The notes below the pieces were generated by a model. That model saw only the letters and a program-made list of their open reading frames with translations, made no database searches and was not told the DNA's origin. The position numbers were made by a program, and so were the translations under genes. DNA of 64,000 nt, taken from NCBI GenBank assembly GCA_029212415.1, contig JARGOF010000002.1:72877-136876 (forward strand), read 5' to 3'. This stretch comes from Rhizobiaceae bacterium (GTDB lineage: Bacteria; Pseudomonadota; Alphaproteobacteria; Rhizobiales; Rhizobiaceae). Positions 1 through 64,000 of the stretch are shown one piece after another. Each line of letters opens with the position of its first letter. Position 1 is the stretch's first letter.

Positions 1-95
1 GATTCTCTGTTTAAATATGTTGAATGGAATGGCCTACAAGAGTGTTTAAAGCAGCGGAAAATGCGGTTCAAAAACGCCCGTGTGTAGGTTCCAAT

Positions 96-293
96 TCACT
101 GTTCATACTCACAGACAGCAATTTCTGCGGGATCAAACGGCAGATCGGACAATTGCTGCAGGGTCATTTTCTCGATGTCGGGATGGGCCAGCGGGTCGCT
201 GCACCAGACCGGCTGCCGCACGCTGTCTTGCGTGAAGCGCGCCAGGAGGGTGGAAATCAAGGATGGGGTACGGGTTGATGAATGTTTAAGCAT
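96..293 (-). CDS. small DUF1127/YjiS-like protein
   Basis: A 65-residue protein read from an ATG at 293; a TTG seven codons upstream is possible but has no better ribosome site. The C-terminal half contains HPDIEKMTLQQLSDLPFD, a short helix-turn pattern like the one ending many small DUF1127-like proteins of Hyphomicrobiales. The N-terminal part is short and polar, with no signal peptide or membrane segment. It is divergent from the LysR gene at 365, an arrangement common for such small proteins and GcvA-like regulators, so it may be that regulator's target. Function is unknown; DUF1127 proteins have been tied to phosphate, RNA and stress phenotypes in rhizobia. Family assignment is from memory of the pattern. 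Confidence 0.6.
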   Translation of the reverse strand: MLKHSSTRTPSLISTLLARFTQDSVRQPVWCSDPLAHPDIEKMTLQQLSDLPFDPAEIAVCEYEQ

Positions 294-364
294 GGGTATA
301 TTAAAATCATGCAAAGGTGCCTGTTTAAATCGAGAAAATCTGAATGAGGCTATAGTCAGGCTAT

Positions 365-1264
365 ATGAGAAATCTCAACCGGGTCAGTCTGGGTGGTTTG
401 CGTGCGATTGAGGTGGTCGGGCGGCTTGGAAGCCTGCGTCTCGCAGCCGAGGACATCGGCGTGACCATCGGCGCCATCAGCCAGCAAATTCAAAAAACCG
501 AACGACAGCTTGGGCGCAGGCTTTTCGAGCGCCATCCCAAAGGCCTTGTTCTGACGGATCTTGGCGAGGGCGTCCTGCGTCATCTGACACGCGGCATGGG
601 TGAATTGTCCGCAGCAATCAGCCTGGCGGAAAACAGTGATGAAAACAGGCTGACCGTATCGGTTGCACCGGTCTTTGCCAGCAAATGGCTGGTCTGGCGG
701 TTGAAGCGGTTCAATGAGGCGCATCCGGATATCCGTGTGCGTGTTGATGCCACCGTCGGGCTGGTGGATCCGGGTATCGCTGATGTCGATATCTGCATCC
801 GGGTTGGCAAAGGCTCATGGCCGGGGGTGACGGCCGCAAAGCTGCTGGATCAAAGGATATTCCCGGTGTGCAGTCCAGCCATGGCGCGTCATATCAACAA
901 GCCGGCCGATCTTGCCAATGTGCCCATCATTCGCGATCCCGAGGCGATGTTCGGCTGGAACACATGGCTGGGCCCCAATGGGCTCGATGACAGTATCCTT
1001 GGCAATGGTCCGGTCTTTTCCGACGCCTCCCTGTGCCTTGATGCGGCCATTGCCGGGCAGGGCGTATTCCTGGCCTGGGAGACGCTGGCTGGCGATGCAC
1101 TGGCCTTCGAGCGCCTGGTCGCCCCCTTCCCGGATCGCTATCGCACAAGCGATGCCTATTGGTTCGTCACTGGACAATACGCCCATAAATCAAACAGCGT
1201 GCGCGCCTTTGAACGATGGCTTCGTGCCGAACTCAATTATGCGCCGGATATCACCATCACATAA
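365..1264 (+). CDS. LysR-family transcriptional regulator (GcvA-like)
   Basis: 299 residues, the usual LTTR length. The N-terminal winged HTH (about residues 7-65) reads LRLAAEDIGVTIGAISQQIQ and then LGRRLFERHPKGLVLTDLG, typical of the GcvA branch. The rest is a substrate-binding domain with the ICIRVGKGSWPG segment seen in GcvA-like proteins. It is divergent from the small DUF1127-like gene, so the 71-bp interval probably carries both promoters and the LysR sites; TGTTTAAA is repeated on both sides. The ribosome site is weak (AGG four bases before ATG). The effector is unknown. Confidence 0.9.
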   Translation: MRNLNRVSLGGLRAIEVVGRLGSLRLAAEDIGVTIGAISQQIQKTERQLGRRLFERHPKGLVLTDLGEGVLRHLTRGMGELSAAISLAENSDENRLTVSVAPVFASKWLVWRLKRFNEAHPDIRVRVDATVGLVDPGIADVDICIRVGKGSWPGVTAAKLLDQRIFPVCSPAMARHINKPADLANVPIIRDPEAMFGWNTWLGPNGLDDSILGNGPVFSDASLCLDAAIAGQGVFLAWETLAGDALAFERLVAPFPDRYRTSDAYWFVTGQYAHKSNSVRAFERWLRAELNYAPDITIT

Positions 1265-1349
1265 ACTGCTGTAGCAACCCTGGTTCAGTCCGGCATTGCA
1301 AACATGCCACTTCTCTTTGCGGAGACTGAAGACGAAATACTAGGCCTGA

Positions 1350-2777
1350 TCACAACACCGGTCCGAGGATGGCCATTGTATTGTTCCACAGGCGGTGATG
1401 CCAGGGCCAGGCCGCGACTTCCGCCACGGTCACCGGTCTGCAATCGGCCAGATAGCTTTCCTGTCGCTGGCGCATCTGAGCGGTGATATTCCCGTCATGC
1501 AGCAGGATATTGTTTTCATAGTTCAGATCAAAACTGCGCCGGTCCATATTGGCAGAGCCGATCAGCGTCACATCGCCATCAATGGTCATCGTCTTGGCGT
1601 GCAGCAGGCCACCGCCGAATTCATGGATATTTACCCCGGCGTCCAGCAGTTCCTCGTAATAGCTGCGACTGGTCGCCCCCACGGCAAAATCATCATTGCG
1701 TTGCGGCAATATGATGGTCGTGTCGATGCCCCGATTGGCGGCGGCGCACAGCGCTGCCTGCATCGATTCGATCGGGACATAATAGGGTGTGGTAATGAAC
1801 AGTTCCCGCTGGGCGCTATACATCAGCGTCTCGAACATTTCCGGCATGGCGGAAAAGCGCGCCGTCGGACCACTGGCGATAACCTGCGCCGGAAAACCGG
1901 TCTGCGCAGACGCGACAGGTGCTTTGAGCAGTGCGGACAGGTCCTCATTGACCTCGGTCATCCAGTCTGCGGCGAAGACATATTGGTTTTGCCGGACAAT
2001 GGGGCCTTCGAAACGCATGACACAGTCCACCCAGGGGGCGTATTTTGCCTTGGGCAGGAATTGCGGGTCGGCGCAATTCTGACTGCCGCAATAGGTGATC
2101 TCATTGTCGATCACCAGGATCTTGCGGTGATTGCGCAGATCGATCCGTCCATTGAACACCCGCAGCAGCGGATTGCCCACCGGCAGCGCCCGCGCCAGAC
2201 GGATGCCAGCCGCTTCCATCTCCTGCCACAGATCGGATTGCACCAATGTGCGTGAGCCGAGGTCATCGACCATGGCGCGGCAGGTCACACCGCGTGATGC
2301 GGCGCGCTTCAATGCCTCGGCCATGCGTGTGCCATTGCCGTCCGGCAACCAGATATAAAACAACAGGTGTACGTGGTCTTTCGCCGCGTCAATGTCGGCC
2401 ACCATGGCGCTGATGGCGGCATTGGAATCCTGTGTCAGTCTTGCCAGATTGCCTGCCACTGGCTCGAAACCGCTGATCGATCGACCGACCTTGAACAGGG
2501 GCGCACGCTGTTCGGGAATATGCGGCCAGGCCGAGACGGCCTCCAGACCGGGCGTATCGGCGAAATCAGGCAATTGCGCCAGAACCCGTTTCATCCGTTC
2601 GACACGTTTTCTGCCGATATTGGTTTCGCCCAGCAGCAGATAGGCCATGATGCCGATGATGGGCAGCGCCAGGATCACCACAATCCAGGCAAGGCGCGAA
2701 ATCGGCGCGCGGTGCCGCCGCAGCAACACCCGCAGGATGAGCAGCGCCTGTATCATAAAATGCAGTGGAATCAGCAT
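1350..2777 (-). CDS. cls: cardiolipin synthase (phospholipase D family)
   Basis: 475 residues, matching ClsA-type enzymes. Two N-terminal hydrophobic segments (about residues 5-20 and 28-48) anchor it in the inner membrane and are followed by the amphipathic GETNIGRKRVERM stretch typical of Cls. Two PLD HKD motifs are present: HRKILVIDN with a following GSQNCAD, and HAKTMTIDG with GSANMDRRS near residue 400. The enzyme condenses two phosphatidylglycerols into cardiolipin and glycerol. The ATG at 2777 has GGAGAG upstream. It is convergent with the LysR gene. Both catalytic motifs are intact, so it should be active. Confidence 0.93.
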   Translation of the reverse strand: MLIPLHFMIQALLILRVLLRRHRAPISRLAWIVVILALPIIGIMAYLLLGETNIGRKRVERMKRVLAQLPDFADTPGLEAVSAWPHIPEQRAPLFKVGRSISGFEPVAGNLARLTQDSNAAISAMVADIDAAKDHVHLLFYIWLPDGNGTRMAEALKRAASRGVTCRAMVDDLGSRTLVQSDLWQEMEAAGIRLARALPVGNPLLRVFNGRIDLRNHRKILVIDNEITYCGSQNCADPQFLPKAKYAPWVDCVMRFEGPIVRQNQYVFAADWMTEVNEDLSALLKAPVASAQTGFPAQVIASGPTARFSAMPEMFETLMYSAQRELFITTPYYVPIESMQAALCAAANRGIDTTIILPQRNDDFAVGATSRSYYEELLDAGVNIHEFGGGLLHAKTMTIDGDVTLIGSANMDRRSFDLNYENNILLHDGNITAQMRQRQESYLADCRPVTVAEVAAWPWHHRLWNNTMAILGPVL

Positions 2778-2931
2778 CGAGGCTCTCCAGAGCCACCCAT
2801 TGCCAGCGAAAATGGACGGCAGCGAAAATGGGCGGCAGCAAAAACGGCATCGCCACTATGGCAATTCTTCGGCCTTTGTCCAACCGACAAGCGTCAGCGC
2901 AGCGGTCGCGATTTTGATGAGACCAATAGCT

Positions 2932-3570
2932 CTAGTTACACTCGATCCGCATGCTGCCATGGCGGTAAATCGCCCGACCACCGTTTGACTGTACATAATT
3001 GCCGTTTATTTTTACCGGATAGAAGGGGATGCCGCGCACATCCTCGCTGGATTCCTGAATCTCGACCATGCGGTTTGCATCAAAGGGCTGGTTTTGCCGG
3101 GAGCCGTCGGCAAGTTCGCCGGAGAAAACGCCGCCTTCGGCGCAGGACCGCCGATCAAATTCCACCATGGAGAAGCGGAAACCCGATGTCCCAAGGGCAG
3201 CGATCTCCCGTGCCACTGTTTCCTGCAGTCGGGCTGAAGCTGCACCGATATATTGCTGCTGCAGCGTCGACACATCACCACTGACGCGCAATTGCAACGC
3301 TGAAGTCAGGTCGGCAATCGCCTTTTCCTGTGCGGTAACGCGGGCCGTCAGAGCCGCACCCTGCTGCTGGGTGGCGATCAGTGCGGTCTCCATTTCATCG
3401 ACCGCGCTGCGCAGTCCGGAAATCGTGGCAAAGCTCCAGGCACCCAGAATACCCAGCAAAAGCGCAAGAACCATCATCTCCGCGGAAGCCGGTATGGACT
3501 TGATGGCCTTCCAGGCTGCTGCAAGTCTTGCATTTGGCGGCCTTGCAGCCTTTTTTTTCGTATCCGTCAT
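2932..3570 (-). CDS. membrane-anchored coiled-coil protein of unknown function
   Basis: 212 residues from an ATG at 3570. A basic N-terminus (MTDTKKKAARPP) leads into one transmembrane helix around residues 30-50 (MMVLALLLGILGAWSFA). A Gln/Ala-rich stretch predicted to be coiled coil follows at about residues 55-125. The C-terminal 85 residues form a small polar domain with two cysteines (CAEGG near 143 and the terminal IECN), which could pair in the periplasm. The topology suggests a cytoplasmic tail, one membrane pass and a periplasmic coiled coil. I do not recognise the family. It lies upstream of cls on the same strand with a gap of about 150 bp. Confidence 0.7.
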   Translation of the reverse strand: MTDTKKKAARPPNARLAAAWKAIKSIPASAEMMVLALLLGILGAWSFATISGLRSAVDEMETALIATQQQGAALTARVTAQEKAIADLTSALQLRVSGDVSTLQQQYIGAASARLQETVAREIAALGTSGFRFSMVEFDRRSCAEGGVFSGELADGSRQNQPFDANRMVEIQESSEDVRGIPFYPVKINGNYVQSNGGRAIYRHGSMRIECN

Positions 3571-3653
3571 TTCAAGAGTTCAGCCCGGTTGTCGATGTCG
3601 CCGATCCTTGCTTGCCCTTTATGCCGGGAAACAAGCTGCTTTGAATATCTAGT

Positions 3654-3693
3654 GCGTTTCCTGATCAAATGGAACCACTTGATCGCGAAACGC
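3654..3693. repeat. 40-bp imperfect palindrome (REP-like element candidate)
   Basis: The left arm GCGTTTCCTGATCAAATGG (3654-3672) and the right arm CCACTTGATCGCGAAACGC (3675-3693) are complementary at 16 of 19 positions, separated by AA. As RNA or single-stranded DNA it would form a strong hairpin. No T-run follows on either strand, so it is not a standard terminator. I noticed no second copy in this window. The form is that of dispersed intergenic palindromes common in Hyphomicrobiales, but that assignment is inference. Confidence 0.55.
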
Positions 3694-3907
3694 TTGCCTG
3701 ATGATTTTCCCGGCGGATAGAAACACCGTGCCCATGGCGCGCATTTTGGATAATCTGTAAACATGGCAATTAAGGACAATCCGCTTTCCGGTTCAAACTT
3801 CTGAATGGCGTCCATTTCAGTCATGGTGATCCTGTTGCCACACATATGTTGGGGCATTGGGCCGTATGGCTGCGTTGCTTTGACCGTCAAGGCGAAAGCC
3901 GTCAGCA

Positions 3908-3947
3908 GGGCAAGTTAAAAGCTAGCTATATAGCTTTTAACTTGCCC
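3908..3947. promoter_or_regulatory. operator palindrome A upstream of enoyl-CoA hydratase gene
   Basis: GGGCAAGTTAAAAGCTA (3908-3924) and TAGCTTTTAACTTGCCC (3931-3947) are perfectly complementary 17-bp arms with a 6-base spacer. The inner 22 bp (3917-3938) is AAAAGCTA-N6-TAGCTTTT. The same element, with one or two changes, occurs at 7619-7640 and 29582-29603. Its centre is 76 bp upstream of the start at 4003. Symmetry, recurrence and position support a repressor or activator site. The binding protein is unknown; the GntR gene at 10740 is one candidate. Confidence 0.75.
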
Positions 3948-4002
3948 TCTTCCGTGCTTTGTGCAAATGAGAACAACATGTCTGAATGGGGAAGATTTGA
4001 GG

Positions 4003-4776
4003 ATGTCGCGGGTGCAGTTTGAAACACTTGAGGTCGTGGTCGATGATTATATCGCCCGCGTCACGATTAACCGGCCTCCGGTCAATGCGCAGAACAACAA
4101 GCTGCGTGAAGAGATGCAAATCGTCATGGACAGTCTCGGTGACCGCACGGATGTGCGCGCCATCGTGCTGACGGGGGAAGGCAGAGCCTTCTCGGCGGGC
4201 GCCGACCTGTCGGAGCGGCCAACGAAGGACCCGGGCAATTACACCGGGCATAATCGCCGGGTACGCGCGAGCTTCGATTGCCTGCTCGAATGCCCCAAGC
4301 CGATCATCGCAGCCGTTAATGGTCCGGCGATTGGCGCGGGCTGCGTGACGGCGCTTTGCTGTGATATTCTGGTGTTTTCGCAAAAGGGTTACCTGCAGAT
4401 GACAGAGGTCAATGTTGGCCTTGCAGGAGGGGTTGCACATGTGCGGCGCCATCTGGGCGAATCCGATGCGCGTATGATGCTGTTTACGGCGCGGCGGCTC
4501 TATGGGGCCGATCTGCTGCGCATGGGCGTCGCCTCTGCCTGCACGGCGCCCGAAGATCTGATGGAAACCGCCATGGGAATTGCCCGCGACATCGCCAAGG
4601 CCAGCCCCTCGGCGGTGCGCGCGGCCAAGGCTTCTTTCCAGATCACCGAGAATCTTTCGGTCTATGAGGGCTATCGTTTCGAACAGGGGCAGACCAAGGC
4701 GCTGTCGACCTCAGAGGATACAGCCGAGGCAATGGCGGCCTTTCGCGAGAAACGACCGCCTGAGTTCAAACCCTGA
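4003..4776 (+). CDS. enoyl-CoA hydratase/isomerase family protein
   Basis: 257 residues from the ATG at 4003, chosen because GGGGAAG lies 9 bases upstream; a GTG at 3961 would add 14 uncharacteristic residues. It is a crotonase fold, usual length. The first oxyanion-hole segment is GRAFSAGADLSE and the second PAIGAGCVTALCCDI. Family members hydrate, isomerise or hydrolyse CoA thioesters. The usual hydratase glutamate pair is not clear: the second site reads TEVNVGLAGGVAH, so the exact reaction is uncertain. It is first in a plus-strand run with the 2-hydroxyacid dehydrogenase, 38 bp downstream, and has operator A in front. Confidence 0.88.
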   Translation: MSRVQFETLEVVVDDYIARVTINRPPVNAQNNKLREEMQIVMDSLGDRTDVRAIVLTGEGRAFSAGADLSERPTKDPGNYTGHNRRVRASFDCLLECPKPIIAAVNGPAIGAGCVTALCCDILVFSQKGYLQMTEVNVGLAGGVAHVRRHLGESDARMMLFTARRLYGADLLRMGVASACTAPEDLMETAMGIARDIAKASPSAVRAAKASFQITENLSVYEGYRFEQGQTKALSTSEDTAEAMAAFREKRPPEFKP

Positions 4777-4814
4777 ATGGCCAAAAACATTCCGATGCGA
4801 TGAATGGAGGGAAC

Positions 4815-5738
4815 ATGGCAGAAAATCCAGCAGGTGAAGGGGTAGAACGTCGCCCCACAGTTGCCGTTCTGGGCTGGGTGCCTCCCGATATTCTGAAGGC
4901 GCTTGCCATGCGCTTTGATCTGCTTGAAAGCGATGGTCTGTCGGCCCTGAGCGCAGCGCAGCGCGCCGCCATCACCCATGGGTTGACCTCGGCCAAGAGC
5001 GGTTTGCCATTGGAGGCAATCAGCGAGCTGCCGGGCCTTGCGACCATCGCCAGCGTTGGCGCCGGAATGGAAAATTTTGATCTGCCGCAGCTTTTGGCGC
5101 GGAAGATAAATGTCCATCCCACAGCCAATGCCATGAGCGAAGATACCGCCGAGTTTGCCGTGGGTCTGGTGTTTGCGCTGTTGCGCCATATTGTCAACAA
5201 TGATGGCTTCGTGCGGCGCGGTGATTGGGCAGCGGGCCGCGCGCCACTGGGCTGGCGCATTTCCGAGCGCCGGGTCGGCATCGTCGGGCTTGGCCGGATC
5301 GGCGCCAGAGTGGCGCAGAAACTGGCCGCCCTGGGCTGTGACATTGCCTATACGGCGCGCAGCCGAAAGGATGTTGACTGGCGCTTCGAACCGGAGATCG
5401 CAGACCTTGCCCGGACGGTGGATGTTCTGGTGCTGTGTTGTTCAGGCGGTGAGGCGACACGCGGTCTCGTAGACGCACATGTGCTCGACCAGCTTGGCCC
5501 CAACGGCCATATCGTCAATGTTGCGCGCGGTACCGTGGTGGATGAGCCGGCTTTGCTCCAGGCGCTGGAACAGGGGATCATTGCGGGTGCGGCACTCGAT
5601 GTCTTCGAAAATGAACCGACACCCGACGCGAGGTTCCTGACGCTTTCAAACTGCATCCTCCAACCCCATACATCGGTTTTGACGCGTGAGAACCGGCGTG
5701 ATCTGATCGCCGAGCTGACCGGCTTGCTCGATCATTAA
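4815..5738 (+). CDS. D-isomer-specific 2-hydroxyacid dehydrogenase
   Basis: 307 residues from the ATG at 4815, which has GGAGGG at the proper distance; an ATG at 4800 does not. It is an NAD(P)-dependent D-2-hydroxyacid dehydrogenase with a Rossmann motif VGIVGLGRIGARVA (about residues 150-163). The catalytic Arg segment is NVARGTVVDEPALLQAL, the Glu segment ALDVFENEP and the His segment LQPHTSVLT. It most resembles glyoxylate/hydroxypyruvate reductase-like members. The substrate is unknown. It follows the enoyl-CoA hydratase gene and precedes the hydro-lyase genes, suggesting a hydroxy acid/oxo acid step in the same pathway. Confidence 0.92.
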   Translation: MAENPAGEGVERRPTVAVLGWVPPDILKALAMRFDLLESDGLSALSAAQRAAITHGLTSAKSGLPLEAISELPGLATIASVGAGMENFDLPQLLARKINVHPTANAMSEDTAEFAVGLVFALLRHIVNNDGFVRRGDWAAGRAPLGWRISERRVGIVGLGRIGARVAQKLAALGCDIAYTARSRKDVDWRFEPEIADLARTVDVLVLCCSGGEATRGLVDAHVLDQLGPNGHIVNVARGTVVDEPALLQALEQGIIAGAALDVFENEPTPDARFLTLSNCILQPHTSVLTRENRRDLIAELTGLLDH

Positions 5739-5743
5739 AACCT

Positions 5744-5765
5744 AAAAGCTATCTTATTGATATTT
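5744..5765. promoter_or_regulatory. degenerate copy of the AAAAGCTA operator
   Basis: AAAAGCTA at 5744-5751 matches the left half of the three strong operators exactly. After six bases the right half is TGATATTT, matching poorly. It lies in the 213-bp gap in front of the hydro-lyase alpha gene. It could be a weak half-site, or chance in AT-rich DNA. Confidence 0.3.
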
Positions 5766-5951
5766 TGTATGGCGCCTGATACCTCTTCATCCGTGATGCT
5801 CTGGCGGATATCCTGCGTTTGGTCCGGTCGCCAAGAGCGCGGATGCGGGGTTCGAACGCATTGCGGTGTGAGATGATACCATCAGGATAGCGGCCCTTTG
5901 CGCTATGCCTGTTGCCTATGCTTTGTGACCTTGGGAGGCGAGGAAGTCCGG

Positions 5952-6821
5952 ATGCCAATAACCGACGATATGATCCTCGAAGCCACCCAGCAGCTTTATT
6001 CCCGGGCACTCAGGAAAGTGCCCGAGGACACAAAGGCGGCTCTGGCCGAAGCAATGCGCAGGGAAACCAATGAAACCGCGCGCCGCACCCTCAACATGCA
6101 GTTGAAAAGCGCCGAACTTGCCGAGCGCAAGGACGCATTTGTCTGTTCCGACAGCGGTGTGCCGGTCTACTTCGTCAAGGTCGGCAGCAAGGCCGAACTG
6201 GCCTGTGACTTCAAGGCGTCCATCCGCAAGGGCTACGAAATTCTGGTGGAGACCATCGACCCGCCCCTGCTCAAGCATGTGACCAACCCTTTGACACTGG
6301 AGCGCGGCTATCACGGCAAGGACATGCCCATCGTTTCCTATGATTTCGAAAGCGGCGTCGATTATGTCGAGATGGTGTGTACGCCCAAGGCCCTGGGATC
6401 GGGGCGTTGGGCGGCGCTTGAACTCTTTACCTTTCCGACCCTTGAGCAAATCGAGACCTATATTCTCGATGTGGCGATCAAGGCCGGAGCGCAGCATTGT
6501 CCACCGGTGATCATGGGCGTGGGCATCGGCGGGACATTCGATCATTGCGCCGGCCTTGCCAAAAAACAGACCCTGCGCCCCATCGGTAAAAAGAACGACG
6601 ACCCGATGCTGGCGGCCATGGAAGAGCGGCTGACGGATGCCGTCAATGCGCTGGGTTTCGGTCCTATGGGAACGGGCGGTGACACAACAGCTCTGGCCGT
6701 TCATGTCGATTATTCCAGCGGGCACGGCTTTACCCCGGTTGCCGTGTGTTTCAACTGCTGGATCAACAGGCGGACAAGTGTCCGGATCTGGGGCGACGGG
6801 CGGATGGAGTGGGGCGAATGA
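5952..6821 (+). CDS. class I fumarase/tartrate-dehydratase-type hydro-lyase, alpha subunit
   Basis: 289 residues from the ATG at 5952, preceded by GAGGAAG; the 18 residues in front of it in the same frame are not family-like. It belongs to the Fe-S hydro-lyase alpha family (TtdA or FumA N-terminal). Visible cysteines in conserved settings are FVCSDSGVPVYF, MVCTPKALGSG and GTFDHCAGLAKKQ, as expected for a [4Fe-4S] cluster. The GVGIGGTFD loop is typical. Such enzymes dehydrate tartrate, malate, citramalate-like or related hydroxy acids. Its stop overlaps the beta-subunit start (ATGA at 6818), so the two are translated together. Confidence 0.92.
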   Translation: MPITDDMILEATQQLYSRALRKVPEDTKAALAEAMRRETNETARRTLNMQLKSAELAERKDAFVCSDSGVPVYFVKVGSKAELACDFKASIRKGYEILVETIDPPLLKHVTNPLTLERGYHGKDMPIVSYDFESGVDYVEMVCTPKALGSGRWAALELFTFPTLEQIETYILDVAIKAGAQHCPPVIMGVGIGGTFDHCAGLAKKQTLRPIGKKNDDPMLAAMEERLTDAVNALGFGPMGTGGDTTALAVHVDYSSGHGFTPVAVCFNCWINRRTSVRIWGDGRMEWGE

Positions 6822-7453
6822 CGGTCAGGGAACACGAGCTTGTGCTGCCGCTCACCGAGAGCGCAGTGCGCAGTCTTGCGGTCGGCGATACCGTCTTTCT
6901 CAGCGGTGAAATCTTCGCGACCGCGGGTCTTCCAACCCATGATCGCCTGCTGCGTTGCCTGGATGGAGACGAGGCGCTTCCCTTTGACATGAAGGGCGGC
7001 GCATTGTTTCACCTGGGCAGTCTCAACGAAGAAGCCGAGGATGGCTCGCATCACATCATCTACATGAACCCGACAACCAGCACGCGCTTCAATGGTCATA
7101 TGCCGCGTTTGATTGAAGGCCTCGGGCTGCGCGCCACCGGAGGCAAGGGTGGCCTGAGCGCTGAGAGCGCCGAGGCAATGACCCGTTTGGGATGCGTCTA
7201 TCTGTCATTCCTCGGCGGTGGCGCGCAGATTATCACGGCGGCCATACGCAAGGTCACGGGCATTGGATGGCCAGAGATGATTTCGCACTATCGCATCGCA
7301 CGCATTGAGGTCGAGCGGCTGGGCCCGCTGACCGTCGGCATCGACGCGCATGGAAACAGCATCTACGACCTGACCAATGCCAAGGCTCTGGAAAACCGCA
7401 GCGCCATTCTTGCCCGCATGAATGCCGCAAGAGCGGCGATCGGCAAGCCGTAA
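6818..7453 (+). CDS. class I fumarase/tartrate-dehydratase-type hydro-lyase, beta subunit
   Basis: 211 residues from the ATG overlapping the alpha stop. It is the C-terminal/beta domain of class I fumarases and TtdB, recognised from LAVGDTVFLSGEIFATAG, the PTHDR segment, the NPTTSTRFN loop and the GGKGGLS stretch before the conserved YLSFLGGGA. It completes the substrate pocket with the alpha subunit. Two-gene arrangement and lengths fit a tartrate/mesaconate/fumarate-type heteromer. The true substrate cannot be told from sequence. No terminator is visible before tctC, whose own operator lies 165 bp downstream. Confidence 0.92.
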   Translation: MTVREHELVLPLTESAVRSLAVGDTVFLSGEIFATAGLPTHDRLLRCLDGDEALPFDMKGGALFHLGSLNEEAEDGSHHIIYMNPTTSTRFNGHMPRLIEGLGLRATGGKGGLSAESAEAMTRLGCVYLSFLGGGAQIITAAIRKVTGIGWPEMISHYRIARIEVERLGPLTVGIDAHGNSIYDLTNAKALENRSAILARMNAARAAIGKP

Positions 7454-7618
7454 CAGGGGGCAATCGGATCATCCTGTCAGACCAATCCGCTGGAGGCGCA
7501 TGCCCCCGGTGAATTGCCAATGTCACGGATCCGGCACGCGGCACCTGTTGCTTTCTTTTGACAAAAAATGCCCTGGTCCGACGACCACAATCTTCTTGCG
7601 TGGTCAGTCGAAATATGT

Positions 7619-7640
7619 AAAAGCTATATAACTAGCTTTT
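7619..7640. promoter_or_regulatory. operator palindrome B upstream of tctC
   Basis: AAAAGCTA (7619-7626), TATAAC, TAGCTTTT (7633-7640). The 22-bp element differs from the reverse complement of operator A by one base and from operator C, read in the direction of transcription, by one base. Its centre is 70 bp upstream of the tctC start. The spacer TATAAC could itself be a -10 box, in which case a bound protein would block RNA polymerase. Confidence 0.78.
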
Positions 7641-7699
7641 CACCTGACCGGGGCAAAACGCTTCGGTATTCTGGAACAAGGCAGAGGGAGGATCACCGA

Positions 7700-8692
7700 A
7701 TGCCTACAATGAATCTGAAGACAATGGGTCGCATTTTTGCGGCGGGGGCCATTGGCGCGATTGCGCTTTTGAGTGCCAATATTGCATCGGCGCAGAATTT
7801 TCCGGAGCGTCCCATCACGCTGGTCGTTGGCTTTCCGCCAGGCGGCTCGACGGATGTGGTCGCGCGGATCCTGGGCAAGCACATGACGGAAACGCTGGGT
7901 CAGCCGGTGGTGGTCGAGAACCGTGCCGGGGCAGGCGGTACTGTGGGTATCGGCAGTGTCGCAAAGTCCGATCCCGATGGTTATACCCTTGGCGTCAGCG
8001 GCGTTGGAGCCTCCATTCTGATTGCCGCAATGGGCCGCGAAACCGGCTACGATATGGACAAGGAACTTGATGTCATTGGCGTGATGGGCACTTTGGGTCT
8101 GGTGATTGCCGGGCGCAATGGCCTGGACCCCAAGACGCTGCCCGAGCTGGTGGAATATGCCAAGGCCAATCCGGGCAAGCTGACCTACGGCAGCTCCGGT
8201 ATCGGCACGCCGGGACATCTGGCCATGGAATATCTCAAGAGCATTTCCGGCGCTGATCTTCTGCACATTCCCTACAAGGGAAACACGCCCTTGATGAATG
8301 ATGTTCTGGGCGGGCACGTGGATATTGCCATGCTGACAACGCCTGGCGCTGCCGAGCAGGTTCGCGCTGGCGGTATTCAGCCTTTCGCGGTGTCGTCGCC
8401 TGAGCGTTCGGCGCTGATGGAAGATGTTCCCACTGTTATGGAAAGTGGCCTTGAGGGCTATACGGCTACGCTCTGGAACCTGCTGGTTGCGCCCAAGGGC
8501 ACACCTGCGGATGTTCAGGCGAAACTGTCGGGCGCTCTGAATGCTGCCATGCAGGATCCTGAAGTGCTGAAGTCCTATGCGCAAAAAGGCCTGGCGCCGA
8601 CCATTACCACGCCGCAGGAGGCCACACAGTTTCTCGCAGATGAACGTGCCAAATGGGCAGGTGTCATTGAAGAAACAGGCATCAAGAAGTAG
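7700..8692 (+). CDS. TctC/Bug-family tripartite tricarboxylate transporter substrate-binding protein
   Basis: 330 residues from the ATG at 7700 with GAGGGAGG upstream; the reading frame extends further but crosses operator B. An N-terminal signal peptide (IFAAGAIGAIALLSANIASA) is followed by mature NFPERPITLVVGFPPGGSTD, the hallmark of the Bug family, with RILGKHMTETLGQPVVVENRAG. It is a periplasmic binding protein for a carboxylic acid and feeds the TctBA permease encoded downstream. Bug ligands vary widely (citrate, phthalates, nicotinate, amino acids), so the substrate is open. A strong terminator hairpin separates it from tctB. Confidence 0.95.
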   Translation: MPTMNLKTMGRIFAAGAIGAIALLSANIASAQNFPERPITLVVGFPPGGSTDVVARILGKHMTETLGQPVVVENRAGAGGTVGIGSVAKSDPDGYTLGVSGVGASILIAAMGRETGYDMDKELDVIGVMGTLGLVIAGRNGLDPKTLPELVEYAKANPGKLTYGSSGIGTPGHLAMEYLKSISGADLLHIPYKGNTPLMNDVLGGHVDIAMLTTPGAAEQVRAGGIQPFAVSSPERSALMEDVPTVMESGLEGYTATLWNLLVAPKGTPADVQAKLSGALNAAMQDPEVLKSYAQKGLAPTITTPQEATQFLADERAKWAGVIEETGIKK

Positions 8693-8700
8693 CAAGATAT

Positions 8701-8731
8701 ATGAGGCAGCAGTCGTGCTGCCTCATTTTTT
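8701..8731 (+). terminator. intrinsic terminator/attenuator between tctC and tctB
   Basis: ATGAGGCAGCA (8701-8711), loop GTCG, TGCTGCCTCAT (8716-8726), then a run of T. The 11-bp perfect stem plus T-run is a classical rho-independent terminator lying within the tctCBA operon. It would allow much more binding protein than permease to be made. Confidence 0.88.
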
Positions 8732-8752
8732 GAAATGAACAGGCGGGTCTGA

Positions 8753-9193
8753 ATGATTACCCTCTCCTTGAGGTTGGTGGTTGCCACACTTCTGCTGGTA
8801 ATCGGCGTTGCCGCATTCATCATTGCCCTCGGCTACGATTTTGGAACCGCCTTTCAGATGGGGCCGGGCTATTTCCCGGTTGTTCTGTCCGGTCTTCTTG
8901 CCCTTTTGGCCTTCAGCGAGATCATATCCTCGCTCCTCCATCCTGAAGCAAGATCCGTGGAATGGCGCCCGATGCTGGCGATCCTCGCCGCCATCGCCGG
9001 CTTCGCCGTGGCGATGTTGCTGTTCGGAATGGTGCCGGCCTTCTTTGTCGTCGTCGGCCTGGCGGCCCTGTCGGAAAAACGTTACGGCTGGCTGCCGGCA
9101 CTCGTGCTGGCCTCAGTCACGTCCCTGGCGTCCTATCTGCTGTTTTCGCGTTTCCTCGGCATGTCCATGCCGCTCTTTCAGTGGGGACTGTGA
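8753..9193 (+). CDS. TctB-family tripartite tricarboxylate transporter small permease subunit
   Basis: 146 residues with four hydrophobic segments (about residues 5-27, 40-60, 75-105 and 112-135), the TctB pattern, with the conserved MGPGYFPVVLSGLLALLAF. It forms the small membrane subunit of the transporter with TctA. It overlaps or abuts tctA (stop 9191-9193, tctA start 9199), which implies translational coupling. Read-through of the 8701 terminator is needed unless there is a local promoter. Confidence 0.9.
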   Translation: MITLSLRLVVATLLLVIGVAAFIIALGYDFGTAFQMGPGYFPVVLSGLLALLAFSEIISSLLHPEARSVEWRPMLAILAAIAGFAVAMLLFGMVPAFFVVVGLAALSEKRYGWLPALVLASVTSLASYLLFSRFLGMSMPLFQWGL

Positions 9194-9198
9194 CGGCA

Positions 9199-10716
9199 AT
9201 GTTTGAAAATATCCTTCTTGGTTTTGCAACGGCTGCCACACCTGAAAATCTGCTCTACTGTTTTATCGGCGTCTTTCTGGGCACCTTCATCGGCGTTCTG
9301 CCGGGACTGGGCTCGCTTGCGGCCATTTCGATGCTTCTGCCGCTGTCCTTCTATCTCGATCCTACGACGGCGCTCATCATGCTGGCCGGCATCTACTATG
9401 GCGGCGAATACGGCGGCTCCATCGCGTCGATCCTCTTGAATATTCCAGGCACACCGTCTGCCGCAATCACCTGCCTCGATGGCAATCCGATGGCCAAACA
9501 GGGGCGCGCCGGGGTTGCTCTGTTCGTCACCGCCATTGCGTCCTTCGTCGGCGGCTCGGTCGGCGTCGTGGCGCTGATGGCTTTCGGCCCGGCCATTGCC
9601 GTGATCGGTTTGAGCTTCGGTCCCGGTGACTATTTTGCACTCATGCTTTTGGGGCTCGTCGCTGCCGTAACGGTGGGCGGCGGATCGATTGTCAAAGGCC
9701 TCATCATGGTGGTGCTGGGCCTGCTGCTGGGCACGGTCGGCACCGATGTGACCTCGGGTGAATTCCGCTACACGTTCGGCTTTCTGGAGTTGCGTGATGG
9801 CGTCAGCCTCGTGGCGATCGCCATGGGTCTGTTCGGGATCGCCGAAGTCGTCAGTTCCATCAATGAAGCCGGAAAGCGCAAGATCACCGAAAAAGTCACC
9901 ATCAGAGGCATGCTTCCGACCTCCAGCGATATGAAGAAGACGGTCGGCCCGATGGCGCGCGGCAGTACCATTGGCGGATTTTTCGGCGCGCTCCCCGGCG
10001 CTGGAACTGTCATTGCAGCCTTTTTGGCCTATGCAACAGAGATCCGGCTTGCCAAAGACAAGTCGCGCTTTGGCAAAGGCGCCATCGAGGGCATTGCGGC
10101 CCCCGAATCGGCCAACAATGCGGCGGCGCAGACGGCCTTTATCCCGACCCTGACCATCGGCATTCCCGGCAGCCCCACCATGTCGATCATGCTCGGCGCC
10201 TTGATGATTCACGGGATCACGCCCGGGCCGCTGCTTGTTTCGGATCACCCGACGATTTTCTGGGGGCTGATCGCCAGCTTCTGGATCGGCAATCTGTTCC
10301 TGCTGGTTTTGAACATTCCGCTGATCGGCCTCTGGGTAAAGGTTCTGCAATTCCCCTACAAATACATCTATCCGGTGGTGATTGCATTGATCTGCATTGG
10401 CGTGTTCAGCATGCGGACAAGCGTCTTCGACGTCGGGCTCGTGCTGATTTTTGGTGCCATGGGCTATCTGTTCCAGCGCATCGGCTATTCCGCGGCGCCG
10501 CTGATCCTGGGTTTTGTTCTCGGCCCGATGCTGGAGGAAAACCTGCGCCGTGCGATGCTCATTGCCAGGGGGGATCCCTATCGCCTGATCTTCGATCCGC
10601 TGACCGGTTCAATCCTGTTTCTTTCGGCATTGCTGCTGGTCTGGGCCATATTCGGCGGGATGCGCAAAATGATCAAATCCCGGCAATTGACAAAAATGCC
10701 TGCCGGCGAAGCCTGA
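9199..10716 (+). CDS. TctA-family tripartite tricarboxylate transporter large permease subunit
   Basis: 505 residues from the ATG at 9199; a GTG at 9190 overlapping the tctB stop is equally possible. It is a polytopic inner-membrane protein of about 12 helices. TctA signatures are GTFIGVLPGLGSLAAISMLL, YYGGEYGGSIASILLNIPGT and the second-half repeat GALPGAGTVIAAFLAYATE with NNAAAQTAFIPTLTIGIPGS. It is a cation-coupled secondary transporter for the acid bound by TctC. It is convergent with the GntR gene 23 bp downstream. Confidence 0.95.
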   Translation: MFENILLGFATAATPENLLYCFIGVFLGTFIGVLPGLGSLAAISMLLPLSFYLDPTTALIMLAGIYYGGEYGGSIASILLNIPGTPSAAITCLDGNPMAKQGRAGVALFVTAIASFVGGSVGVVALMAFGPAIAVIGLSFGPGDYFALMLLGLVAAVTVGGGSIVKGLIMVVLGLLLGTVGTDVTSGEFRYTFGFLELRDGVSLVAIAMGLFGIAEVVSSINEAGKRKITEKVTIRGMLPTSSDMKKTVGPMARGSTIGGFFGALPGAGTVIAAFLAYATEIRLAKDKSRFGKGAIEGIAAPESANNAAAQTAFIPTLTIGIPGSPTMSIMLGALMIHGITPGPLLVSDHPTIFWGLIASFWIGNLFLLVLNIPLIGLWVKVLQFPYKYIYPVVIALICIGVFSMRTSVFDVGLVLIFGAMGYLFQRIGYSAAPLILGFVLGPMLEENLRRAMLIARGDPYRLIFDPLTGSILFLSALLLVWAIFGGMRKMIKSRQLTKMPAGEA

Positions 10717-10739
10717 GGACATCATCATCGATTTTGGAA

Positions 10740-11495
10740 TCAGGTCAGCAGCTTGATATCGACGCGCACCATGTCGCCCCGGTAGATACCGTTTGCAATC
10801 AGGGCGATCGTTCCGTCTTCGGCCACCGCGACGCGCTGCACATAGGCGATCGGATCGCCGAGCGGTATGCTCAGCAATTCGCTGATTTCCGGATCGGCCG
10901 AGCCGATGGTCAGGGTTTGTTGTGCATTGACCACTTTGAGGCCTGGAACGTCGGAGATCAGCCGCATCGAGGTTTTCCGGGTAAAATCGCTCTCGTCAAT
11001 TTTCGCGCAGATCCGTTCGTCGATATAGACATCGGCCAGCAGAAAAGCCTCGCCGTCGCGGCTATGGCGTCGCCTCAGATGCCTGTAGACGGGCGCCGGT
11101 TCGCCAACGTCAATGGACACGTCGGGCGGCGTGACGCCGCTTTCAACCGAAAGCACAGCAATCTTTGCGTTGTCGCGCGACATCAAGAGGCCGTTCCAGT
11201 CGGTCTGCACCTCGCACCACAAGTCACGGCGGTTGCGTTTGCGAACGAATGTCCCCTTGGCGCGAAACCGCTCGATCAGGCCCTCTTCAGCCAGAAGGCC
11301 CAGGGCCTGACGGATCGTCATGTTTGCAACACCGCATTCGTTCGCCAGTTCAACAACGGTGGGAATGCGCGAGTCGATCGGCCAGGCGCCCGTCTCGATG
11401 CGCCGCCTGAACAGCGCGGCAAGCTGCAGATAGCGCGCCACGGAGCTCTTTCGCAGAGCCGTTGCTGTCTGGGTGTCGGGACCGGTTTCTTGCAT
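10740..11495 (-). CDS. GntR-family transcriptional regulator with UTRA ligand domain
   Basis: 251 residues from the ATG at 11495; an in-frame TTG at 11546 would add 17 residues. The N-terminal winged HTH (about residues 20-80) contains IPTVVELANECGVANMTIRQ and ALGLLAEEGLIERFRAKGTFV. The C-terminal 150 residues form a chorismate-lyase-like UTRA domain (YRHLRRRHSRDGEAFLLADV and IPLGDPIAYVQRVA), placing it in the HutC subfamily. It lies tail to tail with tctA and is the nearest regulator to operators A and B. Its own upstream region contains GCTAGCTA (11558-11565), shared with operator A, so control of the catabolic block and of itself is plausible but unproven. Confidence 0.92.
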   Translation of the reverse strand: MQETGPDTQTATALRKSSVARYLQLAALFRRRIETGAWPIDSRIPTVVELANECGVANMTIRQALGLLAEEGLIERFRAKGTFVRKRNRRDLWCEVQTDWNGLLMSRDNAKIAVLSVESGVTPPDVSIDVGEPAPVYRHLRRRHSRDGEAFLLADVYIDERICAKIDESDFTRKTSMRLISDVPGLKVVNAQQTLTIGSADPEISELLSIPLGDPIAYVQRVAVAEDGTIALIANGIYRGDMVRVDIKLLT

Positions 11496-11680
11496 GCACG
11501 AGTTCCACTTTTGCAAAGACAGAAGCACTCCAGTGTTAGAACGCAAACGCTGGTTGTGCTAGCTAATAATATCTTTGCAGCCGATTGTCATCAAATGGGT
11601 TCATGGAATGACAATGCGTTGCGGTGGATTTACACCGGACAGATTGCCCTCGTACCAATCCGAATGGAACTTCAAAGTGT

Positions 11681-12748
11681 CTACAGCTGGCCATAGAGTG
11701 CAACCAGTTCGACCTGACTGTTCACACTGGTCTTTTCATAAATCACTTTTAGACGCTGGCGGATGCTTGTTGCCTTCAGGCTCATGAGATCGGCAATCAT
11801 GGCCGGTGTTTTGCCCGAAGACAGAAGGTCAACGGTGCTGATTTCCGAAGCCGAAAGCGCATAGGTTTCCCTCAAATGGAGGTGTTTCAATGCTCCGATA
11901 CTGGTGCATTCGGTGCGGATGGCGCAGGCTTTGAAAGCCATGAAAAAGTGCCGCAGACTGGGTGGAATTTGAATGACCAGAACATGGGTTGCTTTCGAGC
12001 CCTCGTTGAACTGATAGGCTTTGCTCAGTGACATGCCAGGCTCACCTGTCAAAACGGTCCTGAAGTCCGCGTTCAGACTGTCGCTGATCTCTTGCGGCAG
12101 CAATGCAGAAAGCCGATCCTGTGTTTTGATTGTTCCCTGCCTGTCGATGGTGAAACATTGCTTGCCATCTGCATCAAAGACAAAAACGTCTGAATCGGTT
12201 TTCTTGAAAAATTCGGAGAATTCGAAAATGCGCTGATGGGCGATTTCGAAAGCGCGTTTTACAGCCGATTCAAACATTGGCTGAATGGCTTCAATCATCG
12301 CGATGTCGTGCTGCGTCAACGGCGGATGGTCATTGCCGAAATGCACTGTGAGCGGCCAATAACCATTGGGGGTCATGATGCGTATTGTACAGACATTGCC
12401 AAAATCAAGCGGCCTCAAAAAATTTCTATAGAAAGGCATTTCTGCCTTTTTCGCCCGATCGGGAAAGACATCATCATCGGTCGCGTAGCCCCGTTTTATC
12501 ATCAATTCCAGAAGGCTTTCACGCGGGTCTGTGAGGTTCCATCCGGCTGAAAGATATTCCGCCAGACCTTGTTTCATCGCCTTCGTGCCCGACATCCACA
12601 GGCCACGACAATGGGGATTGGTAGGTGGCAAAAGCGCCCCTCTTGCGCCCAGCAGATCGACAACATCCTGGCAGACATCATCCCAATATTGCGCGCCGTG
12701 GATCGCCTTATCCAGATTATCCTGTAATTTTCCCCGTAGATCTTCCAT
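11681..12748 (-). CDS. LuxR-type HTH transcriptional regulator
   Basis: 355 residues from the ATG at 12748, with GGGAAG upstream; a TTG at 12805 would add 19 residues. The C-terminal 65 residues are a LuxR/GerE HTH: LSASEISTVDLLSSGKTPAM and IADLMSLKATSIRQRLKVIYEKT. The region ahead of it looks PAS/GAF-like (FVFDADGKQCFTIDRQGTI around residue 190), but I cannot name a domain with confidence. There is no response-regulator receiver domain. It is divergent from the giant secreted protein gene at 13108 and is therefore a candidate regulator of that locus. Confidence 0.85.
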   Translation of the reverse strand: MEDLRGKLQDNLDKAIHGAQYWDDVCQDVVDLLGARGALLPPTNPHCRGLWMSGTKAMKQGLAEYLSAGWNLTDPRESLLELMIKRGYATDDDVFPDRAKKAEMPFYRNFLRPLDFGNVCTIRIMTPNGYWPLTVHFGNDHPPLTQHDIAMIEAIQPMFESAVKRAFEIAHQRIFEFSEFFKKTDSDVFVFDADGKQCFTIDRQGTIKTQDRLSALLPQEISDSLNADFRTVLTGEPGMSLSKAYQFNEGSKATHVLVIQIPPSLRHFFMAFKACAIRTECTSIGALKHLHLRETYALSASEISTVDLLSSGKTPAMIADLMSLKATSIRQRLKVIYEKTSVNSQVELVALYGQL

Positions 12749-13107
12749 CGCCCCGACTTCCCTTGGGTTAGGTGAAGTTTCACCCCTGACTGACTCAATG
12801 TTCAATCTTGGTAGTCTGTTCGATCTGAATGCATCATGAACGATTTTCCATGAGAAAACTGTAAATCAAAAGTTCCCGATCATCAAAAGCATCGAAAGTC
12901 ATGAAAGCTGGCTATTTGAAATAAATTATGTATTTCATGGGTTTGTAAAAACCCCCATGGGTGCGATGCCACGCAATTGAGCGCCGACTACCATTTGGCA
13001 CTTCAATTTCAACCAGCAGGCCAATATCGCTTATGCAGGGACCTGATCATAAGTAATTTGCCTCCGTGCGCGTTAAGCGTTTTCGGCGCAACACGAAGGA
13101 ATAGTCC
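12749..13107. other. 359-bp divergent promoter region between LuxR-type gene and giant protein gene
   Basis: AT-richer than its surroundings. It holds an inverted repeat GAAATA-N7-TATTTC (12918-12936) and a weak one CATGGG/CCCATG (12936-12959). These could be LuxR-type or other operator sites, but no repeated motif supports that. GAAGGA at 13096-13101 is a ribosome site for the gene at 13108. No coding sequence or RNA gene is seen. Confidence 0.5.
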
Positions 13108-16100
13108 ATGGCCGAGCGTTTTTCCCAGTCACTGCCACAAAGAACCTCGATCATGCACAGGGCAATCACGTGTCTTGCCGCTTTGGGCGCTGTTTTGCTG
13201 AGTGCATCTGCATCGCCAACGGGTGCACAGGCGCAGAGCCTGCTGGTCAATGGTGATTTTGAGGCGCAGCCGGTTGGTGTTGGAAACCATGCCTACCAGC
13301 AGATTAACGGATGGATTGTAGGGACACTCTATACCGCTTCCAATGGTTATGTTCCGGTTCACCTGAACAAGGGCAATCTGGTTGGAGTCGATGGATCCAT
13401 CGGAGCCAACTGGGGCACGCCGCCTTCTGACGCAAGCGGCATGTCCGGGGTGCGCCATTATCTGGACAGCATGGGCTCGGCCTATGCATGGCAGCATTTT
13501 ACGGCACCCTGTTCCGGCCTGGCACGGGCATCAATGGCTTTTTCCTCGCGCAGTATGGTATCATGGGCGATTTCAACAGCAGCGTTTTCCTGGTCGGCGC
13601 GTCAGGGCGGGCCTGTCCTGTTGGGTCAGAGCAACGTCAGCCGACCTGACGTCGCTGAACTGATCGCCGAGCAAACATTTGAAAGCGTGTCCTTTAGCGG
13701 AGGGACGCCTCCCGATTACTGGACCACGTTCGATTTTACCAAACAGTTGCAGGCGGGCCAGCTCTATACATTTGTAGTCAGATTGCCCGAGAATGCCAAT
13801 CTGGACAATGCCTCCGTCACAATGGTTGATGTATGTCCAATGACAGCGGCAGAAGATGGCCCTTTGACTCACGTCGCGGGAAGTCTGGTTGATCTCCAGT
13901 CCCTCAACCCTGACCAGATCGCCATCACCAAAACCTGCGCAGCACCCGTTGCAGGTATCCAGAACGGCAATTTGGGCCACGTCTGGAATTGCGAGATTGC
14001 TGTCGAAACACAGCAAGCGCCTTTCACAGGTTCACTGACCGTCACAGACACACCGACACAGAATTACAGCAACACATCCGGCGTGCTGATTTCGATGGCT
14101 TCGGCTGAGACCGGGGTGGATTGTTCCGCTGGACAGTCCTGCACCATTGATGGCGCCGCATTCGACGGCAATGACACAATTGACATTCAGACCTTTGTTG
14201 AGACCACCGGCGACGCAACGTCCTATCAGGCGCAAAACTGTTCCGCCGGCTCCTATGCGTCCGGCGCCGGTCAGCCGCAGGCCATCGATGGCAATTGTGT
14301 GCAGGCATCGTTCACACCGCGCCTCGATGTCACCAAAACCTGTGATCCGGTCAAAGCCGTTTCATCCGGCCCCATGACGCTGAATTGTCAGATCACCGTA
14401 ACAGGCAGCAACCTGCCAACGGGTTCCTACGCCACGGTGCTGGATGGGTTTGGAGCACCATCCGGCTCGGCAAATGTCGTCGGTGGCCTGCTTGGCGGCC
14501 CGACCAATATCAGCTCGAACGAGCCCTGGTCCTGTGCGGATAGCAATGCGCCCAGCCCGGTTGGCCTATGCGAATTGTCAGCCGTTGATTTGTTCAACGC
14601 CGGCGGAACATCAATTATCAATACAACATTCCAGTTCGAGGTCGGACCGGATACGCCGCAGGTTGCAAATTGCGCCGTAGAGCAGATTGCACCCGTTTCC
14701 ATTATCAAGGAATTCGGCCAGAAAAAGAGCAAGCAGGCACTGCCTGATTATTGTGTCGCGATTGATGTGCCGTCTCCGGTTGTCGACACAAAGCTGGAAA
14801 GCGTTCGGTTCAGCAAACGCTGCGCGACACCGGTGCAGGGTGTGCATGATGGCGCACAGGGCTATTTCTGGAATTGTTCAATACAGGCGAATGTCCAGCC
14901 AACGCCGTTCAACGGCACGCTTACGATAAGCGAAGACGCAAGCAATATATCAAGCGGGCAGGCTGAGTTCGTCAGCGCTTCCCTGCCATGTAATGGCATC
15001 GGAACCGACATGCTCAGCTGTGTGGTTGACGGCAACACCATGTCACAGCCGCAGCCTCTGTCTGTGCAATTGTTCACCGAGGTCGTGAGCAACGAAAAGC
15101 CGATCAAATGGCAAAACTGCGTGAGCGGTCGTGCGCAATCGGGCGCCTCGACGATGAATTCCGGCAGGACGTGTTTCGAAACGCTGATAGAGCCACCGGT
15201 GATCATCAGCACGCCGCCAAAGCTATCGCTGAAAAAATCATGTGTCGGACCAACGGCCTTTAACGATGGCCAGCGCTACATCTGTACAATTCAGGTCAGC
15301 AACACGGGTGGTCCGGTAACAACACCGCTCACACTCGAAGAACTGTTCACCAATCTTGCGGGAACACCGGCCACGGACTATCTTTTCGTCTTGCAGGGGA
15401 CGACGGGCTGGGCCTGTGAAACAGCACCTTTTGCCAATGGTGCGAATTGCGAAATCTCGCCAGCAGATTTCAACGCCAACAGTGGTCACCAGATCAGCGG
15501 AATGTTTCTCATTCCAAACGGTGTTCTGGCCGAACAGGACTTCCGGAATTGTGCGACACTGACCGCCAATGGCAAGCCCATTGCCAATGCTGAATGCGTC
15601 GAAATTGTCGAGCCAACAGGCGAAACGACTTTTGATATTGAAAAACTGTGCAAACCCGAAGGTCCGCGCCGTGAATTTTCCAAGGGAAACTGGGTTCAAC
15701 CCTTTGCCTGTACGCTGACGGTAACAACAAATGGCGTGCCGTTTTCCTATCCGATTTATGTGAGCGACGCCATGTCCTACGGCGCGTTCAGCGGAAACGC
15801 GCTCGTCGGTCCGCTTTCCTCAAGCGACCCGTGGCAATGTGTGCAACCGCCCTTTGCAGCACCTGGACAGGGCAACCAGCCAGCCTGCGCCATACAGGGC
15901 AATGACTTCCCGCACGTCACGGGCAGCTCGACCATCAATTTCACCATGACAGTTCAGGGCAATGTGGCTGATCAGTTCGGCGCCGAGAACTGCGGCAATA
16001 TTTATACATCCATTCCCGCTGATGGTTCCGAGCCCACACCGCAGGCGCAGAGCTGTGTGACGATTGTTGAACCACCACAGATGGATAAACCAACACTGGA

Positions 16101-18708
16101 CGTTGCCAAAGCCTGTTCTCCGGCGGTGCCTGCTGCCAACGGGGGCGGCCCATGGACCGTTCAATGCAGTGTGACAATCAGCGGAACAGATCTGCCTGCC
16201 GGGCAGCTGATCCGCCTTTCTGACGAATTGACGGGCCTTGGCCTGAATGCTGCGACGAGTGGTGGTTTCATTCCGGGACCATTTGCCAACAACAATTGCG
16301 GTGGAAGTGCAATCACCGGCGGTATCGCCGCAGCCTGTGATCTCACCACTGACGACATCACCAACAATGGTGGCTCCTTGACGTTCCCCTATACGGGCAC
16401 TCTGAATGGCCCTGGCGGACGCTCATATCCGGGCTTCAAATACCCGCAGAACTGTGCATTCGCATCCATTGCGGGCATTGGCCTGAATGCGCCGGCAAAC
16501 GGCAAGGTCTGTGTTCAAATTCCCATTGAGCCCAAAGCGATTGCCGTATTGAACGATAATGTTCTCATTCCAAATCCGGTTGGTGGCGACGGATCGCCGG
16601 TGTTGGATGAAGCAATCGGTGTCCTGATCCCCAATATTTTCACACCGGAGGGAGGTGGCGGCGGCACCACTGCGTCCTGCAGCCTGGACACACTTTACGT
16701 CGTGGATACCTCCGGTTCGATGTCCTATCAAAATCGCATGAACAATGTGAAGGCTGCGCTTGGCGGTGCCTATGCCGCTTTTGAAGGCAATGGTTCGGCT
16801 GCATCCCTCATTTCCTTCAAGTACGACAGTCAGATTCTGGTCAATCCTGCGGAGGTGTTGCCGTCACAAAATCTCTCTCAAATGACCCAGGCTCTCTATG
16901 CTGCTGGTGGCACAAATTGGCGAAATGCTTTTCTTGATGCGCGAACAGTCGTCATCAGTGCAACCAAAAAGCCTTTGGTGTTGTTCATCACGGATGGCGC
17001 GGGCGGCAATGTGAACCCGCAAATAATTGCTTCGATACGCAATGAGGGCAGTCGCATCATAGGCATCATCATTGGCAATGGCCTGCAACCGGGAAGCCTG
17101 TCCAACGTGCTGGGCCCAAATGTGCTGACAGCCAATGCCAACACCCCGATCGATCCATTCACGGCAGATGTCATTGTCATTCCTTCGGTACAGGACTCAT
17201 TGGCAGTCTTTCAGAAAATCGAGGAGGCCTATTGTCCCGGCAATGAAAAATCGGCGGGTCCAGCATTGCTGGCAGCACAAAAGGCACTCCAGAACATTCC
17301 GCTCTCAACCGTGAGCGAGCCAGTTGAAGATGTTGTGTTCGACGATCAAGGCGAACAATCGGCAGCAACACCAGGAGTAAAACCAGCAGCAGGACCTGAC
17401 CTTGAACTGGTGAAAAAGTCTTCCGGCCTGTGCCGTATTGATCGTGGCAACCAGAGCTATCAATGCCCGTTCAATATCGAGATCTCGAACAGGGGGAAAG
17501 TCCCCTATATCGGGCCACTCGTCATGGTGGATGATTTTGGCAAAGGCGGCCTTCGTGCTGTCAAATCATCCGGTGCAGGCTGGCAGCTCGAACAGCATGA
17601 AAAGATCGGCATCATGGGCTTGCATGGCAATGTGCTGCTGGCGCCGGGACAAAAGACAATTATCAGAACGACTGTGATTGTTGAGGGGCAACGTCGCGGC
17701 GGCCAGTTTGAAAACTGCGCTATCCTCGGCGTGCCGGAAGATGATGAATGGGCAACAATGCTTGTTCAGCAGATCATGAATACGCGCGGCATCAATGTGG
17801 GTGCAGCAGATGGCAAGATGGGTCCGAAAACCCGCCGTGGTCTGGCGCAGTTGCGCCAGCAGTTGAACCTGCCGCCGTCAGATCAGGTTGATGATGGTCT
17901 GTTTGCGAAACTCGGTCTTTCAAGACAACGCCCCGGAACGCAATCCTGTGCAATGGTGCCATTGCAGCCCATGCAAGCGCCGATTGAAAACCCGGCGACT
18001 GGAATTCCCGGACCCGCCCCGGAGTATATCGCACCAAAACCGTCTGTTCAGTGCGATCCGGTGACAACGGTGCAACGTGGCAACAGCTGTGTGTGTCGTT
18101 TCAGCCGCATGCAGCAGGCAACACCATCAAGCTGTGGCTGTATTCGCGGTCATGAACTCATAGCCGGGAAGGGGTGTTTCCGTCCGACAACAAACAATCC
18201 GCCTGCAGGGCCAAAACCAGCCGAGCAGCCGGAGACACAACCTCGCCCGAAACCACAGACGCTGGCGTGTGATGCGGTATCGACGCGGCAAGATGGCAAT
18301 CGTTGCATTTGCAAAATACCCGGCGCTGCCATGGTTAGCCGCACCCAATGCGCTTGTCCTGCCGGGACAAAACTCGACAATAGAAAGGGTTGCATAAAGG
18401 TGGATGCGCCGCGGCCGGTGCCTGCAGATCCGAAACCGGCAGACCCGAAACCGGCAGACCCGAAACCGGCAGATCCGAAACCGGCAGACCCGAAACCGGC
18501 GCTGAAATGCGATCCCAAAACGACACGAGCACGCGGTGACCGGTGTGTGTGCCTGTACGACAATATGAAAAATCGCAACAGGACATCATGCGCATGTCCC
18601 AGCGGCACCCGGTTTGAAGCAGGTGCCGGCTGCATGGCAATAGGCCGCCCGCAAAATCCGAAGGCAGTCATCAAGGAATTGCTTCTGCGCAATCCGCTCA
18701 AACAATGA
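13108..18708 (+). CDS. giant secreted multidomain protein: repeated Cys-containing beta modules, vWA, peptidoglycan-binding-like and Cys-rich repeats
   Basis: 1866 residues. The ATG at 13108 has GAAGGA upstream; an ATG at 13153 gives a shorter signal peptide. Signal region: CLAALGAVLLSASASPTGAQA. Seven modules follow, starting near residues 272, 406, 566, 706, 841, 997 and 1432. The first six begin with a variant of ITKTC and have a second Cys strand such as WNCEIAV, like DUF11-type beta domains; the seventh is divergent. A vWA domain lies at about 1190-1375, with MIDAS DTSGSMS, GGTNW and FITDGAGG. A PG_binding_1-like helix bundle lies at about 1550-1606 (GAADGKMGPKTRRGLAQL). Three Cys-rich repeats of about 45 residues follow (1648, 1719, 1800), and five PADPK units separate the last two. 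It is probably a cell-surface or secreted adhesion/envelope protein; no sorting signal or autotransporter barrel is seen. Function unknown. Confidence 0.85.
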   Translation: MAERFSQSLPQRTSIMHRAITCLAALGAVLLSASASPTGAQAQSLLVNGDFEAQPVGVGNHAYQQINGWIVGTLYTASNGYVPVHLNKGNLVGVDGSIGANWGTPPSDASGMSGVRHYLDSMGSAYAWQHFTAPCSGLARASMAFSSRSMVSWAISTAAFSWSARQGGPVLLGQSNVSRPDVAELIAEQTFESVSFSGGTPPDYWTTFDFTKQLQAGQLYTFVVRLPENANLDNASVTMVDVCPMTAAEDGPLTHVAGSLVDLQSLNPDQIAITKTCAAPVAGIQNGNLGHVWNCEIAVETQQAPFTGSLTVTDTPTQNYSNTSGVLISMASAETGVDCSAGQSCTIDGAAFDGNDTIDIQTFVETTGDATSYQAQNCSAGSYASGAGQPQAIDGNCVQASFTPRLDVTKTCDPVKAVSSGPMTLNCQITVTGSNLPTGSYATVLDGFGAPSGSANVVGGLLGGPTNISSNEPWSCADSNAPSPVGLCELSAVDLFNAGGTSIINTTFQFEVGPDTPQVANCAVEQIAPVSIIKEFGQKKSKQALPDYCVAIDVPSPVVDTKLESVRFSKRCATPVQGVHDGAQGYFWNCSIQANVQPTPFNGTLTISEDASNISSGQAEFVSASLPCNGIGTDMLSCVVDGNTMSQPQPLSVQLFTEVVSNEKPIKWQNCVSGRAQSGASTMNSGRTCFETLIEPPVIISTPPKLSLKKSCVGPTAFNDGQRYICTIQVSNTGGPVTTPLTLEELFTNLAGTPATDYLFVLQGTTGWACETAPFANGANCEISPADFNANSGHQISGMFLIPNGVLAEQDFRNCATLTANGKPIANAECVEIVEPTGETTFDIEKLCKPEGPRREFSKGNWVQPFACTLTVTTNGVPFSYPIYVSDAMSYGAFSGNALVGPLSSSDPWQCVQPPFAAPGQGNQPACAIQGNDFPHVTGSSTINFTMTVQGNVADQFGAENCGNIYTSIPADGSEPTPQAQSCVTIVEPPQMDKPTLDVAKACSPAVPAANGGGPWTVQCSVTISGTDLPAGQLIRLSDELTGLGLNAATSGGFIPGPFANNNCGGSAITGGIAAACDLTTDDITNNGGSLTFPYTGTLNGPGGRSYPGFKYPQNCAFASIAGIGLNAPANGKVCVQIPIEPKAIAVLNDNVLIPNPVGGDGSPVLDEAIGVLIPNIFTPEGGGGGTTASCSLDTLYVVDTSGSMSYQNRMNNVKAALGGAYAAFEGNGSAASLISFKYDSQILVNPAEVLPSQNLSQMTQALYAAGGTNWRNAFLDARTVVISATKKPLVLFITDGAGGNVNPQIIASIRNEGSRIIGIIIGNGLQPGSLSNVLGPNVLTANANTPIDPFTADVIVIPSVQDSLAVFQKIEEAYCPGNEKSAGPALLAAQKALQNIPLSTVSEPVEDVVFDDQGEQSAATPGVKPAAGPDLELVKKSSGLCRIDRGNQSYQCPFNIEISNRGKVPYIGPLVMVDDFGKGGLRAVKSSGAGWQLEQHEKIGIMGLHGNVLLAPGQKTIIRTTVIVEGQRRGGQFENCAILGVPEDDEWATMLVQQIMNTRGINVGAADGKMGPKTRRGLAQLRQQLNLPPSDQVDDGLFAKLGLSRQRPGTQSCAMVPLQPMQAPIENPATGIPGPAPEYIAPKPSVQCDPVTTVQRGNSCVCRFSRMQQATPSSCGCIRGHELIAGKGCFRPTTNNPPAGPKPAEQPETQPRPKPQTLACDAVSTRQDGNRCICKIPGAAMVSRTQCACPAGTKLDNRKGCIKVDAPRPVPADPKPADPKPADPKPADPKPADPKPALKCDPKTTRARGDRCVCLYDNMKNRNRTSCACPSGTRFEAGAGCMAIGRPQNPKAVIKELLLRNPLKQ
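18424..18498 (+). repeat. five tandem 15-bp units encoding PADPK repeats
   Basis: Unit GCAGAYCCGAAACCG is repeated five times without interruption inside the giant gene; units 1 and 4 have T and the others C at the sixth base. It encodes a Pro/Asp/Lys linker between the second and third Cys-rich repeats. Near-identity at synonymous positions points to recent slippage, so copy number probably varies between strains. Confidence 0.93.
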
Positions 18709-18711
18709 AGG

Positions 18712-18729
18712 TGCGGGCCTCGGCCCGCA
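18712..18729 (+). terminator. GC-rich hairpin after the giant gene
   Basis: TGCGGGC (18712-18718), loop CTCG, GCCCGCA (18723-18729), three bases after the stop. A second hairpin follows, GCCAGCCCGCA and TGTGGGTTGGC, pairing through two G-U pairs (about 18733-18759). No T-run follows either, so termination would be inefficient or Rho-dependent. They may instead protect the long transcript or weaken expression of the downstream SH3 gene. Confidence 0.5.
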
Positions 18730-18800
18730 TCTGCCAGCCCGCATCCGTTGTGGGTTGGCGGGATCAAATGTTTCACACTGAACCTTAAGGGCGCTGGGCC

Positions 18801-20033
18801 ATGATACGAACATTCACAAAAATCGCCTGTCTGACAGCCTTGCTGATGACGGCAACGGCCATGACAACACCATCATCTGCACAGGTTGATAACAGACAGC
18901 AGGTCGTTGATATCAAGCGCGGCGACAGTCTGAATGTGCGCATGGGGCCGGGGTCACAATTTCAAGATATTGGTGACATCAAACGCAACCAATATGTTCC
19001 GGTGCTCGGCTATGATACGACAGGGCGCTGGGCGAAGGTGTTCTGGCGCAATCGGGAAGCATGGGTTTCCGCACAATATCTGAGCGGCGGTATCGGCGGC
19101 CGAAATCTGAACGCCAACAATGCAAGCAATTCTGCGACCTATGCGCCGGGTCTTGGTCCACACGTTGTATCCGGCGTATTGGCTGATGATCCGCGCGGCC
19201 TGGCGCTGCGCCGAGGCCCCGGTACAAAATTCCAGCTTGAACAATATCTGGGCGATCATGTTGAGGTCTTTGTTGTCTCCAGAAGTGCCAATGGCAATTG
19301 GGCCTTTATCAAATTCAGCAATGGCACCGGCTATGTCTGGACCAAATACCTGCAGCCGATTGGTGGCGGCCAATCGGGCCAGACCGCCAATGGTGGCAAT
19401 CAGAACAATGGCGGCAATTCAAACAATCAGAGCGGTCAGGGCGCTGGCGGTGCGCAGATGCAAACCCCTGTGCCTGCGCCCGATGGCCTGCCGCTCCCTG
19501 CCGTGTTCAGCGTGACAAATGTTCAGGCCGGTGACCTGTTGAACGTGCGTGCGCAAGCCAGCCCCTCAGCGCCCATTCTGTCTGGCTACCGGCCCAATGC
19601 ACCTGTCGTGGTTCTCGCCTATCTGGCCAATGGTTGGGCGCAGATCAGCATTGGCGAAACCCTTGGCTATGTGAATGGCAATTTTCTCACCCGCGGCGGC
19701 GGTGTGCAAACACAAAGCGGTATGCAGCTCGGCCTGATATGCCGCGGCACCGAACCGTTCTGGACCCTGAAAATGGATGATGACGGGACAGTCACCTATG
19801 AATCACTGGTCAATGGTGCTGAACAACCTGCATCGCTGAACCTTGCCGCAGCATCCACCATCACCAATTCCTATCCTTATCATTTTGGTGCGCCGCCCTA
19901 TTCAGGAACAATGACGCAGCAGGTTTGCAGTGATGGCATGTCCGACATTCAATATGGATGGGGCATGACACTGATAAAGCCAAAGCAAGGCGGCGGATGG
20001 GAGACCTTGAACGGCTGTTGCACCCTGCAATAG
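18801..20033 (+). CDS. secreted triple-SH3b protein with C-terminal EPFW (COG3650-like) domain
   Basis: 410 residues with a signal peptide (LTALLMTATAMTTPSSAQV). Three bacterial SH3 domains lie at about 35-95, 120-185 and 235-295, seen in GDSLNVRMGPGSQF, GLALRRGPGTKF and GDLLNVRAQASPS. A Gly/Asn/Gln-rich linker lies between the second and third. The C-terminal 100 residues begin LICRGTEPFWTLKM, like the COG3650 envelope-protein domain, with paired cysteines (CRGTE, QQVCSDG, GCC). SH3b domains usually bind peptidoglycan peptides, so a periplasmic or wall-associated role is likely. It follows the giant gene by 92 bp on the same strand and may act with it. Confidence 0.87.
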   Translation: MIRTFTKIACLTALLMTATAMTTPSSAQVDNRQQVVDIKRGDSLNVRMGPGSQFQDIGDIKRNQYVPVLGYDTTGRWAKVFWRNREAWVSAQYLSGGIGGRNLNANNASNSATYAPGLGPHVVSGVLADDPRGLALRRGPGTKFQLEQYLGDHVEVFVVSRSANGNWAFIKFSNGTGYVWTKYLQPIGGGQSGQTANGGNQNNGGNSNNQSGQGAGGAQMQTPVPAPDGLPLPAVFSVTNVQAGDLLNVRAQASPSAPILSGYRPNAPVVVLAYLANGWAQISIGETLGYVNGNFLTRGGGVQTQSGMQLGLICRGTEPFWTLKMDDDGTVTYESLVNGAEQPASLNLAAASTITNSYPYHFGAPPYSGTMTQQVCSDGMSDIQYGWGMTLIKPKQGGGWETLNGCCTLQ

Positions 20034-20277
20034 GACATTCTGCTCTTGATACCGGCGATTTGACCCAGGCAATCCTGGTTTCAGGTCATAACATCGTTGC
20101 TGGAAACAATGTCATGACCGCCTCTCTGTTTGGCCTGCTGCCCCGTCGGCAAACCGTTTCACACTTTTCGGGAAGCGGTAAAGGCAGATTGCGTGCCGTG
20201 CGGCTTTTGATTGATAGGCACAAATGGGCACGCCGCTGGCAGCGGCAACGAAGCGTGATCAGCGGCCTGTCGGAAAT

Positions 20278-21426
20278 TCACACCTCGGCCGTGACGGGGT
20301 CGTAGGCAAGCAGGCCACGATCCATCGCCGGCTTGCGCGTCTTTTCCGGGTTCTGAAGCGCGCGTCCCTCTTCCCGCGACAGGAGCTGAACGCGGTTGCC
20401 GCGCTCCTTGCGCGCACCCTCATAGCGCCGCAGCGCCTCGCTTACCTCGCTGGAAGCAGCGAAAGCCCGGCCCAGCAGCAATGCATCCTCAATGGCCAGA
20501 CAGGCCCCTTGCCCGAGGAAGGGCGTCATCGGATGGGCTGCGTCCCCCAGCATGCCGACCCGGCCGATTGTCCAGTTGGCCAGTGGCTCACGATCCCTTA
20601 GACCCCATTTGAACAGCTGCCCTTGCGGAATCTTGTGAATGAGGTCAACAAAGCAGGGTGCGTATTGCGCAAAGGATTCCGCAAACTCCTGGTTCGTGGC
20701 GGGGATGGCCCAGCCTTCCTCTTGCCAGGTTTCCGACTGTGCAACACCGATCAGGTTCATGATGCTGCCGCCGCGCAGCGGATAGTGCATCAGATAACGT
20801 TTTGGTCCGGCGTGCAATCCGTAGCCGATGTCCAGCACTTGCTCGGGCACGCGTTCAATCGGGATCAGGGAACGGAAAGCAACCTGGCCGGCAAACGACG
20901 GCGCTTCGCCAGGGAACAATTGCGAGCGGATTGTCGAGGCATTTCCATCAGCGCCGATCAGCACGTCGCCACGATCCGCGAAGCCATTGGCAAAGCGCAC
21001 CGAGACACCATCATCATCCTGCTCGAGACCGACAAATTCGTGTGCAGCGTGCAGGGCATCACCATCATTGGCTTGCACGGCTTGCATCAGCAGGCCATGC
21101 AGATCGGCGCGATGCACCTGCAGTGTCGGCAAGCCGTAGCGCTCGGCAATCGTGGCGTTCAAGATTTCCCGCAGGGTTTCACCCGTGGCGTAGTTGCCCC
21201 AGCGCATGACTGGCACGCAGCTTGACCGTGCCTGCAGGTCTTCATCTACTCCCAAATCGCGCAGAGCTTTTCGCGCATTTGCGGTGATAACGACACCGGC
21301 TCCGATCTCCCGGATTTCTGCTGCTCGTTCATAGATGGCGACCTTGAAGCCACGGCGCTGGAGCGCCAGGCTTGCAGCGAGGCCACCGATACCGGCACCG
21401 ATGACGATGATTCGAGTTTTGTTCAT
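20278..21426 (-). CDS. FAD-dependent aromatic-ring monooxygenase (salicylate/3-hydroxybenzoate hydroxylase-like)
   Basis: 382 residues from the ATG at 21426. It is a group A flavoprotein monooxygenase with GXGXXG motif IIVIGAGIGGLAASLALQ at the N-terminus, the DG motif in VLIGADGNASTIRSQL (about residue 165) and the GD motif MLGDAAHPMTPFLGQGACLA (about 285). It uses NAD(P)H and O2 to hydroxylate an aromatic or similar substrate. It is closest by eye to salicylate 1-monooxygenase and 3-hydroxybenzoate 6-hydroxylase types. It sits 133 bp downstream of the TRAP permease on the same strand, so the transporter probably imports its substrate. No ring-cleavage dioxygenase is seen nearby. Confidence 0.9.
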   Translation of the reverse strand: MNKTRIIVIGAGIGGLAASLALQRRGFKVAIYERAAEIREIGAGVVITANARKALRDLGVDEDLQARSSCVPVMRWGNYATGETLREILNATIAERYGLPTLQVHRADLHGLLMQAVQANDGDALHAAHEFVGLEQDDDGVSVRFANGFADRGDVLIGADGNASTIRSQLFPGEAPSFAGQVAFRSLIPIERVPEQVLDIGYGLHAGPKRYLMHYPLRGGSIMNLIGVAQSETWQEEGWAIPATNQEFAESFAQYAPCFVDLIHKIPQGQLFKWGLRDREPLANWTIGRVGMLGDAAHPMTPFLGQGACLAIEDALLLGRAFAASSEVSEALRRYEGARKERGNRVQLLSREEGRALQNPEKTRKPAMDRGLLAYDPVTAEV

Positions 21427-21559
21427 TGAGCGCACTCTTTCAGGGGACTGATTGACGAGATTTGACCGATCCAATCGTGCAAGTCCCGATTGCGGGTGGC
21501 CTTGAACACGCGAGCCCCACGGCAGGTCAGGAAGGGTATCGATGCAGGATGACGCTGGC

Positions 21560-23449
21560 TCATGGACCGGATCCTTTGGTTGACAGGACAGGGGCTGAGG
21601 CTTTCCTGCTTTGCATCCGAGCGAAGAAAAAGGTTATCGGAACGGCTAAAAATGCAATGACAATCGCTTCGCTCGAGGCGGGCGCAAAGACCGCAGTGCT
21701 GGCTCCTATGACGATCGACAAACCAAAGGCGACAATCCGCATCAACCGCCCTCCATAGGCGTCCGGATTTGCAAGGACCTCAGCCAGGACAAAGCCTGCC
21801 GCAATGATGGTGACAACGGAGATTGCAATTTCTTGCCAGGTTCCCTCCATCAGCAAAGCCGGGTTGAAGGCAAAGACAAATGGCAACAGATAGGCCGTGA
21901 TGGCCAGCTTGATCCCCGTGATGCCTGTGCTCCACATATCGGACTTGGCAATCGTCGCAGCGGCATAGGAGGCGATCGCCACGGGCGGCGTCAGCATCGA
22001 AAGCAGACCGAAATAGAAGATGAACAGGTGCGCCGACATTTCGTAAATGCCCGCTTTGATCAATGCGGGAGCCAGCAGCACGGATATCACCACATAAACC
22101 CCGGTCGTGGGCATCCCGACACCAAGCACGACGGCGAGCAGCGCCGTTGCCAGCAGCAAGGCCACAATGCCGCCACTGGCCGCAATCTTGCCCAGTGCAA
22201 GGGTCAGTGAAAATCCAAGACCCGTGACATTGATTGTACCGATGATAATTCCGGCCAGAGCACTGACCAGAAGCACCGGGATCAATGAACGGCCGCTTAC
22301 CAGCAGGATATTGCCGAGGAATGTCAGCGACAGCATTTCCCTTGGCGCGCGCATCAGGTTCAGGGTCAATGCAGCGATTGAGGCATAGATGGCAGATTTT
22401 CCGGGCGAATATCCCTGGAAAAACAGAAACCATATGAGAACCCCCAAGGGGGCGATCAGAGGCCACGATCCCTTCAGGGCGTCCATCACTTTGGGCAGGG
22501 TTTCGCGTGGCTCTCCTTCGATCCCGTGGGCGGCCGCATAACGGTCCACCTGCCGGTAAAGCAGATAGTAATAAAACAGTGCCGGAAGAAACGCCGCCAC
22601 AACCACGTCCCGGTAGCCGACCTGCAGGAATTCGGCGATGACAAAAGCAGTCGCCCCCATCACCGGAGGGGCGATCTGTCCGCCGTTGGAGGCGACGGCC
22701 TCAATCGCCGCTGCATAGCGCGATGGATACCCTGCCTTTTTCATCATCGGAATGGTGACGACGCCGGTCGACATGACGTTTGCCACTGTTGATCCTGACA
22801 GCGTGCCAAAGAGGGATGATGCAAGGATGGCGACCTTGGCGGGGCCGCCCCGGCGGTGCCCCATCAGTGACAGGGCCAATCGGGTCATCGCTTCGCTACC
22901 GCCAACCGCCGTGAGTACGGACCCGAATATGATGAAACCCATGATTTGATTGGCGGCGACATTCAGCACCAGCCCGGGAACGCCATTGGAGTCGCCGTAC
23001 AGATAAAGAAGATAGCGCGCCGGCTTGAGATAGGCGGCTTCAAAGAGTCCTGGCGCGGTCCATCCGACGAACCCATAGAGGGTAAAACACAGTCCAAGCA
23101 GCGCCAGCACCAGACCGCAGTTGCGCCGTGTGACTTCAATCAAGCCTGCAATTGCAAAAAAGGCAGGAACCCATTTTTCGGGACCGCGAGACGCGGCGGT
23201 CAGCATCCAGGCTTCATAGTTCCACGCAAGCCAGAACCACCCTGCAAGGGATGACAATCCCAAAAACAGGTCAAACAGGCGCCATCGACGACCCAGCGGA
23301 TGGGCGAAAAAGCCGCCGAAAACTGCAACGCCCAGCACAACGGCCAGATATTGCTCTGTCAGGAAAACAAAACCCAGTCGCTCCGGGATGTTGAGGATCC
23401 AAAAGATCCCCAACACCGGGAGGAGAGCCGTCAAATAGGATGACTTCAC
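21560..23449 (-). CDS. TRAP transporter fused 4TM/12TM permease (TAXI-associated)
   Basis: 629 residues from a GTG at 23449 with GGAGC upstream. It fuses the small DctQ-like N-terminal part (about residues 1-140) to the large DctM-like part, as is usual for permeases working with TAXI binding proteins. Signatures include SLFGTLSGSTVANVMSTGVV, IEAVASNGGQIAPPVMGATA and LGVGMPTTGVYVVISVLLAPAL. It imports a solute with Na+ or H+. It lies 26 bp downstream of the TAXI binding-protein gene. Confidence 0.94.
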   Translation of the reverse strand: MKSSYLTALLPVLGIFWILNIPERLGFVFLTEQYLAVVLGVAVFGGFFAHPLGRRWRLFDLFLGLSSLAGWFWLAWNYEAWMLTAASRGPEKWVPAFFAIAGLIEVTRRNCGLVLALLGLCFTLYGFVGWTAPGLFEAAYLKPARYLLYLYGDSNGVPGLVLNVAANQIMGFIIFGSVLTAVGGSEAMTRLALSLMGHRRGGPAKVAILASSLFGTLSGSTVANVMSTGVVTIPMMKKAGYPSRYAAAIEAVASNGGQIAPPVMGATAFVIAEFLQVGYRDVVVAAFLPALFYYYLLYRQVDRYAAAHGIEGEPRETLPKVMDALKGSWPLIAPLGVLIWFLFFQGYSPGKSAIYASIAALTLNLMRAPREMLSLTFLGNILLVSGRSLIPVLLVSALAGIIIGTINVTGLGFSLTLALGKIAASGGIVALLLATALLAVVLGVGMPTTGVYVVISVLLAPALIKAGIYEMSAHLFIFYFGLLSMLTPPVAIASYAAATIAKSDMWSTGITGIKLAITAYLLPFVFAFNPALLMEGTWQEIAISVVTIIAAGFVLAEVLANPDAYGGRLMRIVAFGLSIVIGASTAVFAPASSEAIVIAFLAVPITFFFARMQSRKASAPVLSTKGSGP

Positions 23450-23475
23450 AACAACGCTCCGATCGTTGGCGGGCG

Positions 23476-24474
23476 TTAGTTCAAGGACGCTTCGTGCTTT
23501 TTGTTATCTTCGGTCCACATGTCGCGCTCTTCGAAAAAGCGCACTGCAGCCGGATGATAGGGGACCGTATTGGTCGGCAGTGAAAGCAGCTCCTGTTTGG
23601 CGGCGCGCATCGGAGGGTAGTCCTTGGTGAGTTGCGGCAGAGAGTCGTATAGCGACGCCAGAATGGCGGTGGCATCCTCATCAGAAAGTGACGCACTGGT
23701 GGTCAGATACACATCATAGGCTCCGACCGTGACCGGCTCGGTCACTTCCGGCATACGCGCGCTGGGCGCGACGGTTAACAGGTACATGCCCGGTAGAATG
23801 CTGTCGATATTCTCGTCCGTTGCGCCTTCACCCGTGATCGACAGGTAGCGAATGCCTCCGGGGATGGTGGCGTGCGCTTGCTGCGTCAGCGGAATGCCAA
23901 CGGCGATCCCGGTCGCATCCAGCGTACCTTCGGTAAGCCCGTCCATGCCTTGTTTTAGACCGGCAACTGTCACCGGTTTGACGTCTTCCAGAGACAGGCC
24001 GCCTGCCTGAAGAATCGCACGGTTCGCCAGACCGAGAGACGCGATTGCGGAATATTTTGTGACCGCGCGGCTTCCTTTCAGATCCGCCACATCTGTAAAT
24101 CCGGAGTTCGCTCGTACGGCAAGGCCCAGACGCAGAGGAAAAAGCCGCGCCAGAACGCGCATGTCTTTATTGGCCTCATTGCCGAAGTCGCCGCGATACA
24201 TGCCGCCGACATCAAGGGCGGAATTCAAACCGATGGAGACCTCTCCTGATTCGATCAATGGAATATAGACAGATGAACCGGAAAAGGGCTGAACGGTGAC
24301 TTGCCGGTTCAAGCTCTCCTGCAGCGCGGCGGCGATCCCGCTGCCGATGGTGTAATAGAGTGAGCCCTGCGGGTTGGTTCCAAGGGTGATGCGCGCCTGC
24401 GCCGAAGCCAAGGTGCAAAACCCGAATACTGCGGCCATCGCGATCGCCGTTCTGGCAAAATTCCGTTTGATCAT
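23476..24474 (-). CDS. TAXI-family TRAP transporter solute-binding protein
   Basis: 332 residues from an ATG with GGGAGAAG upstream. The signal peptide is AIAMAAVFGFCTLASA. The mature protein opens with RITLGTNPQGSLYYTIGSGI, the TAXI hallmark of a Gly-rich first loop with a paired Tyr, and has IGLNSALDVGGMYRGDFGNE. The C-terminal segment (DEDATAILASLYDSLPQLT) also fits. It delivers the substrate to the fused permease. The gene is divergent from a LysR gene at 24594, with TGCAATATATATGCA between them as a likely operator. Confidence 0.93.
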   Translation of the reverse strand: MIKRNFARTAIAMAAVFGFCTLASAQARITLGTNPQGSLYYTIGSGIAAALQESLNRQVTVQPFSGSSVYIPLIESGEVSIGLNSALDVGGMYRGDFGNEANKDMRVLARLFPLRLGLAVRANSGFTDVADLKGSRAVTKYSAIASLGLANRAILQAGGLSLEDVKPVTVAGLKQGMDGLTEGTLDATGIAVGIPLTQQAHATIPGGIRYLSITGEGATDENIDSILPGMYLLTVAPSARMPEVTEPVTVGAYDVYLTTSASLSDEDATAILASLYDSLPQLTKDYPPMRAAKQELLSLPTNTVPYHPAAVRFFEERDMWTEDNKKHEASLN

Positions 24475-24560
24475 TCTCTTCTCCCTAAGTCAGAGCGCAT
24501 CTTTTTGGCGCTTCATCAGAAAAGATAACATGGGCAGAATTCGATTTTGCTGAAATGATG

Positions 24561-24575
24561 TGCAATATATATGCA
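24561..24575. promoter_or_regulatory. candidate LysR site between TAXI operon and LysR gene
   Basis: TGCAATATATATGCA is a near-palindrome (TGCA at both ends) centred about 25 bp upstream of the LysR start, in the 119-bp divergent interval. LysR proteins typically bind T-N11-A palindromes in such positions. Spacing here is slightly longer, so this is a suggestion only. Confidence 0.4.
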
Positions 24576-24593
24576 GTTGCTTTATGAATAGAT

Positions 24594-25493
24594 ATGGCTG
24601 CATTGAACCGTTTGACACTTCGCCAACTACAAGCCGTACAGGCCGTTTATGAGGCTGGACGCGTTTCAGCCGCTGCAGAGCGCTTGAACATCAGTCAATC
24701 CGCGGCCAGTGTCCTTCTAGGTCAGGCTGAGGAATCCCTGGGTGCGCGGCTGTTTGACAGAACGACGCGATCGCTTGCCCCGACGAAACTGGCTGAGCAA
24801 ATCATCGGTCTGGTTTCGCGTATTCTCGGTGACATCGATACACTCGGCACCGTCGCGGAAGATATGCTTGGGTTGCAGACAGGACGCGTTCGCCTTGCCG
24901 CGACGCCGGCAACCGGCATTGCCCTGTTGCCGCACACGGTTCGGCGGTTCAAATCGGCCTATCCTCATATCTTCATCGGAATGAACGACTGTGCTCCAGA
25001 TCAGTTTTTTTCCAGTCTGCGTGAAGAGGATATTGATTTTGGACTGGGTGTACCGCCACCGGACACCGGGGAATTTCTCTATCAAACCATCCATGACGAC
25101 CCCTTGTACCTGCTGTGTCACGACGATCACCGACTGTCGGCGTATAATGCGGTCCCCTGGGCTGAGCTTGACGGCGAGCCGATTATCATTTCGCGTCGCA
25201 AATATGGTGTGCGCGAGCAGGTGCTGACAGCCATCCGGAACGCCGGCGGAAATCCGAATGTCGTCAACGAGGTTGGATTTCTTTTCAGCGCCGAATGGAT
25301 GGTCGCCTGTGGCATGGGTCTGTGCATTTACCCTTCACGGCTGGCCAAAACTGTAACAGACCGCTCTGTTCGGTTGATCCCGCTCACAGATCCGGTCATC
25401 TCCCGCAAAATTGCCATTGTCTACAAACGCGACCGGTCCATATCACCACCGGCGGCCATGCTGGTCAAAATGCTGGTGGAAGATCTTTCCTGA
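24594..25493 (+). CDS. LysR-family transcriptional regulator
   Basis: 299 residues. N-terminal HTH: LTLRQLQAVQAVYEAGRVSA then AAERLNISQSAASVLLGQAE, with LGARLFDRTTRSLAPT. The effector domain ends near LVEDLS. Divergent from the TAXI-TRAP/FAD-monooxygenase genes, it most likely controls them. The long effector domain with LLPHTVRRFKSAYPHI is standard. The inducer is probably the transported compound (inference from position). Confidence 0.92.
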   Translation: MAALNRLTLRQLQAVQAVYEAGRVSAAAERLNISQSAASVLLGQAEESLGARLFDRTTRSLAPTKLAEQIIGLVSRILGDIDTLGTVAEDMLGLQTGRVRLAATPATGIALLPHTVRRFKSAYPHIFIGMNDCAPDQFFSSLREEDIDFGLGVPPPDTGEFLYQTIHDDPLYLLCHDDHRLSAYNAVPWAELDGEPIIISRRKYGVREQVLTAIRNAGGNPNVVNEVGFLFSAEWMVACGMGLCIYPSRLAKTVTDRSVRLIPLTDPVISRKIAIVYKRDRSISPPAAMLVKMLVEDLS

Positions 25494-25564
25494 GAAGGAT
25501 TTGCACAGGTCTGCCGGATATCGAGACGTGGCCAACAAATGGTCCGCATCAAAAACAATCGGGC

Positions 25565-26164
25565 CTATTCCGGGCGCATCATCGCGAAGACCTCTTCGGT
25601 AATCGCATAATCCATATATCCAAGCCGGGCCAGCGGGCGGATGCGCGCCATGTCGAGCATGCCGTCAACGATCACATCGTCACTGATGTAGATGCCAACG
25701 ACCTCTCCGAAAATAACCTCCGAGCGGACCTTCGTGCCGTCGCGTGCGGTGAGCGGCACCACCCGGTTCAAAATGCATTCCAGGGCCACCGGTGAGGCCG
25801 CCACCCGCGGCACAGCAACGTTTCGGCATGGCGCTTTTTCAAGCCCGGCCAGTTCGAACTCATCGACGGCCTGATCAACCGCAGCCGAAGACGTGTTGAG
25901 TGCGTCTTTCAGGTCGGCGGTTGCCATATTGACCACGAATTCGCCCGTCGCCTCGATGTTCGTCTGGCTGTCCTTGCGGCCAGCGGACGAAAACATCACA
26001 AAGGGCGGGATGCCGGCGATGGCGTTGAAAAAACTGTAGGGCGCCAGATTGGCAACGCCCTGATCGGAAAGGCTGGAAATCCAGCCAATCGGGCGTGGCA
26101 CCACCAGCGATGTCCAGGGATTATGCGCAAGGCCGTGTGGCTCGCTTCGCGGATCGTAAAACAA
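25565..26164 (-). CDS. flavin reductase-like FMN-binding protein (DIM6/NTAB type)
   Basis: 199 residues from a TTG at 26164; AAGGAG lies at good distance and the opening FYDPRSEPHGLAHNP is the family N-terminus. The motif RPIGWISSLSDQGVANLAPY and SFFNAIAGIPPFVMFSSAGR marks the DIM6/NTAB flavin reductase-like family. It may supply reduced flavin to a monooxygenase or carry out a flavin-dependent step itself. Last gene of the five-gene minus-strand operon, 10 bp after the CMD-like gene. Confidence 0.88.
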   Translation of the reverse strand: MFYDPRSEPHGLAHNPWTSLVVPRPIGWISSLSDQGVANLAPYSFFNAIAGIPPFVMFSSAGRKDSQTNIEATGEFVVNMATADLKDALNTSSAAVDQAVDEFELAGLEKAPCRNVAVPRVAASPVALECILNRVVPLTARDGTKVRSEVIFGEVVGIYISDDVIVDGMLDMARIRPLARLGYMDYAITEEVFAMMRPE

Positions 26165-26174
26165 GGGTCTCTCC

Positions 26175-26786
26175 TTACTCGGCCGCAGCGGAAGGAATCG
26201 CGGATGGAAGCGAGGTTCGCGTGTCGGGCGTGCTGTTCAATTCCGAAGGTATATGGTCCGGCAAGGGAATGCCATGGGCATTGAGGGTCATTGCCACCAT
26301 GGAATAATATCCGACAAGTGCGGTTAATTCGACCACGCCCAGAACGCCCCACCGAGCGAGCACGGCCTGATAGGCGGCGTCGCCGATACGGCCGTTTTCA
26401 AGCAGCTGACGGCTGAACTCGTAGACCTCTCGCTGGTCCTCGACTGTGAATGCGGGCAGATCGCCGACCCGCAATGCCTCGATGATGTCCATGTCCAGCC
26501 CGGCTGTGCGGGCTTCGCCGGCGTGGATTGTCCATTCCAGTTCGCTGTTCCAGTGGCGGGCAGTGACCAGTATGGCCAATTCATTGAGCACGGTGGGCAG
26601 GCACGTCTCGTAGCGCAGCACCTGACCAAGCGCCTGCCAGCGGTCCGCCAGGGAGGGGTTGTGAAGCGCCGCACGCAAGGGTCCGACCAGAGTCCGGCGG
26701 GGTCCGCTGACGATCTTGTCGAACACGGCCCGCTGTGCGGCATTCATATCCTGTGGACCGGGAAGGGGAATACGCGGCTCACTCAC
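26175..26786 (-). CDS. carboxymuconolactone decarboxylase-like protein
   Basis: 203 residues from a GTG whose last bases form GTGA with the CoA-transferase stop. The CMD fold is recognised from LRYETCLPTVLNELAILVTA followed by RHWNSELEWTIHAGEARTAG and VVELTALVGYYSMVAMTLNA. There is no CxxC pair, so it is not an AhpD-type peroxidase. True PcaC enzymes decarboxylate carboxymuconolactone; this longer relative has no assigned substrate. Tight coupling to the CoA-transferase gene places it in the same pathway. Confidence 0.88.
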   Translation of the reverse strand: MSEPRIPLPGPQDMNAAQRAVFDKIVSGPRRTLVGPLRAALHNPSLADRWQALGQVLRYETCLPTVLNELAILVTARHWNSELEWTIHAGEARTAGLDMDIIEALRVGDLPAFTVEDQREVYEFSRQLLENGRIGDAAYQAVLARWGVLGVVELTALVGYYSMVAMTLNAHGIPLPDHIPSELNSTPDTRTSLPSAIPSAAAE

Positions 26787-27979
26787 TGGCTTTTCTCCCC
26801 GGTTAGTCCAAGCATGCGCATGACCTCGTCTGTGTGTTCGCCCAAAAGCGGTGGCGCGTGATCAAATGACAGTGGCGAACGCTCAAAGCGCATCGGACTG
26901 ATGACAGAGGGAACCGTGCCCGACAAAGGGTGTGGCAGGTCGCGCAGCATCTGCCGATGTTGCACTTGCGGATCGGCAAACACCATCGGAACGGTATTGA
27001 TTGGCCCACAGGGGACCTTTTGCTCGCCGAAGATTTCAATCCACGCGCTCAGGTTCTTTTCGCCAAGCCGTGCGCAGATCAGCGGATGCAAGGTGTCAAG
27101 GTTTTCCACGCGCGCGTGGTTGGTGGCATAACGAGGATCCGCGGCAAGTTCGGGCTGCCCGATGGCTTCGGAAAATCGGACAAATTGCTCATCGTTGCCG
27201 ACGGCCAATACGATATGCCCGTCGCGGACAGGAAAAACGTCCTGCGGCTGGATGTTGGGGTGTTTGTTGCCCCGACGCACCGGTGTCGTTCCGGACACAA
27301 GGTGATTCATGGCCTGATTGGCCAGCATGGCCGTCGCCACATCCAGCATGGCGACGTCGACGGTATCACCCTTGCCGCTCTGGCTTCGTTCCGCCAAGGC
27401 GGCCAGCACGGCGATCACCGAATACATTCCGGTCATGATGTCGATGATCGGCACGCCAACCTTCTGCGGCCCTCCTGCGGGCTCACCGTCCGGCGCGCCC
27501 GTGATGCTCATCAGACCGCCCATGGCCTGTATCATGAAGTCATAGGCGACATCCTTGGCCCGTGGTCCATCCTGACCGAAACCGGTGATCGAGCAGTAGA
27601 TCAGGTTGGGGTTGTCTTTCCGCAGATCCTCGGCGCCCAGACCGTAACGTTCCAGTGTGCCGACCTTGAAATTCTCCAGCAGAATATCGGACCGGGCGGC
27701 CAGCGCCCTGATCGTCGCCTGACCCTCGGGCGAGGCGAGATCGATCTCGACCGATTTTTTGCCGCGGTTGACCGACAGATAGTAGCCCGACTCCTCGGTA
27801 TCATTGCCATCGGCATCCTTCAGGTAGGGCGGCCCCCAGCGGCGTGTATCGTCGCCGACACCGGCTCTTTCAACCTTGATCACCTCGGCGCCGAGATCGG
27901 CGAGTATCTGTCCGGCCCAGGGGCCCGCCATGATGCGCGACAGGTCGAGTATGCGAATGTGTTTCAGGGGTCCGGTCAT
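26783..27979 (-). CDS. type III CoA-transferase (CaiB/BaiF family)
   Basis: 398 residues from the ATG at 27979, overlapping the GST stop; the longer frame upstream is out of family. Signatures are the N-terminal LKHIRILDLSRIMAGPWAGQ, LGAEVIKVER, the catalytic Asp segment YCSITGFGQDGP and the later GNKHPNIQPQDVFPVRDG. The enzyme moves CoA between a donor thioester and a free acid, activating an organic acid for breakdown. Substrates of this family (formyl-CoA, succinyl-CoA, citramalyl, mesaconyl) cannot be inferred from sequence. Confidence 0.93.
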   Translation of the reverse strand: MTGPLKHIRILDLSRIMAGPWAGQILADLGAEVIKVERAGVGDDTRRWGPPYLKDADGNDTEESGYYLSVNRGKKSVEIDLASPEGQATIRALAARSDILLENFKVGTLERYGLGAEDLRKDNPNLIYCSITGFGQDGPRAKDVAYDFMIQAMGGLMSITGAPDGEPAGGPQKVGVPIIDIMTGMYSVIAVLAALAERSQSGKGDTVDVAMLDVATAMLANQAMNHLVSGTTPVRRGNKHPNIQPQDVFPVRDGHIVLAVGNDEQFVRFSEAIGQPELAADPRYATNHARVENLDTLHPLICARLGEKNLSAWIEIFGEQKVPCGPINTVPMVFADPQVQHRQMLRDLPHPLSGTVPSVISPMRFERSPLSFDHAPPLLGEHTDEVMRMLGLTGEKSQ

Positions 27980-28650
27980 CAGCTGGTCTCGTATTTGAAT
28001 GCAATGGTCTTGTCGGCAGCATTGGCAGGGCCCGTGTCGTCGTTGACAATGGCGGTGGCCGCGACACAGGGGCGGGTGGTGATCGCCTTGTACCAGGCAG
28101 CCAACCCCGGGAGCGCGGTCCGCCAGCCGCAATCGGCATAACGGAAGTCCAGTTGTCCAAGGGCGCAGACCACTGCGATATGGCCAAGGCCGAAGGGCAC
28201 CCGTGAAAGATCGGCGCTCTCATTTTCCAGTGTTTCAAGCGCCGCGCGGGTCTTTGTCTCGAAGGCCGCGAGGATGATTGGGTCGGCGTTTTCCCCGCGC
28301 CCCCGTTCTGTCCGCCACAGCAGCAGAATATCCGTCAATCCGTCACCCAGAGCCTGCCAGCGCAGGTGCTTGAACCGCGTCGACAGCGCCAGCGGCAACA
28401 GATCCTCGCGCCTGGACAGGGTGATGAGATATTCGCAGATGACACGGGAATCAAAGAGCTTCACGCCATCTGCCGTGATCAGCACCGGTATCTTTCCAAG
28501 CGGATTGTCCCTGAGTATGTCCGGGTTCGGCGGTGCGGCGAAAATGGCAACGGACCTGATGCGTTCGACCTGATGCGTCAGGTTGCATTCTTCCAGAACA
28601 ATATTGACCTTGCGCACAAATGGCGACCTTGGAGACCAGTGCAGCTTCAT
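27979..28650 (-). CDS. glutathione S-transferase family protein
   Basis: 223 residues from the ATG at 28650, which overlaps the hydrolase stop. The N-terminal thioredoxin-fold begins MKLHWSPRSPFVRKVNIVLE, with the Ser-Pro-Phe site and the GSH-binding NPLGKIPVLITADGVKLFDS. An all-alpha C-terminal domain follows. In catabolic operons GSTs often act as isomerases or in thiol removal; here a maleylpyruvate-isomerase-like role is only a guess. Coupled by overlaps on both sides. Confidence 0.9.
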   Translation of the reverse strand: MKLHWSPRSPFVRKVNIVLEECNLTHQVERIRSVAIFAAPPNPDILRDNPLGKIPVLITADGVKLFDSRVICEYLITLSRREDLLPLALSTRFKHLRWQALGDGLTDILLLWRTERGRGENADPIILAAFETKTRAALETLENESADLSRVPFGLGHIAVVCALGQLDFRYADCGWRTALPGLAAWYKAITTRPCVAATAIVNDDTGPANAADKTIAFKYETS

Positions 28651-29489
28651 GTCTTGACCCTTGCGATCTTGGCGCAATTTTTGTCCAGAAAGGCGCACAG
28701 AACAGCGGTAAAGGCTTGCGGTTGTTCGAAACAGGGCACATGACCAGCCTGCGCGATGATCTGCAGGGTTGCACCGCTGATCACGGGTTTGAGCTTTGCA
28801 GCCATGCTCTCGGGCATCGCACCATCCTCGGCGCCGGCAACAAGCAGTGTCGGACAGGCAATGCGCGGCAGTTCGTCGGCAAAATCATAGTCCATCAGTG
28901 CTCTGGCGCAGGCCGCGAAGCCATCAAAGGGGGTCGCCGCAATCATCTCGATGAGACGCGCGCGGGTAGGCCCAGCGGTTCCATCCGTCAGCCAGCGATT
29001 GGCGGTCTCGGAGGCAAAGGTCTGCATGCCCGATGCCTTCGCTCCTTCGATCCTCTCGGCCCAATTGGCCGCACCACCGGGTGCCGTTTTGGCCTGCCCA
29101 TCGCACAGGACGAGTGCTTCGAAACGGTTGGCTGCACGTCTGTGGGCCGCAAGCCCTGTCGGCACGCCCATCGACAGGCCGACAAAAGTGGCGCTTTCCA
29201 CCGATGCGGCGTCCATGACAGCGAGCAGATCGTCGCCGAGGTCATCGAAGTTGATGGGCGTTTGCGGCGGGCCGGATCGGCCATGGCCTGCCTGATCGTA
29301 GCGCAGGATACGGAAACGGCCAGCCAGGGCGGCCACCTGCGCATCCCAGACCGTCAGATCTGTTGCAAGCGAATTGCTGAAGACGATCCATGGCGCATCG
29401 GCGCATTCGGGCGTCACGGTTTGCGCATAGAGGTCGTAATTCTTGCGCGCGACGCGAAGAATTCTGGGGTCGCCAGCGCCTATTGTCAT
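28647..29489 (-). CDS. alpha/beta hydrolase (3-oxoadipate enol-lactonase-like)
   Basis: 280 residues. Nucleophile elbow GLSMGVPTG (Ser), the preceding RYDQAGHGRSGPP, an acid in LLVAGAEDGAMPE and His in AQAGHVPCFEQP give a complete triad. It resembles PcaD enol-lactonases and other meta/ortho-cleavage hydrolases. First gene of the operon hydrolase-GST-CoA-transferase-CMD-flavin reductase; operator C and a candidate promoter lie about 100 bp upstream. The pairing with a CMD-like protein echoes the beta-ketoadipate pathway but no other genes of that pathway are present. Confidence 0.9.
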   Translation of the reverse strand: MTIGAGDPRILRVARKNYDLYAQTVTPECADAPWIVFSNSLATDLTVWDAQVAALAGRFRILRYDQAGHGRSGPPQTPINFDDLGDDLLAVMDAASVESATFVGLSMGVPTGLAAHRRAANRFEALVLCDGQAKTAPGGAANWAERIEGAKASGMQTFASETANRWLTDGTAGPTRARLIEMIAATPFDGFAACARALMDYDFADELPRIACPTLLVAGAEDGAMPESMAAKLKPVISGATLQIIAQAGHVPCFEQPQAFTAVLCAFLDKNCAKIARVKT

Positions 29490-29914
29490 CCTTGCCGCCT
29501 TACGTCCTTGTGTAATCCATATCCCATCGGGAATCTCTCCTCGTATCGGCCAGATTCATGCTTTGATGATGTTCACCGATTAAAAGCTAGTTATATAGCC
29601 TTTCGGAAAATGCGCAATTGGGATTTTCGGCAAAGGGCATTGTTTGCCCCATCTGCTGATGGTTCTGCGCGCTTGCCCGGATCAGGGCGGAGCATTTCAC
29701 CCAGGGTCTCTGATCCCGAGCGCGATAGTAAAATTGCGGAAAGATGTCCAGAATTCCCAGGGCTTCATGCTGACCTTGTTGAGCTTTCCGGATGCGAAAA
29801 CTGCGCGAACCCGTGTATCAGGCTCCAATGCATCAACTGCGCGCGCAGCGCTAAATCAGGTGCATCCGATGCTCCCCAGACCAGTCCTTCCCAAACGCCG
29901 CGAAGAATGGCAAA
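29490..29914. other. 425-bp region between the hydrolase operon and the thioesterase gene
   Basis: Contains operator C and a likely promoter for the minus-strand operon near 29590-29617. From about 29620 to 29914 I see no convincing gene: frames are open on the plus strand but have no family features, and no RNA structure or T-run is apparent. Confidence 0.5.
29582..29617 (-). promoter_or_regulatory. operator palindrome C and overlapping promoter of the CoA-transferase operon
   Basis: AAAAGCTA (29582-29589), GTTATA, TAGCCTTT (29596-29603) is the third copy of the 22-bp palindrome. Read on the minus strand, the spacer gives TATAAC as a -10 box. GCGCAA at 29612-29617 (TTGCGC on the minus strand) gives a -35 box with a 16-bp spacer. 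A protein on the palindrome would therefore cover the -10 region. The centre is about 103 bp upstream of the hydrolase start. Confidence 0.72.
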
Positions 29915-30328
29915 TTAGCTGGCCTGTTTCGTTCCCAGATAGCGGAATGTGCCTGTCCCGGTGGCGACGCATTGACCGCTTTCGTCCCGCACTTCACCTT
30001 CGGCAAAAAATACCCTGGTGCCACCACCGGTCACGCGGCCTTCGGCAATGAGAAGGGGGCCGCGCGCCAGCGCCAGAAAGCTGACATTGAGGTTGAGTGT
30101 GACAGCCGGGTGCATCGGAGCGCCCGTCGCTATGAAACATCCCGCCGAGCCCAGGGCCGAATCGAGCAGCGCAGCATAAACACCCCCATGGGGAACGCCC
30201 CCCGGGTTGTTGTGTTTTTCGCCCAGTTCCATTTCAAAACAGGCACGCCCCGTTTCAAAAGCCGTCATGCGAAAACCCAGGAGGTCTTTGAAGGGGTATC
30301 TGTTGTCTAGCAGGCCTGGTGATTGCAT
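29915..30328 (-). CDS. PaaI-family thioesterase (hotdog fold)
   Basis: 137 residues from the ATG at 30328, chosen because CAGGA lies at proper distance; an ATG at 30337 is possible and the longer upstream frame is not family-like. The hotdog signature is HNNPGGVPHGGVYAALLDSA, with the conserved Asn, His-Gly-Gly and Asp. It hydrolyses acyl- or aryl-CoA thioesters in the cytoplasm, often releasing CoA from dead-end intermediates of aromatic breakdown. It lies 61 bp downstream of the IclR gene on the same strand. Confidence 0.9.
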   Translation of the reverse strand: MQSPGLLDNRYPFKDLLGFRMTAFETGRACFEMELGEKHNNPGGVPHGGVYAALLDSALGSAGCFIATGAPMHPAVTLNLNVSFLALARGPLLIAEGRVTGGGTRVFFAEGEVRDESGQCVATGTGTFRYLGTKQAS

Positions 30329-30389
30329 GGTGTTCATCCTGAACCAATCGGGTTTTGATAAAACCACGTTGCTGGTGTTTCTGTTTGTC

Positions 30390-31187
30390 CTAGATGCTCG
30401 CGATGGCGAGGTTCTCGACAGCCTGAAGCAGGCGTGGGCCATAGTGATTGATGAGATTGTCCTCACGCGTGAAAAAGCTGAATCCGCCGACATTCACTGC
30501 GAAGACGCGCTTTTTGTCCGCCGACAGAAAGGGTGCTGCAATGGCGTTGATTCTGGGGTTCCAGTCTCCGAACGATGTACAAAAGCCGTATTGCGCATAG
30601 TCCTGGCGCGCCTTGTCCAGCCCCATGCGAAGCCGTGCCGTCAAATCGTCCGAAGCCTTTTCGCAAAGGCGGGCCAATATCTGTTCCTGTTGATCGTCAG
30701 GCAGCGCAACAATCACGGCGCGCCCGATGGCACTCGTCAGCAGCGGCACCTTCGCACCCAGATGAAAGGTCATCGCCATGCCTTCGCTTGAGCCATGGGT
30801 CGCCAGATAGACGACGCTGTCTCTGTGCATCTCGCCCAGGGCGGCGGCAATATTGGGGTCGTCGTCCCTTGCGAGATATTCCAATTCGTCTGCGGCGCGA
30901 TCTTTCAGGCCGGTGGCGGCGATGACCGACAGGCCCAGAGAAAGGCCTTCGACACTCAACTGATAGGCGCCATCCGGCTTGACCTGCCGCAGATATCCCT
31001 GTTTGCACAATGTATAGGCAAGGCGCGATACCGTCGCCTTGGGCAGGTTGGTGCGCAGCGACAAATCAGCATTGGTCAACAGGCGTTCCTGCGGGCTGAA
31101 GCATTTGAGAATTGCCAGCCCGCGTACCAGTGCGCTGACCTGTTTGGGGTCATCTGCGGGCAGTGACGTGGTGGCATTCTCGCGCAT
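30390..31187 (-). CDS. IclR-family transcriptional regulator
   Basis: 265 residues from the ATG at 31187; a TTG at 31223 would overlap the HxlR gene. N-terminal winged HTH at about residues 10-75: VSALVRGLAILKCFSPQE and LSLRTNLPKATVSRLAYTLC. The C-terminal GAF-like effector domain contains LTSAIGRAVIVALPDDQ and FGDWNPRINAIAAPFL. IclR proteins commonly control aromatic and carboxylic acid catabolism. It lies 23 bp downstream of the HxlR gene in the same direction, probably in one transcript with the oxygenase gene. Confidence 0.93.
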   Translation of the reverse strand: MRENATTSLPADDPKQVSALVRGLAILKCFSPQERLLTNADLSLRTNLPKATVSRLAYTLCKQGYLRQVKPDGAYQLSVEGLSLGLSVIAATGLKDRAADELEYLARDDDPNIAAALGEMHRDSVVYLATHGSSEGMAMTFHLGAKVPLLTSAIGRAVIVALPDDQQEQILARLCEKASDDLTARLRMGLDKARQDYAQYGFCTSFGDWNPRINAIAAPFLSADKKRVFAVNVGGFSFFTREDNLINHYGPRLLQAVENLAIASI

Positions 31188-31210
31188 ATGGGATTCTCGA
31201 CTTTTGAGTT

Positions 31211-32179
31211 TTATGCCTGGCAAATGCTTGCGGAGCGTGGTTGAACGCGTATGTTTCGTGGCTCAATTCTGCCGTCGCAATGATCGCAAAAGTAGTTTGC
31301 ATTAAGCAACTCCTGGCATGAATGCAACCGCATTTCAGGCGGAGGGTTGGCGTGGTTGCACCAGCGGTCGCCCCATTCGGCAAGCGATATCAGCAGTGGA
31401 AAGAACCCGTTCGCCCGTTCTTTTGCAGCATATTCGATACGCCGGCCAACCTGTGTGCTGTCGATCAGATCCAGCGCCTCAAGCCGCTCGATGCGCTCGC
31501 GCAATACGTTGGCGTTCAGGCCGGTCTGGCGTGACAGGTTCTGCAGGTTGAGGGGCTGTCGCAGCAGGTGAAACAAAATCTCGTTGCTGGGTGCATCACC
31601 CACCAGAGAGGCCGCAATGGCGCCCTTGTCGGATGACGATTTGCCGGCTGTGACCGCTGCGCCCTTGCGGCGCTTCAGCCGTGATTCATGTGCTTCCTGC
31701 GGTGGGTCGCTGGGCTGGAAGGTCACGCTGTCCGGGGTCGCCGGTTGCCGGCAATGACGGCATCGGAAGGTGGCGCCAAGCACCTTTCCGCAGGACGTAT
31801 GAATGAGATCGAAAGGCAACACATCAATCTGGGCGCGATGGGCCTCGTGCCAAAGCCAGACGGAATACATCACATTGTAAAGGTCCAGCGCCTTGGCGGT
31901 CATGGCATATTGCAGGCTTGTCTTTTTTGCCGAAATGGGACGCTTGTAGAGCAGCTCGTTTTCGCACAGATAGGTCAGGCGTTCGGCCAGCGTTTGTTTG
32001 GGGATGTTCAGGTTTTTCTGAAATTCCCCGAATTGGCGTGTCCCGTTGAACCCCTCCTTGAGGATCAGCATGGTCCAGGATTCACCGATGATTTCCAGGG
32101 CGCGACTGAGCGATGTCGCCACGCGCACCTGTTTTTGGATCTCCTGATCGCTCACCCGGTCATATGTCCTGTTTGCCAA
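31211..32179 (-). CDS. tandem HxlR-type transcriptional regulator with two Cys motifs
   Basis: 322 residues from a TTG at 32179 (GTG at 32155 is an alternative). The first HxlR winged HTH is at about residues 20-110 (LEIIGESWTMLILKEGFNGT, with FQKNLNIPKQTLAERLTYLC). The second, diverged HTH is at about 195-270. Each half ends with the same motif: HTSCGKVLGATFRCRHC near residue 130 and HSCQELLNANYFCDHC near residue 290. This C-x10-C-x2-C pattern could bind metal or sense thiol reagents. Most HxlR proteins are about 110-220 residues with one HTH, so this is an internal duplication. It overlaps the oxygenase gene by 20 bp and is a candidate binder of the divergent promoter sites at 33786 and 33941. 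Confidence 0.85.
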   Translation of the reverse strand: MANRTYDRVSDQEIQKQVRVATSLSRALEIIGESWTMLILKEGFNGTRQFGEFQKNLNIPKQTLAERLTYLCENELLYKRPISAKKTSLQYAMTAKALDLYNVMYSVWLWHEAHRAQIDVLPFDLIHTSCGKVLGATFRCRHCRQPATPDSVTFQPSDPPQEAHESRLKRRKGAAVTAGKSSSDKGAIAASLVGDAPSNEILFHLLRQPLNLQNLSRQTGLNANVLRERIERLEALDLIDSTQVGRRIEYAAKERANGFFPLLISLAEWGDRWCNHANPPPEMRLHSCQELLNANYFCDHCDGRIEPRNIRVQPRSASICQA

Positions 32180-33773
32180 TGTCTGCCATGTCGATATCGC
32201 GGTTCATGCCTGTACCGAGTGTATCATCCGATTGGGCCCGGTCACCCCAGATCTCGGAGCCGTCAACCCAGGTTGTGTGGAAGCCGATGGATATGCGATG
32301 CGGAATTTCCACCTTGGCAATGGGTTTTGTAATGTCATCGGCGTCAAAGATCAGGCAGGCCGATGTCCAGTCGTTGCTGTCGGTAATGAATGTGACGGGA
32401 TAGGCTCTGGTTTCGCTGGTGTCCCTCTGGGTGGATGCACTTGCCGCGACCGGCGCTTCTGTTCCGTAGACCCCGTCGCCATATTCATAGCGCTGCTGCG
32501 CCCCCGTCTCCAGGTCATAGCGGACCAGCCCGTTGAATGTCTGGCATTGGCCTTCAAGCGTGCCATCCTGCGCCTCGGGGATGATCTGATTGAAGGAATA
32601 GCGGGTCTTGCGGCCAAGCTGGTGTGTGTTGACCGTTGGAAATTCGCTGTTCAGCTCATCAATCATCGCCTCTTTGACGGCACCGGTCTTCACGTTGAAA
32701 GACCAGCGGTACATGACGTGGCTGCGCCGACGATAGGCCATCATCGATGCGAGATGGTGGTCCTTTGCATGTTTGACCGGCATCGGGTCCTCCTGCCGGC
32801 AGCCGACCATATGCACCCAGTCGCCCTCTTCCCAGCTGTTGGAAATATGCAGGATGTAGCAGGGCTCACACTCGAACCACTGCACCGTGGGTGAGCGCCC
32901 AAACCGGTCGATCAGCCCGAATCGGGCCGGTTGATCACGATGAAAGCCCATGACGCGCCGCCCATGCGTGCGCAATATCTCCGCATCGTGATAAAACGGC
33001 AGGTCATGCAAAATGGCGTAATTTTCCGTCAGTCCCATGTCATGGGGTGAGCGGGCGCCATCGAGCTGAATGTCGATATCGAACTTCAGATTTCCCGAAG
33101 CGTCGGCCATGCCGTAGCTCATGTAGGGTGGCTTGTCCTGATAGTTGAAAAAGAACATCTCTCCCGTCCAGGGATCTGTTTTGGAATGCGCAGACAGGCT
33201 GTGTTTCAGGGCGCCGCCCAGAGTCTCGCGCCCCGTTGTCTCCAGCGTCAGCGGATCGACCTGATAGGGATCGCCGGACATGTGCCAAAGGGAAAGCAAT
33301 TTGCCGTTGTAATAGATCACATCCGTGTTCGACACGTCCTTGATGGGAAAGCCGGGCAGGCGAAAATTATAGGGGCCGGCGATGCCGGGCCAGATTGATT
33401 TGCCGGCGATATCTTCAGCAACAAAGGCTGCGTTCTGCAGCCATTTTTGCCGAAAAGAGGCCTTGCCATCGCGAAAATAGATCGCCCGCAACATCGCGTC
33501 GCCATCATAGTAATGGTATTTATGATTGACCGGTTCGAAACGCTGAGACGGGCCGTTCATCACATAGGCGCCACACAGATCCGCCGGGATTTCACCCTCG
33601 ACCTTCAGGTCTTCCGCCTCATATTCTCTGTTTGTCGGTGCAAATGCGCCGTGCAGATAGGGATGGTCGTAACCCCATATCCAGTCCGGGGCATCCGTCG
33701 GCGGCGTGCCGTCCGGCGCATACATGCGGACATTTGCCTTTGTGACCTCAAGAGACGTTTCTTCGTGCGACAT
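32160..33773 (-). CDS. carotenoid oxygenase-family dioxygenase (lignostilbene/apocarotenoid cleavage type)
   Basis: 537 residues. RPE65/carotenoid cleavage oxygenase family, with four candidate Fe(II)-binding histidines at H196 (SLSAHSKTD), H244 (SPHDMGLTENY), H309 (CYILHISNSWEEG) and H499 (GFHTTW). Their spacing matches bacterial stilbene and isoeugenol cleaving members. The family splits a C=C bond with O2 to give two carbonyl products. GEIPADLCGAYVMNGPSQRF is the usual N-terminal blade. No signal peptide. It is divergent from the hydrolase-ligase-TRAP-BKACE operon and shares a promoter region with paired motifs. Substrate unknown; aromatic alkenes or apocarotenoids are plausible. Confidence 0.93.
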   Translation of the reverse strand: MSHEETSLEVTKANVRMYAPDGTPPTDAPDWIWGYDHPYLHGAFAPTNREYEAEDLKVEGEIPADLCGAYVMNGPSQRFEPVNHKYHYYDGDAMLRAIYFRDGKASFRQKWLQNAAFVAEDIAGKSIWPGIAGPYNFRLPGFPIKDVSNTDVIYYNGKLLSLWHMSGDPYQVDPLTLETTGRETLGGALKHSLSAHSKTDPWTGEMFFFNYQDKPPYMSYGMADASGNLKFDIDIQLDGARSPHDMGLTENYAILHDLPFYHDAEILRTHGRRVMGFHRDQPARFGLIDRFGRSPTVQWFECEPCYILHISNSWEEGDWVHMVGCRQEDPMPVKHAKDHHLASMMAYRRRSHVMYRWSFNVKTGAVKEAMIDELNSEFPTVNTHQLGRKTRYSFNQIIPEAQDGTLEGQCQTFNGLVRYDLETGAQQRYEYGDGVYGTEAPVAASASTQRDTSETRAYPVTFITDSNDWTSACLIFDADDITKPIAKVEIPHRISIGFHTTWVDGSEIWGDRAQSDDTLGTGMNRDIDMADIGKQDI

Positions 33774-33966
33774 CCGGATACCTCGAAGTTAATAACTAGA
33801 CCAAAATATAAAGTTTTCACCGCCAAAGCAAGGTGTTTTTGTTCCCAGGAGCGATTTATCGCCGCTGATGTTGGGTGATATGTTCCATTTTTTTTCCACT
33901 TGACGATTAAAACGGGACAAAATATAGCTTACTCAGGAAATTTGGTCTTGTTATTAACTTTGGGGG
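33774..33966. promoter_or_regulatory. divergent promoter region with an inverted pair of 20-bp operator sites
   Basis: Site 1 is AAGTTAATAACTAGACCAAA (33786-33805, plus strand). Site 2 is TTTGGTCTTGTTATTAACTT (33941-33960), whose reverse complement matches site 1 at 19 of 20 bases. Each includes the small palindrome GTTAATAAC. A plus-strand promoter TTGACG (33900-33905), 17 bp, TATAGC (33923-33928) sits just before site 2. A minus-strand -10 TATATT (33805-33810) overlaps site 1, with CTTGCT as -35. Binding at both sites would control both arms together. Confidence 0.75.
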
Positions 33967-34668
33967 GTGCGCTTGCAAAAACTGGTCTTGATTCCCGGAT
34001 TGCTTTGCACCCCGTCTGTGTTCGATTCTGTTGCTCCTGCACTCTCATCCGAAACCGTCAGGCCGTCCCTGTTGGTTTCCGATGATCTGACGGCGATCGC
34101 GCGCGATCTTTTGCGTGGAGCGCCGGAGACATTTGCCGTGCTCGGCATGTCGATGGGAAGCTATCTCGTTTTCGAGATGTTCCGGCTTGCACCGGAGCGC
34201 ATCAGCGCCATGGTGCTGATTGGCGCCAGCGCGCGCAAGGATACCGATGAGGCCGCCGAAAGGCGCCACAAGGCCGTCCGCTGGGCGCAAAAGGTCGGGA
34301 TGGATGCGCTCATTGCCACCATGCCCGGAGCCATGCTGGCAAAACAGTCACAGCAGGATGAAAAAATTGTCACATGTCTGGCCGATATGGCCCATGCGGT
34401 CGGGCTCGATGCGTTTGCTGCCCATCAGGCGGCTCTGTCACGGCGGCCCGATAGTCGCGCAACCCTGCCGGACATCAAGTGCCCGGTGCTGGTTTTGACC
34501 GGCGAAGAAGACCAGGTGACGCCCGCTGAGATTGCGCAGGAAATTGCGGACAATGTCGCCCATGGCAGCGCCTTGCACATTCCCGGTGCAGCGCATCTTC
34601 CCGTGTTGGAACAGCCGGATCCTGTTGCCCGTCACGTCAATCAATTTCTTCAAGCGGCGGGAGGTTGA
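33967..34668 (+). CDS. alpha/beta hydrolase
   Basis: 233 residues. The start is GTG at 33967 or TTG at 33973; the run of G at 33962-33967 fits the latter better as a ribosome site, giving MQKLVLIPGLLC. Nucleophile elbow GMSMGSYLVFEMF, acid in VLTGEEDQVTP, His in IPGAAHLPVLEQP. Short hydrolase of the type that opens lactones or hydrolyses ring-cleavage products and esters. First gene of a plus-strand operon; its stop is one base before the next start. Confidence 0.85.
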   Translation: MRLQKLVLIPGLLCTPSVFDSVAPALSSETVRPSLLVSDDLTAIARDLLRGAPETFAVLGMSMGSYLVFEMFRLAPERISAMVLIGASARKDTDEAAERRHKAVRWAQKVGMDALIATMPGAMLAKQSQQDEKIVTCLADMAHAVGLDAFAAHQAALSRRPDSRATLPDIKCPVLVLTGEEDQVTPAEIAQEIADNVAHGSALHIPGAAHLPVLEQPDPVARHVNQFLQAAGG

Positions 34669-34669
34669 T

Positions 34670-35635
34670 ATGACCCTGCAAGACCAGTTGAAAACGCTCA
34701 GACTGCCGGCATTCGCCGCCCCCATGTTTCTGGTTTCCACTCCCGAATTGGTGATTTCCTGCTGCCTTTCCGGCGTTGTCGGAAGCTTTCCGGCGCCCAA
34801 TTTGAGGACTGCCGAGGAATTTGGCGCCTGGATGGCGCAAATCAAATCCTCTCTGGAAAATGCAGTCGCGCCGGGTGACTGGAATGTTGCGCCCTGGGCC
34901 GTCAATCTTGTGACCCATTCAACCAATGCGAAGTTGCCGTCCTATCTCGAGCAGGTTTCCATCTATCAACCACCCATCGTCATCACCGCATTGGGCAGTC
35001 CCAAGCCCGCGATCCCCGTGGTCCATGCCTATGGCGGCATTGTCTTTGCCGATGTTGCGTCCCTGCCCATGGCGAAAAAGGCCGCGGCTGCCGGTGTTGA
35101 TGGGCTGGTTCTGGTCTGTTCCGGCGCTGGCGGGCACACCGGAGAATTGAGCCCGATGGTCTTCGTCGAGCGTGTGCGCCAGTTTTTTGATGGATATATC
35201 GCCCTTGCGGGCGCAATCAACACGGGCGACGCCCTTTTGGCGGCGCAGGCATTGGGGGCGGATTTCGGTTATTTGGGCACCAGTTTCATCCCCGCCGTTG
35301 AAACCATGGCGTCTGCGGAATATCAGCAGATGCTTGTCGATTGCGGGCCTGAGGATCTGATGGTCACACGGGCCTTTACCGGCGCCCGGGCCAGCATGCT
35401 GAAGCCTTCCATGATCAATCAGGGGCTTGTGCCGGAAGAACTCGAGTTCAAGGTCGCCAAACTGAATTTTACCGGCAGGGACGGTGAATCCGTCAAGCCC
35501 TGGAAGGGTATCTGGGGCGCAGGGCAGGGCGTCGGCCGCATAGAGCGCTGTGAACCTGCTGCCTCGATTGTGGATCGCCTGTCCGTTGAATACAAGGCAG
35601 CTTGCAAACGCATGAAAGAGATTTGCGCATCATGA
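34670..35635 (+). CDS. nitronate monooxygenase/2-nitropropane dioxygenase-like FMN protein
   Basis: 321 residues from the ATG at 34670 with GGGAGG upstream. TIM-barrel FMN family: LRLPAFAAPMFLVSTPELVI at the start, the SGAGGHTGELSP phosphate/flavin loop, AGAINTGDALLAAQALGADF and GTSFIPAVETMAS. Characterised members oxidise nitronates or act as enoyl-ACP reductases (FabK) or quinone reductases. In this operon an oxidation or reduction of an acyl-CoA or enone is more likely than nitroalkane use (inference). Its stop overlaps the ligase start (ATGA). Confidence 0.88.
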   Translation: MTLQDQLKTLRLPAFAAPMFLVSTPELVISCCLSGVVGSFPAPNLRTAEEFGAWMAQIKSSLENAVAPGDWNVAPWAVNLVTHSTNAKLPSYLEQVSIYQPPIVITALGSPKPAIPVVHAYGGIVFADVASLPMAKKAAAAGVDGLVLVCSGAGGHTGELSPMVFVERVRQFFDGYIALAGAINTGDALLAAQALGADFGYLGTSFIPAVETMASAEYQQMLVDCGPEDLMVTRAFTGARASMLKPSMINQGLVPEELEFKVAKLNFTGRDGESVKPWKGIWGAGQGVGRIERCEPAASIVDRLSVEYKAACKRMKEICAS

Positions 35636-37332
35636 GTAGATTCACCATTCCGCAGGAAAGGGCAGAGCGATTCCGGCAGGAGGGATATTGGGGCGATGTG
35701 ACGATTCCTGGGCTTTTCAGGCAAAATCTTGAGCGCAATCCCGATGCGATCGGTCTTGTTGATGCGCCCAACCGCCCGACCTTCTTTGAAGGTGCGCCCC
35801 GGCGCTTGACCTATCGGCAAATGGACAGTGAAATTGCCCTCTATGCCAACACTTTGCGCGCTGCCGGTCTGGGCAAAGGTGATATCATCGCCACGCAATT
35901 GCCCAATATTGCCGAAATGATCCTGATATATCTGGCGATCTCCAGGATTGGCGCCATTTTGAGTCCCATATCCATGTCCTATCGCGCCAATGAGTTGCGC
36001 GGCATGCAGGACATCGTTGATTTTGCGGCTTTCATTGCCGTTACCAAATTCAAGGACCGGGCGTTTCTTGCGCCATTGATGCCCGCGCTGCGGCCCGAAA
36101 CAAAGGTCTTTTCTCTCGGCAGCAATTGCCCCGCCGGAGCAACACCATTTGAATGGGTCGTTGAACAGGCAGGCTCTTCGGAGATCGAAACCTCGGCAGA
36201 CGATCTTTTTGCCGTGTTCTGGACGTCCGGCACAGAGGGGCTTCCCAAGGCCGTGCCCAAGACCCACAACAATATGATGGCCAGTTCGCAGGGCGCCTAT
36301 CGGCTGCTCAGCCTGCGCGAGGGCGCAAACGTGCTGGCGCCCTTTCCCTTTGTCAATGCGGCCGGCATGGGTGGTTTGATGATGTGCTGGATGCGCAGTG
36401 GCGGCGCTCTTGTCCTGCACCACCCTTTCGACATCGAGGTCTATCTGGAGCAATTGCGGACCTGCGACGTGGATTACACCATGATGGCCCCGACCCTGCT
36501 CGTCTACGTCAAGGACAAGTCGGAGGATCCTGATCTCTACGATGCCTTGAACAGGCTGACGGCCATCGGCACCGGATCCGCACCACCCGATCCCGAGATC
36601 TTTGACTATTTCCAGCAGCACTTCGATATCCCCATCGTCAATTTTTTTGGCTCCAACGAGGGTGCACAGCTCTGTTCAAGCAAGGATGACGTGCCTGATG
36701 CGCGGCTGCGTGCCCGGTTTTTCCCGCGTGACGGGGACATCAACTGGGCCGGTCATGCGGACAGGCGAACCGCCAATGGCGGCTATTTCAAGCTGATTGA
36801 TCCGGAGACGGGTGCAGCCGTCGTGGACAATGGCGCCTCCGGTGAGATGTATATCGATGGTCCGGCGCAAATGCCGGGCTATTTCACCCGGCAGGGGATG
36901 GACCGCGCCAAGTTCGATGCGGACGGGCTCTTCTCGACAGGGGATCTGTTTGAAATATCGCAAGATGGCAAGATGATCCGGTTTCTTTCACGCTCACGCG
37001 AACTGATCGTGCGCGGCGGGATGAAAATTGCACCTGTTGAACTGGATGCCTTTCTGTCCGGCTTTCCCAATGTGCGCGAGGTTGCCGTCGCACCTTACCG
37101 CGATGAAACCATGGGCGAGAAGGTCTGTGCCTATTTTGCAATGAACAAGGGCGTCCAAGTCACTTTGAAAGAAGTATCGGCCTATTGCGATCGTCACGGA
37201 TTGGCAAAATTCAAATGGCCGGAGATGTGCATCCAGTGTGACAGCCTGCCGAAAACACCGCTCGCCAAAATTGACCGCAAAGCCCTGACCGCCGATCTGG
37301 CTGGCAGGCTTGGCGCAACAGAAACTGCCTAA
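35632..37332 (+). CDS. AMP-dependent acyl/aryl-acid CoA ligase (dihydroxybenzoyl-adenylate synthase-like)
   Basis: 566 residues from the ATG at 35632 overlapping the previous stop. ANL superfamily: A3 motif TSGTEGLPKAVPKTH, A5 NFFGSNEGAQL, A7 FSTGDLFEISQDG, A8 RSRELIVRGGMKIAPVELDA and the catalytic Lys in LPKTPLAKIDRKAL. The opening FRQEGYWGDVTIPGLF resembles EntE/DhbE-type aryl-acid ligases. It activates a carboxylic acid to the adenylate and probably the CoA ester. Expected role: CoA activation of an acid produced by oxygenase cleavage or imported by the TRAP system. Confidence 0.92.
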   Translation: MSRFTIPQERAERFRQEGYWGDVTIPGLFRQNLERNPDAIGLVDAPNRPTFFEGAPRRLTYRQMDSEIALYANTLRAAGLGKGDIIATQLPNIAEMILIYLAISRIGAILSPISMSYRANELRGMQDIVDFAAFIAVTKFKDRAFLAPLMPALRPETKVFSLGSNCPAGATPFEWVVEQAGSSEIETSADDLFAVFWTSGTEGLPKAVPKTHNNMMASSQGAYRLLSLREGANVLAPFPFVNAAGMGGLMMCWMRSGGALVLHHPFDIEVYLEQLRTCDVDYTMMAPTLLVYVKDKSEDPDLYDALNRLTAIGTGSAPPDPEIFDYFQQHFDIPIVNFFGSNEGAQLCSSKDDVPDARLRARFFPRDGDINWAGHADRRTANGGYFKLIDPETGAAVVDNGASGEMYIDGPAQMPGYFTRQGMDRAKFDADGLFSTGDLFEISQDGKMIRFLSRSRELIVRGGMKIAPVELDAFLSGFPNVREVAVAPYRDETMGEKVCAYFAMNKGVQVTLKEVSAYCDRHGLAKFKWPEMCIQCDSLPKTPLAKIDRKALTADLAGRLGATETA

Positions 37333-37371
37333 CGACAAGACAGAAATAAACAGCAGCCAATGGAGGAAATT

Positions 37372-38370
37372 ATGCTGAAAAAGAATCTTACAAGGGCACT
37401 TATGTGTGCAGCCATCGGGTTTGGCGGCACGACTGCAAACGCCAAGGATCTGGCATTCTCGATTTTTGTGCCGGCAGCCTCACCGACGGTTTCGCGCGTT
37501 TTCCAGCCCTGGGCGGATTGGTTCAACGAGCAGACAGCTGGTGAAGATGTCAGCGTCAAGCTATTTGCCGGCGGTTCACTTGGACGCAATCCCAAGGCGC
37601 AGGCGCAAATGGTTGCCGATGGCGTTGCCGATATGGCCATAACCGTTCCCAGCTACACGCCGGGCGTTTATCCCGATTATGATATTTTCGAACTGCCGGG
37701 TTTTGCCACCACGGTGGAAGAAGGCTCCGAGGCCGTGTCCGAGCTGCAGGCCAGCGGTGCATTGCGTGGCTATGAAGACTACTATGTGGTCGCCCTTTAT
37801 ACCTCGGGTGCCTACATGCTGCATTCGAGCAAGCCAATTGGTGGTTTCGACGATATCGCAGGTCAGAAATTTCGCGTCGCCGGACAGATCCAGACCGCAG
37901 TGGTCGAGGCAATCGGTGGTGTTGCCGTTGATATGTCAGCCACACAGATGGCCGAAAATATCGACCGCGGCCTGATCGATGGCGCCATGTCAGATGCTTC
38001 GGTGGCCAAGACTTTCCGCGTGGCCGACGTTGCGCCGAACCATTTCAATGCCAACCTCGGTGTGCTTGTCTTTGCCATCATCATGAACAAGGACGCCTAT
38101 GAAGGCCTGTCTGACAAAGCCAAAGAGGTGCTGGCGCAAAGCGGCGATTATATCCGCAGCAAACAGTATGAGTTCTATGGTCCGGCGATCGAGGCCAATC
38201 TGGCCGCATGGGATGCTTCAGCAGATCATACGCTGGTCATGCCAAGCGAACAGGACAAGGCCAGAATCACCGAGGCTGTCGCGCCGGTCATCGAGACCGT
38301 TGCGGGCAATGTTTCGCCGGGTCTGGTTGATGCCTACCGCGCCAAGATCGAAGAGATCCGCAGCCGTTAG
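37372..38370 (+). CDS. TRAP transporter DctP-family solute-binding protein
   Basis: 332 residues from the ATG at 37372 with GGAGG upstream. Signal peptide: RALMCAAIGFGGTTANAKD. The mature protein has FVPAASPTVSRVFQPWADWF, FAGGSLGRNPKAQAQMVADG and the ligand-binding strand GQKFRVAGQIQ with QMAENIDRGLIDG, typical of the DctP/TeaA fold with its acid-binding Arg. Captures an organic acid in the periplasm for DctQM. A GC-rich hairpin lies between it and dctQ. Confidence 0.93.
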   Translation: MLKKNLTRALMCAAIGFGGTTANAKDLAFSIFVPAASPTVSRVFQPWADWFNEQTAGEDVSVKLFAGGSLGRNPKAQAQMVADGVADMAITVPSYTPGVYPDYDIFELPGFATTVEEGSEAVSELQASGALRGYEDYYVVALYTSGAYMLHSSKPIGGFDDIAGQKFRVAGQIQTAVVEAIGGVAVDMSATQMAENIDRGLIDGAMSDASVAKTFRVADVAPNHFNANLGVLVFAIIMNKDAYEGLSDKAKEVLAQSGDYIRSKQYEFYGPAIEANLAAWDASADHTLVMPSEQDKARITEAVAPVIETVAGNVSPGLVDAYRAKIEEIRSR

Positions 38371-38380
38371 AACGAACAGC

Positions 38381-38402
38381 GGGCCGGGATCATTCCCGGC
38401 CC
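38381..38402 (+). terminator. hairpin between dctP-like and dctQ-like genes
   Basis: GGGCCGGGA (38381-38389), loop TCAT, TCCCGGCCC (38394-38402): perfect 9-bp GC-rich stem. A second inverted pair, GGCCC and GGGCC, brackets a T-run (38414-38436). Neither is followed by a clean T-tract, so this probably stabilises the dctP transcript or gives partial termination. Confidence 0.6.
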
Positions 38403-38459
38403 GAATTCAACGTGGCCCGGATTTTTAAGGGCCCGGCTCGGATTTAGGGGGAGAGTGAT

Positions 38460-38960
38460 ATGGACTGGCTGGAAGACAAGCTGACCCTGGTAACGCGCAC
38501 GGCAGCGATACTCGGTGTGCTCTTTTTGCTCATGGTGGCCGGTTTGTCGGCATTGGACATCATCGTGCGCGAGGTGAGCGGCAGACCCATCCGCGGGGCG
38601 GGCGATATCGCCAAATTGCTGACAATCATCATTATCGCCTCCAGCTTTCCCGCCGGTTTGCTCGAACGCAAGCAGGTCGAGGTGCGTCTTCTGGGCGGCC
38701 TTCTGGGTCCGAAGATGAACCGTGCCATGGACGTCCTGGGCACGCTGCTGACAGGCGCGATGTTCCTGCTGATTGCCTATTACGTTTCGATCTATGCGGG
38801 CAAAGTAAGCCGGTCCCAGGAATATTCAATGGTTCTCAACATCCCGGTAGGGCCCTGGTGGTGGGCGGCGAGCGTCTGTTTCTGGGTGTGTGTGCCCGTG
38901 CAGCTTTTTGTCATCCTGTCTGAGCTTGTCGGGCGCAAACGCACAGAACCGGGGAGTTAG
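38460..38960 (+). CDS. TRAP transporter DctQ-family small permease
   Basis: 166 residues with four hydrophobic segments (about 14-36, 48-66, 88-110 and 128-150). DIIVREVSGRPIRGAGDIAK is the usual DctQ loop and WWWAASVCFWVCVPVQLF the last helix. Small membrane subunit, acts with DctM, six bases before its start. GGGGGAGAG precedes the ATG. Confidence 0.9.
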   Translation: MDWLEDKLTLVTRTAAILGVLFLLMVAGLSALDIIVREVSGRPIRGAGDIAKLLTIIIIASSFPAGLLERKQVEVRLLGGLLGPKMNRAMDVLGTLLTGAMFLLIAYYVSIYAGKVSRSQEYSMVLNIPVGPWWWAASVCFWVCVPVQLFVILSELVGRKRTEPGS

Positions 38961-38966
38961 AAGATA

Positions 38967-40280
38967 ATGGAACCCTACATCATTGGATTGCTGGGAATGG
39001 GCCTTATGCTGCTCATGATATTCATTCAGGTTCCCATAGGCGTCTCCATGGGGATCGCCGGTGTCTTGACCTTTGGCATCATTCGCGGTGACTTCGGTCC
39101 GGCCATGACACTGTTTGGCACCGAGACCGTCAGCAAGGTGGCGAGCACCGAGCTTTCGGTGATTCCCCTGTTTTTGCTGATGGGGGCCTTTGCCACCGTC
39201 GGCGGCCTGTCCAGTGATCTTTATCGCATCGCCAATGCCCTGATCGGCAACGTCAAAGGGGGGCTGGCACTGGCAACCATCGGCGGATGTGCCGGGTTCG
39301 GGGCCGTGTGCGGCTCTTCGATTGCCACGGCAACGACCATGACGCGCGTTGCCCTGCCTGAAATGATGGCGCGGAACTACTCGGAAAAACTGGCCACCGG
39401 CTCCATCGCCGCCGGCGGCACCCTTGGCATGCTGATACCGCCGTCGATCATACTGGTGCTCTATGGCGTGCTGACAGAGCAATTCGTGAAAACATTGTTT
39501 GTGGCGGCGCTCGTGCCTGCCGTCCTTGCGGTCGCGTTGCACATGCTCACCATCTATATCATGGTGCGCAGAAACCCCGATCTTGCGCCGGAAGGAACGC
39601 CGTCGCCCTGGTCTGAAATCATCGCTGCACTGGCAAATGGATGGGCCGCATTGATCCTGATGATCACGGTGACCGGCGGTATTTATCTCGGCGTGTTCTC
39701 GGTCAATGAATCAGCCTCGGTGGGCGCATTCATGGCTTTCCTGATTGCACTTTTGCGCGGACGGCTGTCCCTGGCAAATTTCTGGCAGGCGCTCAGGGAA
39801 ACCGCCGGCACCACCTCAATGATCTATCTGATGATCATCGGCGCATCCATCTTCACCTATGCGGTCAGCATTTCCGGCCTGCCGCAGATGATCGTCGACG
39901 GCATTCGCGATACCGGTGTCTCGGGTATCTGGGTCGTTTTGATGCTGATGCTGATGTACCTCATTCTCGGCGCCATTTTCGACACGATTTCGTCAATGGT
40001 CATCACCATACCCTTCGTTTTCCCGCTGATTCTCAGCTACGGCTATGATCCGATCTGGTGGGGCATTCTGACGGTGATGGTGATTGAAATCGGCATGATC
40101 ACGCCGCCCATCGGCATGAATGTCTTTGTCATGAAAGCCATGCTGCCCAAGACCAAACTCAGCACGATCTATGCCGGGGTGGGGCCTTTCATTGCCGCCG
40201 ATATCCTGCGCCTTGGCATCCTCATTGCCTTTCCGGCAATCTCGCTGTGGCTGGTCAATATTCTCAACCTTCCAAGGTGA
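38967..40280 (+). CDS. TRAP transporter DctM-family large permease
   Basis: 437 residues, polytopic, about 12 segments. Signatures: FIQVPIGVSMGIAGVLTFGI, FGAVCGSSIATATTMTRVAL, AAGGTLGMLIPPSIILVLYG and the C-terminal EIGMITPPIGMNVFVMKAM. Carries the Na+- or H+-coupled transport. Followed 57 bp downstream by the beta-keto acid cleavage enzyme gene, which has its own GAGGGA ribosome site. Confidence 0.95.
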   Translation: MEPYIIGLLGMGLMLLMIFIQVPIGVSMGIAGVLTFGIIRGDFGPAMTLFGTETVSKVASTELSVIPLFLLMGAFATVGGLSSDLYRIANALIGNVKGGLALATIGGCAGFGAVCGSSIATATTMTRVALPEMMARNYSEKLATGSIAAGGTLGMLIPPSIILVLYGVLTEQFVKTLFVAALVPAVLAVALHMLTIYIMVRRNPDLAPEGTPSPWSEIIAALANGWAALILMITVTGGIYLGVFSVNESASVGAFMAFLIALLRGRLSLANFWQALRETAGTTSMIYLMIIGASIFTYAVSISGLPQMIVDGIRDTGVSGIWVVLMLMLMYLILGAIFDTISSMVITIPFVFPLILSYGYDPIWWGILTVMVIEIGMITPPIGMNVFVMKAMLPKTKLSTIYAGVGPFIAADILRLGILIAFPAISLWLVNILNLPR

Positions 40281-40337
40281 TCGCGGGGCACTGTTCCGCA
40301 TCCAATCCACTAGCAAACGCAAGCCTGAGGGATCGAA

Positions 40338-41375
40338 ATGACACTCAACAAACCTGCCGATGTCAATTGGGATCAGGTCAACAAATGGACCGCCCGTGAA
40401 AACCTGAATACCTATTGGCGCCCCTATGGGTACCCCGAGATCATGTCGACAGGCACATCAGCCTTTACCGGTGCCGAGCAGATGCCCAAATGGGATATTC
40501 CCGAACAGGCCATTATTTCGGTGGCGATCAACGGCGCCTTTTTCACCAAGAATGAAAATCCCAATCAGGCAACAACAGCTGAGGAAATCATCAGGTCTGC
40601 CGAAGAGTGCATCGAAGCCGGAGCGCAGAACATTCATCTGCATGCGCGTGATGAAAAGGGTTACAATGTTCTGGGCGTCGATGAATTCAGACGTATCCTT
40701 GATGTCCTGCGCCAGCGGCATCCGGAGATTGCCTATGACGCCTGCCTTGTCGCGGTGAACGATGAAGAGAGCGCCGATATGCGCGCGATGATCGACACGG
40801 GGCTGATTGCCGGTGTGCCGGTCAATACGACGGCACTGATTCTCGGTGACAACCTGTTTGTGAAGCCGCCCCATGTGATCATCGAAAAGACGCGTCTGGT
40901 GGTGGAGGCGGGTCTGACGCCGCAAATCGCGGTCTACTCGGATGCCGATGTCGACAATGCAAGGCGTTTCCTGATCGATTCCGGACTGGTCAAGGGACCG
41001 CTCAGCTGGTTGTTCGTTCCCGGGCTGCCCGGTTGTTCGCCGATGTGGTCTCCTGAAACCATGGTGGATGGATTGATGCGCATCGTTCGGCTGATCCGGC
41101 ATGTCGACCCGCAGGGCGAAATCATCGTATGTACTGGCGGGCGCTCAGGGCTCTATCTTGCCAATCTGGCGCTGATCATGGGTCTGCATGTGCGCATCGG
41201 CATGGAGGACACGGTGTGGAAATGGCCGCATCGCGATGACCTGATCGACAACAATGCGGACTTGTTCAAGACGGTCCTGTCCATGGCCAAGGCTCTGGGC
41301 CGAACACCCATGCCCGCCGCCGCCTACAAGACCATGCTTGCCGATTCGGTGACACGCCAGAAACAGGCATCGTAA
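40338..41375 (+). CDS. beta-keto acid cleavage enzyme (BKACE, DUF849 family)
   Basis: 345 residues. Kce-type TIM barrel with the metal-binding HLHARDEKG (about residues 96-104), AINGAFFTKNENP near the start, the GVPVNTTALILGD strand and LHVRIGMEDTVWKWPH near the C-terminus, which holds the conserved Glu. The family condenses a beta-keto acid with acetyl-CoA and splits it into acetoacetate and a shorter acyl-CoA, with Zn. Side-chain pocket residues decide the substrate and cannot be read here. It closes the operon that starts with the hydrolase, so the pathway is expected to pass through a beta-keto acid. Confidence 0.92.
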   Translation: MTLNKPADVNWDQVNKWTARENLNTYWRPYGYPEIMSTGTSAFTGAEQMPKWDIPEQAIISVAINGAFFTKNENPNQATTAEEIIRSAEECIEAGAQNIHLHARDEKGYNVLGVDEFRRILDVLRQRHPEIAYDACLVAVNDEESADMRAMIDTGLIAGVPVNTTALILGDNLFVKPPHVIIEKTRLVVEAGLTPQIAVYSDADVDNARRFLIDSGLVKGPLSWLFVPGLPGCSPMWSPETMVDGLMRIVRLIRHVDPQGEIIVCTGGRSGLYLANLALIMGLHVRIGMEDTVWKWPHRDDLIDNNADLFKTVLSMAKALGRTPMPAAAYKTMLADSVTRQKQAS

Positions 41376-41392
41376 AACCCCTGGTGCCTCGT

Positions 41393-41417
41393 GCCCGGTG
41401 CGTGGTGAGCGCCGGGC
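41393..41417 (+). terminator. possible terminator hairpin after the BKACE gene
   Basis: GCCCGGTGC (41393-41401), GTGGTGA, GCGCCGGGC (41409-41417): 9-bp stem with one G-U pair, 18 bp after the stop. No T-run, so any termination would be weak or Rho-assisted. Confidence 0.45.
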
Positions 41418-41618
41418 CTAACCGCCTCCACCCCGTTATCGGGCTGGAGTTTAAAGACCGCCGCGGGTGAAGAAGGCTTGCTCGGGTCATCGCGGGGTTC
41501 AATGACAGTGTCGTAAGCCGGCAAATGGACAAGGCGTACGTTTACGTCTGTCTGTCCTCCTTGGGAATAGGTTGCGCCACGCAACCTTGCCCTTCGGCGA
41601 GAACGGAGACGGGAGGGG

Positions 41619-41688
41619 AAAAGGACAATCAATGCCGAGTGGCGCGGGCACAATGCAGTGAGCCACGGTTGGTGTTCATTGTCCTTTT
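41619..41688. repeat. distant 11-bp inverted repeat
   Basis: AAAAGGACAAT (41619-41629) and ATTGTCCTTTT (41678-41688) are exact inverses 48 bp apart; with one mismatch the match extends to 14 bp. They could fold as a long stem in a transcript or be the ends of a small decayed element. No transposase frame is enclosed. Confidence 0.4.
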
Positions 41689-41790
41689 GGGGAGAGAAGA
41701 GGCAGAGCCTCCCGGCTTCCCCGTTTTATATCTAAGATTGTTATGAAATTATCTCCCTTTTCCTCCACCGCGCTTCTTTTGCTCCTTTTG

Positions 41791-41819
41791 AATTGATTAT
41801 GCGCTTCCCATAATCAATT
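41791..41819. repeat. AT-rich inverted repeat upstream of hipBA
   Basis: AATTGATTATG and CATAATCAATT are perfect 11-bp arms around CGCTTCC, followed by TT. It lies 57 bp before the -35 box of hipBA. It could be an antitoxin operator or a weak terminator for incoming transcription. Confidence 0.55.
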
Positions 41820-41875
41820 TTGATATAGCAAAATAGGTCACTATCCGCATTTAGATATCGAAAGATATATCATAA

Positions 41876-41903
41876 TTGACACGGAATACATCTGATATAT
41901 AAT
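41876..41903 (+). promoter_or_regulatory. consensus sigma-70 promoter of hipBA
   Basis: TTGACA (41876-41881), 16-bp spacer, TATAAT (41898-41903): both hexamers are perfect consensus, unusual for an alphaproteobacterium. GATATAT repeats (41864, 41894) flank the -35 box and run into the -10 box. These are likely HipB sites, which would give autoregulation. The expected leader is about 30 nt. Confidence 0.8.
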
Positions 41904-41941
41904 TGTATATAAAAAATGAAATAGATGCAGATAAATATATC

Positions 41942-42538
41942 ATGAGTTACGAAACGCAACCAATCGTCGACCGCATAAAGGAAGCGCGCCAAGCCAAGAG
42001 CATGAGCCAGCGCGAGCTGAGCAAGCTTGCCGGGGTTCCGCAGGGGCAAATCTCGCGTATCGAATCCAACGCGGTGGACCTGCGTCTTTCAAGCCTGATC
42101 GCCATAGCCAATGCTTTGGATTTGGAGCTGGCACTCGTGCCGCGCAAAGCCATCACTGCTGTGCAGTCAATTACCCGCCAAACAACAGATCATCGCCCGC
42201 CGCAATATCCTGCCATTGGCAAGGAACTCAGCCATATGCAAATGGCATTGCGATCACTGCGAACGCAGTCTCTTGCTATTGCGCAGGCTGATGAGTTCCA
42301 AAAGGCGCTCGCATCTTTAAATACGCTCTCCATTCCAACAGACTATCTGGCTCAAATTCGCAATGTAAGGAAAGCCGTCGAGCAAATCACCAAATCTCAG
42401 AATCAGATGAAAGCGATCACGGACGCAACAAAAGCGATTACATACTTGCGCAACAACATAGCGCACAGCACCACAACACAGATTCGGAACGTACCGCCGA
42501 AGCCAGCCTACTCGCTTGAGGAAGACGATGATGCCTGA
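41942..42538 (+). CDS. hipB: HipB-like XRE-family antitoxin/regulator
   Basis: 198 residues from the ATG at 41942; no strong ribosome site is visible. The Xre HTH is at about residues 7-65: IKEARQAKSMSQRELSKLAG then VPQGQISRIESNAVDLRLSS. Typical HipB is about 70-110 residues; here a helical C-terminal extension of about 120 residues follows, with an acidic end. Overlaps hipA by 8 bases. HipB binds HipA and represses the operon. DNA is AT-richer than its neighbours, suggesting acquisition. Confidence 0.88.
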   Translation: MSYETQPIVDRIKEARQAKSMSQRELSKLAGVPQGQISRIESNAVDLRLSSLIAIANALDLELALVPRKAITAVQSITRQTTDHRPPQYPAIGKELSHMQMALRSLRTQSLAIAQADEFQKALASLNTLSIPTDYLAQIRNVRKAVEQITKSQNQMKAITDATKAITYLRNNIAHSTTTQIRNVPPKPAYSLEEDDDA

Positions 42539-43766
42539 TGTTTCAGTTCTGGTCGTTCGGCTATATGGCGAAGAGATTGGTACAATCACCCATGTCGGCA
42601 ATGAGAAAACGCTCTTTGCCTTCAATGGAGCCTATATTGCTGACCCGGATCGGCCGACACTTGGGTTGCAGTTCAAGGATGCGTTTGGCGACCTGATCAC
42701 GGATTTTCGTCCATACAATGTCAAGCTCATGCCATTCTTCTCAAACCTTTTGCCTGAAGGGCATCTGAGAAAATACCTTGCCGAAAAGGCAGGTATCCAT
42801 ACCGAGCGCGAATTTTTTCTGCTTTGGGTTTTAGGGCAGGATTTGCCGGGTGCGATTACAGTCACACCTGCTGATGGTGACGCATGGCCGGATGAAGTGC
42901 ACGCTGATCATGAAGTGGACACACAGTCTGTTGCTGATGATGCACTTAGATTTTCACTTGCCGGGGTTCAGCTCAAATTCTCTGCAATACACGATGCGGC
43001 TGGCGGATTGACCATTCCGGCAGGCGGGGTTGGCGGTAACAAGATTGTCAAGTTGCCGTCACGAGAACACCAGCATGTTCCCGAGAATGAATACTCGATG
43101 ATGATGCTTTCCAAAATGGTCGGGATTGATGTGCCAGCCATTGATTTGATCAATGTCGCTGATATCCGCAATCTTCCAGAGGGTATAGAGCAATATGGTG
43201 ACAAGGCATTTGTGATTGACCGCTTTGATCGAAACGAAGATGGCACACGGGTTCATACTGAAGATTTTGCCCAGGTCTTTGGCGTTTATGCCGAGGATAA
43301 ATACAAGAAAGCCAGCTTTCGCAATATCGTGGAGGTGATCGCGGCGGAAACCAATCACGATGATATCGCAGAATTCATCCGCAGGCTGACCTTCAATACG
43401 CTTATCGGCAATGGTGATATGCATCTCAAAAACTGGTCGCTAATCTATCCAGATAAGCGCCATGCCCGTTTGGCTCCCGCATATGATTTCGTTTCCACGA
43501 TTGCGTACATAAAGAATGACAAATCAGCGTTGACCTTCAGCCGCACCAAGGACTTCACGGGCTACACATTCGACGAATTAGAACATCTGAGCGCAAAAGC
43601 GTCGCTTCCTCGGAAGTTGGTTATCGATACAGCGAAAGAAACCATCGCCCTATTCATGGATAAATGGCATGCAGAAAAATCCCATCTCCCGATGGGGCAG
43701 GCAATAATCGATACGATCGACGCTCATTTTGGCACACTTCCTATTCTTGAGGATGCGGCGACTTAG
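42531..43766 (+). CDS. hipA: HipA-family serine/threonine kinase toxin
   Basis: 411 residues from the ATG at 42531, eight bases after GAGGAAG. The N-terminal couple_hipA domain has LYGEEIGTITHVGNEKTLFAF. The kinase core has KIVKLPS (ATP-binding Lys), ENEYSMMMLSKMVG, the catalytic loop NTLIGNGDMHLKNWSLIYPD and APAYDFVST in place of DFG. Key residues are intact. Canonical HipA phosphorylates glutamyl-tRNA synthetase and induces dormancy; the target here is unknown. Confidence 0.92.
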   Translation: MPDVSVLVVRLYGEEIGTITHVGNEKTLFAFNGAYIADPDRPTLGLQFKDAFGDLITDFRPYNVKLMPFFSNLLPEGHLRKYLAEKAGIHTEREFFLLWVLGQDLPGAITVTPADGDAWPDEVHADHEVDTQSVADDALRFSLAGVQLKFSAIHDAAGGLTIPAGGVGGNKIVKLPSREHQHVPENEYSMMMLSKMVGIDVPAIDLINVADIRNLPEGIEQYGDKAFVIDRFDRNEDGTRVHTEDFAQVFGVYAEDKYKKASFRNIVEVIAAETNHDDIAEFIRRLTFNTLIGNGDMHLKNWSLIYPDKRHARLAPAYDFVSTIAYIKNDKSALTFSRTKDFTGYTFDELEHLSAKASLPRKLVIDTAKETIALFMDKWHAEKSHLPMGQAIIDTIDAHFGTLPILEDAAT

Positions 43767-44106
43767 ATTGCTGGGAGCCTGTCTTGCTTTCATTGACCAC
43801 TCTGCCAGTTGTTTTTGGCCAGGATCAAGTTGGTTCTCAAGGTAAGAGCAAGCGAAACGACCTAGATAGTGGCGAAAATACCCTGGCCCGAAGGGTTCGC
43901 GACCAGTGGCCGTCCACTGCGTCCGACGTCTCGACCGATGCGAGAGCATCGATCTTTAACGTCTTCCTGGCGGATCGACGCACTGGATCCAGGCTGACAG
44001 AGAACCATACTAAAATGGCAAGTCATGGACAGTGCCCCCGGATTCGACGAAGATCCCGATGACCCGACCCGTTCAAACTATATGGCGATTTACACTTTTG
44101 AAAATT
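43767..44106. other. 340-bp region between hipA and tRNA-Ala
   Basis: No gene that I can support. A small hairpin CGATGC-GAGA-GCATCG lies at 43936-43951. Minus-strand frames through here have no family features. I looked for a repeat of the tRNA 3' end, as left by integrases, and saw none. Confidence 0.45.
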
Positions 44107-44182
<76 letters not shown>

Positions 44183-44357
44183 GTTTTCCGGTTTCCCGGA
44201 GCTGGCGGTTTGGGTCTTCCGCCAGTTCGTGATGGCTATCTAAAGCCGCTTGCCGTGGATATCAAGATCAAAAGAGCAGCTATGCAGATTTTTAAGCCGC
44301 CGCACTGCAGGCATGAGCGACCAAAGCCGCTCTGGCGGGGCGCTTGGCGCCCCGAGA

Positions 44358-44759
44358 TCAGGTTTCGTCGTCGTCGGCAACCTTGACGAGGTCGGTCAGT
44401 TCTTCGTCGTCGTCATCGTCGGTTTCCAGGAATGTATCGTCGTCATCATCGCCCAGATCGACATCATCGGTATCGTCGTCTTCGATATCCGGAATGGTCT
44501 CGCCGGTATCTGCTGCTTCGTCATCAGCCTCTTCAAGCGATACGACTTCAACCTCATCGGTTTCCGCCTCTTTTTCGACGGCTTCTTCCGGAGCCTTCGG
44601 CTTTTCTTTTGTCACCCTAACGACTTCGCTGACTTCAAAAAATGACAGCGGGTAGGACTGCCCGGTATAGGGGGAAACAATCGGGTCACGATTGAGATCA
44701 TAGAATTTTCGACTCGTTTCGGGACAGACGCGCTTGGTTCCGAGTTCAGGCTTTGTCAC
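44358..44759 (-). CDS. TIGR02300 family acidic protein
   Basis: 133 residues from a GTG at 44759, chosen because AAGAGGT lies eight bases upstream and VTKPELGTKRVCPETSRKFY is the family N-terminus; the longer frame adds 20 unconserved residues. After the short domain (YDLNRDPIVSPYTGQSYPLS) the tail is extremely rich in Asp and Glu. Function unknown; widespread in Alphaproteobacteria next to tRNA-Ala and aroA. The second metal-type cysteine pair seen in some relatives is absent, as is usual in rhizobial versions. Confidence 0.9.
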   Translation of the reverse strand: MTKPELGTKRVCPETSRKFYDLNRDPIVSPYTGQSYPLSFFEVSEVVRVTKEKPKAPEEAVEKEAETDEVEVVSLEEADDEAADTGETIPDIEDDDTDDVDLGDDDDDTFLETDDDDDEELTDLVKVADDDET

Positions 44760-46565
<1,806 letters not shown>

Positions 46566-46567
46566 CC

Positions 46568-47206
46568 ATGTCTTTTGTTGTTGCTATTGATGGACCCGCA
46601 GCCTCCGGCAAAGGCACATTGGCGCGCCGCCTGGCAGACGAATACGGCTTTCATCATCTCGATACCGGCCTGACCTATCGCGCTGTGGCAAAAGCCCTGC
46701 TGGATGCGCATCTGCCGCTTGATGATGAAGCGCAGGCCGCCGCCATTGCCGAAGAACTTGATCTTTCCCACCTGGATCGTGCCGTCCTTTCCTCCCATGC
46801 AATTGGCGAGGCTGCTTCGAAGGTGGCAGTGATGTCAGCGGTAAGGGTGGCGCTGGTGGCAGCGCAACGGCGTTTTGCGCAACGTTTGCCGGGTGCTGTC
46901 ATCGATGGCCGGGATATCGGCACGATCGTCTGTCCCGATGCACCGGTCAAACTTTATGTGACCGCCTCGCCGCAGGTCAGGGCAAAGCGCCGCTATGCCG
47001 AAATGCAGGCCGGCGGAAGCACTGATTCTCTTGACGATGTGCTGCAGGATCTGCAAAAACGCGATGCCCGTGACATGGGAAGAAAAGACTCGCCCCTCAA
47101 GCCAGCTGAAGATGCCCACTTGCTTGATACGAGCGAAATGGATATAGAAGCGGCGTTCCGGGCAGCAAAAACACTGATCGATATTCAGATCGCTGTTCGA
47201 AACTGA
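46568..47206 (+). CDS. cmk: cytidylate kinase
   Basis: 212 residues. P-loop [34 protein letters not shown], the nucleotide-binding [20 protein letters not shown] and [10 protein letters not shown] lid region. Phosphorylates CMP and dCMP with ATP. Length and motifs normal. Sits between aroA and rpsA, the conserved order in Hyphomicrobiales. Confidence 0.96.
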
Positions 47207-47246
47207 ACTAATTCACTGCCTAGAAAGCGGTCCACGCGCCGAACCA

Positions 47247-47267
47247 GGCAACCCGTATGGGGTTGCC
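47247..47267 (+). promoter_or_regulatory. hairpin in the rpsA upstream region
   Basis: GGCAACCC (47247-47254), loop GTATG, GGGTTGCC (47260-47267): a perfect 8-bp stem about 90 bp before the rpsA start and 40 bp after the cmk stop. No T-run follows. It may be a partial terminator for cmk or a leader element for S1 autoregulation. Confidence 0.4.
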
Positions 47268-47354
47268 GGACTGCTTTACAGGCCAATGTAACACAAACGT
47301 CGGCGCTGCGTTCGTCCGTTGAGACATTCCGGAACGGACCATTCAGGAGAATCT

Positions 47355-49061
47355 ATGTCTGCACAAACGTCAATGGAAGACTTCGCGTCTCTCCTTGAGG
47401 AATCATTTCTCACACATGATCTCGCCGAAGGCTATGTAGCCAAGGGCATTGTTACCGCCATTGAAAAAGACGTCGCCATTGTCGACGTTGGCCTTAAAGT
47501 TGAAGGCCGCGTGCCGCTGAAGGAATTCGGCGTCCGCACCAAAGAAGGCGCATTGAAGCCAGGCGACGAAGTCGAAGTCTATGTCGAGCGCATTGAAAAT
47601 GCTCTTGGTGAAGCTGTTCTTTCGCGCGAGAAGGCCCGCCGCGAAGAAAGCTGGGTTCGTCTGGAAGCCAAATTCGAAGCCAATGAGCGTGTTGAAGGTG
47701 TCATCTTCAATCAGGTCAAGGGTGGCTTCACGGTCGATCTTGATGGCGCCGTTGCCTTCCTGCCCCGTTCGCAGGTTGACATCCGTCCAATCCGCGACGT
47801 GACCCCGCTGATGCACAATCCGCAGCCTTTCGAAATTCTGAAAATGGACAAGCGCCGCGGCAATATTGTTGTGTCACGCCGTACCGTTCTGGAAGAAAGC
47901 CGTGCTGAACAGCGTTCTGAAATCGTTCAGAACCTCGAAGAAGGTCAGGTTGTTGAAGGTGTTGTCAAGAACATCACCGATTATGGTGCCTTCGTCGATC
48001 TCGGCGGCATTGACGGCCTGCTGCATGTCACCGACATGGCATGGCGCCGCGTCAACCATCCGACCGAAATCCTGACGATCGGTCAGACCGTCAAGGTCCA
48101 GATCATCCGCATCAACCAGGATACCCATCGTATCTCGCTCGGCATGAAGCAGCTTGAAACGGATCCATGGGATGGCATCGACGTCAAATATCCTGAAGGC
48201 AAGCGCATCACCGGTACAGTGACCAATATCACTGATTACGGCGCCTTTGTCGAACTGGAGCCTGGTATCGAAGGCCTGATCCACATTTCCGAAATGTCCT
48301 GGACAAAGAAGAATGTCCATCCGGGCAAAATCCTGTCGACAACGCAGGAAGTCGAAGTGGTGGTTCTGGAAGTCGACCCAAGCAAACGTCGCATCTCGCT
48401 TGGTCTCAAGCAGACTCTCGACAATCCATGGGAAGTCTTTGCACAGGGCAACTCTGTCGGCACCGAAGTCGAAGGCGAAGTCAAGAACAAGACCGAATTC
48501 GGCCTGTTCATTGGTCTCGATGGCGATGTGGACGGAATGGTCCATCTGTCGGATCTCGACTGGAACCGTCCTGGCGAGCAGGTTATCGAGGAATTCAACA
48601 AGGGTGACATGGTCAAGGCCGTCGTTCTTGATGTTGACGTCGAAAAGGAACGTATCTCGCTCGGTATCAAGCAGCTTGGCAAGGATAGCCTTGGCGACGC
48701 CGCAGCATCCGGTGAACTGCGCAAGAACGCAGTTGTCTCCGCACAGGTTACCGCTGTGAATGATGGTGGCATTGAGGTCAAACTTGTTGACCACGAAGAT
48801 GTCACATCCTTCATTCGCCGCAATGACCTGTCGCGTGACCGTGATGAGCAGCGTCCTGAACGCTTCACCATCGGCCAGACACTTGACGCCCGCGTAACCA
48901 ACTTCTCCAAGAAGGATCGCAAGATCACGCTGTCGATCAAGGCACTGGAAATTGCCGAAGAGAAGCAGGCTGTGGCTCAGTTCGGCTCCAGCGACAGCGG
49001 AGCATCGCTCGGCGACATTCTCGGCGCTGCACTGAAAAAGCAGAGCAACGACGAGGAATAG
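47355..49061 (+). CDS. rpsA: 30S ribosomal protein S1
   Basis: 568 residues from the ATG at 47355 with CAGGAG upstream; 12 residues ahead in frame are not conserved. Six S1 RNA-binding repeats are visible, e.g. GIVTAIEKDVAIVDVGLKVE, GVVKNITDYGAFVDLGGIDG and GTVTNITDYGAFVELEPGIE, with LHVTDMAW and IHISEMSW blocks. It brings mRNA to the 30S subunit. C-terminal extension fits alphaproteobacterial S1. A strong terminator follows. Confidence 0.98.
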   Translation: MSAQTSMEDFASLLEESFLTHDLAEGYVAKGIVTAIEKDVAIVDVGLKVEGRVPLKEFGVRTKEGALKPGDEVEVYVERIENALGEAVLSREKARREESWVRLEAKFEANERVEGVIFNQVKGGFTVDLDGAVAFLPRSQVDIRPIRDVTPLMHNPQPFEILKMDKRRGNIVVSRRTVLEESRAEQRSEIVQNLEEGQVVEGVVKNITDYGAFVDLGGIDGLLHVTDMAWRRVNHPTEILTIGQTVKVQIIRINQDTHRISLGMKQLETDPWDGIDVKYPEGKRITGTVTNITDYGAFVELEPGIEGLIHISEMSWTKKNVHPGKILSTTQEVEVVVLEVDPSKRRISLGLKQTLDNPWEVFAQGNSVGTEVEGEVKNKTEFGLFIGLDGDVDGMVHLSDLDWNRPGEQVIEEFNKGDMVKAVVLDVDVEKERISLGIKQLGKDSLGDAAASGELRKNAVVSAQVTAVNDGGIEVKLVDHEDVTSFIRRNDLSRDRDEQRPERFTIGQTLDARVTNFSKKDRKITLSIKALEIAEEKQAVAQFGSSDSGASLGDILGAALKKQSNDEE

Positions 49062-49100
49062 GGCTTCCCCGGGCAACCGGAAAGTTCTCCAGAAACAATC

Positions 49101-49131
49101 AAACCCGCGGTGGCGACACCGCGGGTTTTTT
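49101..49131 (+). terminator. intrinsic terminator of rpsA
   Basis: AAACCCGCGGTG (49101-49112), loop GCGA, CACCGCGGGTTT (49117-49128), then TTTATT. A 12-bp perfect stem with T-rich tail, 40 bp after the rpsA stop. Confidence 0.95.
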
Positions 49132-49215
49132 ATTGTCTTCCATCGGGCCGTCTTGCCAAGGATGGATGGCACTGCCTATGGTCATCCCGTAGCAACAGAC
49201 ACGGAACCCGATTGC

Positions 49216-49548
49216 ATGAGTGTCAGGCCTCCGACATTTTCCGACCGGAAGGCCGGCCTCCAGAGCGGAGCGGGTATTCTCGAGGCCGAGATTCTTGCCG
49301 AAATGGCAGCATCCCTCGGACGCGCCGGACGCGCCTTGGAAAAGGCGCTGGGACAACTCAGCCTTCATGAGGCCGCCTGCAGGGGCGATGAAGCCGAAGA
49401 ACAGCGACAGCTGCTGTTGCAGATTGCCGCCGACGCGACATGGGCGCTGCTGATTCAATATGAACTCAGCGGCCTGTCCTCACAGACACAATTGGTCAAA
49501 CGCTATGGTATTCCGCCGGATGTTCTCGTGCGGGTGGGCGTTCGCTAG
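49216..49548 (+). CDS. DUF6665-like small protein
   Basis: 110 residues from the ATG at 49216 (MSVRPPTFSDRKAG); the frame continues upstream without family features. Helical and Ala/Leu/Glu-rich: LEAEILAEMAASLGRAGRAL then EKALGQLSL, ending LVKRYGIPPDVLVRVGV. It resembles small uncharacterised proteins seen after rpsA in rhizobia that I associate with DUF6665. Soluble, no cysteine cluster of note. Function unknown. Confidence 0.65.
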   Translation: MSVRPPTFSDRKAGLQSGAGILEAEILAEMAASLGRAGRALEKALGQLSLHEAACRGDEAEEQRQLLLQIAADATWALLIQYELSGLSSQTQLVKRYGIPPDVLVRVGVR

Positions 49549-49597
49549 TTTTCTGGCAGGCTCTTGCCGCGGAAATAAAATCAAGAGGGGCGAAAAA

Positions 49598-51238
49598 ATG
49601 AATTATTACAATCTCGGCACCTATGGCCGCAAAATCACCACCGGGTCAGCAGAAGCGCAACTGTGGTTTGATCGCGGTCTGCTCTGGACCTATGGCTATC
49701 ATCATGAGGAAGCCATCTTTTGCTTCGAGCAGGCGCTTGTGCACGATGCCGATTGCGCCATGGCCCATTGGGGCATCGCCTATGCGATCGGGCCGAATTA
49801 CAACAAGCCCTGGGAAGCATTTGAACCCGATGAAAAACATACGGCCGTCGCCCTGGCGCGCAAGTCGCTTGAATCGGCTGTTGCGCGCGTCAGCGATGTC
49901 AGCCCGGCGGAGCGCGCCCTGATAGAGGCCCTCGTGTGCCGTTACCCGGACAATGGGGATGTCGAGGCCTATGGACCCTACAATGATGCCTATGCAGCAG
50001 CCATGCGGGCCGTGCAGGGCGCCTTTGCAGATGATCCGGATATTCTGTCGCTTTTTGCAGAGGCGCTGATGAACCGCACGCCCTGGCAGCTCTGGGACCT
50101 GCCGTCAGGCGCTGTCGGCGAGGGCGCAGACACGCTGGAGGCTGTCGGCGTGCTGGAAGGGGCGTTCAGGACGCTGGAAGGCGCCTGGGACCACCCGGGG
50201 CTATTGCACATGTATGTTCATCTGATGGAAATGTCGCCCTTTCCCGAACGCGCATTGCCCCATGGTGATCGGCTCAGTGAACTGGTGCCCGATGCCGGTC
50301 ATCTGCTGCATATGGCAACCCATATCGATGTCCTGTGCGGCGATTATGAAAATGTCGTGTCGCGCAACACAAGGGCCATCAGGGCGGACAAGCTCTACCT
50401 GCAGCGCAACGGCCCGCATAATTTCTACACGCTCTATCGCTGTCACAATTATCATTTCAAGATCTACGGCGCGATGTTTCTGGGCCAGCCGAAGACGGCG
50501 CTGCAAGCTGCAGATGAATTGATCGAAAACCTGTCCGATGACGTCGTCCGACCGCTGGCCGACTGGTTCGAGGGGTTCATTTCGATGAAGCAGCACGTGC
50601 TGGTGCGCTTTGGCCGATGGGACGCCATCTTGCAGCAGCCAATGCCCGATGATGCGCAGCTTTACTGTGTCACCACGGCGATGATGCACTATGCCCGCGC
50701 TGTCGCTTTGGCGAACATTGGCCAGCTTGCCGCGGCCGAACTGGAACGGCATGCCTTTGACGCGGCGCGCGCCCGGGTGCCGGAAACGCGCATGCTCTTC
50801 AACAACAGCTGCCGCGATATTCTGGGCGTGGCCGAACAGATGATGCTGGGCGAGTTGGAATACAAGAAGGGCAACCATGAGGCCGCCTTTGCCCATCTGG
50901 CAAGCTCGGTGAGCGTCGATGACGGCTTGCCCTACGATGAGCCTTGGGGCTGGATGCAGCCCACCCGTCATGCACTGGGCGCCTTGCTGCTGGAGCAAAA
51001 CAGGCTGAATGAGGCAGAAGCCGTCTATCGCGCCGATCTCGGACTGGATGCGACGCTCAGTCGGGCCTGTCAGCACCCGAACAATGTCTGGAGCCTGCAC
51101 GGCCTGCACGAATGCCTGGCGCGGCGCGGTGAAACGGTGGAAAGGCCGCATGTCAAAAAGCAGTTGGACAAGGCTCTGGCGCGGGCGCAGATCGCCATTC
51201 ATGCATCGTGCTTTTGCCGCAGTCGAACGGCAGCCTGA
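49598..51238 (+). CDS. tetratricopeptide repeat protein of unknown function
   Basis: 546 residues from the ATG at 49598 (MNYYNLGTYGRKITTGSAEA) with AGAGGGG upstream. The N-terminal TPR reads LWTYGYHHEEAIFCFEQALV, with further TPR-like helices throughout. The block YVHLMEMSPFPERALPHGDR and GHLLHMATHIDVLCGDYENV is shared with a conserved family of cytoplasmic TPR proteins. No signal peptide. Probably a protein-protein scaffold. Convergent with the transporter gene at 51335. Confidence 0.82.
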   Translation: MNYYNLGTYGRKITTGSAEAQLWFDRGLLWTYGYHHEEAIFCFEQALVHDADCAMAHWGIAYAIGPNYNKPWEAFEPDEKHTAVALARKSLESAVARVSDVSPAERALIEALVCRYPDNGDVEAYGPYNDAYAAAMRAVQGAFADDPDILSLFAEALMNRTPWQLWDLPSGAVGEGADTLEAVGVLEGAFRTLEGAWDHPGLLHMYVHLMEMSPFPERALPHGDRLSELVPDAGHLLHMATHIDVLCGDYENVVSRNTRAIRADKLYLQRNGPHNFYTLYRCHNYHFKIYGAMFLGQPKTALQAADELIENLSDDVVRPLADWFEGFISMKQHVLVRFGRWDAILQQPMPDDAQLYCVTTAMMHYARAVALANIGQLAAAELERHAFDAARARVPETRMLFNNSCRDILGVAEQMMLGELEYKKGNHEAAFAHLASSVSVDDGLPYDEPWGWMQPTRHALGALLLEQNRLNEAEAVYRADLGLDATLSRACQHPNNVWSLHGLHECLARRGETVERPHVKKQLDKALARAQIAIHASCFCRSRTAA

Positions 51239-51280
51239 CCCGCAGGGCCTGAGCCTGAAGAGAAAGATCAGGCATACTCT

Positions 51281-51294
51281 AGACTTGCAAGTCT
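51281..51294. repeat. short perfect palindrome between convergent genes
   Basis: AGACTTGCAAGTCT, 14 bp, in the 96-bp gap between the TPR and transporter genes. No T-run follows, so a terminator role is weak. Confidence 0.4.
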
Positions 51295-51334
51295 GCTGAA
51301 ATCCTCACGCTCCCCTTTTTCAAATTCCTTGCAA

Positions 51335-53047
51335 TTATGGTGTCGGGTTCCTTGTGATGATTCCGACAATCAAAGGCCCGCAGATGGTCAGGAAGACAGT
51401 GGCGATGGCATAGGTCACGGTAAATGAGACAACGGGCGTGGCATTGCCTGCCTTGGCCAGCAATGCGGCAAATCCGGGGTTGGCACTGCGCCCGCCGGCA
51501 ACACAGCCAAGCGCTTCAATCGGGTTTTTGATACCAAGTACATAATAGGAAAAGTAGAAGGTGATGATCTGCGGAATGATAGTGACGCCGATTCCGAGGA
51601 AAAGCAGGGTCAGGCCATATTGCTGTATCGTTGTAATGGCCTGCGGCCCGGCGGAAACGCCGACAATGGCCACAAAAACGGCAAGGCCAAAATCGCGCAG
51701 GAAATTGGAGGCGCCTGCCGGAAGCGCTGCGAACTGGGGATGAACGCTGCGCAGCCACCCGAACAGCAGGCCGGCTAGCAGGCAGCCGCCACCGGTCCCA
51801 AGCGTGACCGGAATACCGTCGATCCTGAATGTGATCATTCCAATGAGAATGCCCAGCGCCATGCCAAATCCGAAGAAAACAAAATCCGTCACTGCTGCCG
51901 CCGAAATCCTGTAACCGATCATGGCCTGGACGGCCGCAAGGTCCTTCGGCGCACCGCAAAGCAGCAATTCATCACCCCGGTTCAGCTCAAGGCCGGGCAG
52001 CAATGGCAGGTTCTGGCCCATCCTTTTGATGGCCTTCAGGTAGACGCTGTGCCGGGTCTGAATATCCATTTGAGCTTGCATCTGGCCGACCGTCATTCCG
52101 AGAAGGTCCTTGCGGGTCAGGATGATCTCGCGCTGCTCCTCGACGAGCTGGAGATGAGGCGGCGCCACGGTTTCAGTGCCGAAATAGGAAGCGGCCTCCA
52201 CCATGACGCCGATTTTTCCGGCCATGGCGATGCGGTCGCCGGATTCGATCCGCGTGTTGTCAGACAGGGCAAGAACATCACCATCACGCAAGATGGCTTT
52301 CACGGCGGCATTGGGCAGCGCGCGGTTGATATCCATGGTGGATTTGCCAACAGCCTTGCTGCTGTCCAATACGCGGTAGACGCGGGTCACCACGGATTGA
52401 ATGGCATTGAACTGGCCGGGCTCCAGCGTCGCCTTGCCGCCAGCCATCGATCTGGCAAGTTTGACAGCCTCTTCGCGGATATTCCATTTCATCATCATCG
52501 GCAGGAACCAGGTGACCATGATGATGGGTCCGAGATTGCCGAAAATATAACAGACCGCAAAGCCGACGGCGACATTGGTTTGCATGATCTTGATCTGTTC
52601 GGCGGAGACGCCCAGTTGGGCGATGGCATCGCCCGCAGTGCCGATGATCGCCGACTGCGTCAGCCCGCCTGCGGCAAGCCCGGCCGCCGTGCCGCGATCC
52701 AGGTCGAAGGCCCAGGCGCTGACAAGCACGCAGATCAGGCCGACGAGGCACATGACAAGGGCGGAGGCCACCTGGTTGAGGGAATTGCGGTTGATCGAGC
52801 GGAAGAACTGCGGACCGCCCTGATAGCCGACCGCATAGATGAACATGGCAAAGAAGATTGATTTTGTCGATGTATCGATGTGAATGCCCAATTGCCCGAC
52901 AAGAACACCGACGAGCAGGGAGCCGGCTACGCCGCCCAGCACGAACTGGCCGATCGTCAATTTGCCGACCAGATAGCCCAGCGCGACCGTCACGAACACC
53001 GCCAGGAGCGGAGCGGCATCAAAAATCCTGTCGATTGATTCGATCAT
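51335..53047 (-). CDS. AspT/YidE-YbjL family transporter (aspartate:alanine exchanger type)
   Basis: 570 residues from the ATG at 53047 (a GTG precedes it by one codon). Two membrane halves of about five helices each flank a cytoplasmic region of about residues 200-380 with two TrkA-C (RCK_C) repeats: AILRDGDVLALSDNTRIESG and LELNRGDELLLCGAPKDLAA. Conserved blocks GLAAGGLTQSAIIGTAGDAI and VAGGRSANPGFAALL mark the AAEx family. AspT exchanges aspartate for alanine; YidE-like members are uncharacterised. Its start overlaps the stop of a 62-codon gene. Confidence 0.92.
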   Translation of the reverse strand: MIESIDRIFDAAPLLAVFVTVALGYLVGKLTIGQFVLGGVAGSLLVGVLVGQLGIHIDTSTKSIFFAMFIYAVGYQGGPQFFRSINRNSLNQVASALVMCLVGLICVLVSAWAFDLDRGTAAGLAAGGLTQSAIIGTAGDAIAQLGVSAEQIKIMQTNVAVGFAVCYIFGNLGPIIMVTWFLPMMMKWNIREEAVKLARSMAGGKATLEPGQFNAIQSVVTRVYRVLDSSKAVGKSTMDINRALPNAAVKAILRDGDVLALSDNTRIESGDRIAMAGKIGVMVEAASYFGTETVAPPHLQLVEEQREIILTRKDLLGMTVGQMQAQMDIQTRHSVYLKAIKRMGQNLPLLPGLELNRGDELLLCGAPKDLAAVQAMIGYRISAAAVTDFVFFGFGMALGILIGMITFRIDGIPVTLGTGGGCLLAGLLFGWLRSVHPQFAALPAGASNFLRDFGLAVFVAIVGVSAGPQAITTIQQYGLTLLFLGIGVTIIPQIITFYFSYYVLGIKNPIEALGCVAGGRSANPGFAALLAKAGNATPVVSFTVTYAIATVFLTICGPLIVGIITRNPTP

Positions 53048-53235
53048 CACCTGTCCAAGGCTTGGGCGCCGATCTCGTATCCGCCAGCGATGCCGCTGCG
53101 CTGGTCGATAATAGGCTGCTGTTCATAAAAGATGCGAAACAGATGGCTGGTAGAAGCCGCACGGTCGGCAGAGCCGGTTTCCGCGATGACTGCGTCTATG
53201 CTTGTGTCGCGCGCCGGTCGGTTGAGACGGTACAT
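53047..53235 (-). CDS. possible 62-residue protein coupled to the AspT-like gene
   Basis: Small soluble protein whose TGA overlaps the ATG of the transporter (TGATG), the arrangement of translational coupling. Sequence has SIDAVIAETGSADRAA and HLFRIFYEQQPIIDQ, charged and without membrane segments. The ribosome site is weak. No family recognised. Evidence is position and coding-like composition only, but the exact overlap favours a real gene. Confidence 0.5.
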   Translation of the reverse strand: MYRLNRPARDTSIDAVIAETGSADRAASTSHLFRIFYEQQPIIDQRSGIAGGYEIGAQALDR

Positions 53236-53273
53236 GCCACATGAACAGCCTCTTCGCTGCTGCTGGCCCGCCG

Positions 53274-53894
53274 TCAGCTATGGGCGAAAATATCGATCTC
53301 GTCCCAGCCGGCCAGATCCAGTTTGGCCCGCGTCGGCAGAAATTTGAAACAGCCATCGGCAAGCTTTGTCCGGTCTTCCCGCTCAAGCCTGACCTGCAAT
53401 TTGTCGCGCAGCGCGTGCAGATGCAGGACGTCCGATGCCGCATAGGCAAGCTGGGCCTGGCTCAGTTTTTCGGCGGCCCAGTCGGAGGATTGCTGCTGCT
53501 TGGAAATATCAACCTCCAGCATTTCACGCAGATTGTCTTTCAGCCCGTGGCGATCCGTGTAGGTGCGGGTCAGGCGTGAGGCGATCTTGGTGCAGAAAAC
53601 CGGCTCGCAGGTGACGCCGAATGTGTGAAAAAGCACGGCGATGTCAAAACGGCCATAATGAAATATCTTGGTCTTTTTGCGGTCTTTCAAAAGCGCCACG
53701 AGATTGGGCGCCTTTTTCTGGCCCTTGGCGATCTGAATGACATCGGCGCTTCCGTCACCCGGTGACAGCTGCACAAGGCACAGGCGGTCGCGATGCGGTT
53801 TCAGGCCCAGCGTTTCAGTATCGATGGCAATGTCTGCGCTGTAACGCGCTGCCTCTTTCTCGCTGATATCGCCCTTGTGAAACCGGATCGTCAT
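53274..53894 (-). CDS. rnd: ribonuclease D-like 3'-5' exonuclease
   Basis: 206 residues from the ATG at 53894; 20 residues ahead in frame are unconserved. DEDDy exonuclease: motif I DIAIDTETLGLKP, motif II FHYGRFDIAVLFHTFG, motif III AYAASDVLHLHAL with Tyr and Asp. Full RNase D has C-terminal HRDC domains (about 370 residues); this is the short alphaproteobacterial form with the catalytic domain only. Trims 3' ends of tRNA and other RNAs. Symbol used loosely because of the missing HRDC domains. Confidence 0.9.
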   Translation of the reverse strand: MTIRFHKGDISEKEAARYSADIAIDTETLGLKPHRDRLCLVQLSPGDGSADVIQIAKGQKKAPNLVALLKDRKKTKIFHYGRFDIAVLFHTFGVTCEPVFCTKIASRLTRTYTDRHGLKDNLREMLEVDISKQQQSSDWAAEKLSQAQLAYAASDVLHLHALRDKLQVRLEREDRTKLADGCFKFLPTRAKLDLAGWDEIDIFAHS

Positions 53895-53987
53895 GATGAA
53901 CCCTGCCTTTGTTTTCCTGTGTCGGCGACCCCTGTCAGGGCGCGCCATCGGCATATAGGCTTCAATCGCCGCCGTCCAGCCGCCTTG

Positions 53988-55166
53988 TCAAAGGTCGAGC
54001 AGGCTTTCCAGATAATGCTGCCTGATGCCGAACATCGCCTTGATCCCGGCGATCTGCGCGAGGACCGCATCGCGGTCGCGGCCCATGCGACCATCCTTTT
54101 CGGCAACAATCAGATTGTTCTTCGGCGTATGGGCGTCGGAGACAAACTCGAACACTTTGGTGCGGTAGCCATTGAGCTCCAGCAGCAGCGCCCGCAACGT
54201 ATCAGTGGCCATCTCGGCCTGTCGCTCCAGAAAGATGCCATGCCGCAGCAGCACGTCGAGTCGCTCATCGGGCCGGCCATCTGCCATCTGCCGGCGGATC
54301 TGCTTGTGACAGCAGGGCGCCACCGCAATCAGCGCGGCGTTGGCGCTGATGCCCTTGAAGATCGCATCGTCGGTTGCCGTGTCGCAGGCATGCAGCGCAA
54401 TCACCGCATCGGCGCCGCCGGCGTCAAAATCGATGATGGTGTCGGCCTGAAAGCTGAGCTCGTCAAATCCCGATGCCCGCGCCGTGGTATTGCCATCGTC
54501 CACCAGTTGCTGGCGCATCTCGACGCCGACAATGGCCACTGGACGCATGGCGACGGTGGCAAGATAATCGTAGAGCGCGAAATCGAGATAGCCTTTGCCG
54601 GCGCCCATATCGACGATCAACGGCCGCTCGGCCTTGATCGCCTGGATCAGCGGCGCAAAAATCTCCACCATCTTGTTGATCTGGCGGAACTTGTCCTGCG
54701 CGTTGTGGCGCACCTTGCCATCCTTGCCGGCAAGGCCCAGCGCTTTCAGCCAGGGTTTGTCGGTCGTGGTCAAAGGACGGTTCTTGGCCCGGTTGTGCGC
54801 GGTCGATGGCGCTGTACGTCCTGCCACTTCGGTGCGCTTGAGCCGCATCTTGTCGCCAAACCGCTCAAAGTTCATGTCAAAGTCGGTGGTTGTCAATTGC
54901 GCGCTTCGGAACGCTTCTGTAAGCGCAGTGCGCAGCAAAGCCAGCGCCTCGGGCTCGATGAAATTCTTGATGATGTCGCGTGTCTTGTAGTGATAGGTGA
55001 AGGAGAACCTGTCCCCACCCTTGACCGTGATTTTCTTGATCTCGACCGACTTCAGTTCAGGCTCGCTGCCGTTATAACCGGCCAGCTTGAGCCGCAGCAA
55101 AGCGCCGCTCGTGAATGCGGTCCGGGTGGCGCTCAACAGGTCTTCAAGGTGATTGGCGGAGCTCAA
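53988..55166 (-). CDS. SAM-dependent methyltransferase (Methyltransf_32-like)
   Basis: 392 residues from a TTG at 55166; GAGGAA lies seven bases upstream and no nearer ATG fits. SAM-binding motif I VDMGAGKGYLDFALYDYL at about residue 185, then VGVEMRQQLVDDGN and ALHACDTATDDAIFKGISA with VAPCCHKQIR. The Cys-Cys-His motif after the Asp loop is characteristic of this group of putative RNA methyltransferases. The N-terminal 170 residues probably bind the substrate. Target unknown. Confidence 0.87.
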   Translation of the reverse strand: MSSANHLEDLLSATRTAFTSGALLRLKLAGYNGSEPELKSVEIKKITVKGGDRFSFTYHYKTRDIIKNFIEPEALALLRTALTEAFRSAQLTTTDFDMNFERFGDKMRLKRTEVAGRTAPSTAHNRAKNRPLTTTDKPWLKALGLAGKDGKVRHNAQDKFRQINKMVEIFAPLIQAIKAERPLIVDMGAGKGYLDFALYDYLATVAMRPVAIVGVEMRQQLVDDGNTTARASGFDELSFQADTIIDFDAGGADAVIALHACDTATDDAIFKGISANAALIAVAPCCHKQIRRQMADGRPDERLDVLLRHGIFLERQAEMATDTLRALLLELNGYRTKVFEFVSDAHTPKNNLIVAEKDGRMGRDRDAVLAQIAGIKAMFGIRQHYLESLLDL

Positions 55167-55430
55167 GGGCGTTCCTCGTGATCAGAAAGCGGGTCATGAA
55201 ACAATGCTGCCGGGCCACATTGCCCGTGATCCCGTCAGAACTGACCCTGCATGGGACTGCAGTGAGGTCTCTTCTAACGCCCCGACCGGCAAAAGCAAAC
55301 GCACATTGTGAGGTTTCGACCGCCGCGGTTTCCGGTTCTATCGGTCAATTTGATGGGCGCTTCTGCCGCAGTGAAAGCCACGCAGTGACGCCTGGAGGGT
55401 CTGAAAACGTGGCTATTGGCAGGTCAGTTG

Positions 55431-55458
55431 AAGGGTGGCTGGAGTACCAGCCACCCTT
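55431..55458 (-). terminator. hairpin after the alcohol dehydrogenase gene
   Basis: AAGGGTGGCTGG (55431-55442), AGTA, CCAGCCACCCTT (55447-55458): perfect 12-bp stem, five bases after the stop at 55464 on the minus strand. The minus-strand downstream sequence is not T-rich, so efficiency is uncertain. Confidence 0.65.
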
Positions 55459-55463
55459 GCGCG

Positions 55464-56492
55464 TCAGAAGCCTTCGAGGACGATCTTCCCCCGGGCCTTG
55501 CCGCTTTCGATAAGCGCATGGGCGCGTTTCAGGTTTTCTGCATTGATCGTGCCGTAGGTTGCCGTCGCGGTGGAGCGGATCTTGTCGGTGTCGATCAGTG
55601 CCGCCACTTCGTTGAGGATTTCGCCCTGACGCGCGATATCGTTCGTGGTGAACAGTGACCGCGTGAACATCAACTCCCAATGGATCGAGATCGCCTTGCT
55701 CTTGAACGGCATGATGCTGAAGTTCTGCGGATCATCGATCAGACCGAAGCGGCCCTGTGGCGCGAGGAAATCGGCTGCAGCCTGCGCATAGGTATCGGAG
55801 AAGTTCGTCGAAAAGGCGAAAGCAGGCGCGCCGATGCCGAGTGCCGCAATCTGTTCGGGCAGCGGTTTGGTGTGATCCACCACATGATGCGCGCCGAGTT
55901 CGCGGACCCAGTCCTGTGTCTCGTGGCGCGAGGCGGTGGCGATGATCGTCAGGTCGGTCAGCGCACGCAGAAGCTGGATAGCAATGGAGCCCACGCCGCC
56001 CGCGCCGCCGATGATGACGATGGCCTTTGCTGCGCCGGGAACCGGGGCGTTGACCCGCAGCCGGTCGAACAGCATTTCATAGGCGGTCAAGGTTGTCAGT
56101 GGAAGCGCCGCCGCCTCTGCCGTCGGGATGTTTTTCGGTGCATGGCCGGTGATGCGCGCGTCGACAAGATGGTATTCGGCGTTGGTGCCGGGACGATTGA
56201 TGGCGCCCGCATACCAGACTTTGTCGCCGGGCTTGAAATCGCCCGCCTTGTTGCCGCCCACCTTGTCGCCAGTTGCGACGACTTCGCCGACCGCGTCCCA
56301 GCCGAGGATCGCCGGTGTGTCGCCTTCGGGTTCACGTGCCGTGCGAATCTTGGTGTCCACCGGGTTGACCGAAACGGCTTCGACCCTGACCAGCAGGTCA
56401 TGGCCCGACGGGGTGGGCTTGTCGATCTCCAGATCGATCAGGGCATCGTCACGGTCGATGGGACCGGCGTGTTTATAGCCGACGGCTTTCAT
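55464..56492 (-). CDS. zinc-type/quinone oxidoreductase-like MDR family protein
   Basis: 342 residues from the ATG at 56492 with CAGGAG upstream; longer frame is not conserved. MDR fold: GroES-like part with VRVEAVSVNPVDTKIRTARE and GWDAVGEVVATGDKV, Rossmann GGAGGVGSIAIQLLRALTDL at about residue 160. The catalytic-zinc Cys and His are not seen, which points to a zinc-independent quinone oxidoreductase despite the usual name. NADPH-dependent reduction of quinones or enones is expected. Downstream of the ABM monooxygenase gene on the same strand. Confidence 0.92.
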   Translation of the reverse strand: MKAVGYKHAGPIDRDDALIDLEIDKPTPSGHDLLVRVEAVSVNPVDTKIRTAREPEGDTPAILGWDAVGEVVATGDKVGGNKAGDFKPGDKVWYAGAINRPGTNAEYHLVDARITGHAPKNIPTAEAAALPLTTLTAYEMLFDRLRVNAPVPGAAKAIVIIGGAGGVGSIAIQLLRALTDLTIIATASRHETQDWVRELGAHHVVDHTKPLPEQIAALGIGAPAFAFSTNFSDTYAQAAADFLAPQGRFGLIDDPQNFSIMPFKSKAISIHWELMFTRSLFTTNDIARQGEILNEVAALIDTDKIRSTATATYGTINAENLKRAHALIESGKARGKIVLEGF

Positions 56493-56523
56493 GGATTTTC
56501 TCCTGAGTAAACTTTGAAGGGCC

Positions 56524-56543
56524 GGCACGCCCATGGGCGTGCC
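56524..56543. repeat. 20-bp perfect palindrome between ABM and oxidoreductase genes
   Basis: GGCACGCCCATGGGCGTGCC is fully self-complementary, in the 83-bp gap of a co-directional gene pair. ATTTTT follows on the plus strand, so it would only act as a terminator for antisense transcription; on the minus strand it could be an operator or a processing hairpin. Confidence 0.6.
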
Positions 56544-56575
56544 ATTTTTGGATGCGGTTGGCGGTGAACCTGGAC

Positions 56576-56866
56576 TCAACCGAGCCGGGTCATCTCGCTC
56601 AATGTGAATTCCACAATGGCACCATCTGTGGCAGCCATATAATCGCTGAGATGCGGGGCTTTCATGTGCGTCTGCCACAAATCCCGGCTTTGCCAGTTTT
56701 CATAAAACGTGAAATGCGCCGGATTGTCATTGTCCTGATGCAGATCATAGTTGATGCAGCCGTCCTCGGCGCGGGTCATCGGCACCAGTTTCAGCAGTTC
56801 CGCTTTCACGCTTTCGATCTGGTCGGGTTTGGCAATGATATTGGCTACGATGGTCAATTGGCTCAT
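56576..56866 (-). CDS. ABM-domain putative quinol monooxygenase (YgiN-like)
   Basis: 96 residues, one antibiotic biosynthesis monooxygenase domain: TIVANIIAKPDQIESVKAEL, TRAEDGCINYDLHQDN and FTFYENWQSRDLWQTHMKAP. Cofactor-free oxygenases of this type (YgiN) oxidise quinols. Paired with an MDR quinone oxidoreductase on the same strand and divergent from a LysR gene, it suggests a small quinone/quinol stress response. CAGGAG precedes the ATG. Confidence 0.9.
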   Translation of the reverse strand: MSQLTIVANIIAKPDQIESVKAELLKLVPMTRAEDGCINYDLHQDNDNPAHFTFYENWQSRDLWQTHMKAPHLSDYMAATDGAIVEFTLSEMTRLG

Positions 56867-56962
56867 TGTGGCATCTCCTGTGTGTTGCTGTCTTTCACTA
56901 GACTCTCGCCACAGCCGGATAAACAGGCTATTTCAGGAATGACAATCCGGAGTATCCGTATA

Positions 56963-57856
56963 ATGCTGCTCGACAACATCGCCCTGTTCCTGATCATTGT
57001 CGAAAAGGGCAGCCTGTCGGCCGCCGGACGCGAGGCAGGCCTGTCACCCACAACGGTATCGGAGCGGCTTGCGGCGCTGGAAGCGCATTATGGTGTGGCG
57101 CTTCTCAATCGAACCACCCGCGCCATCAGCCTGACCGAGGAAGGCCGCACCCTTGTCAAAGGCGCCAAACAGGTGCTCGGCGAGGTCGAGGATCTTGAAA
57201 GTCGCATTCGTTTTGGCGCGAGAAATCTGTCCGGGCCGGTCCGTGTCAGTGCGCCCAGTGACCTCGGGCGCAATCTTGTGTCGGATGCCATTTCAGAGTT
57301 TCTTGCGCAATATCCGGGCGTTAGCGTCGAACTGCTTCTGGCCGACGGCTATGTCGACATCGTCGGTCAGGGCATCGATATTGCCATCCGCTTCGGCGAG
57401 ATCACCGACAGCACCTTGCGCTTGCGGCGTCTCCCGGCCACGCGGCGGGTCGTCTGCGCTGCACCCGGCTACGTCGAAGCCCATGGTGCCCCGAAAACAC
57501 CAGTGGACCTCAAGGCGCATAATTGCCTCCTGATGCGTTTCGGCGGCAATCTCGACAATGTCTGGCGTCTCGGGATCGGTGAGATGAAGCAGATATTGAC
57601 GGTCAGGGGCGACCGCGTCTCCAATGATGGCGCTCTGGTTCGAAAATGGGCCCTTGAGGGACATGGGATCATCATGAAATCCGAACTGGATGTCGGCCCT
57701 GACCTGAAATCCGGCCGTCTGATTGAACTGCTTGCCGACTATGCCGCACCACCCAGCCCGATGCAGCTGCTGTTCCCGCCAGGGCGCAACCAGCCACGCC
57801 GCGTGCGGGCTTTGGCTGATCAACTGTCGGGGAGGTTCGAAGCCGCAAAGGCCTGA
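56963..57856 (+). CDS. LysR-family transcriptional regulator
   Basis: 297 residues from the ATG at 56963, giving MLLDNIALFLIIVEKGSLSA, the usual opening; an ATG at 56939 is possible. HTH continues AGREAGLSPTTVSERLAALE, with HYGVALLNRTTRAISLTEEG. CrgA/AaeR-like subgroup by the effector-domain block SAPSDLGRNLVSDAISEFLA. Divergent, 96 bp from the ABM gene, so it probably regulates the quinone pair. The inducer may be a quinone or electrophile (inference). Confidence 0.9.
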   Translation: MLLDNIALFLIIVEKGSLSAAGREAGLSPTTVSERLAALEAHYGVALLNRTTRAISLTEEGRTLVKGAKQVLGEVEDLESRIRFGARNLSGPVRVSAPSDLGRNLVSDAISEFLAQYPGVSVELLLADGYVDIVGQGIDIAIRFGEITDSTLRLRRLPATRRVVCAAPGYVEAHGAPKTPVDLKAHNCLLMRFGGNLDNVWRLGIGEMKQILTVRGDRVSNDGALVRKWALEGHGIIMKSELDVGPDLKSGRLIELLADYAAPPSPMQLLFPPGRNQPRRVRALADQLSGRFEAAKA

Positions 57857-58098
57857 TACAGCAGGGGGCAGGCAGCCGGGAACTGCAGGCAGGCCGATCC
57901 GACATCTCTGAGCACATGTGGGGTTTTCAACCGCATGCGTTTACGCCCAGCAGTCAATTCTCCGGTGCTTCCACCAGTGGAATTTTGCGGTTGCCAACAA
58001 TCGTTCCGCATTTGTTCTTGTTGTCGATTGCGCGATGGTGTAAGGATGGATCACGCGGTGTGGTTGTGCGGCAAGCACGCAAGAGGTGGATTTGACCG

Positions 58099-59631
58099 AT
58101 GGTTTCGCGGGTCAGTACAGTTTCGTTTCAGGGCATCAGCGCGGTGCCGGTCGATGTGCAGGTGATGGTTGCACCGGGCAAGATCGGCATGAATATTGTC
58201 GGCCTGCCCGACAAGGCCGTGGCCGAGAGCCGGGATCGGGTTCAGGCGGCGCTGCATGCCTCGGGTCTTGCTCTTCCGGCAAAAAAGGTCACCGTCAATC
58301 TCGCGCCGGCGGACCTGCCCAAGGAAGGCAGCCATTTTGATCTGCCCATTGCGCTCGGTCTGATGGCGGCCCTCGGCGCAATACCAGCCGATGCGCTTGC
58401 CAATTACGTGGTCCTCGGCGAATTGTCCCTGGATGGCACCATTACGCCCGTTGCAGGCATATTGCCAGCGGCCATTGGGGCGAATGGCGAAGGCAAGGGG
58501 CTGATCTGTCCGGCCGATTGCGGCTCGGAGGCGGCCTGGGCCAGCGCTGATCTCGACATTCTTGCACCGCGCAGCCTGATCGCCATGGCCAATCATTTTC
58601 GTGGAACACAGGTGCTGACGCGGCCGGAACCGACGATACGCGACGCCGTGGACAATCTGCCCGACCTGTCCGACATCAAAGGTCAGGAGACCGCCAAGCG
58701 TGCCCTGGAAGTGGCCGCCGCCGGTGGTCACAATCTGCTGATGTCCGGCCCGCCGGGATCGGGCAAATCCATGCTGGCGGCGCGGCTTGCCTCCATATTG
58801 CCGCCCCTGTCTCCGGCCGAATTGCTGGAGGTCTCGATGATCCATTCCATTGCCGGGCAATTGTCCGGTGGTGAACTGTCGGATCGCCGTCCCTTTCGCG
58901 CGCCGCATCATTCCGCCTCCATGGCGGCCATGGTGGGTGGTGGCATGCGGGCAAAGCCCGGCGAAGTGTCGCTGGCCCACAACGGGGTTCTGTTTCTCGA
59001 CGAGTTCCCCGAATTCACGCCGCAGGTGCTGGATTCCCTGCGTCAACCGCTCGAAAGCGGTGAAAGCGTCATAGCCCGGGCCAATCATCATGTCAGCTAT
59101 CCGGCCCGTATCCAGTTGATTGCCGCGATGAACCCCTGCCGCTGCGGCATGGCGGGCGAACCCGGCCATGTCTGTGCCCGAGGCGCCCGTTGCCAGGCCG
59201 ATTATCAGGCCCGCATATCCGGGCCGCTGCTGGACCGCATAGACCTGCGGATCACGGTTCCGGCTGTCACCGCCATCGATCTGATCAAGCCGGGGGCAAG
59301 CGAAACCAGCGCGCAGGTCGCCAGCCGGGTGGCCATGGCGCGCGAACGCCAGAAGCAAAGGTTCCTGCAGCTCGGCCAACCATCCGTCACCTGCAATGCC
59401 CTATGCCCGACATCGCTGATTGAGACCGTGGCAAGCCCCGATGCTGCCGGCATGACCCTGTTGCACGACGCCGCCGAAAAAATGAAGTTTTCCGCCCGCG
59501 CCTATCACCGCATCCTCAAGGTCGCCCGCACGCTCGCAGATCTCGAAGATGCGGAAACGGTCGGCCGCCTGCATATCGCCGAATCCATCTCCTACCGCAT
59601 TGCCGGCAACGCGCTGTCCGCTGCGGCGTGA
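58099..59631 (+). CDS. YifB/ComM-family Mg-chelatase-like AAA+ ATPase
   Basis: 510 residues. N-terminal Lon-protease-like fold (about 1-170) with GISAVPVDVQVMVAPG and GLPDKAVAESRDRVQAAL. AAA+ core: Walker A SGPPGSGKSMLAARLASILP, Walker B NGVLFLDEFPEF, and a Cys cluster PCRCGMAGEPGHVCARGARC. C-terminal lid ends AESISYRIAGNAL. ComM is a branch-migration helicase helping natural transformation; other YifB proteins are uncharacterised. GAGGTGG precedes the ATG. Confidence 0.95.
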   Translation: MVSRVSTVSFQGISAVPVDVQVMVAPGKIGMNIVGLPDKAVAESRDRVQAALHASGLALPAKKVTVNLAPADLPKEGSHFDLPIALGLMAALGAIPADALANYVVLGELSLDGTITPVAGILPAAIGANGEGKGLICPADCGSEAAWASADLDILAPRSLIAMANHFRGTQVLTRPEPTIRDAVDNLPDLSDIKGQETAKRALEVAAAGGHNLLMSGPPGSGKSMLAARLASILPPLSPAELLEVSMIHSIAGQLSGGELSDRRPFRAPHHSASMAAMVGGGMRAKPGEVSLAHNGVLFLDEFPEFTPQVLDSLRQPLESGESVIARANHHVSYPARIQLIAAMNPCRCGMAGEPGHVCARGARCQADYQARISGPLLDRIDLRITVPAVTAIDLIKPGASETSAQVASRVAMARERQKQRFLQLGQPSVTCNALCPTSLIETVASPDAAGMTLLHDAAEKMKFSARAYHRILKVARTLADLEDAETVGRLHIAESISYRIAGNALSAAA

Positions 59632-59746
59632 GTGCTTTTGAGATGATGCGGATCAAATAGATTGGGTGTGTCCGCATACCGTGTTGCTTCGCGGTGCGGA
59701 CAAAGCTGGCTTCTTTGCCCCGTGGCCAATGCGGACATGTCATCAC

Positions 59747-59810
59747 TAAGGTAAGTGCCTTAATGTTCTTGACCAATGGCCCGATGTGTATTAATAAGGC
59801 ATATGCCTTA
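59747..59810 (+). promoter_or_regulatory. ArsR autoregulatory operators and promoter, probably leaderless start
   Basis: Operator 2, TAAGGCATATGCCTTA (59795-59810), is a perfect 16-bp palindrome that includes the ATG at 59803. Operator 1, TAAGGTAAGTGCCTTA (59747-59762), is a near-copy 48 bp upstream. Between them TTGACC (59769-59774), 17 bp, TAATAA (59792-59797) makes a good sigma-70 promoter. Transcription should start six to eight bases after the -10 box, at or next to the ATG. No ribosome site is present, so the mRNA is likely leaderless. Confidence 0.8.
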
Positions 59811-60141
59811 CCATTCATCTCCCCTCGACCTTGCCTTTCACGCGCTCAGCGACCCGACCCGCCGCGCGGTGGTCTCGCGACTTGCCGATGGTGAAGTGGC
59901 CGTCAGCGCCCTGGCAGAGCCTTTCGACATGGCGCTGCCCTCCTTCGCCCAGCATCTGAAAGTATTGGAAGACTGCGGTCTGATCGCCAGCGAGAAGCGC
60001 GGGCGCAGTCGCTGGTGTCGGCTGATGCCGGAGCGTTTCGACGAGGCTGCCGATTGGATGGAGGCGGAGCGTCGGCGTTTGGCCGAGCGGCTTGATCGGT
60101 TGGAAGTCTACCTGGACAGTAAGGAAAAAGAGGATGAATGA
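59803..60141 (+). CDS. ArsR-family (SdpR-like) winged-helix repressor
   Basis: 112 residues from the ATG at 59803. HTH: LAFHALSDPTRRAVVSRLAD and LAEPFDMALPSFAQHLKVLE, with DCGLIASEKRGRSRWCRL as wing. No ArsR metal-site cysteines (ELCVCDL is absent), so it belongs to the metal-free group usually paired with SRPBCC genes. Overlaps the next gene by 8 bases. Binds the TAAGGC palindromes at its own start (inference from position and symmetry). Confidence 0.92.
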   Translation: MPYHSSPLDLAFHALSDPTRRAVVSRLADGEVAVSALAEPFDMALPSFAQHLKVLEDCGLIASEKRGRSRWCRLMPERFDEAADWMEAERRRLAERLDRLEVYLDSKEKEDE

Positions 60142-60622
60142 CATAGAAAACCCGATTGAAACCTGGTCACTCGACCGCGAGATCGTCCTGACCAAGCTGT
60201 TGAACCATCCGCGCGACAAGGTCTTTGCTGCCTGGATGGACCTCGAGGCGCTGGCCAGGTGGTATGGACCTGCCGGCCTCGAGATCGAGACCCATGAGGC
60301 CGACATCCGCGAGGGCGGCGTCTGGCGGTTCGACATGGTGGGCACGTTCGAAGGCAAGGCGCAGCGTTTCGAGAACCTCATGCGCTTTCTGGAGATCGTG
60401 CCGAACGAACGGATCGTCACGGACTACGGCACGCCGGATACGCAAGACCCCGACCGTTTCCGCCAGACCGTGACATTTGATGAGCAGGGCGATGGCAAGA
60501 CGGTGATTACCCTGCGCCAGCTCCACCCCACCCGTGAACGGCGCCGGATAGTCATCGGCTTCGGCGCGGTGGAATACGGGTTGCAGACGCTGGACAGCCT
60601 TGCTTCATGGCTCGACGGGTGA
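60134..60622 (+). CDS. SRPBCC/AHSA1-domain protein
   Basis: 162 residues from the ATG at 60134, overlapping the ArsR stop; AAAGAGG lies just upstream. START-like fold: LTKLLNHPRDKVFAAWMDLE, ARWYGPAGLEIETHEADIRE and GGVWRFDMVG, ending in LASWLDG. Such proteins have a hydrophobic ligand pocket; in ArsR-SRPBCC pairs the ligand and function are mostly unknown. Cytoplasmic. Confidence 0.9.
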   Translation: MNDIENPIETWSLDREIVLTKLLNHPRDKVFAAWMDLEALARWYGPAGLEIETHEADIREGGVWRFDMVGTFEGKAQRFENLMRFLEIVPNERIVTDYGTPDTQDPDRFRQTVTFDEQGDGKTVITLRQLHPTRERRRIVIGFGAVEYGLQTLDSLASWLDG

Positions 60623-60686
60623 TCCACCTGGCCATGTTTCCAATGGGCTCGAACCCATTATTCGAGCAGAGCTAAAGGTCCTATTG

Positions 60687-61841
60687 ATGCGCTTTCTGTT
60701 TTCTTCCCTGTACGGTTCCGGGCATCTGAACCCGGTTCTGGCCTACGCCAAAGCGCTTCAGGATAGAGGGCACGACGTGTGCATTTGTGCGCCCGAAAGC
60801 GTCAGCGGCAGGCTCAGGAAATCCGGGTTTTTGCATGTTCCAGGCCCCGTTACCTCGATGGAAGCCGTTATCGCTGCCTATGCAGGCACCGAAGATTTGT
60901 CCGAGAATGAAAAGGCCAAAGTGATTATTTCGCGCGCCTTTGTAAATCTCCATTCGAGACGCGCCCTGCCGAACGTTCAAGATGCGATCAAAACTTGGAA
61001 GCCGGATCTGATCATTCGCGATTCCTGCGAATTCGCAGCCTTGATTGCCGCTGATGAGGCGGGGATTCCACATGTTCGTATCGCGGTTTTGAATTGTGAA
61101 ATGGAGCGGAATTTTGGTTTGTACAGTGCCGATGCACTGGACGCAATACGCCAGCGAATCGGGCTGGCAGCTGATCACGGCGCGTCAGTATGCGCAGAGC
61201 ACGCCTTTACCGCTTTCCCGAAATCTTTCGGACAGGCCCGCGTCGCCGAAAACGCACCTGAGCCCGTTCGTGTTCGTATGCCAAACGACGCGCCGCCAAA
61301 GCAAGTGGGTCCTGCGAAATGGGCGCCGACGCACGGTGAAGAGCTTATTTATGTGACGTTCGGCACCCAATCGGGAACAACCGACCGCGAGCGACAGATG
61401 TACCGCACTGCGCTTGACGCGGTCGCGGATCTTCCTGTCCGCGTGTTGCTGACAACCGGGGCCAATATGGCAATGCATCCACTCGGCCCAATCCCGCACA
61501 ATGTTTGCGTGGAAGAGTTCGTGCCGCAGGCTGAGGTTTTTCCATACGCAAAGGCCGTTGTCACACATGGCGGCTCCGGTACGGTATTGGGTACTCTGGC
61601 GGCGGCCATTCCAATGGTCGTAACCCCAATGTTTTCAGACCAACCAAACAACGCGCGCGCGGTGGAAGCCGTCGGGGCTGGGCTGGCCTTGTTTGATACT
61701 GATGTGCCTTCGCTGAGGCAGGCCATCAATCATGCTTTGTCAAATGATTCATTTGGCCGTGGCGCTGCGAAAGTTGCAGCTGAGATGGCCGATATGCAGG
61801 GGATGGACACTGCCATCCAGACAATATTGGCCCTCATTTAG
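60687..61841 (+). CDS. UDP-glycosyltransferase-like (GT1/MGT family) protein
   Basis: 384 residues from the ATG at 60687 with AAAGG upstream; 29 residues ahead in frame are not conserved. GT-B fold opening MRFLFSSLYGSGHLNPVLAY with the catalytic-type His. The C-terminal donor-binding signature is VEEFVPQAEVFPYAKAVVTH followed by GGSGTVLGTLAAAIPMVV and TPMFSDQPNNARAVEAVG. Glycosylates a small lipophilic acceptor such as a macrolide, flavonoid or carotenoid. 64 bp after the SRPBCC gene, so it may share the ArsR promoter. Confidence 0.88.
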   Translation: MRFLFSSLYGSGHLNPVLAYAKALQDRGHDVCICAPESVSGRLRKSGFLHVPGPVTSMEAVIAAYAGTEDLSENEKAKVIISRAFVNLHSRRALPNVQDAIKTWKPDLIIRDSCEFAALIAADEAGIPHVRIAVLNCEMERNFGLYSADALDAIRQRIGLAADHGASVCAEHAFTAFPKSFGQARVAENAPEPVRVRMPNDAPPKQVGPAKWAPTHGEELIYVTFGTQSGTTDRERQMYRTALDAVADLPVRVLLTTGANMAMHPLGPIPHNVCVEEFVPQAEVFPYAKAVVTHGGSGTVLGTLAAAIPMVVTPMFSDQPNNARAVEAVGAGLALFDTDVPSLRQAINHALSNDSFGRGAAKVAAEMADMQGMDTAIQTILALI

Positions 61842-61978
61842 TGGCCCATAAGTCATGTGACAGCAAACAGGAAAATGGACGATTGGCAGACATTCAAGCC
61901 CATTCGTCAAAAAGGCGCAACGGGTTTGAAGACCAAGCCCTCAAACCCGATGCACCCAAGGCACGCTTGTGCTGTGGT

Positions 61979-62617
61979 TTATTTTTTAGGAAGGCACTTC
62001 ACGAACACCGGATAGGTCAGCGAACTGCTCTGTCCTGATGTATTGCCGATATTCCATTTGTTGTTCTTGGCCTTGTTTTTGCGGGCTGCAACGGCCTGCA
62101 TCTGGAAAAAGGCATTGGCCTTTGTGTCCCATGTCTTTGAAAAGACCTGGGCTGCCGTCATGCCCTTTGACATTTGCTTGACCAGAATGTCATTGCACAG
62201 CTGCACCGGGTTGCGGCCTTTCCAGTTGACCTTGGAGGTCGGGACATCGGCGGAAAAATCACGTTTCCATGTGCGCAGGCCCCCCGAACCCACATCACGG
62301 TTGGAGAGCTTGACGCTCCACTCTTCCGGGCTTGCAGCCTCGAAGAAAGCCGCGCCAGTCATCGAACTCAGCGCAGCTGCAACGATGCGTTCGCCGTTGG
62401 TGGCTTTTGCGTAAAGTTCGAAGGAATAGGTATGCTTTTTTGTGTGAATGGATTTGTAGGCATGTCCGTCCGTCAGGACCTCATAGGCTGGTATGTCGAT
62501 TCCGGCCTTGCTGATCTTGACACTCTCGATCCAGTCCTTTGCGCTGGCCGGAATTGCGGTGAGGCTGCCAACGCCGATAATCGTGGCCAATGCGCAGGTC
62601 GTGATTGATTTCCACAT
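61979..62617 (-). CDS. secreted protein of unknown function
   Basis: 212 residues from the ATG at 62617 with GGAGGA upstream; the frame extends 51 codons further without support. Signal peptide: TTCALATIIGVGSLTAIPASA. Mature part is basic, with two cysteines (PVQLCNDIL and VFVKCLPKK) that may pair, and KNKAKNNKWNIGNTSGQSSS near the end. No known domain recognised. Probably periplasmic. Confidence 0.78.
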   Translation of the reverse strand: MWKSITTCALATIIGVGSLTAIPASAKDWIESVKISKAGIDIPAYEVLTDGHAYKSIHTKKHTYSFELYAKATNGERIVAAALSSMTGAAFFEAASPEEWSVKLSNRDVGSGGLRTWKRDFSADVPTSKVNWKGRNPVQLCNDILVKQMSKGMTAAQVFSKTWDTKANAFFQMQAVAARKNKAKNNKWNIGNTSGQSSSLTYPVFVKCLPKK

Positions 62618-62850
62618 GTCATTTCCTCCAGGGAATGGCTGAATGCCTGTTCGTCGATGAAATGACTTTAGGATTTCCAATGTGAATTCAGCCTGAACGA
62701 AGCGTTCATGGAAATTCACCGGTTGATACACGCTGATGGATGGCCCTTGCCGGTCAAAGCAAAGCGGCAAAGCCTGGCGTGATCACGCCCCCTTAACGGG
62801 TTTGAACAAAGGATTGGGAAAGCGCATTCTGCGGCGCTTCCATTGACGTT

Positions 62851-63351
62851 TCAGCTCTGTCCGGTCGAGCCAAACCCGCCCGCGCCCCGGGCGGTCTCGT
62901 CGGCCAGGGTGCGCTCTTCGATCTCCACCTGGATCACCGGAGCAATGATCATCTGGGCAATGCGCATGCCGCGCTCGATGATGAAATCTTCCGTGCCGTG
63001 ATTGATCAGCAAGACCTGCACTTCGCCGCGATAATCGCTGTCGATGGTGCCTGGCGTGTTGAGGCAGGTAATGCCCTGTTTCAGCGCCAGCCCCGAGCGC
63101 GGCCTGATCTGGCCCTCAAATCCCAGGGGGATTTCGAACACCAGCCCGGTCGGCACAAGCCGCCGTTCTCCGGGGGCCAGAACCAGCGGAGAGCCGACAT
63201 CATTGGCGGCGCGCAGGTCCATTCCGGCAGCGCCTACGCTTTCATAGGCGGGCAGGGCCAGATCGCTGCCATGGGGCAGGCGCACCAAGCCCAACCGGGG
63301 CTTGTTTGCATCCATTTGATCCGTCGTCGCGTGTTCGGCTTGATCCATCAT
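62851..63351 (-). CDS. dut: dUTP diphosphatase
   Basis: 166 residues; ATG at 63351 or 63348, with a later ATG at 63315 also possible. All five trimeric dUTPase motifs are present: [45 protein letters not shown] and the Gly-rich GAGGFGSTG at the end. Hydrolyses dUTP to dUMP and PPi, keeping uracil out of DNA. Divergent from prfC, 92 bp apart. Confidence 0.96.
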
Positions 63352-63443
63352 GCAGCACTCTTGTGGCCTAATCTCTACAGGTCAATTGCAACGGGACGCG
63401 ACAGGCGCTAGAAGTCCTGCAATTCAACAGGATTCTCACAAGC

Positions 63444-64000
63444 ATGGCCGACAATCTGGCACAGGCGGTCGCACGCCGTCGCACATTTGCTATCATTTCG
63501 CACCCGGACGCCGGTAAAACAACCCTTACCGAAAAACTCTTGCTGTTCGGTGGCGCCATTCAGCTCGCGGGCGAAGTCAAGGCGAAGAAGGACCGTATCC
63601 AGACCCGCTCCGACTGGATGAAAATCGAACGCGATCGCGGCATTTCGGTTGTCACCTCGGTGATGACTTTCGAATATGGCGACCACGTCTTCAACCTGCT
63701 TGATACGCCGGGCCATGAAGATTTCGCCGATGATACCTATCGCACCCTGACCGCTGTCGATGCTGCCATCATGGTGATTGACGGGGCCAAAGGTATCGAG
63801 CCGCGCACGCTGAAACTCTTCGAAGTCTGCCGTCTGCGTGACATTCCCATTGTCACATTCATCAACAAGATGGACCGCGAGACCCGCGATTGTTTTGAAC
63901 TGCTGGATGAAATCGAAAGCAAATTGGCGCTGGATACGGCGCCGATGACCTGGCCAATCGGACAGGGCCGCTCCTTTGCCGGCACCTATCACCTGGCCGA
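63444..64000 (+). CDS. prfC: peptide chain release factor 3 (5' part, cut by window end)
   Basis: First 185 codons from the ATG at 63444; the gene runs off the window. RF3-type translational GTPase: [20 protein letters not shown] is the P-loop, then [20 protein letters not shown] with [13 protein letters not shown] typical of RF3, G3 [16 protein letters not shown] and G4 [11 protein letters not shown]. It recycles RF1 and RF2 from the ribosome after termination. About two thirds of the gene should lie beyond 64000. Confidence 0.95.

Follow-up and report, generated by a model that had tools for sequence, protein, structure and literature searches.

Within a 64,000-nucleotide stretch of a Rhizobiaceae genome (the whole stretch analysed, hereafter the window), genes for apparently catabolic enzymes, a tripartite tricarboxylate (TTT) transporter, and a GntR-type regulator span 26 kb as a compact cluster, whose two halves lie approximately 14 kb apart (Table 1). 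The cluster looks acquired. An earlier note on this DNA had named the enzyme and transporter genes as targets of a shared operator. Their content is as it stated, with one reservation: the product of the "CMD" gene matches nothing in Pfam, NCBIfam, or PDB, and was named after the annotation of a homologue in Paracoccus with 74% identity. The true start of gntR may lie downstream of the longest-ORF start given in the table (11441 was picked by the ORF caller).

Table 1. Genes of the cluster and putative operators in the window.
Feature	Position	Strand	Remark
Putative operator 1	3917..3938	.	before ECH-2HADH; core of longer palindrome
Enoyl-CoA hydratase family protein (ECH)	4003..4776	+	
D-isomer 2-hydroxyacid dehydrogenase family protein (2HADH)	4800..5738	+	
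Putative weaker operator	5744..5765	.	before fumAB; score 17.7
Class I fumarase-type Fe-S hydro-lyase alpha subunit (FumA)	5952..6821	+	ATG read in sequence
Fe-S hydro-lyase beta subunit (FumB)	6818..7453	+	
Putative operator 2	7619..7640	.	before tctCBA
TctC periplasmic binding protein	7700..8692	+	
TctB	8753..9193	+	
TctA	9199..10716	+	
GntR/HutC-type regulator (HTH + UTRA)	10740..11546	-	Pfam GntR, UTRA; longest ORF
Flavin reductase family protein	25565..26164	-	
CMD-like protein	26175..26786	-	name from relative's annotation
CaiB/BaiF (family III) CoA-transferase	26783..27979	-	best NCBIfam succinate-glutarate CoA-transferase, below cut-off
Glutathione S-transferase (GST)	27979..28617	-	
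PcaD-like (3-oxoadipate enol-lactonase-like) alpha/beta hydrolase	28647..29489	-	below family cut-off
Putative operator 3	29582..29603	.	before hydrolase-GST-CoA-transferase-CMD-flavin reductase operon

The 22-bp pattern AAAAGCTA-N6-TAGCTTTT matches operators 1 and 2 without mismatch and operator 3 with one mismatch, and these are its sole matches in the window with up to three mismatches allowed. Aligned in one orientation, the three palindromes differ pairwise by 1, 1, and 2 bases, which bears out the near-identity claimed for them, and shuffled sequences gave a mean of 0.07 matches per window (none of 100 shuffles reached three). Site centres lie approximately 75 bp (ECH, ATG 4003), 70 bp (tctC, ATG 7700), and 103 bp (hydrolase, 29489, minus strand) from the likely start codons, in agreement with the previously proposed 70-105 bp upstream of gene starts. 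A degenerate copy, also suggested before, does exist in front of the Fe-S hydro-lyase genes; it passes the refined matrix (consensus WWARGYYA-N6-TRRCYTWW) at a score of 17.7 and is weaker than the three main sites, and a third half-site beside it found no support (score 0.68). Operator 1 forms the centre of a longer palindrome (approximately 3908-3947) whose arms pair perfectly over 17 bp, and such extended arms found no support as a general feature over 175 sites in relatives.

In the whole-genome scan (5.84 Mb) for which the earlier note had called, copies of the pattern were not scattered: no place beyond the three window sites was found at up to two mismatches, and there were eight further places at exactly three mismatches, one of which (G000:C6:80408) retains GCTA-N6-TAGC. 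The genus scan (8 genomes including its own, up to two mismatches) yielded one two-mismatch match in one other genome, and the family scan (394 genomes including its own, up to one mismatch) yielded matches in 10 other genomes. The pattern read backwards, which served as a control, was not rarer, with 93 matches at up to three mismatches in the same genome, 18 at up to two in the genus scan, and 3 at up to one in the family scan. Considering that the backwards pattern is a different palindrome and is commoner in this genome, shuffled sequences are the better null. As strict-pattern scans miss drifted sites, we used an orthologue-guided search instead.

This search was based on the best 80 of 156 loci from the genome scan, which are kin to one another; ORF calls and family assignments in relatives were made within this analysis. 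Many of the cluster genes recur in most of these best 80 of 156 loci, where the neighbours of GntR relatives include CoA-transferase (65/80), CMD-like (66/80), GST (65/80), and enoyl-CoA hydratase (58/80) genes. Moreover, genes of all three operons cluster around gntR in one genome of the same genus and in one of another genus. A matrix built from the three window sites alone detected, at a cut-off score of 12, 58 matches in 34 of the best 80 of 156 loci, and 57 of them were intergenic; 30 permuted matrices gave a mean of 2.0 matches on the same loci (largest 11). Coverage beyond these 34 loci requires the refined matrix. When halves of the best 80 of 156 loci were held out, 83 matches in 33/40 loci and 93 in 36/40 were detected, compared with means of 2.15 and 2.2 for permuted matrices (20 each).

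Of the 175 sites that the refined matrix detects in the best 80 of 156 loci, 150 stand upstream of a cluster gene at a distance of no more than 350 bp, as against 10069 of 22045 random intergenic positions (46%). Among the best 80 of 156 loci, 70 have a core cluster gene, and 67 of these carry a site, versus 3 of the 10 others (Fisher 4e-6, not corrected for kinship). The exceptions are three loci with the cluster and no site (L074, L125, and L130) and three with a site and none of the four core genes (L056, L101, and L107). Locus L061, from the culturable relative Roseibium marinum DSM 17023, has the cluster together with four sites. Twelve negative stretches (205 kb) contained 3 matches, where permuted matrices would predict fewer than one. 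Two annotated plasmids were kept out of matrix training; at a cut-off score of 8, all five matches on the first stand before cluster operons, as do four of six on the second, the other two being 8-bp shifts of two of these. Hence, conservation of sites upstream of orthologous operons, the absence of which had been put forward as grounds for abandoning the regulon, is found in relatives: operators recur before each kind of operon, and several lie between divergent genes.

The protein encoded by gntR carries an N-terminal GntR winged helix (PF00392, 54.9 bits) and a C-terminal UTRA domain (PF07702, 71.6 bits), both above the Pfam cut-off, as in the HutC subfamily of the GntR family. The earlier note had proposed this gene as the closest regulator candidate, and in other loci its relatives neighbour genes for the cluster's enzymes. 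Since relatives group the genes around a GntR relative and share the operator before them, one regulator for the three operons, as had also been proposed, is supported, and gntR is likely to encode it. On comparative grounds, it is highly probable that the palindromes are operators of this GntR/UTRA protein and that it governs one catabolic regulon. In several lineages, a regulator gene close to its targets is found together with operators preceding them, as in a pathway-specific local regulon, which is a known kind of system. However, GCTAGCTA upstream of gntR, previously noted as shared with the operators, is a half-site alone (best matrix score 0.9 in 11400-11720), and autoregulation through it was rejected; the refined matrix found no full operator in this region. 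In relatives, 20 of the 175 refined-matrix sites among the best 80 of 156 loci lie before gntR.

The missing site at the window's gntR, the degraded copy at 5744, and a cluster that looks acquired and is split by approximately 14 kb might be explained if GntR were an activator, or governed only part of the set, with the remaining sites left over from a once-contiguous cluster. This appears improbable, as the three sites are nearly identical with promoter-like spacing and sites in relatives recur before each kind of operon. It is far less probable that the palindromes are read by the product of the IclR gene at 30390, which the earlier note had offered as another candidate, or of a LysR gene. 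IclR proteins often control aromatic catabolism, operator 3 is 0.8 kb away from the IclR gene, and on a Roseomonas plasmid stretch an annotated IclR gene stands next to ABC transporter genes at a distance of 15 kb from gntR. Nevertheless, among 86 stretches (the best 80 of 156 loci, two plasmids, and four G006/G035 stretches), IclR relatives were found in none at E 1e-12 and in two at 1e-5 (L106 and L130, weak matches, 29 and 25% identical), relatives of LysR1 and LysR2 were found in two each at 1e-12, and no operator lies near the IclR gene (best score 6.0). Both were rejected on this near-absence of relatives. There is equally little likelihood that the palindromes are RNA hairpins (terminators or leaders) alike by chance: operator 1 does lie within a hairpin of 18 pairs, its stretch folding at -37.2 kcal/mol (z -7.6), but it alone among the four window sites has long arms, flank complementarity, taken over the 175 sites in relatives, is close to chance level past 3 bp, no terminator-like site was detected at operators 1-3, and sites in relatives lie upstream of cluster genes, several of them between divergent genes.

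If the palindromes are GntR operators, a GntR dimer would bind them before ECH-2HADH, tctCBA, and the hydrolase operon, and more weakly before fumAB, and would probably keep these operons repressed as long as no pathway compound occupies the UTRA domain. A sigma-70 scan, which might have pointed to promoter occlusion, found no promoter adjoining the operators. We propose that one acid would be imported by the TTT transporter, that a lactone or ester would be hydrolysed and the acid then activated as a CoA thioester, and that the thioester would be carried towards central metabolism; the whole regulon likely handles a single compound. Among binding proteins of known TTT transporters, TctC matches chains of BugD, Bug27, and the terephthalate-binding protein.

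With GntR/HutC repressors (HutC, NagR/YvoA, DasR, and PhnF), the regulator shares the winged helix, the UTRA effector domain, and palindromic operators upstream of targets, and its PDB matches include NagR/YvoA and DasR. Its best NCBIfam model is the HutC equivalog TIGR02018 (97.4 bits, below the cut-off of 220), and the identified neighbours are not hut genes. According to PMC4494728, most of the published HutC motifs place GT and AC at a distance of 4 nt (consensus NyGTMTAKACNy), with FarR, NagQ, and SdhR as exceptions. The present operator departs from the rule of GT and AC 4 nt apart at the palindrome centre, its GY and RC pairs being 10 nt apart, and the subfamily's G position is A (0.96 A and 0.04 G at position 8 of the refined palindromised matrix).

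No description of this regulon was recognised among the papers listed by literature searches, as judged from titles and abstract openings, with RegPrecise and subscription papers outside the scope. We tentatively suggest, with rather less than even confidence in the reading as a whole, that it may represent a widespread, chiefly alphaproteobacterial and hitherto undescribed pathway for an aromatic (poly)carboxylate. Its steps would be intradiol cleavage (in carriers of PcaHG-like genes), opening of a lactone by either an amidohydrolase or a PcaD-like hydrolase, activation by the CaiB/BaiF CoA-transferase, and then beta-oxidation to a PcaF-type thiolase; its HutC-type regulator would have shifted to a new operator grammar, in which half-sites start 14 bp apart and, in at most about one-eighth of sites, a third, directly repeated half-site adjoins. 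The regulon would join GST, Fe-S hydro-lyase, flavin reductase, and CoA-transferase, which have no obvious link, in one probably inducible pathway common to many Alphaproteobacteria, and the matrix could be used for finding its remaining genes and, via them, the substrate. As a HutC-type protein with a predicted operator outside the subfamily rule, the regulator may also inform how GntR proteins choose DNA.

The usual beta-ketoadipate (pca) pathway employs PcaIJ, PcaB, and other types of regulator, and its complete set consists of PcaGH, B, C, D, IJ, and F. Shared with it here are the PcaD-like hydrolase and the CMD-like protein, which are the only pca-type genes in the window cluster, and a CoA-transferase, although this is of the CaiB/BaiF type; the regulator here is GntR/UTRA, and GST, flavin reductase, Fe-S hydro-lyase, 2HADH, ECH, and TTT uptake are additional. 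PcaB was absent from the example proteins scanned. Some relatives also carry PcaHG-like genes (13/80) and PcaF genes (20/80) among the best 80 of 156 loci.

Three 22-bp palindromes (operators 1-3) lie at the positions claimed in the earlier note, with at most two differing bases among them in one orientation, and are not due to chance: 0.07 are expected per window, and three were reached in 0/100 shuffles. A genome-wide check for further copies (5.84 Mb, 85 contigs) revealed no other place with two or fewer mismatches and eight places with three, of which only G000:C6:80408 (source genome, contig C6) keeps GCTA-N6-TAGC. The reversed pattern was commoner, with 93, 18, and 3 matches at up to three, two, and one mismatches, respectively; we took the shuffles as the better null because the reversed string is a different palindrome. 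A looser learned pattern matched five places genome-wide (the window's three and two others), and since its reversed control matched six, the two extra places may be chance matches.

Pfam and NCBIfam searches identified, on one side of the cluster, enoyl-CoA hydratase (ECH), 2-hydroxyacid dehydrogenase (2HADH), two class I fumarase-type hydro-lyase subunits (FumA and FumB), TctC, TctB, and TctA, with a PcaD-like hydrolase, glutathione S-transferase (GST), CaiB/BaiF CoA-transferase, and flavin reductase on the other. The CMD-like protein matches nothing in Pfam or NCBIfam and nothing of note in the PDB, and its name comes from the annotation of a Paracoccus homologue (74% identical). Relatives of the GntR protein, in a same-genus genome (G006, 56% identity) and one of another genus (G035, 53%), each lie within one compact cluster. 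Common to both clusters are FumA, FumB, CMD, GST, hydrolase, CoA-transferase, flavin reductase, ECH (only 39% identical in G035), TctC, TctA, and 2HADH; TctB was matched in the G006 cluster. A three-sequence GntR alignment, scanned against the 84,980 species of genome_contigs, confirmed 156 relatives. The best 80 were retained, and we take these to be mostly from Alphaproteobacteria, with at least two from outside (Granulosicoccus and Peristeroidobacter). Based on our own ORF calls and clustering, with families beyond the window's genes identified from one example protein each, these best 80 of 156 loci contain CMD (66/80), CoA-transferase and GST (65/80 each), ECH (58/80), TctC (43/80), PcaD-like hydrolase (42/80), second hydrolase (38/80), flavin reductase (32/80), 2HADH (29/80), FumB and a FadJ-like enzyme (26/80 each), FumA (25/80), PcaF and two acyl-CoA dehydrogenases (20/80 each), TctA and TctB (14/80 each), PcaHG (13/80), and amidohydrolase (12/80). 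Seven GntR relatives (L091, L094, L101, L103, L107, L110, and L115; 55-58% identical) largely share a different neighbourhood without the core enzymes, and AAAGGC-N10-GCCTTT-like sites before gntR in L101 and L107 perhaps mark a paralogous regulon whose motif has shifted.

A matrix built from the three window sites only gave 58 matches (score at least 12) in 34 of these best 80 loci; 57 of them are intergenic (non-coding share of bases 11% by our own ORF calls), and 30 column-permuted palindromic matrices gave a mean of 2.0 and a maximum of 11. When the matrix was refined on one half of the 80 loci and scored on the other, 83 matches (83 intergenic) in 33/40 loci and 93 (92 intergenic) in 36/40 loci were found, against permuted means of 2.15 (maximum 8) and 2.2 (maximum 6), respectively, with 20 permutations each. 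Twelve negative stretches (205 kb; flanks of the window and surroundings of less closely related GntR proteins) gave three matches in each half's test, two of them in locus L043. These two (3449 and 4230) are good operator-like sites next to a GntR relative of 38% identity that may have the motif in common; this may be a related regulon.

The refined motif, WWARGYYA-N6-TRRCYTWW, has 175 separate intergenic sites in 70/80 loci. Conservation before orthologous operons, as the operator proposal implied, was borne out: 150 of the 175 precede a cluster gene by no more than 350 bp, compared with 46% (10069/22045) of intergenic positions drawn at random from these loci. Operator sites go with the cluster genes across loci, being present in 67/70 loci with any of CoA-transferase, CMD, GST, or ECH and in 3/10 without these (Fisher 4e-6, kinship not corrected). 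Among the relatives, a third half-site adjoins in direct repeat in 6% of site flanks (21/350, two per site) vs 0.3% of shuffled flanks, and is absent at the site before fumAB in the window. Two annotated plasmids were outside the matrix training. That of Paracoccus marcusii has five matches scoring at least 8, two before a protocatechuate dioxygenase gene, one between a FadJ-like gene and a hydrolase, one before gntR, and one before ECH. That of Roseomonas haemaphysalidis has six: one precedes a TctC gene, one precedes GST, one lies between hydrolase and fumarase, one precedes a second TctC gene, and the last two are 8-bp shifts of the first two.

Features of the window cluster and its surroundings
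Feature	Position	Context
Operator 1	3917	before ECH-2HADH
Perfect palindrome, 17-bp arms	3908-3947	operator 1 is its core
Probable weaker operator	5744	before fumAB
Operator 2	7619	before tctCBA
gntR	10740..11546 (-)	proposed regulator
Stretch between gntR and flavin reductase	11681-25500	374-aa ORF without Pfam match, 1866-aa VWA protein, SH3 protein, FAD-binding protein, TRAP permease, NMT1_3 binding protein, LysR gene
Direct repeats, 15-bp period	18406-18500	near 3' end of the 1866-aa VWA protein gene
Operator 3	29582	before hydrolase operon
Region scanned round IclR gene	29900-34000	IclR gene at 30390
RPE65-family gene beside HxlR and IclR regulator genes	30390-33773	outside the regulon

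The refined matrix, trained with the window's three sites included and the fumAB site excluded, scored operators 1-3 at 25.0-26.7. The degenerate copy noted earlier before fumAB scored 17.7 though outside the training set, and is therefore probably a weaker operator. Nothing else in the window reached 10; the maximum was 6.0 round the gene of the rival IclR candidate and 7.0, no operator, in the stretch beside gntR. The region upstream of gntR, which the earlier note had described as sharing motif sequence, reached only 0.9 and does not hold up as an operator. The long palindrome at operator 1 folds at -37.2 kcal/mol (z -7.6), other window sites having no such arms, and perhaps plays an extra role in RNA.

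The GntR protein carries both a GntR and a UTRA domain, each above the Pfam cut-off. HutC-type proteins are usually ligand-released repressors. Promoter occlusion by the bound regulator is only a guess here because a sigma-70 scan gave no promoter at operators 1-3; CTATAT, present in all three on the strand of the gene that each precedes, could be a -10 element. The predicted operator departs from the HutC consensus GT-N4-AC, as published in PMC4494728. In an alignment of 64 members from site-bearing loci, the residue that precedes E-L-A within the recognition region, which appears to correspond to the Arg/Asn specificity position of PMC4494728, is usually D (30), E (18), or K (13); the window protein has V.

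Several clues favor an aromatic-derived acid as substrate: PcaHG-like dioxygenase genes preceded by sites in some relatives, thiolases that pass the PcaF cut-off in two scanned relatives, the PcaD-like window hydrolase (below the family cut-off), a tannase/feruloyl-esterase family gene in 5/80 loci (one example scanned; preceded by sites in L102 and L127), and the relationship of TctC to terephthalate-binding protein. The PcaD-like hydrolase (42 loci) and the amidohydrolase (12 loci; best NCBIfam match 4-sulfomuconolactone hydrolase, far below cut-off) never co-occur, with neither in 26 of the 80 loci (Fisher 4.5e-5, uncorrected for kinship); this would be expected if lactone opening can be done by either. 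Against an aromatic-derived acid, the window's own cluster contains no ring-cleavage gene, PcaHG occurs in only 13/80 loci, and tricarballylate genes adjoin ECH in one relative (L057, TcuA and TcuB above cut-off), which keeps an aliphatic tricarboxylate as a possible substrate.

In locus L055 (Rhodobacterales bacterium HKCCE4037), the gene order is the window's in reverse complement (hydrolase-GST-CoA-transferase-CMD-flavin reductase, gntR, tctABC, fumBA, 2HADH, ECH), within ~13 kb that also contain another CoA-transferase and an ORF of the PcaHG family. Flavin reductase and gntR of the otherwise colinear window cluster are separated by a stretch of ~14 kb (roughly 11.7-25.5 kb); no flanking repeats of at least 24 bp were found. 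The TRAP gene within it forms one family with TRAP genes of 11/80 loci (own clustering), so some link between this stretch and the cluster is possible. The window proteins are 33-80% identical to those of same-genus G006 (12 proteins; TctB gave no match there at the cut-off of this comparison) and 59-88% identical to those of L055; this higher identity suggests acquisition from a Rhodobacterales-like donor.
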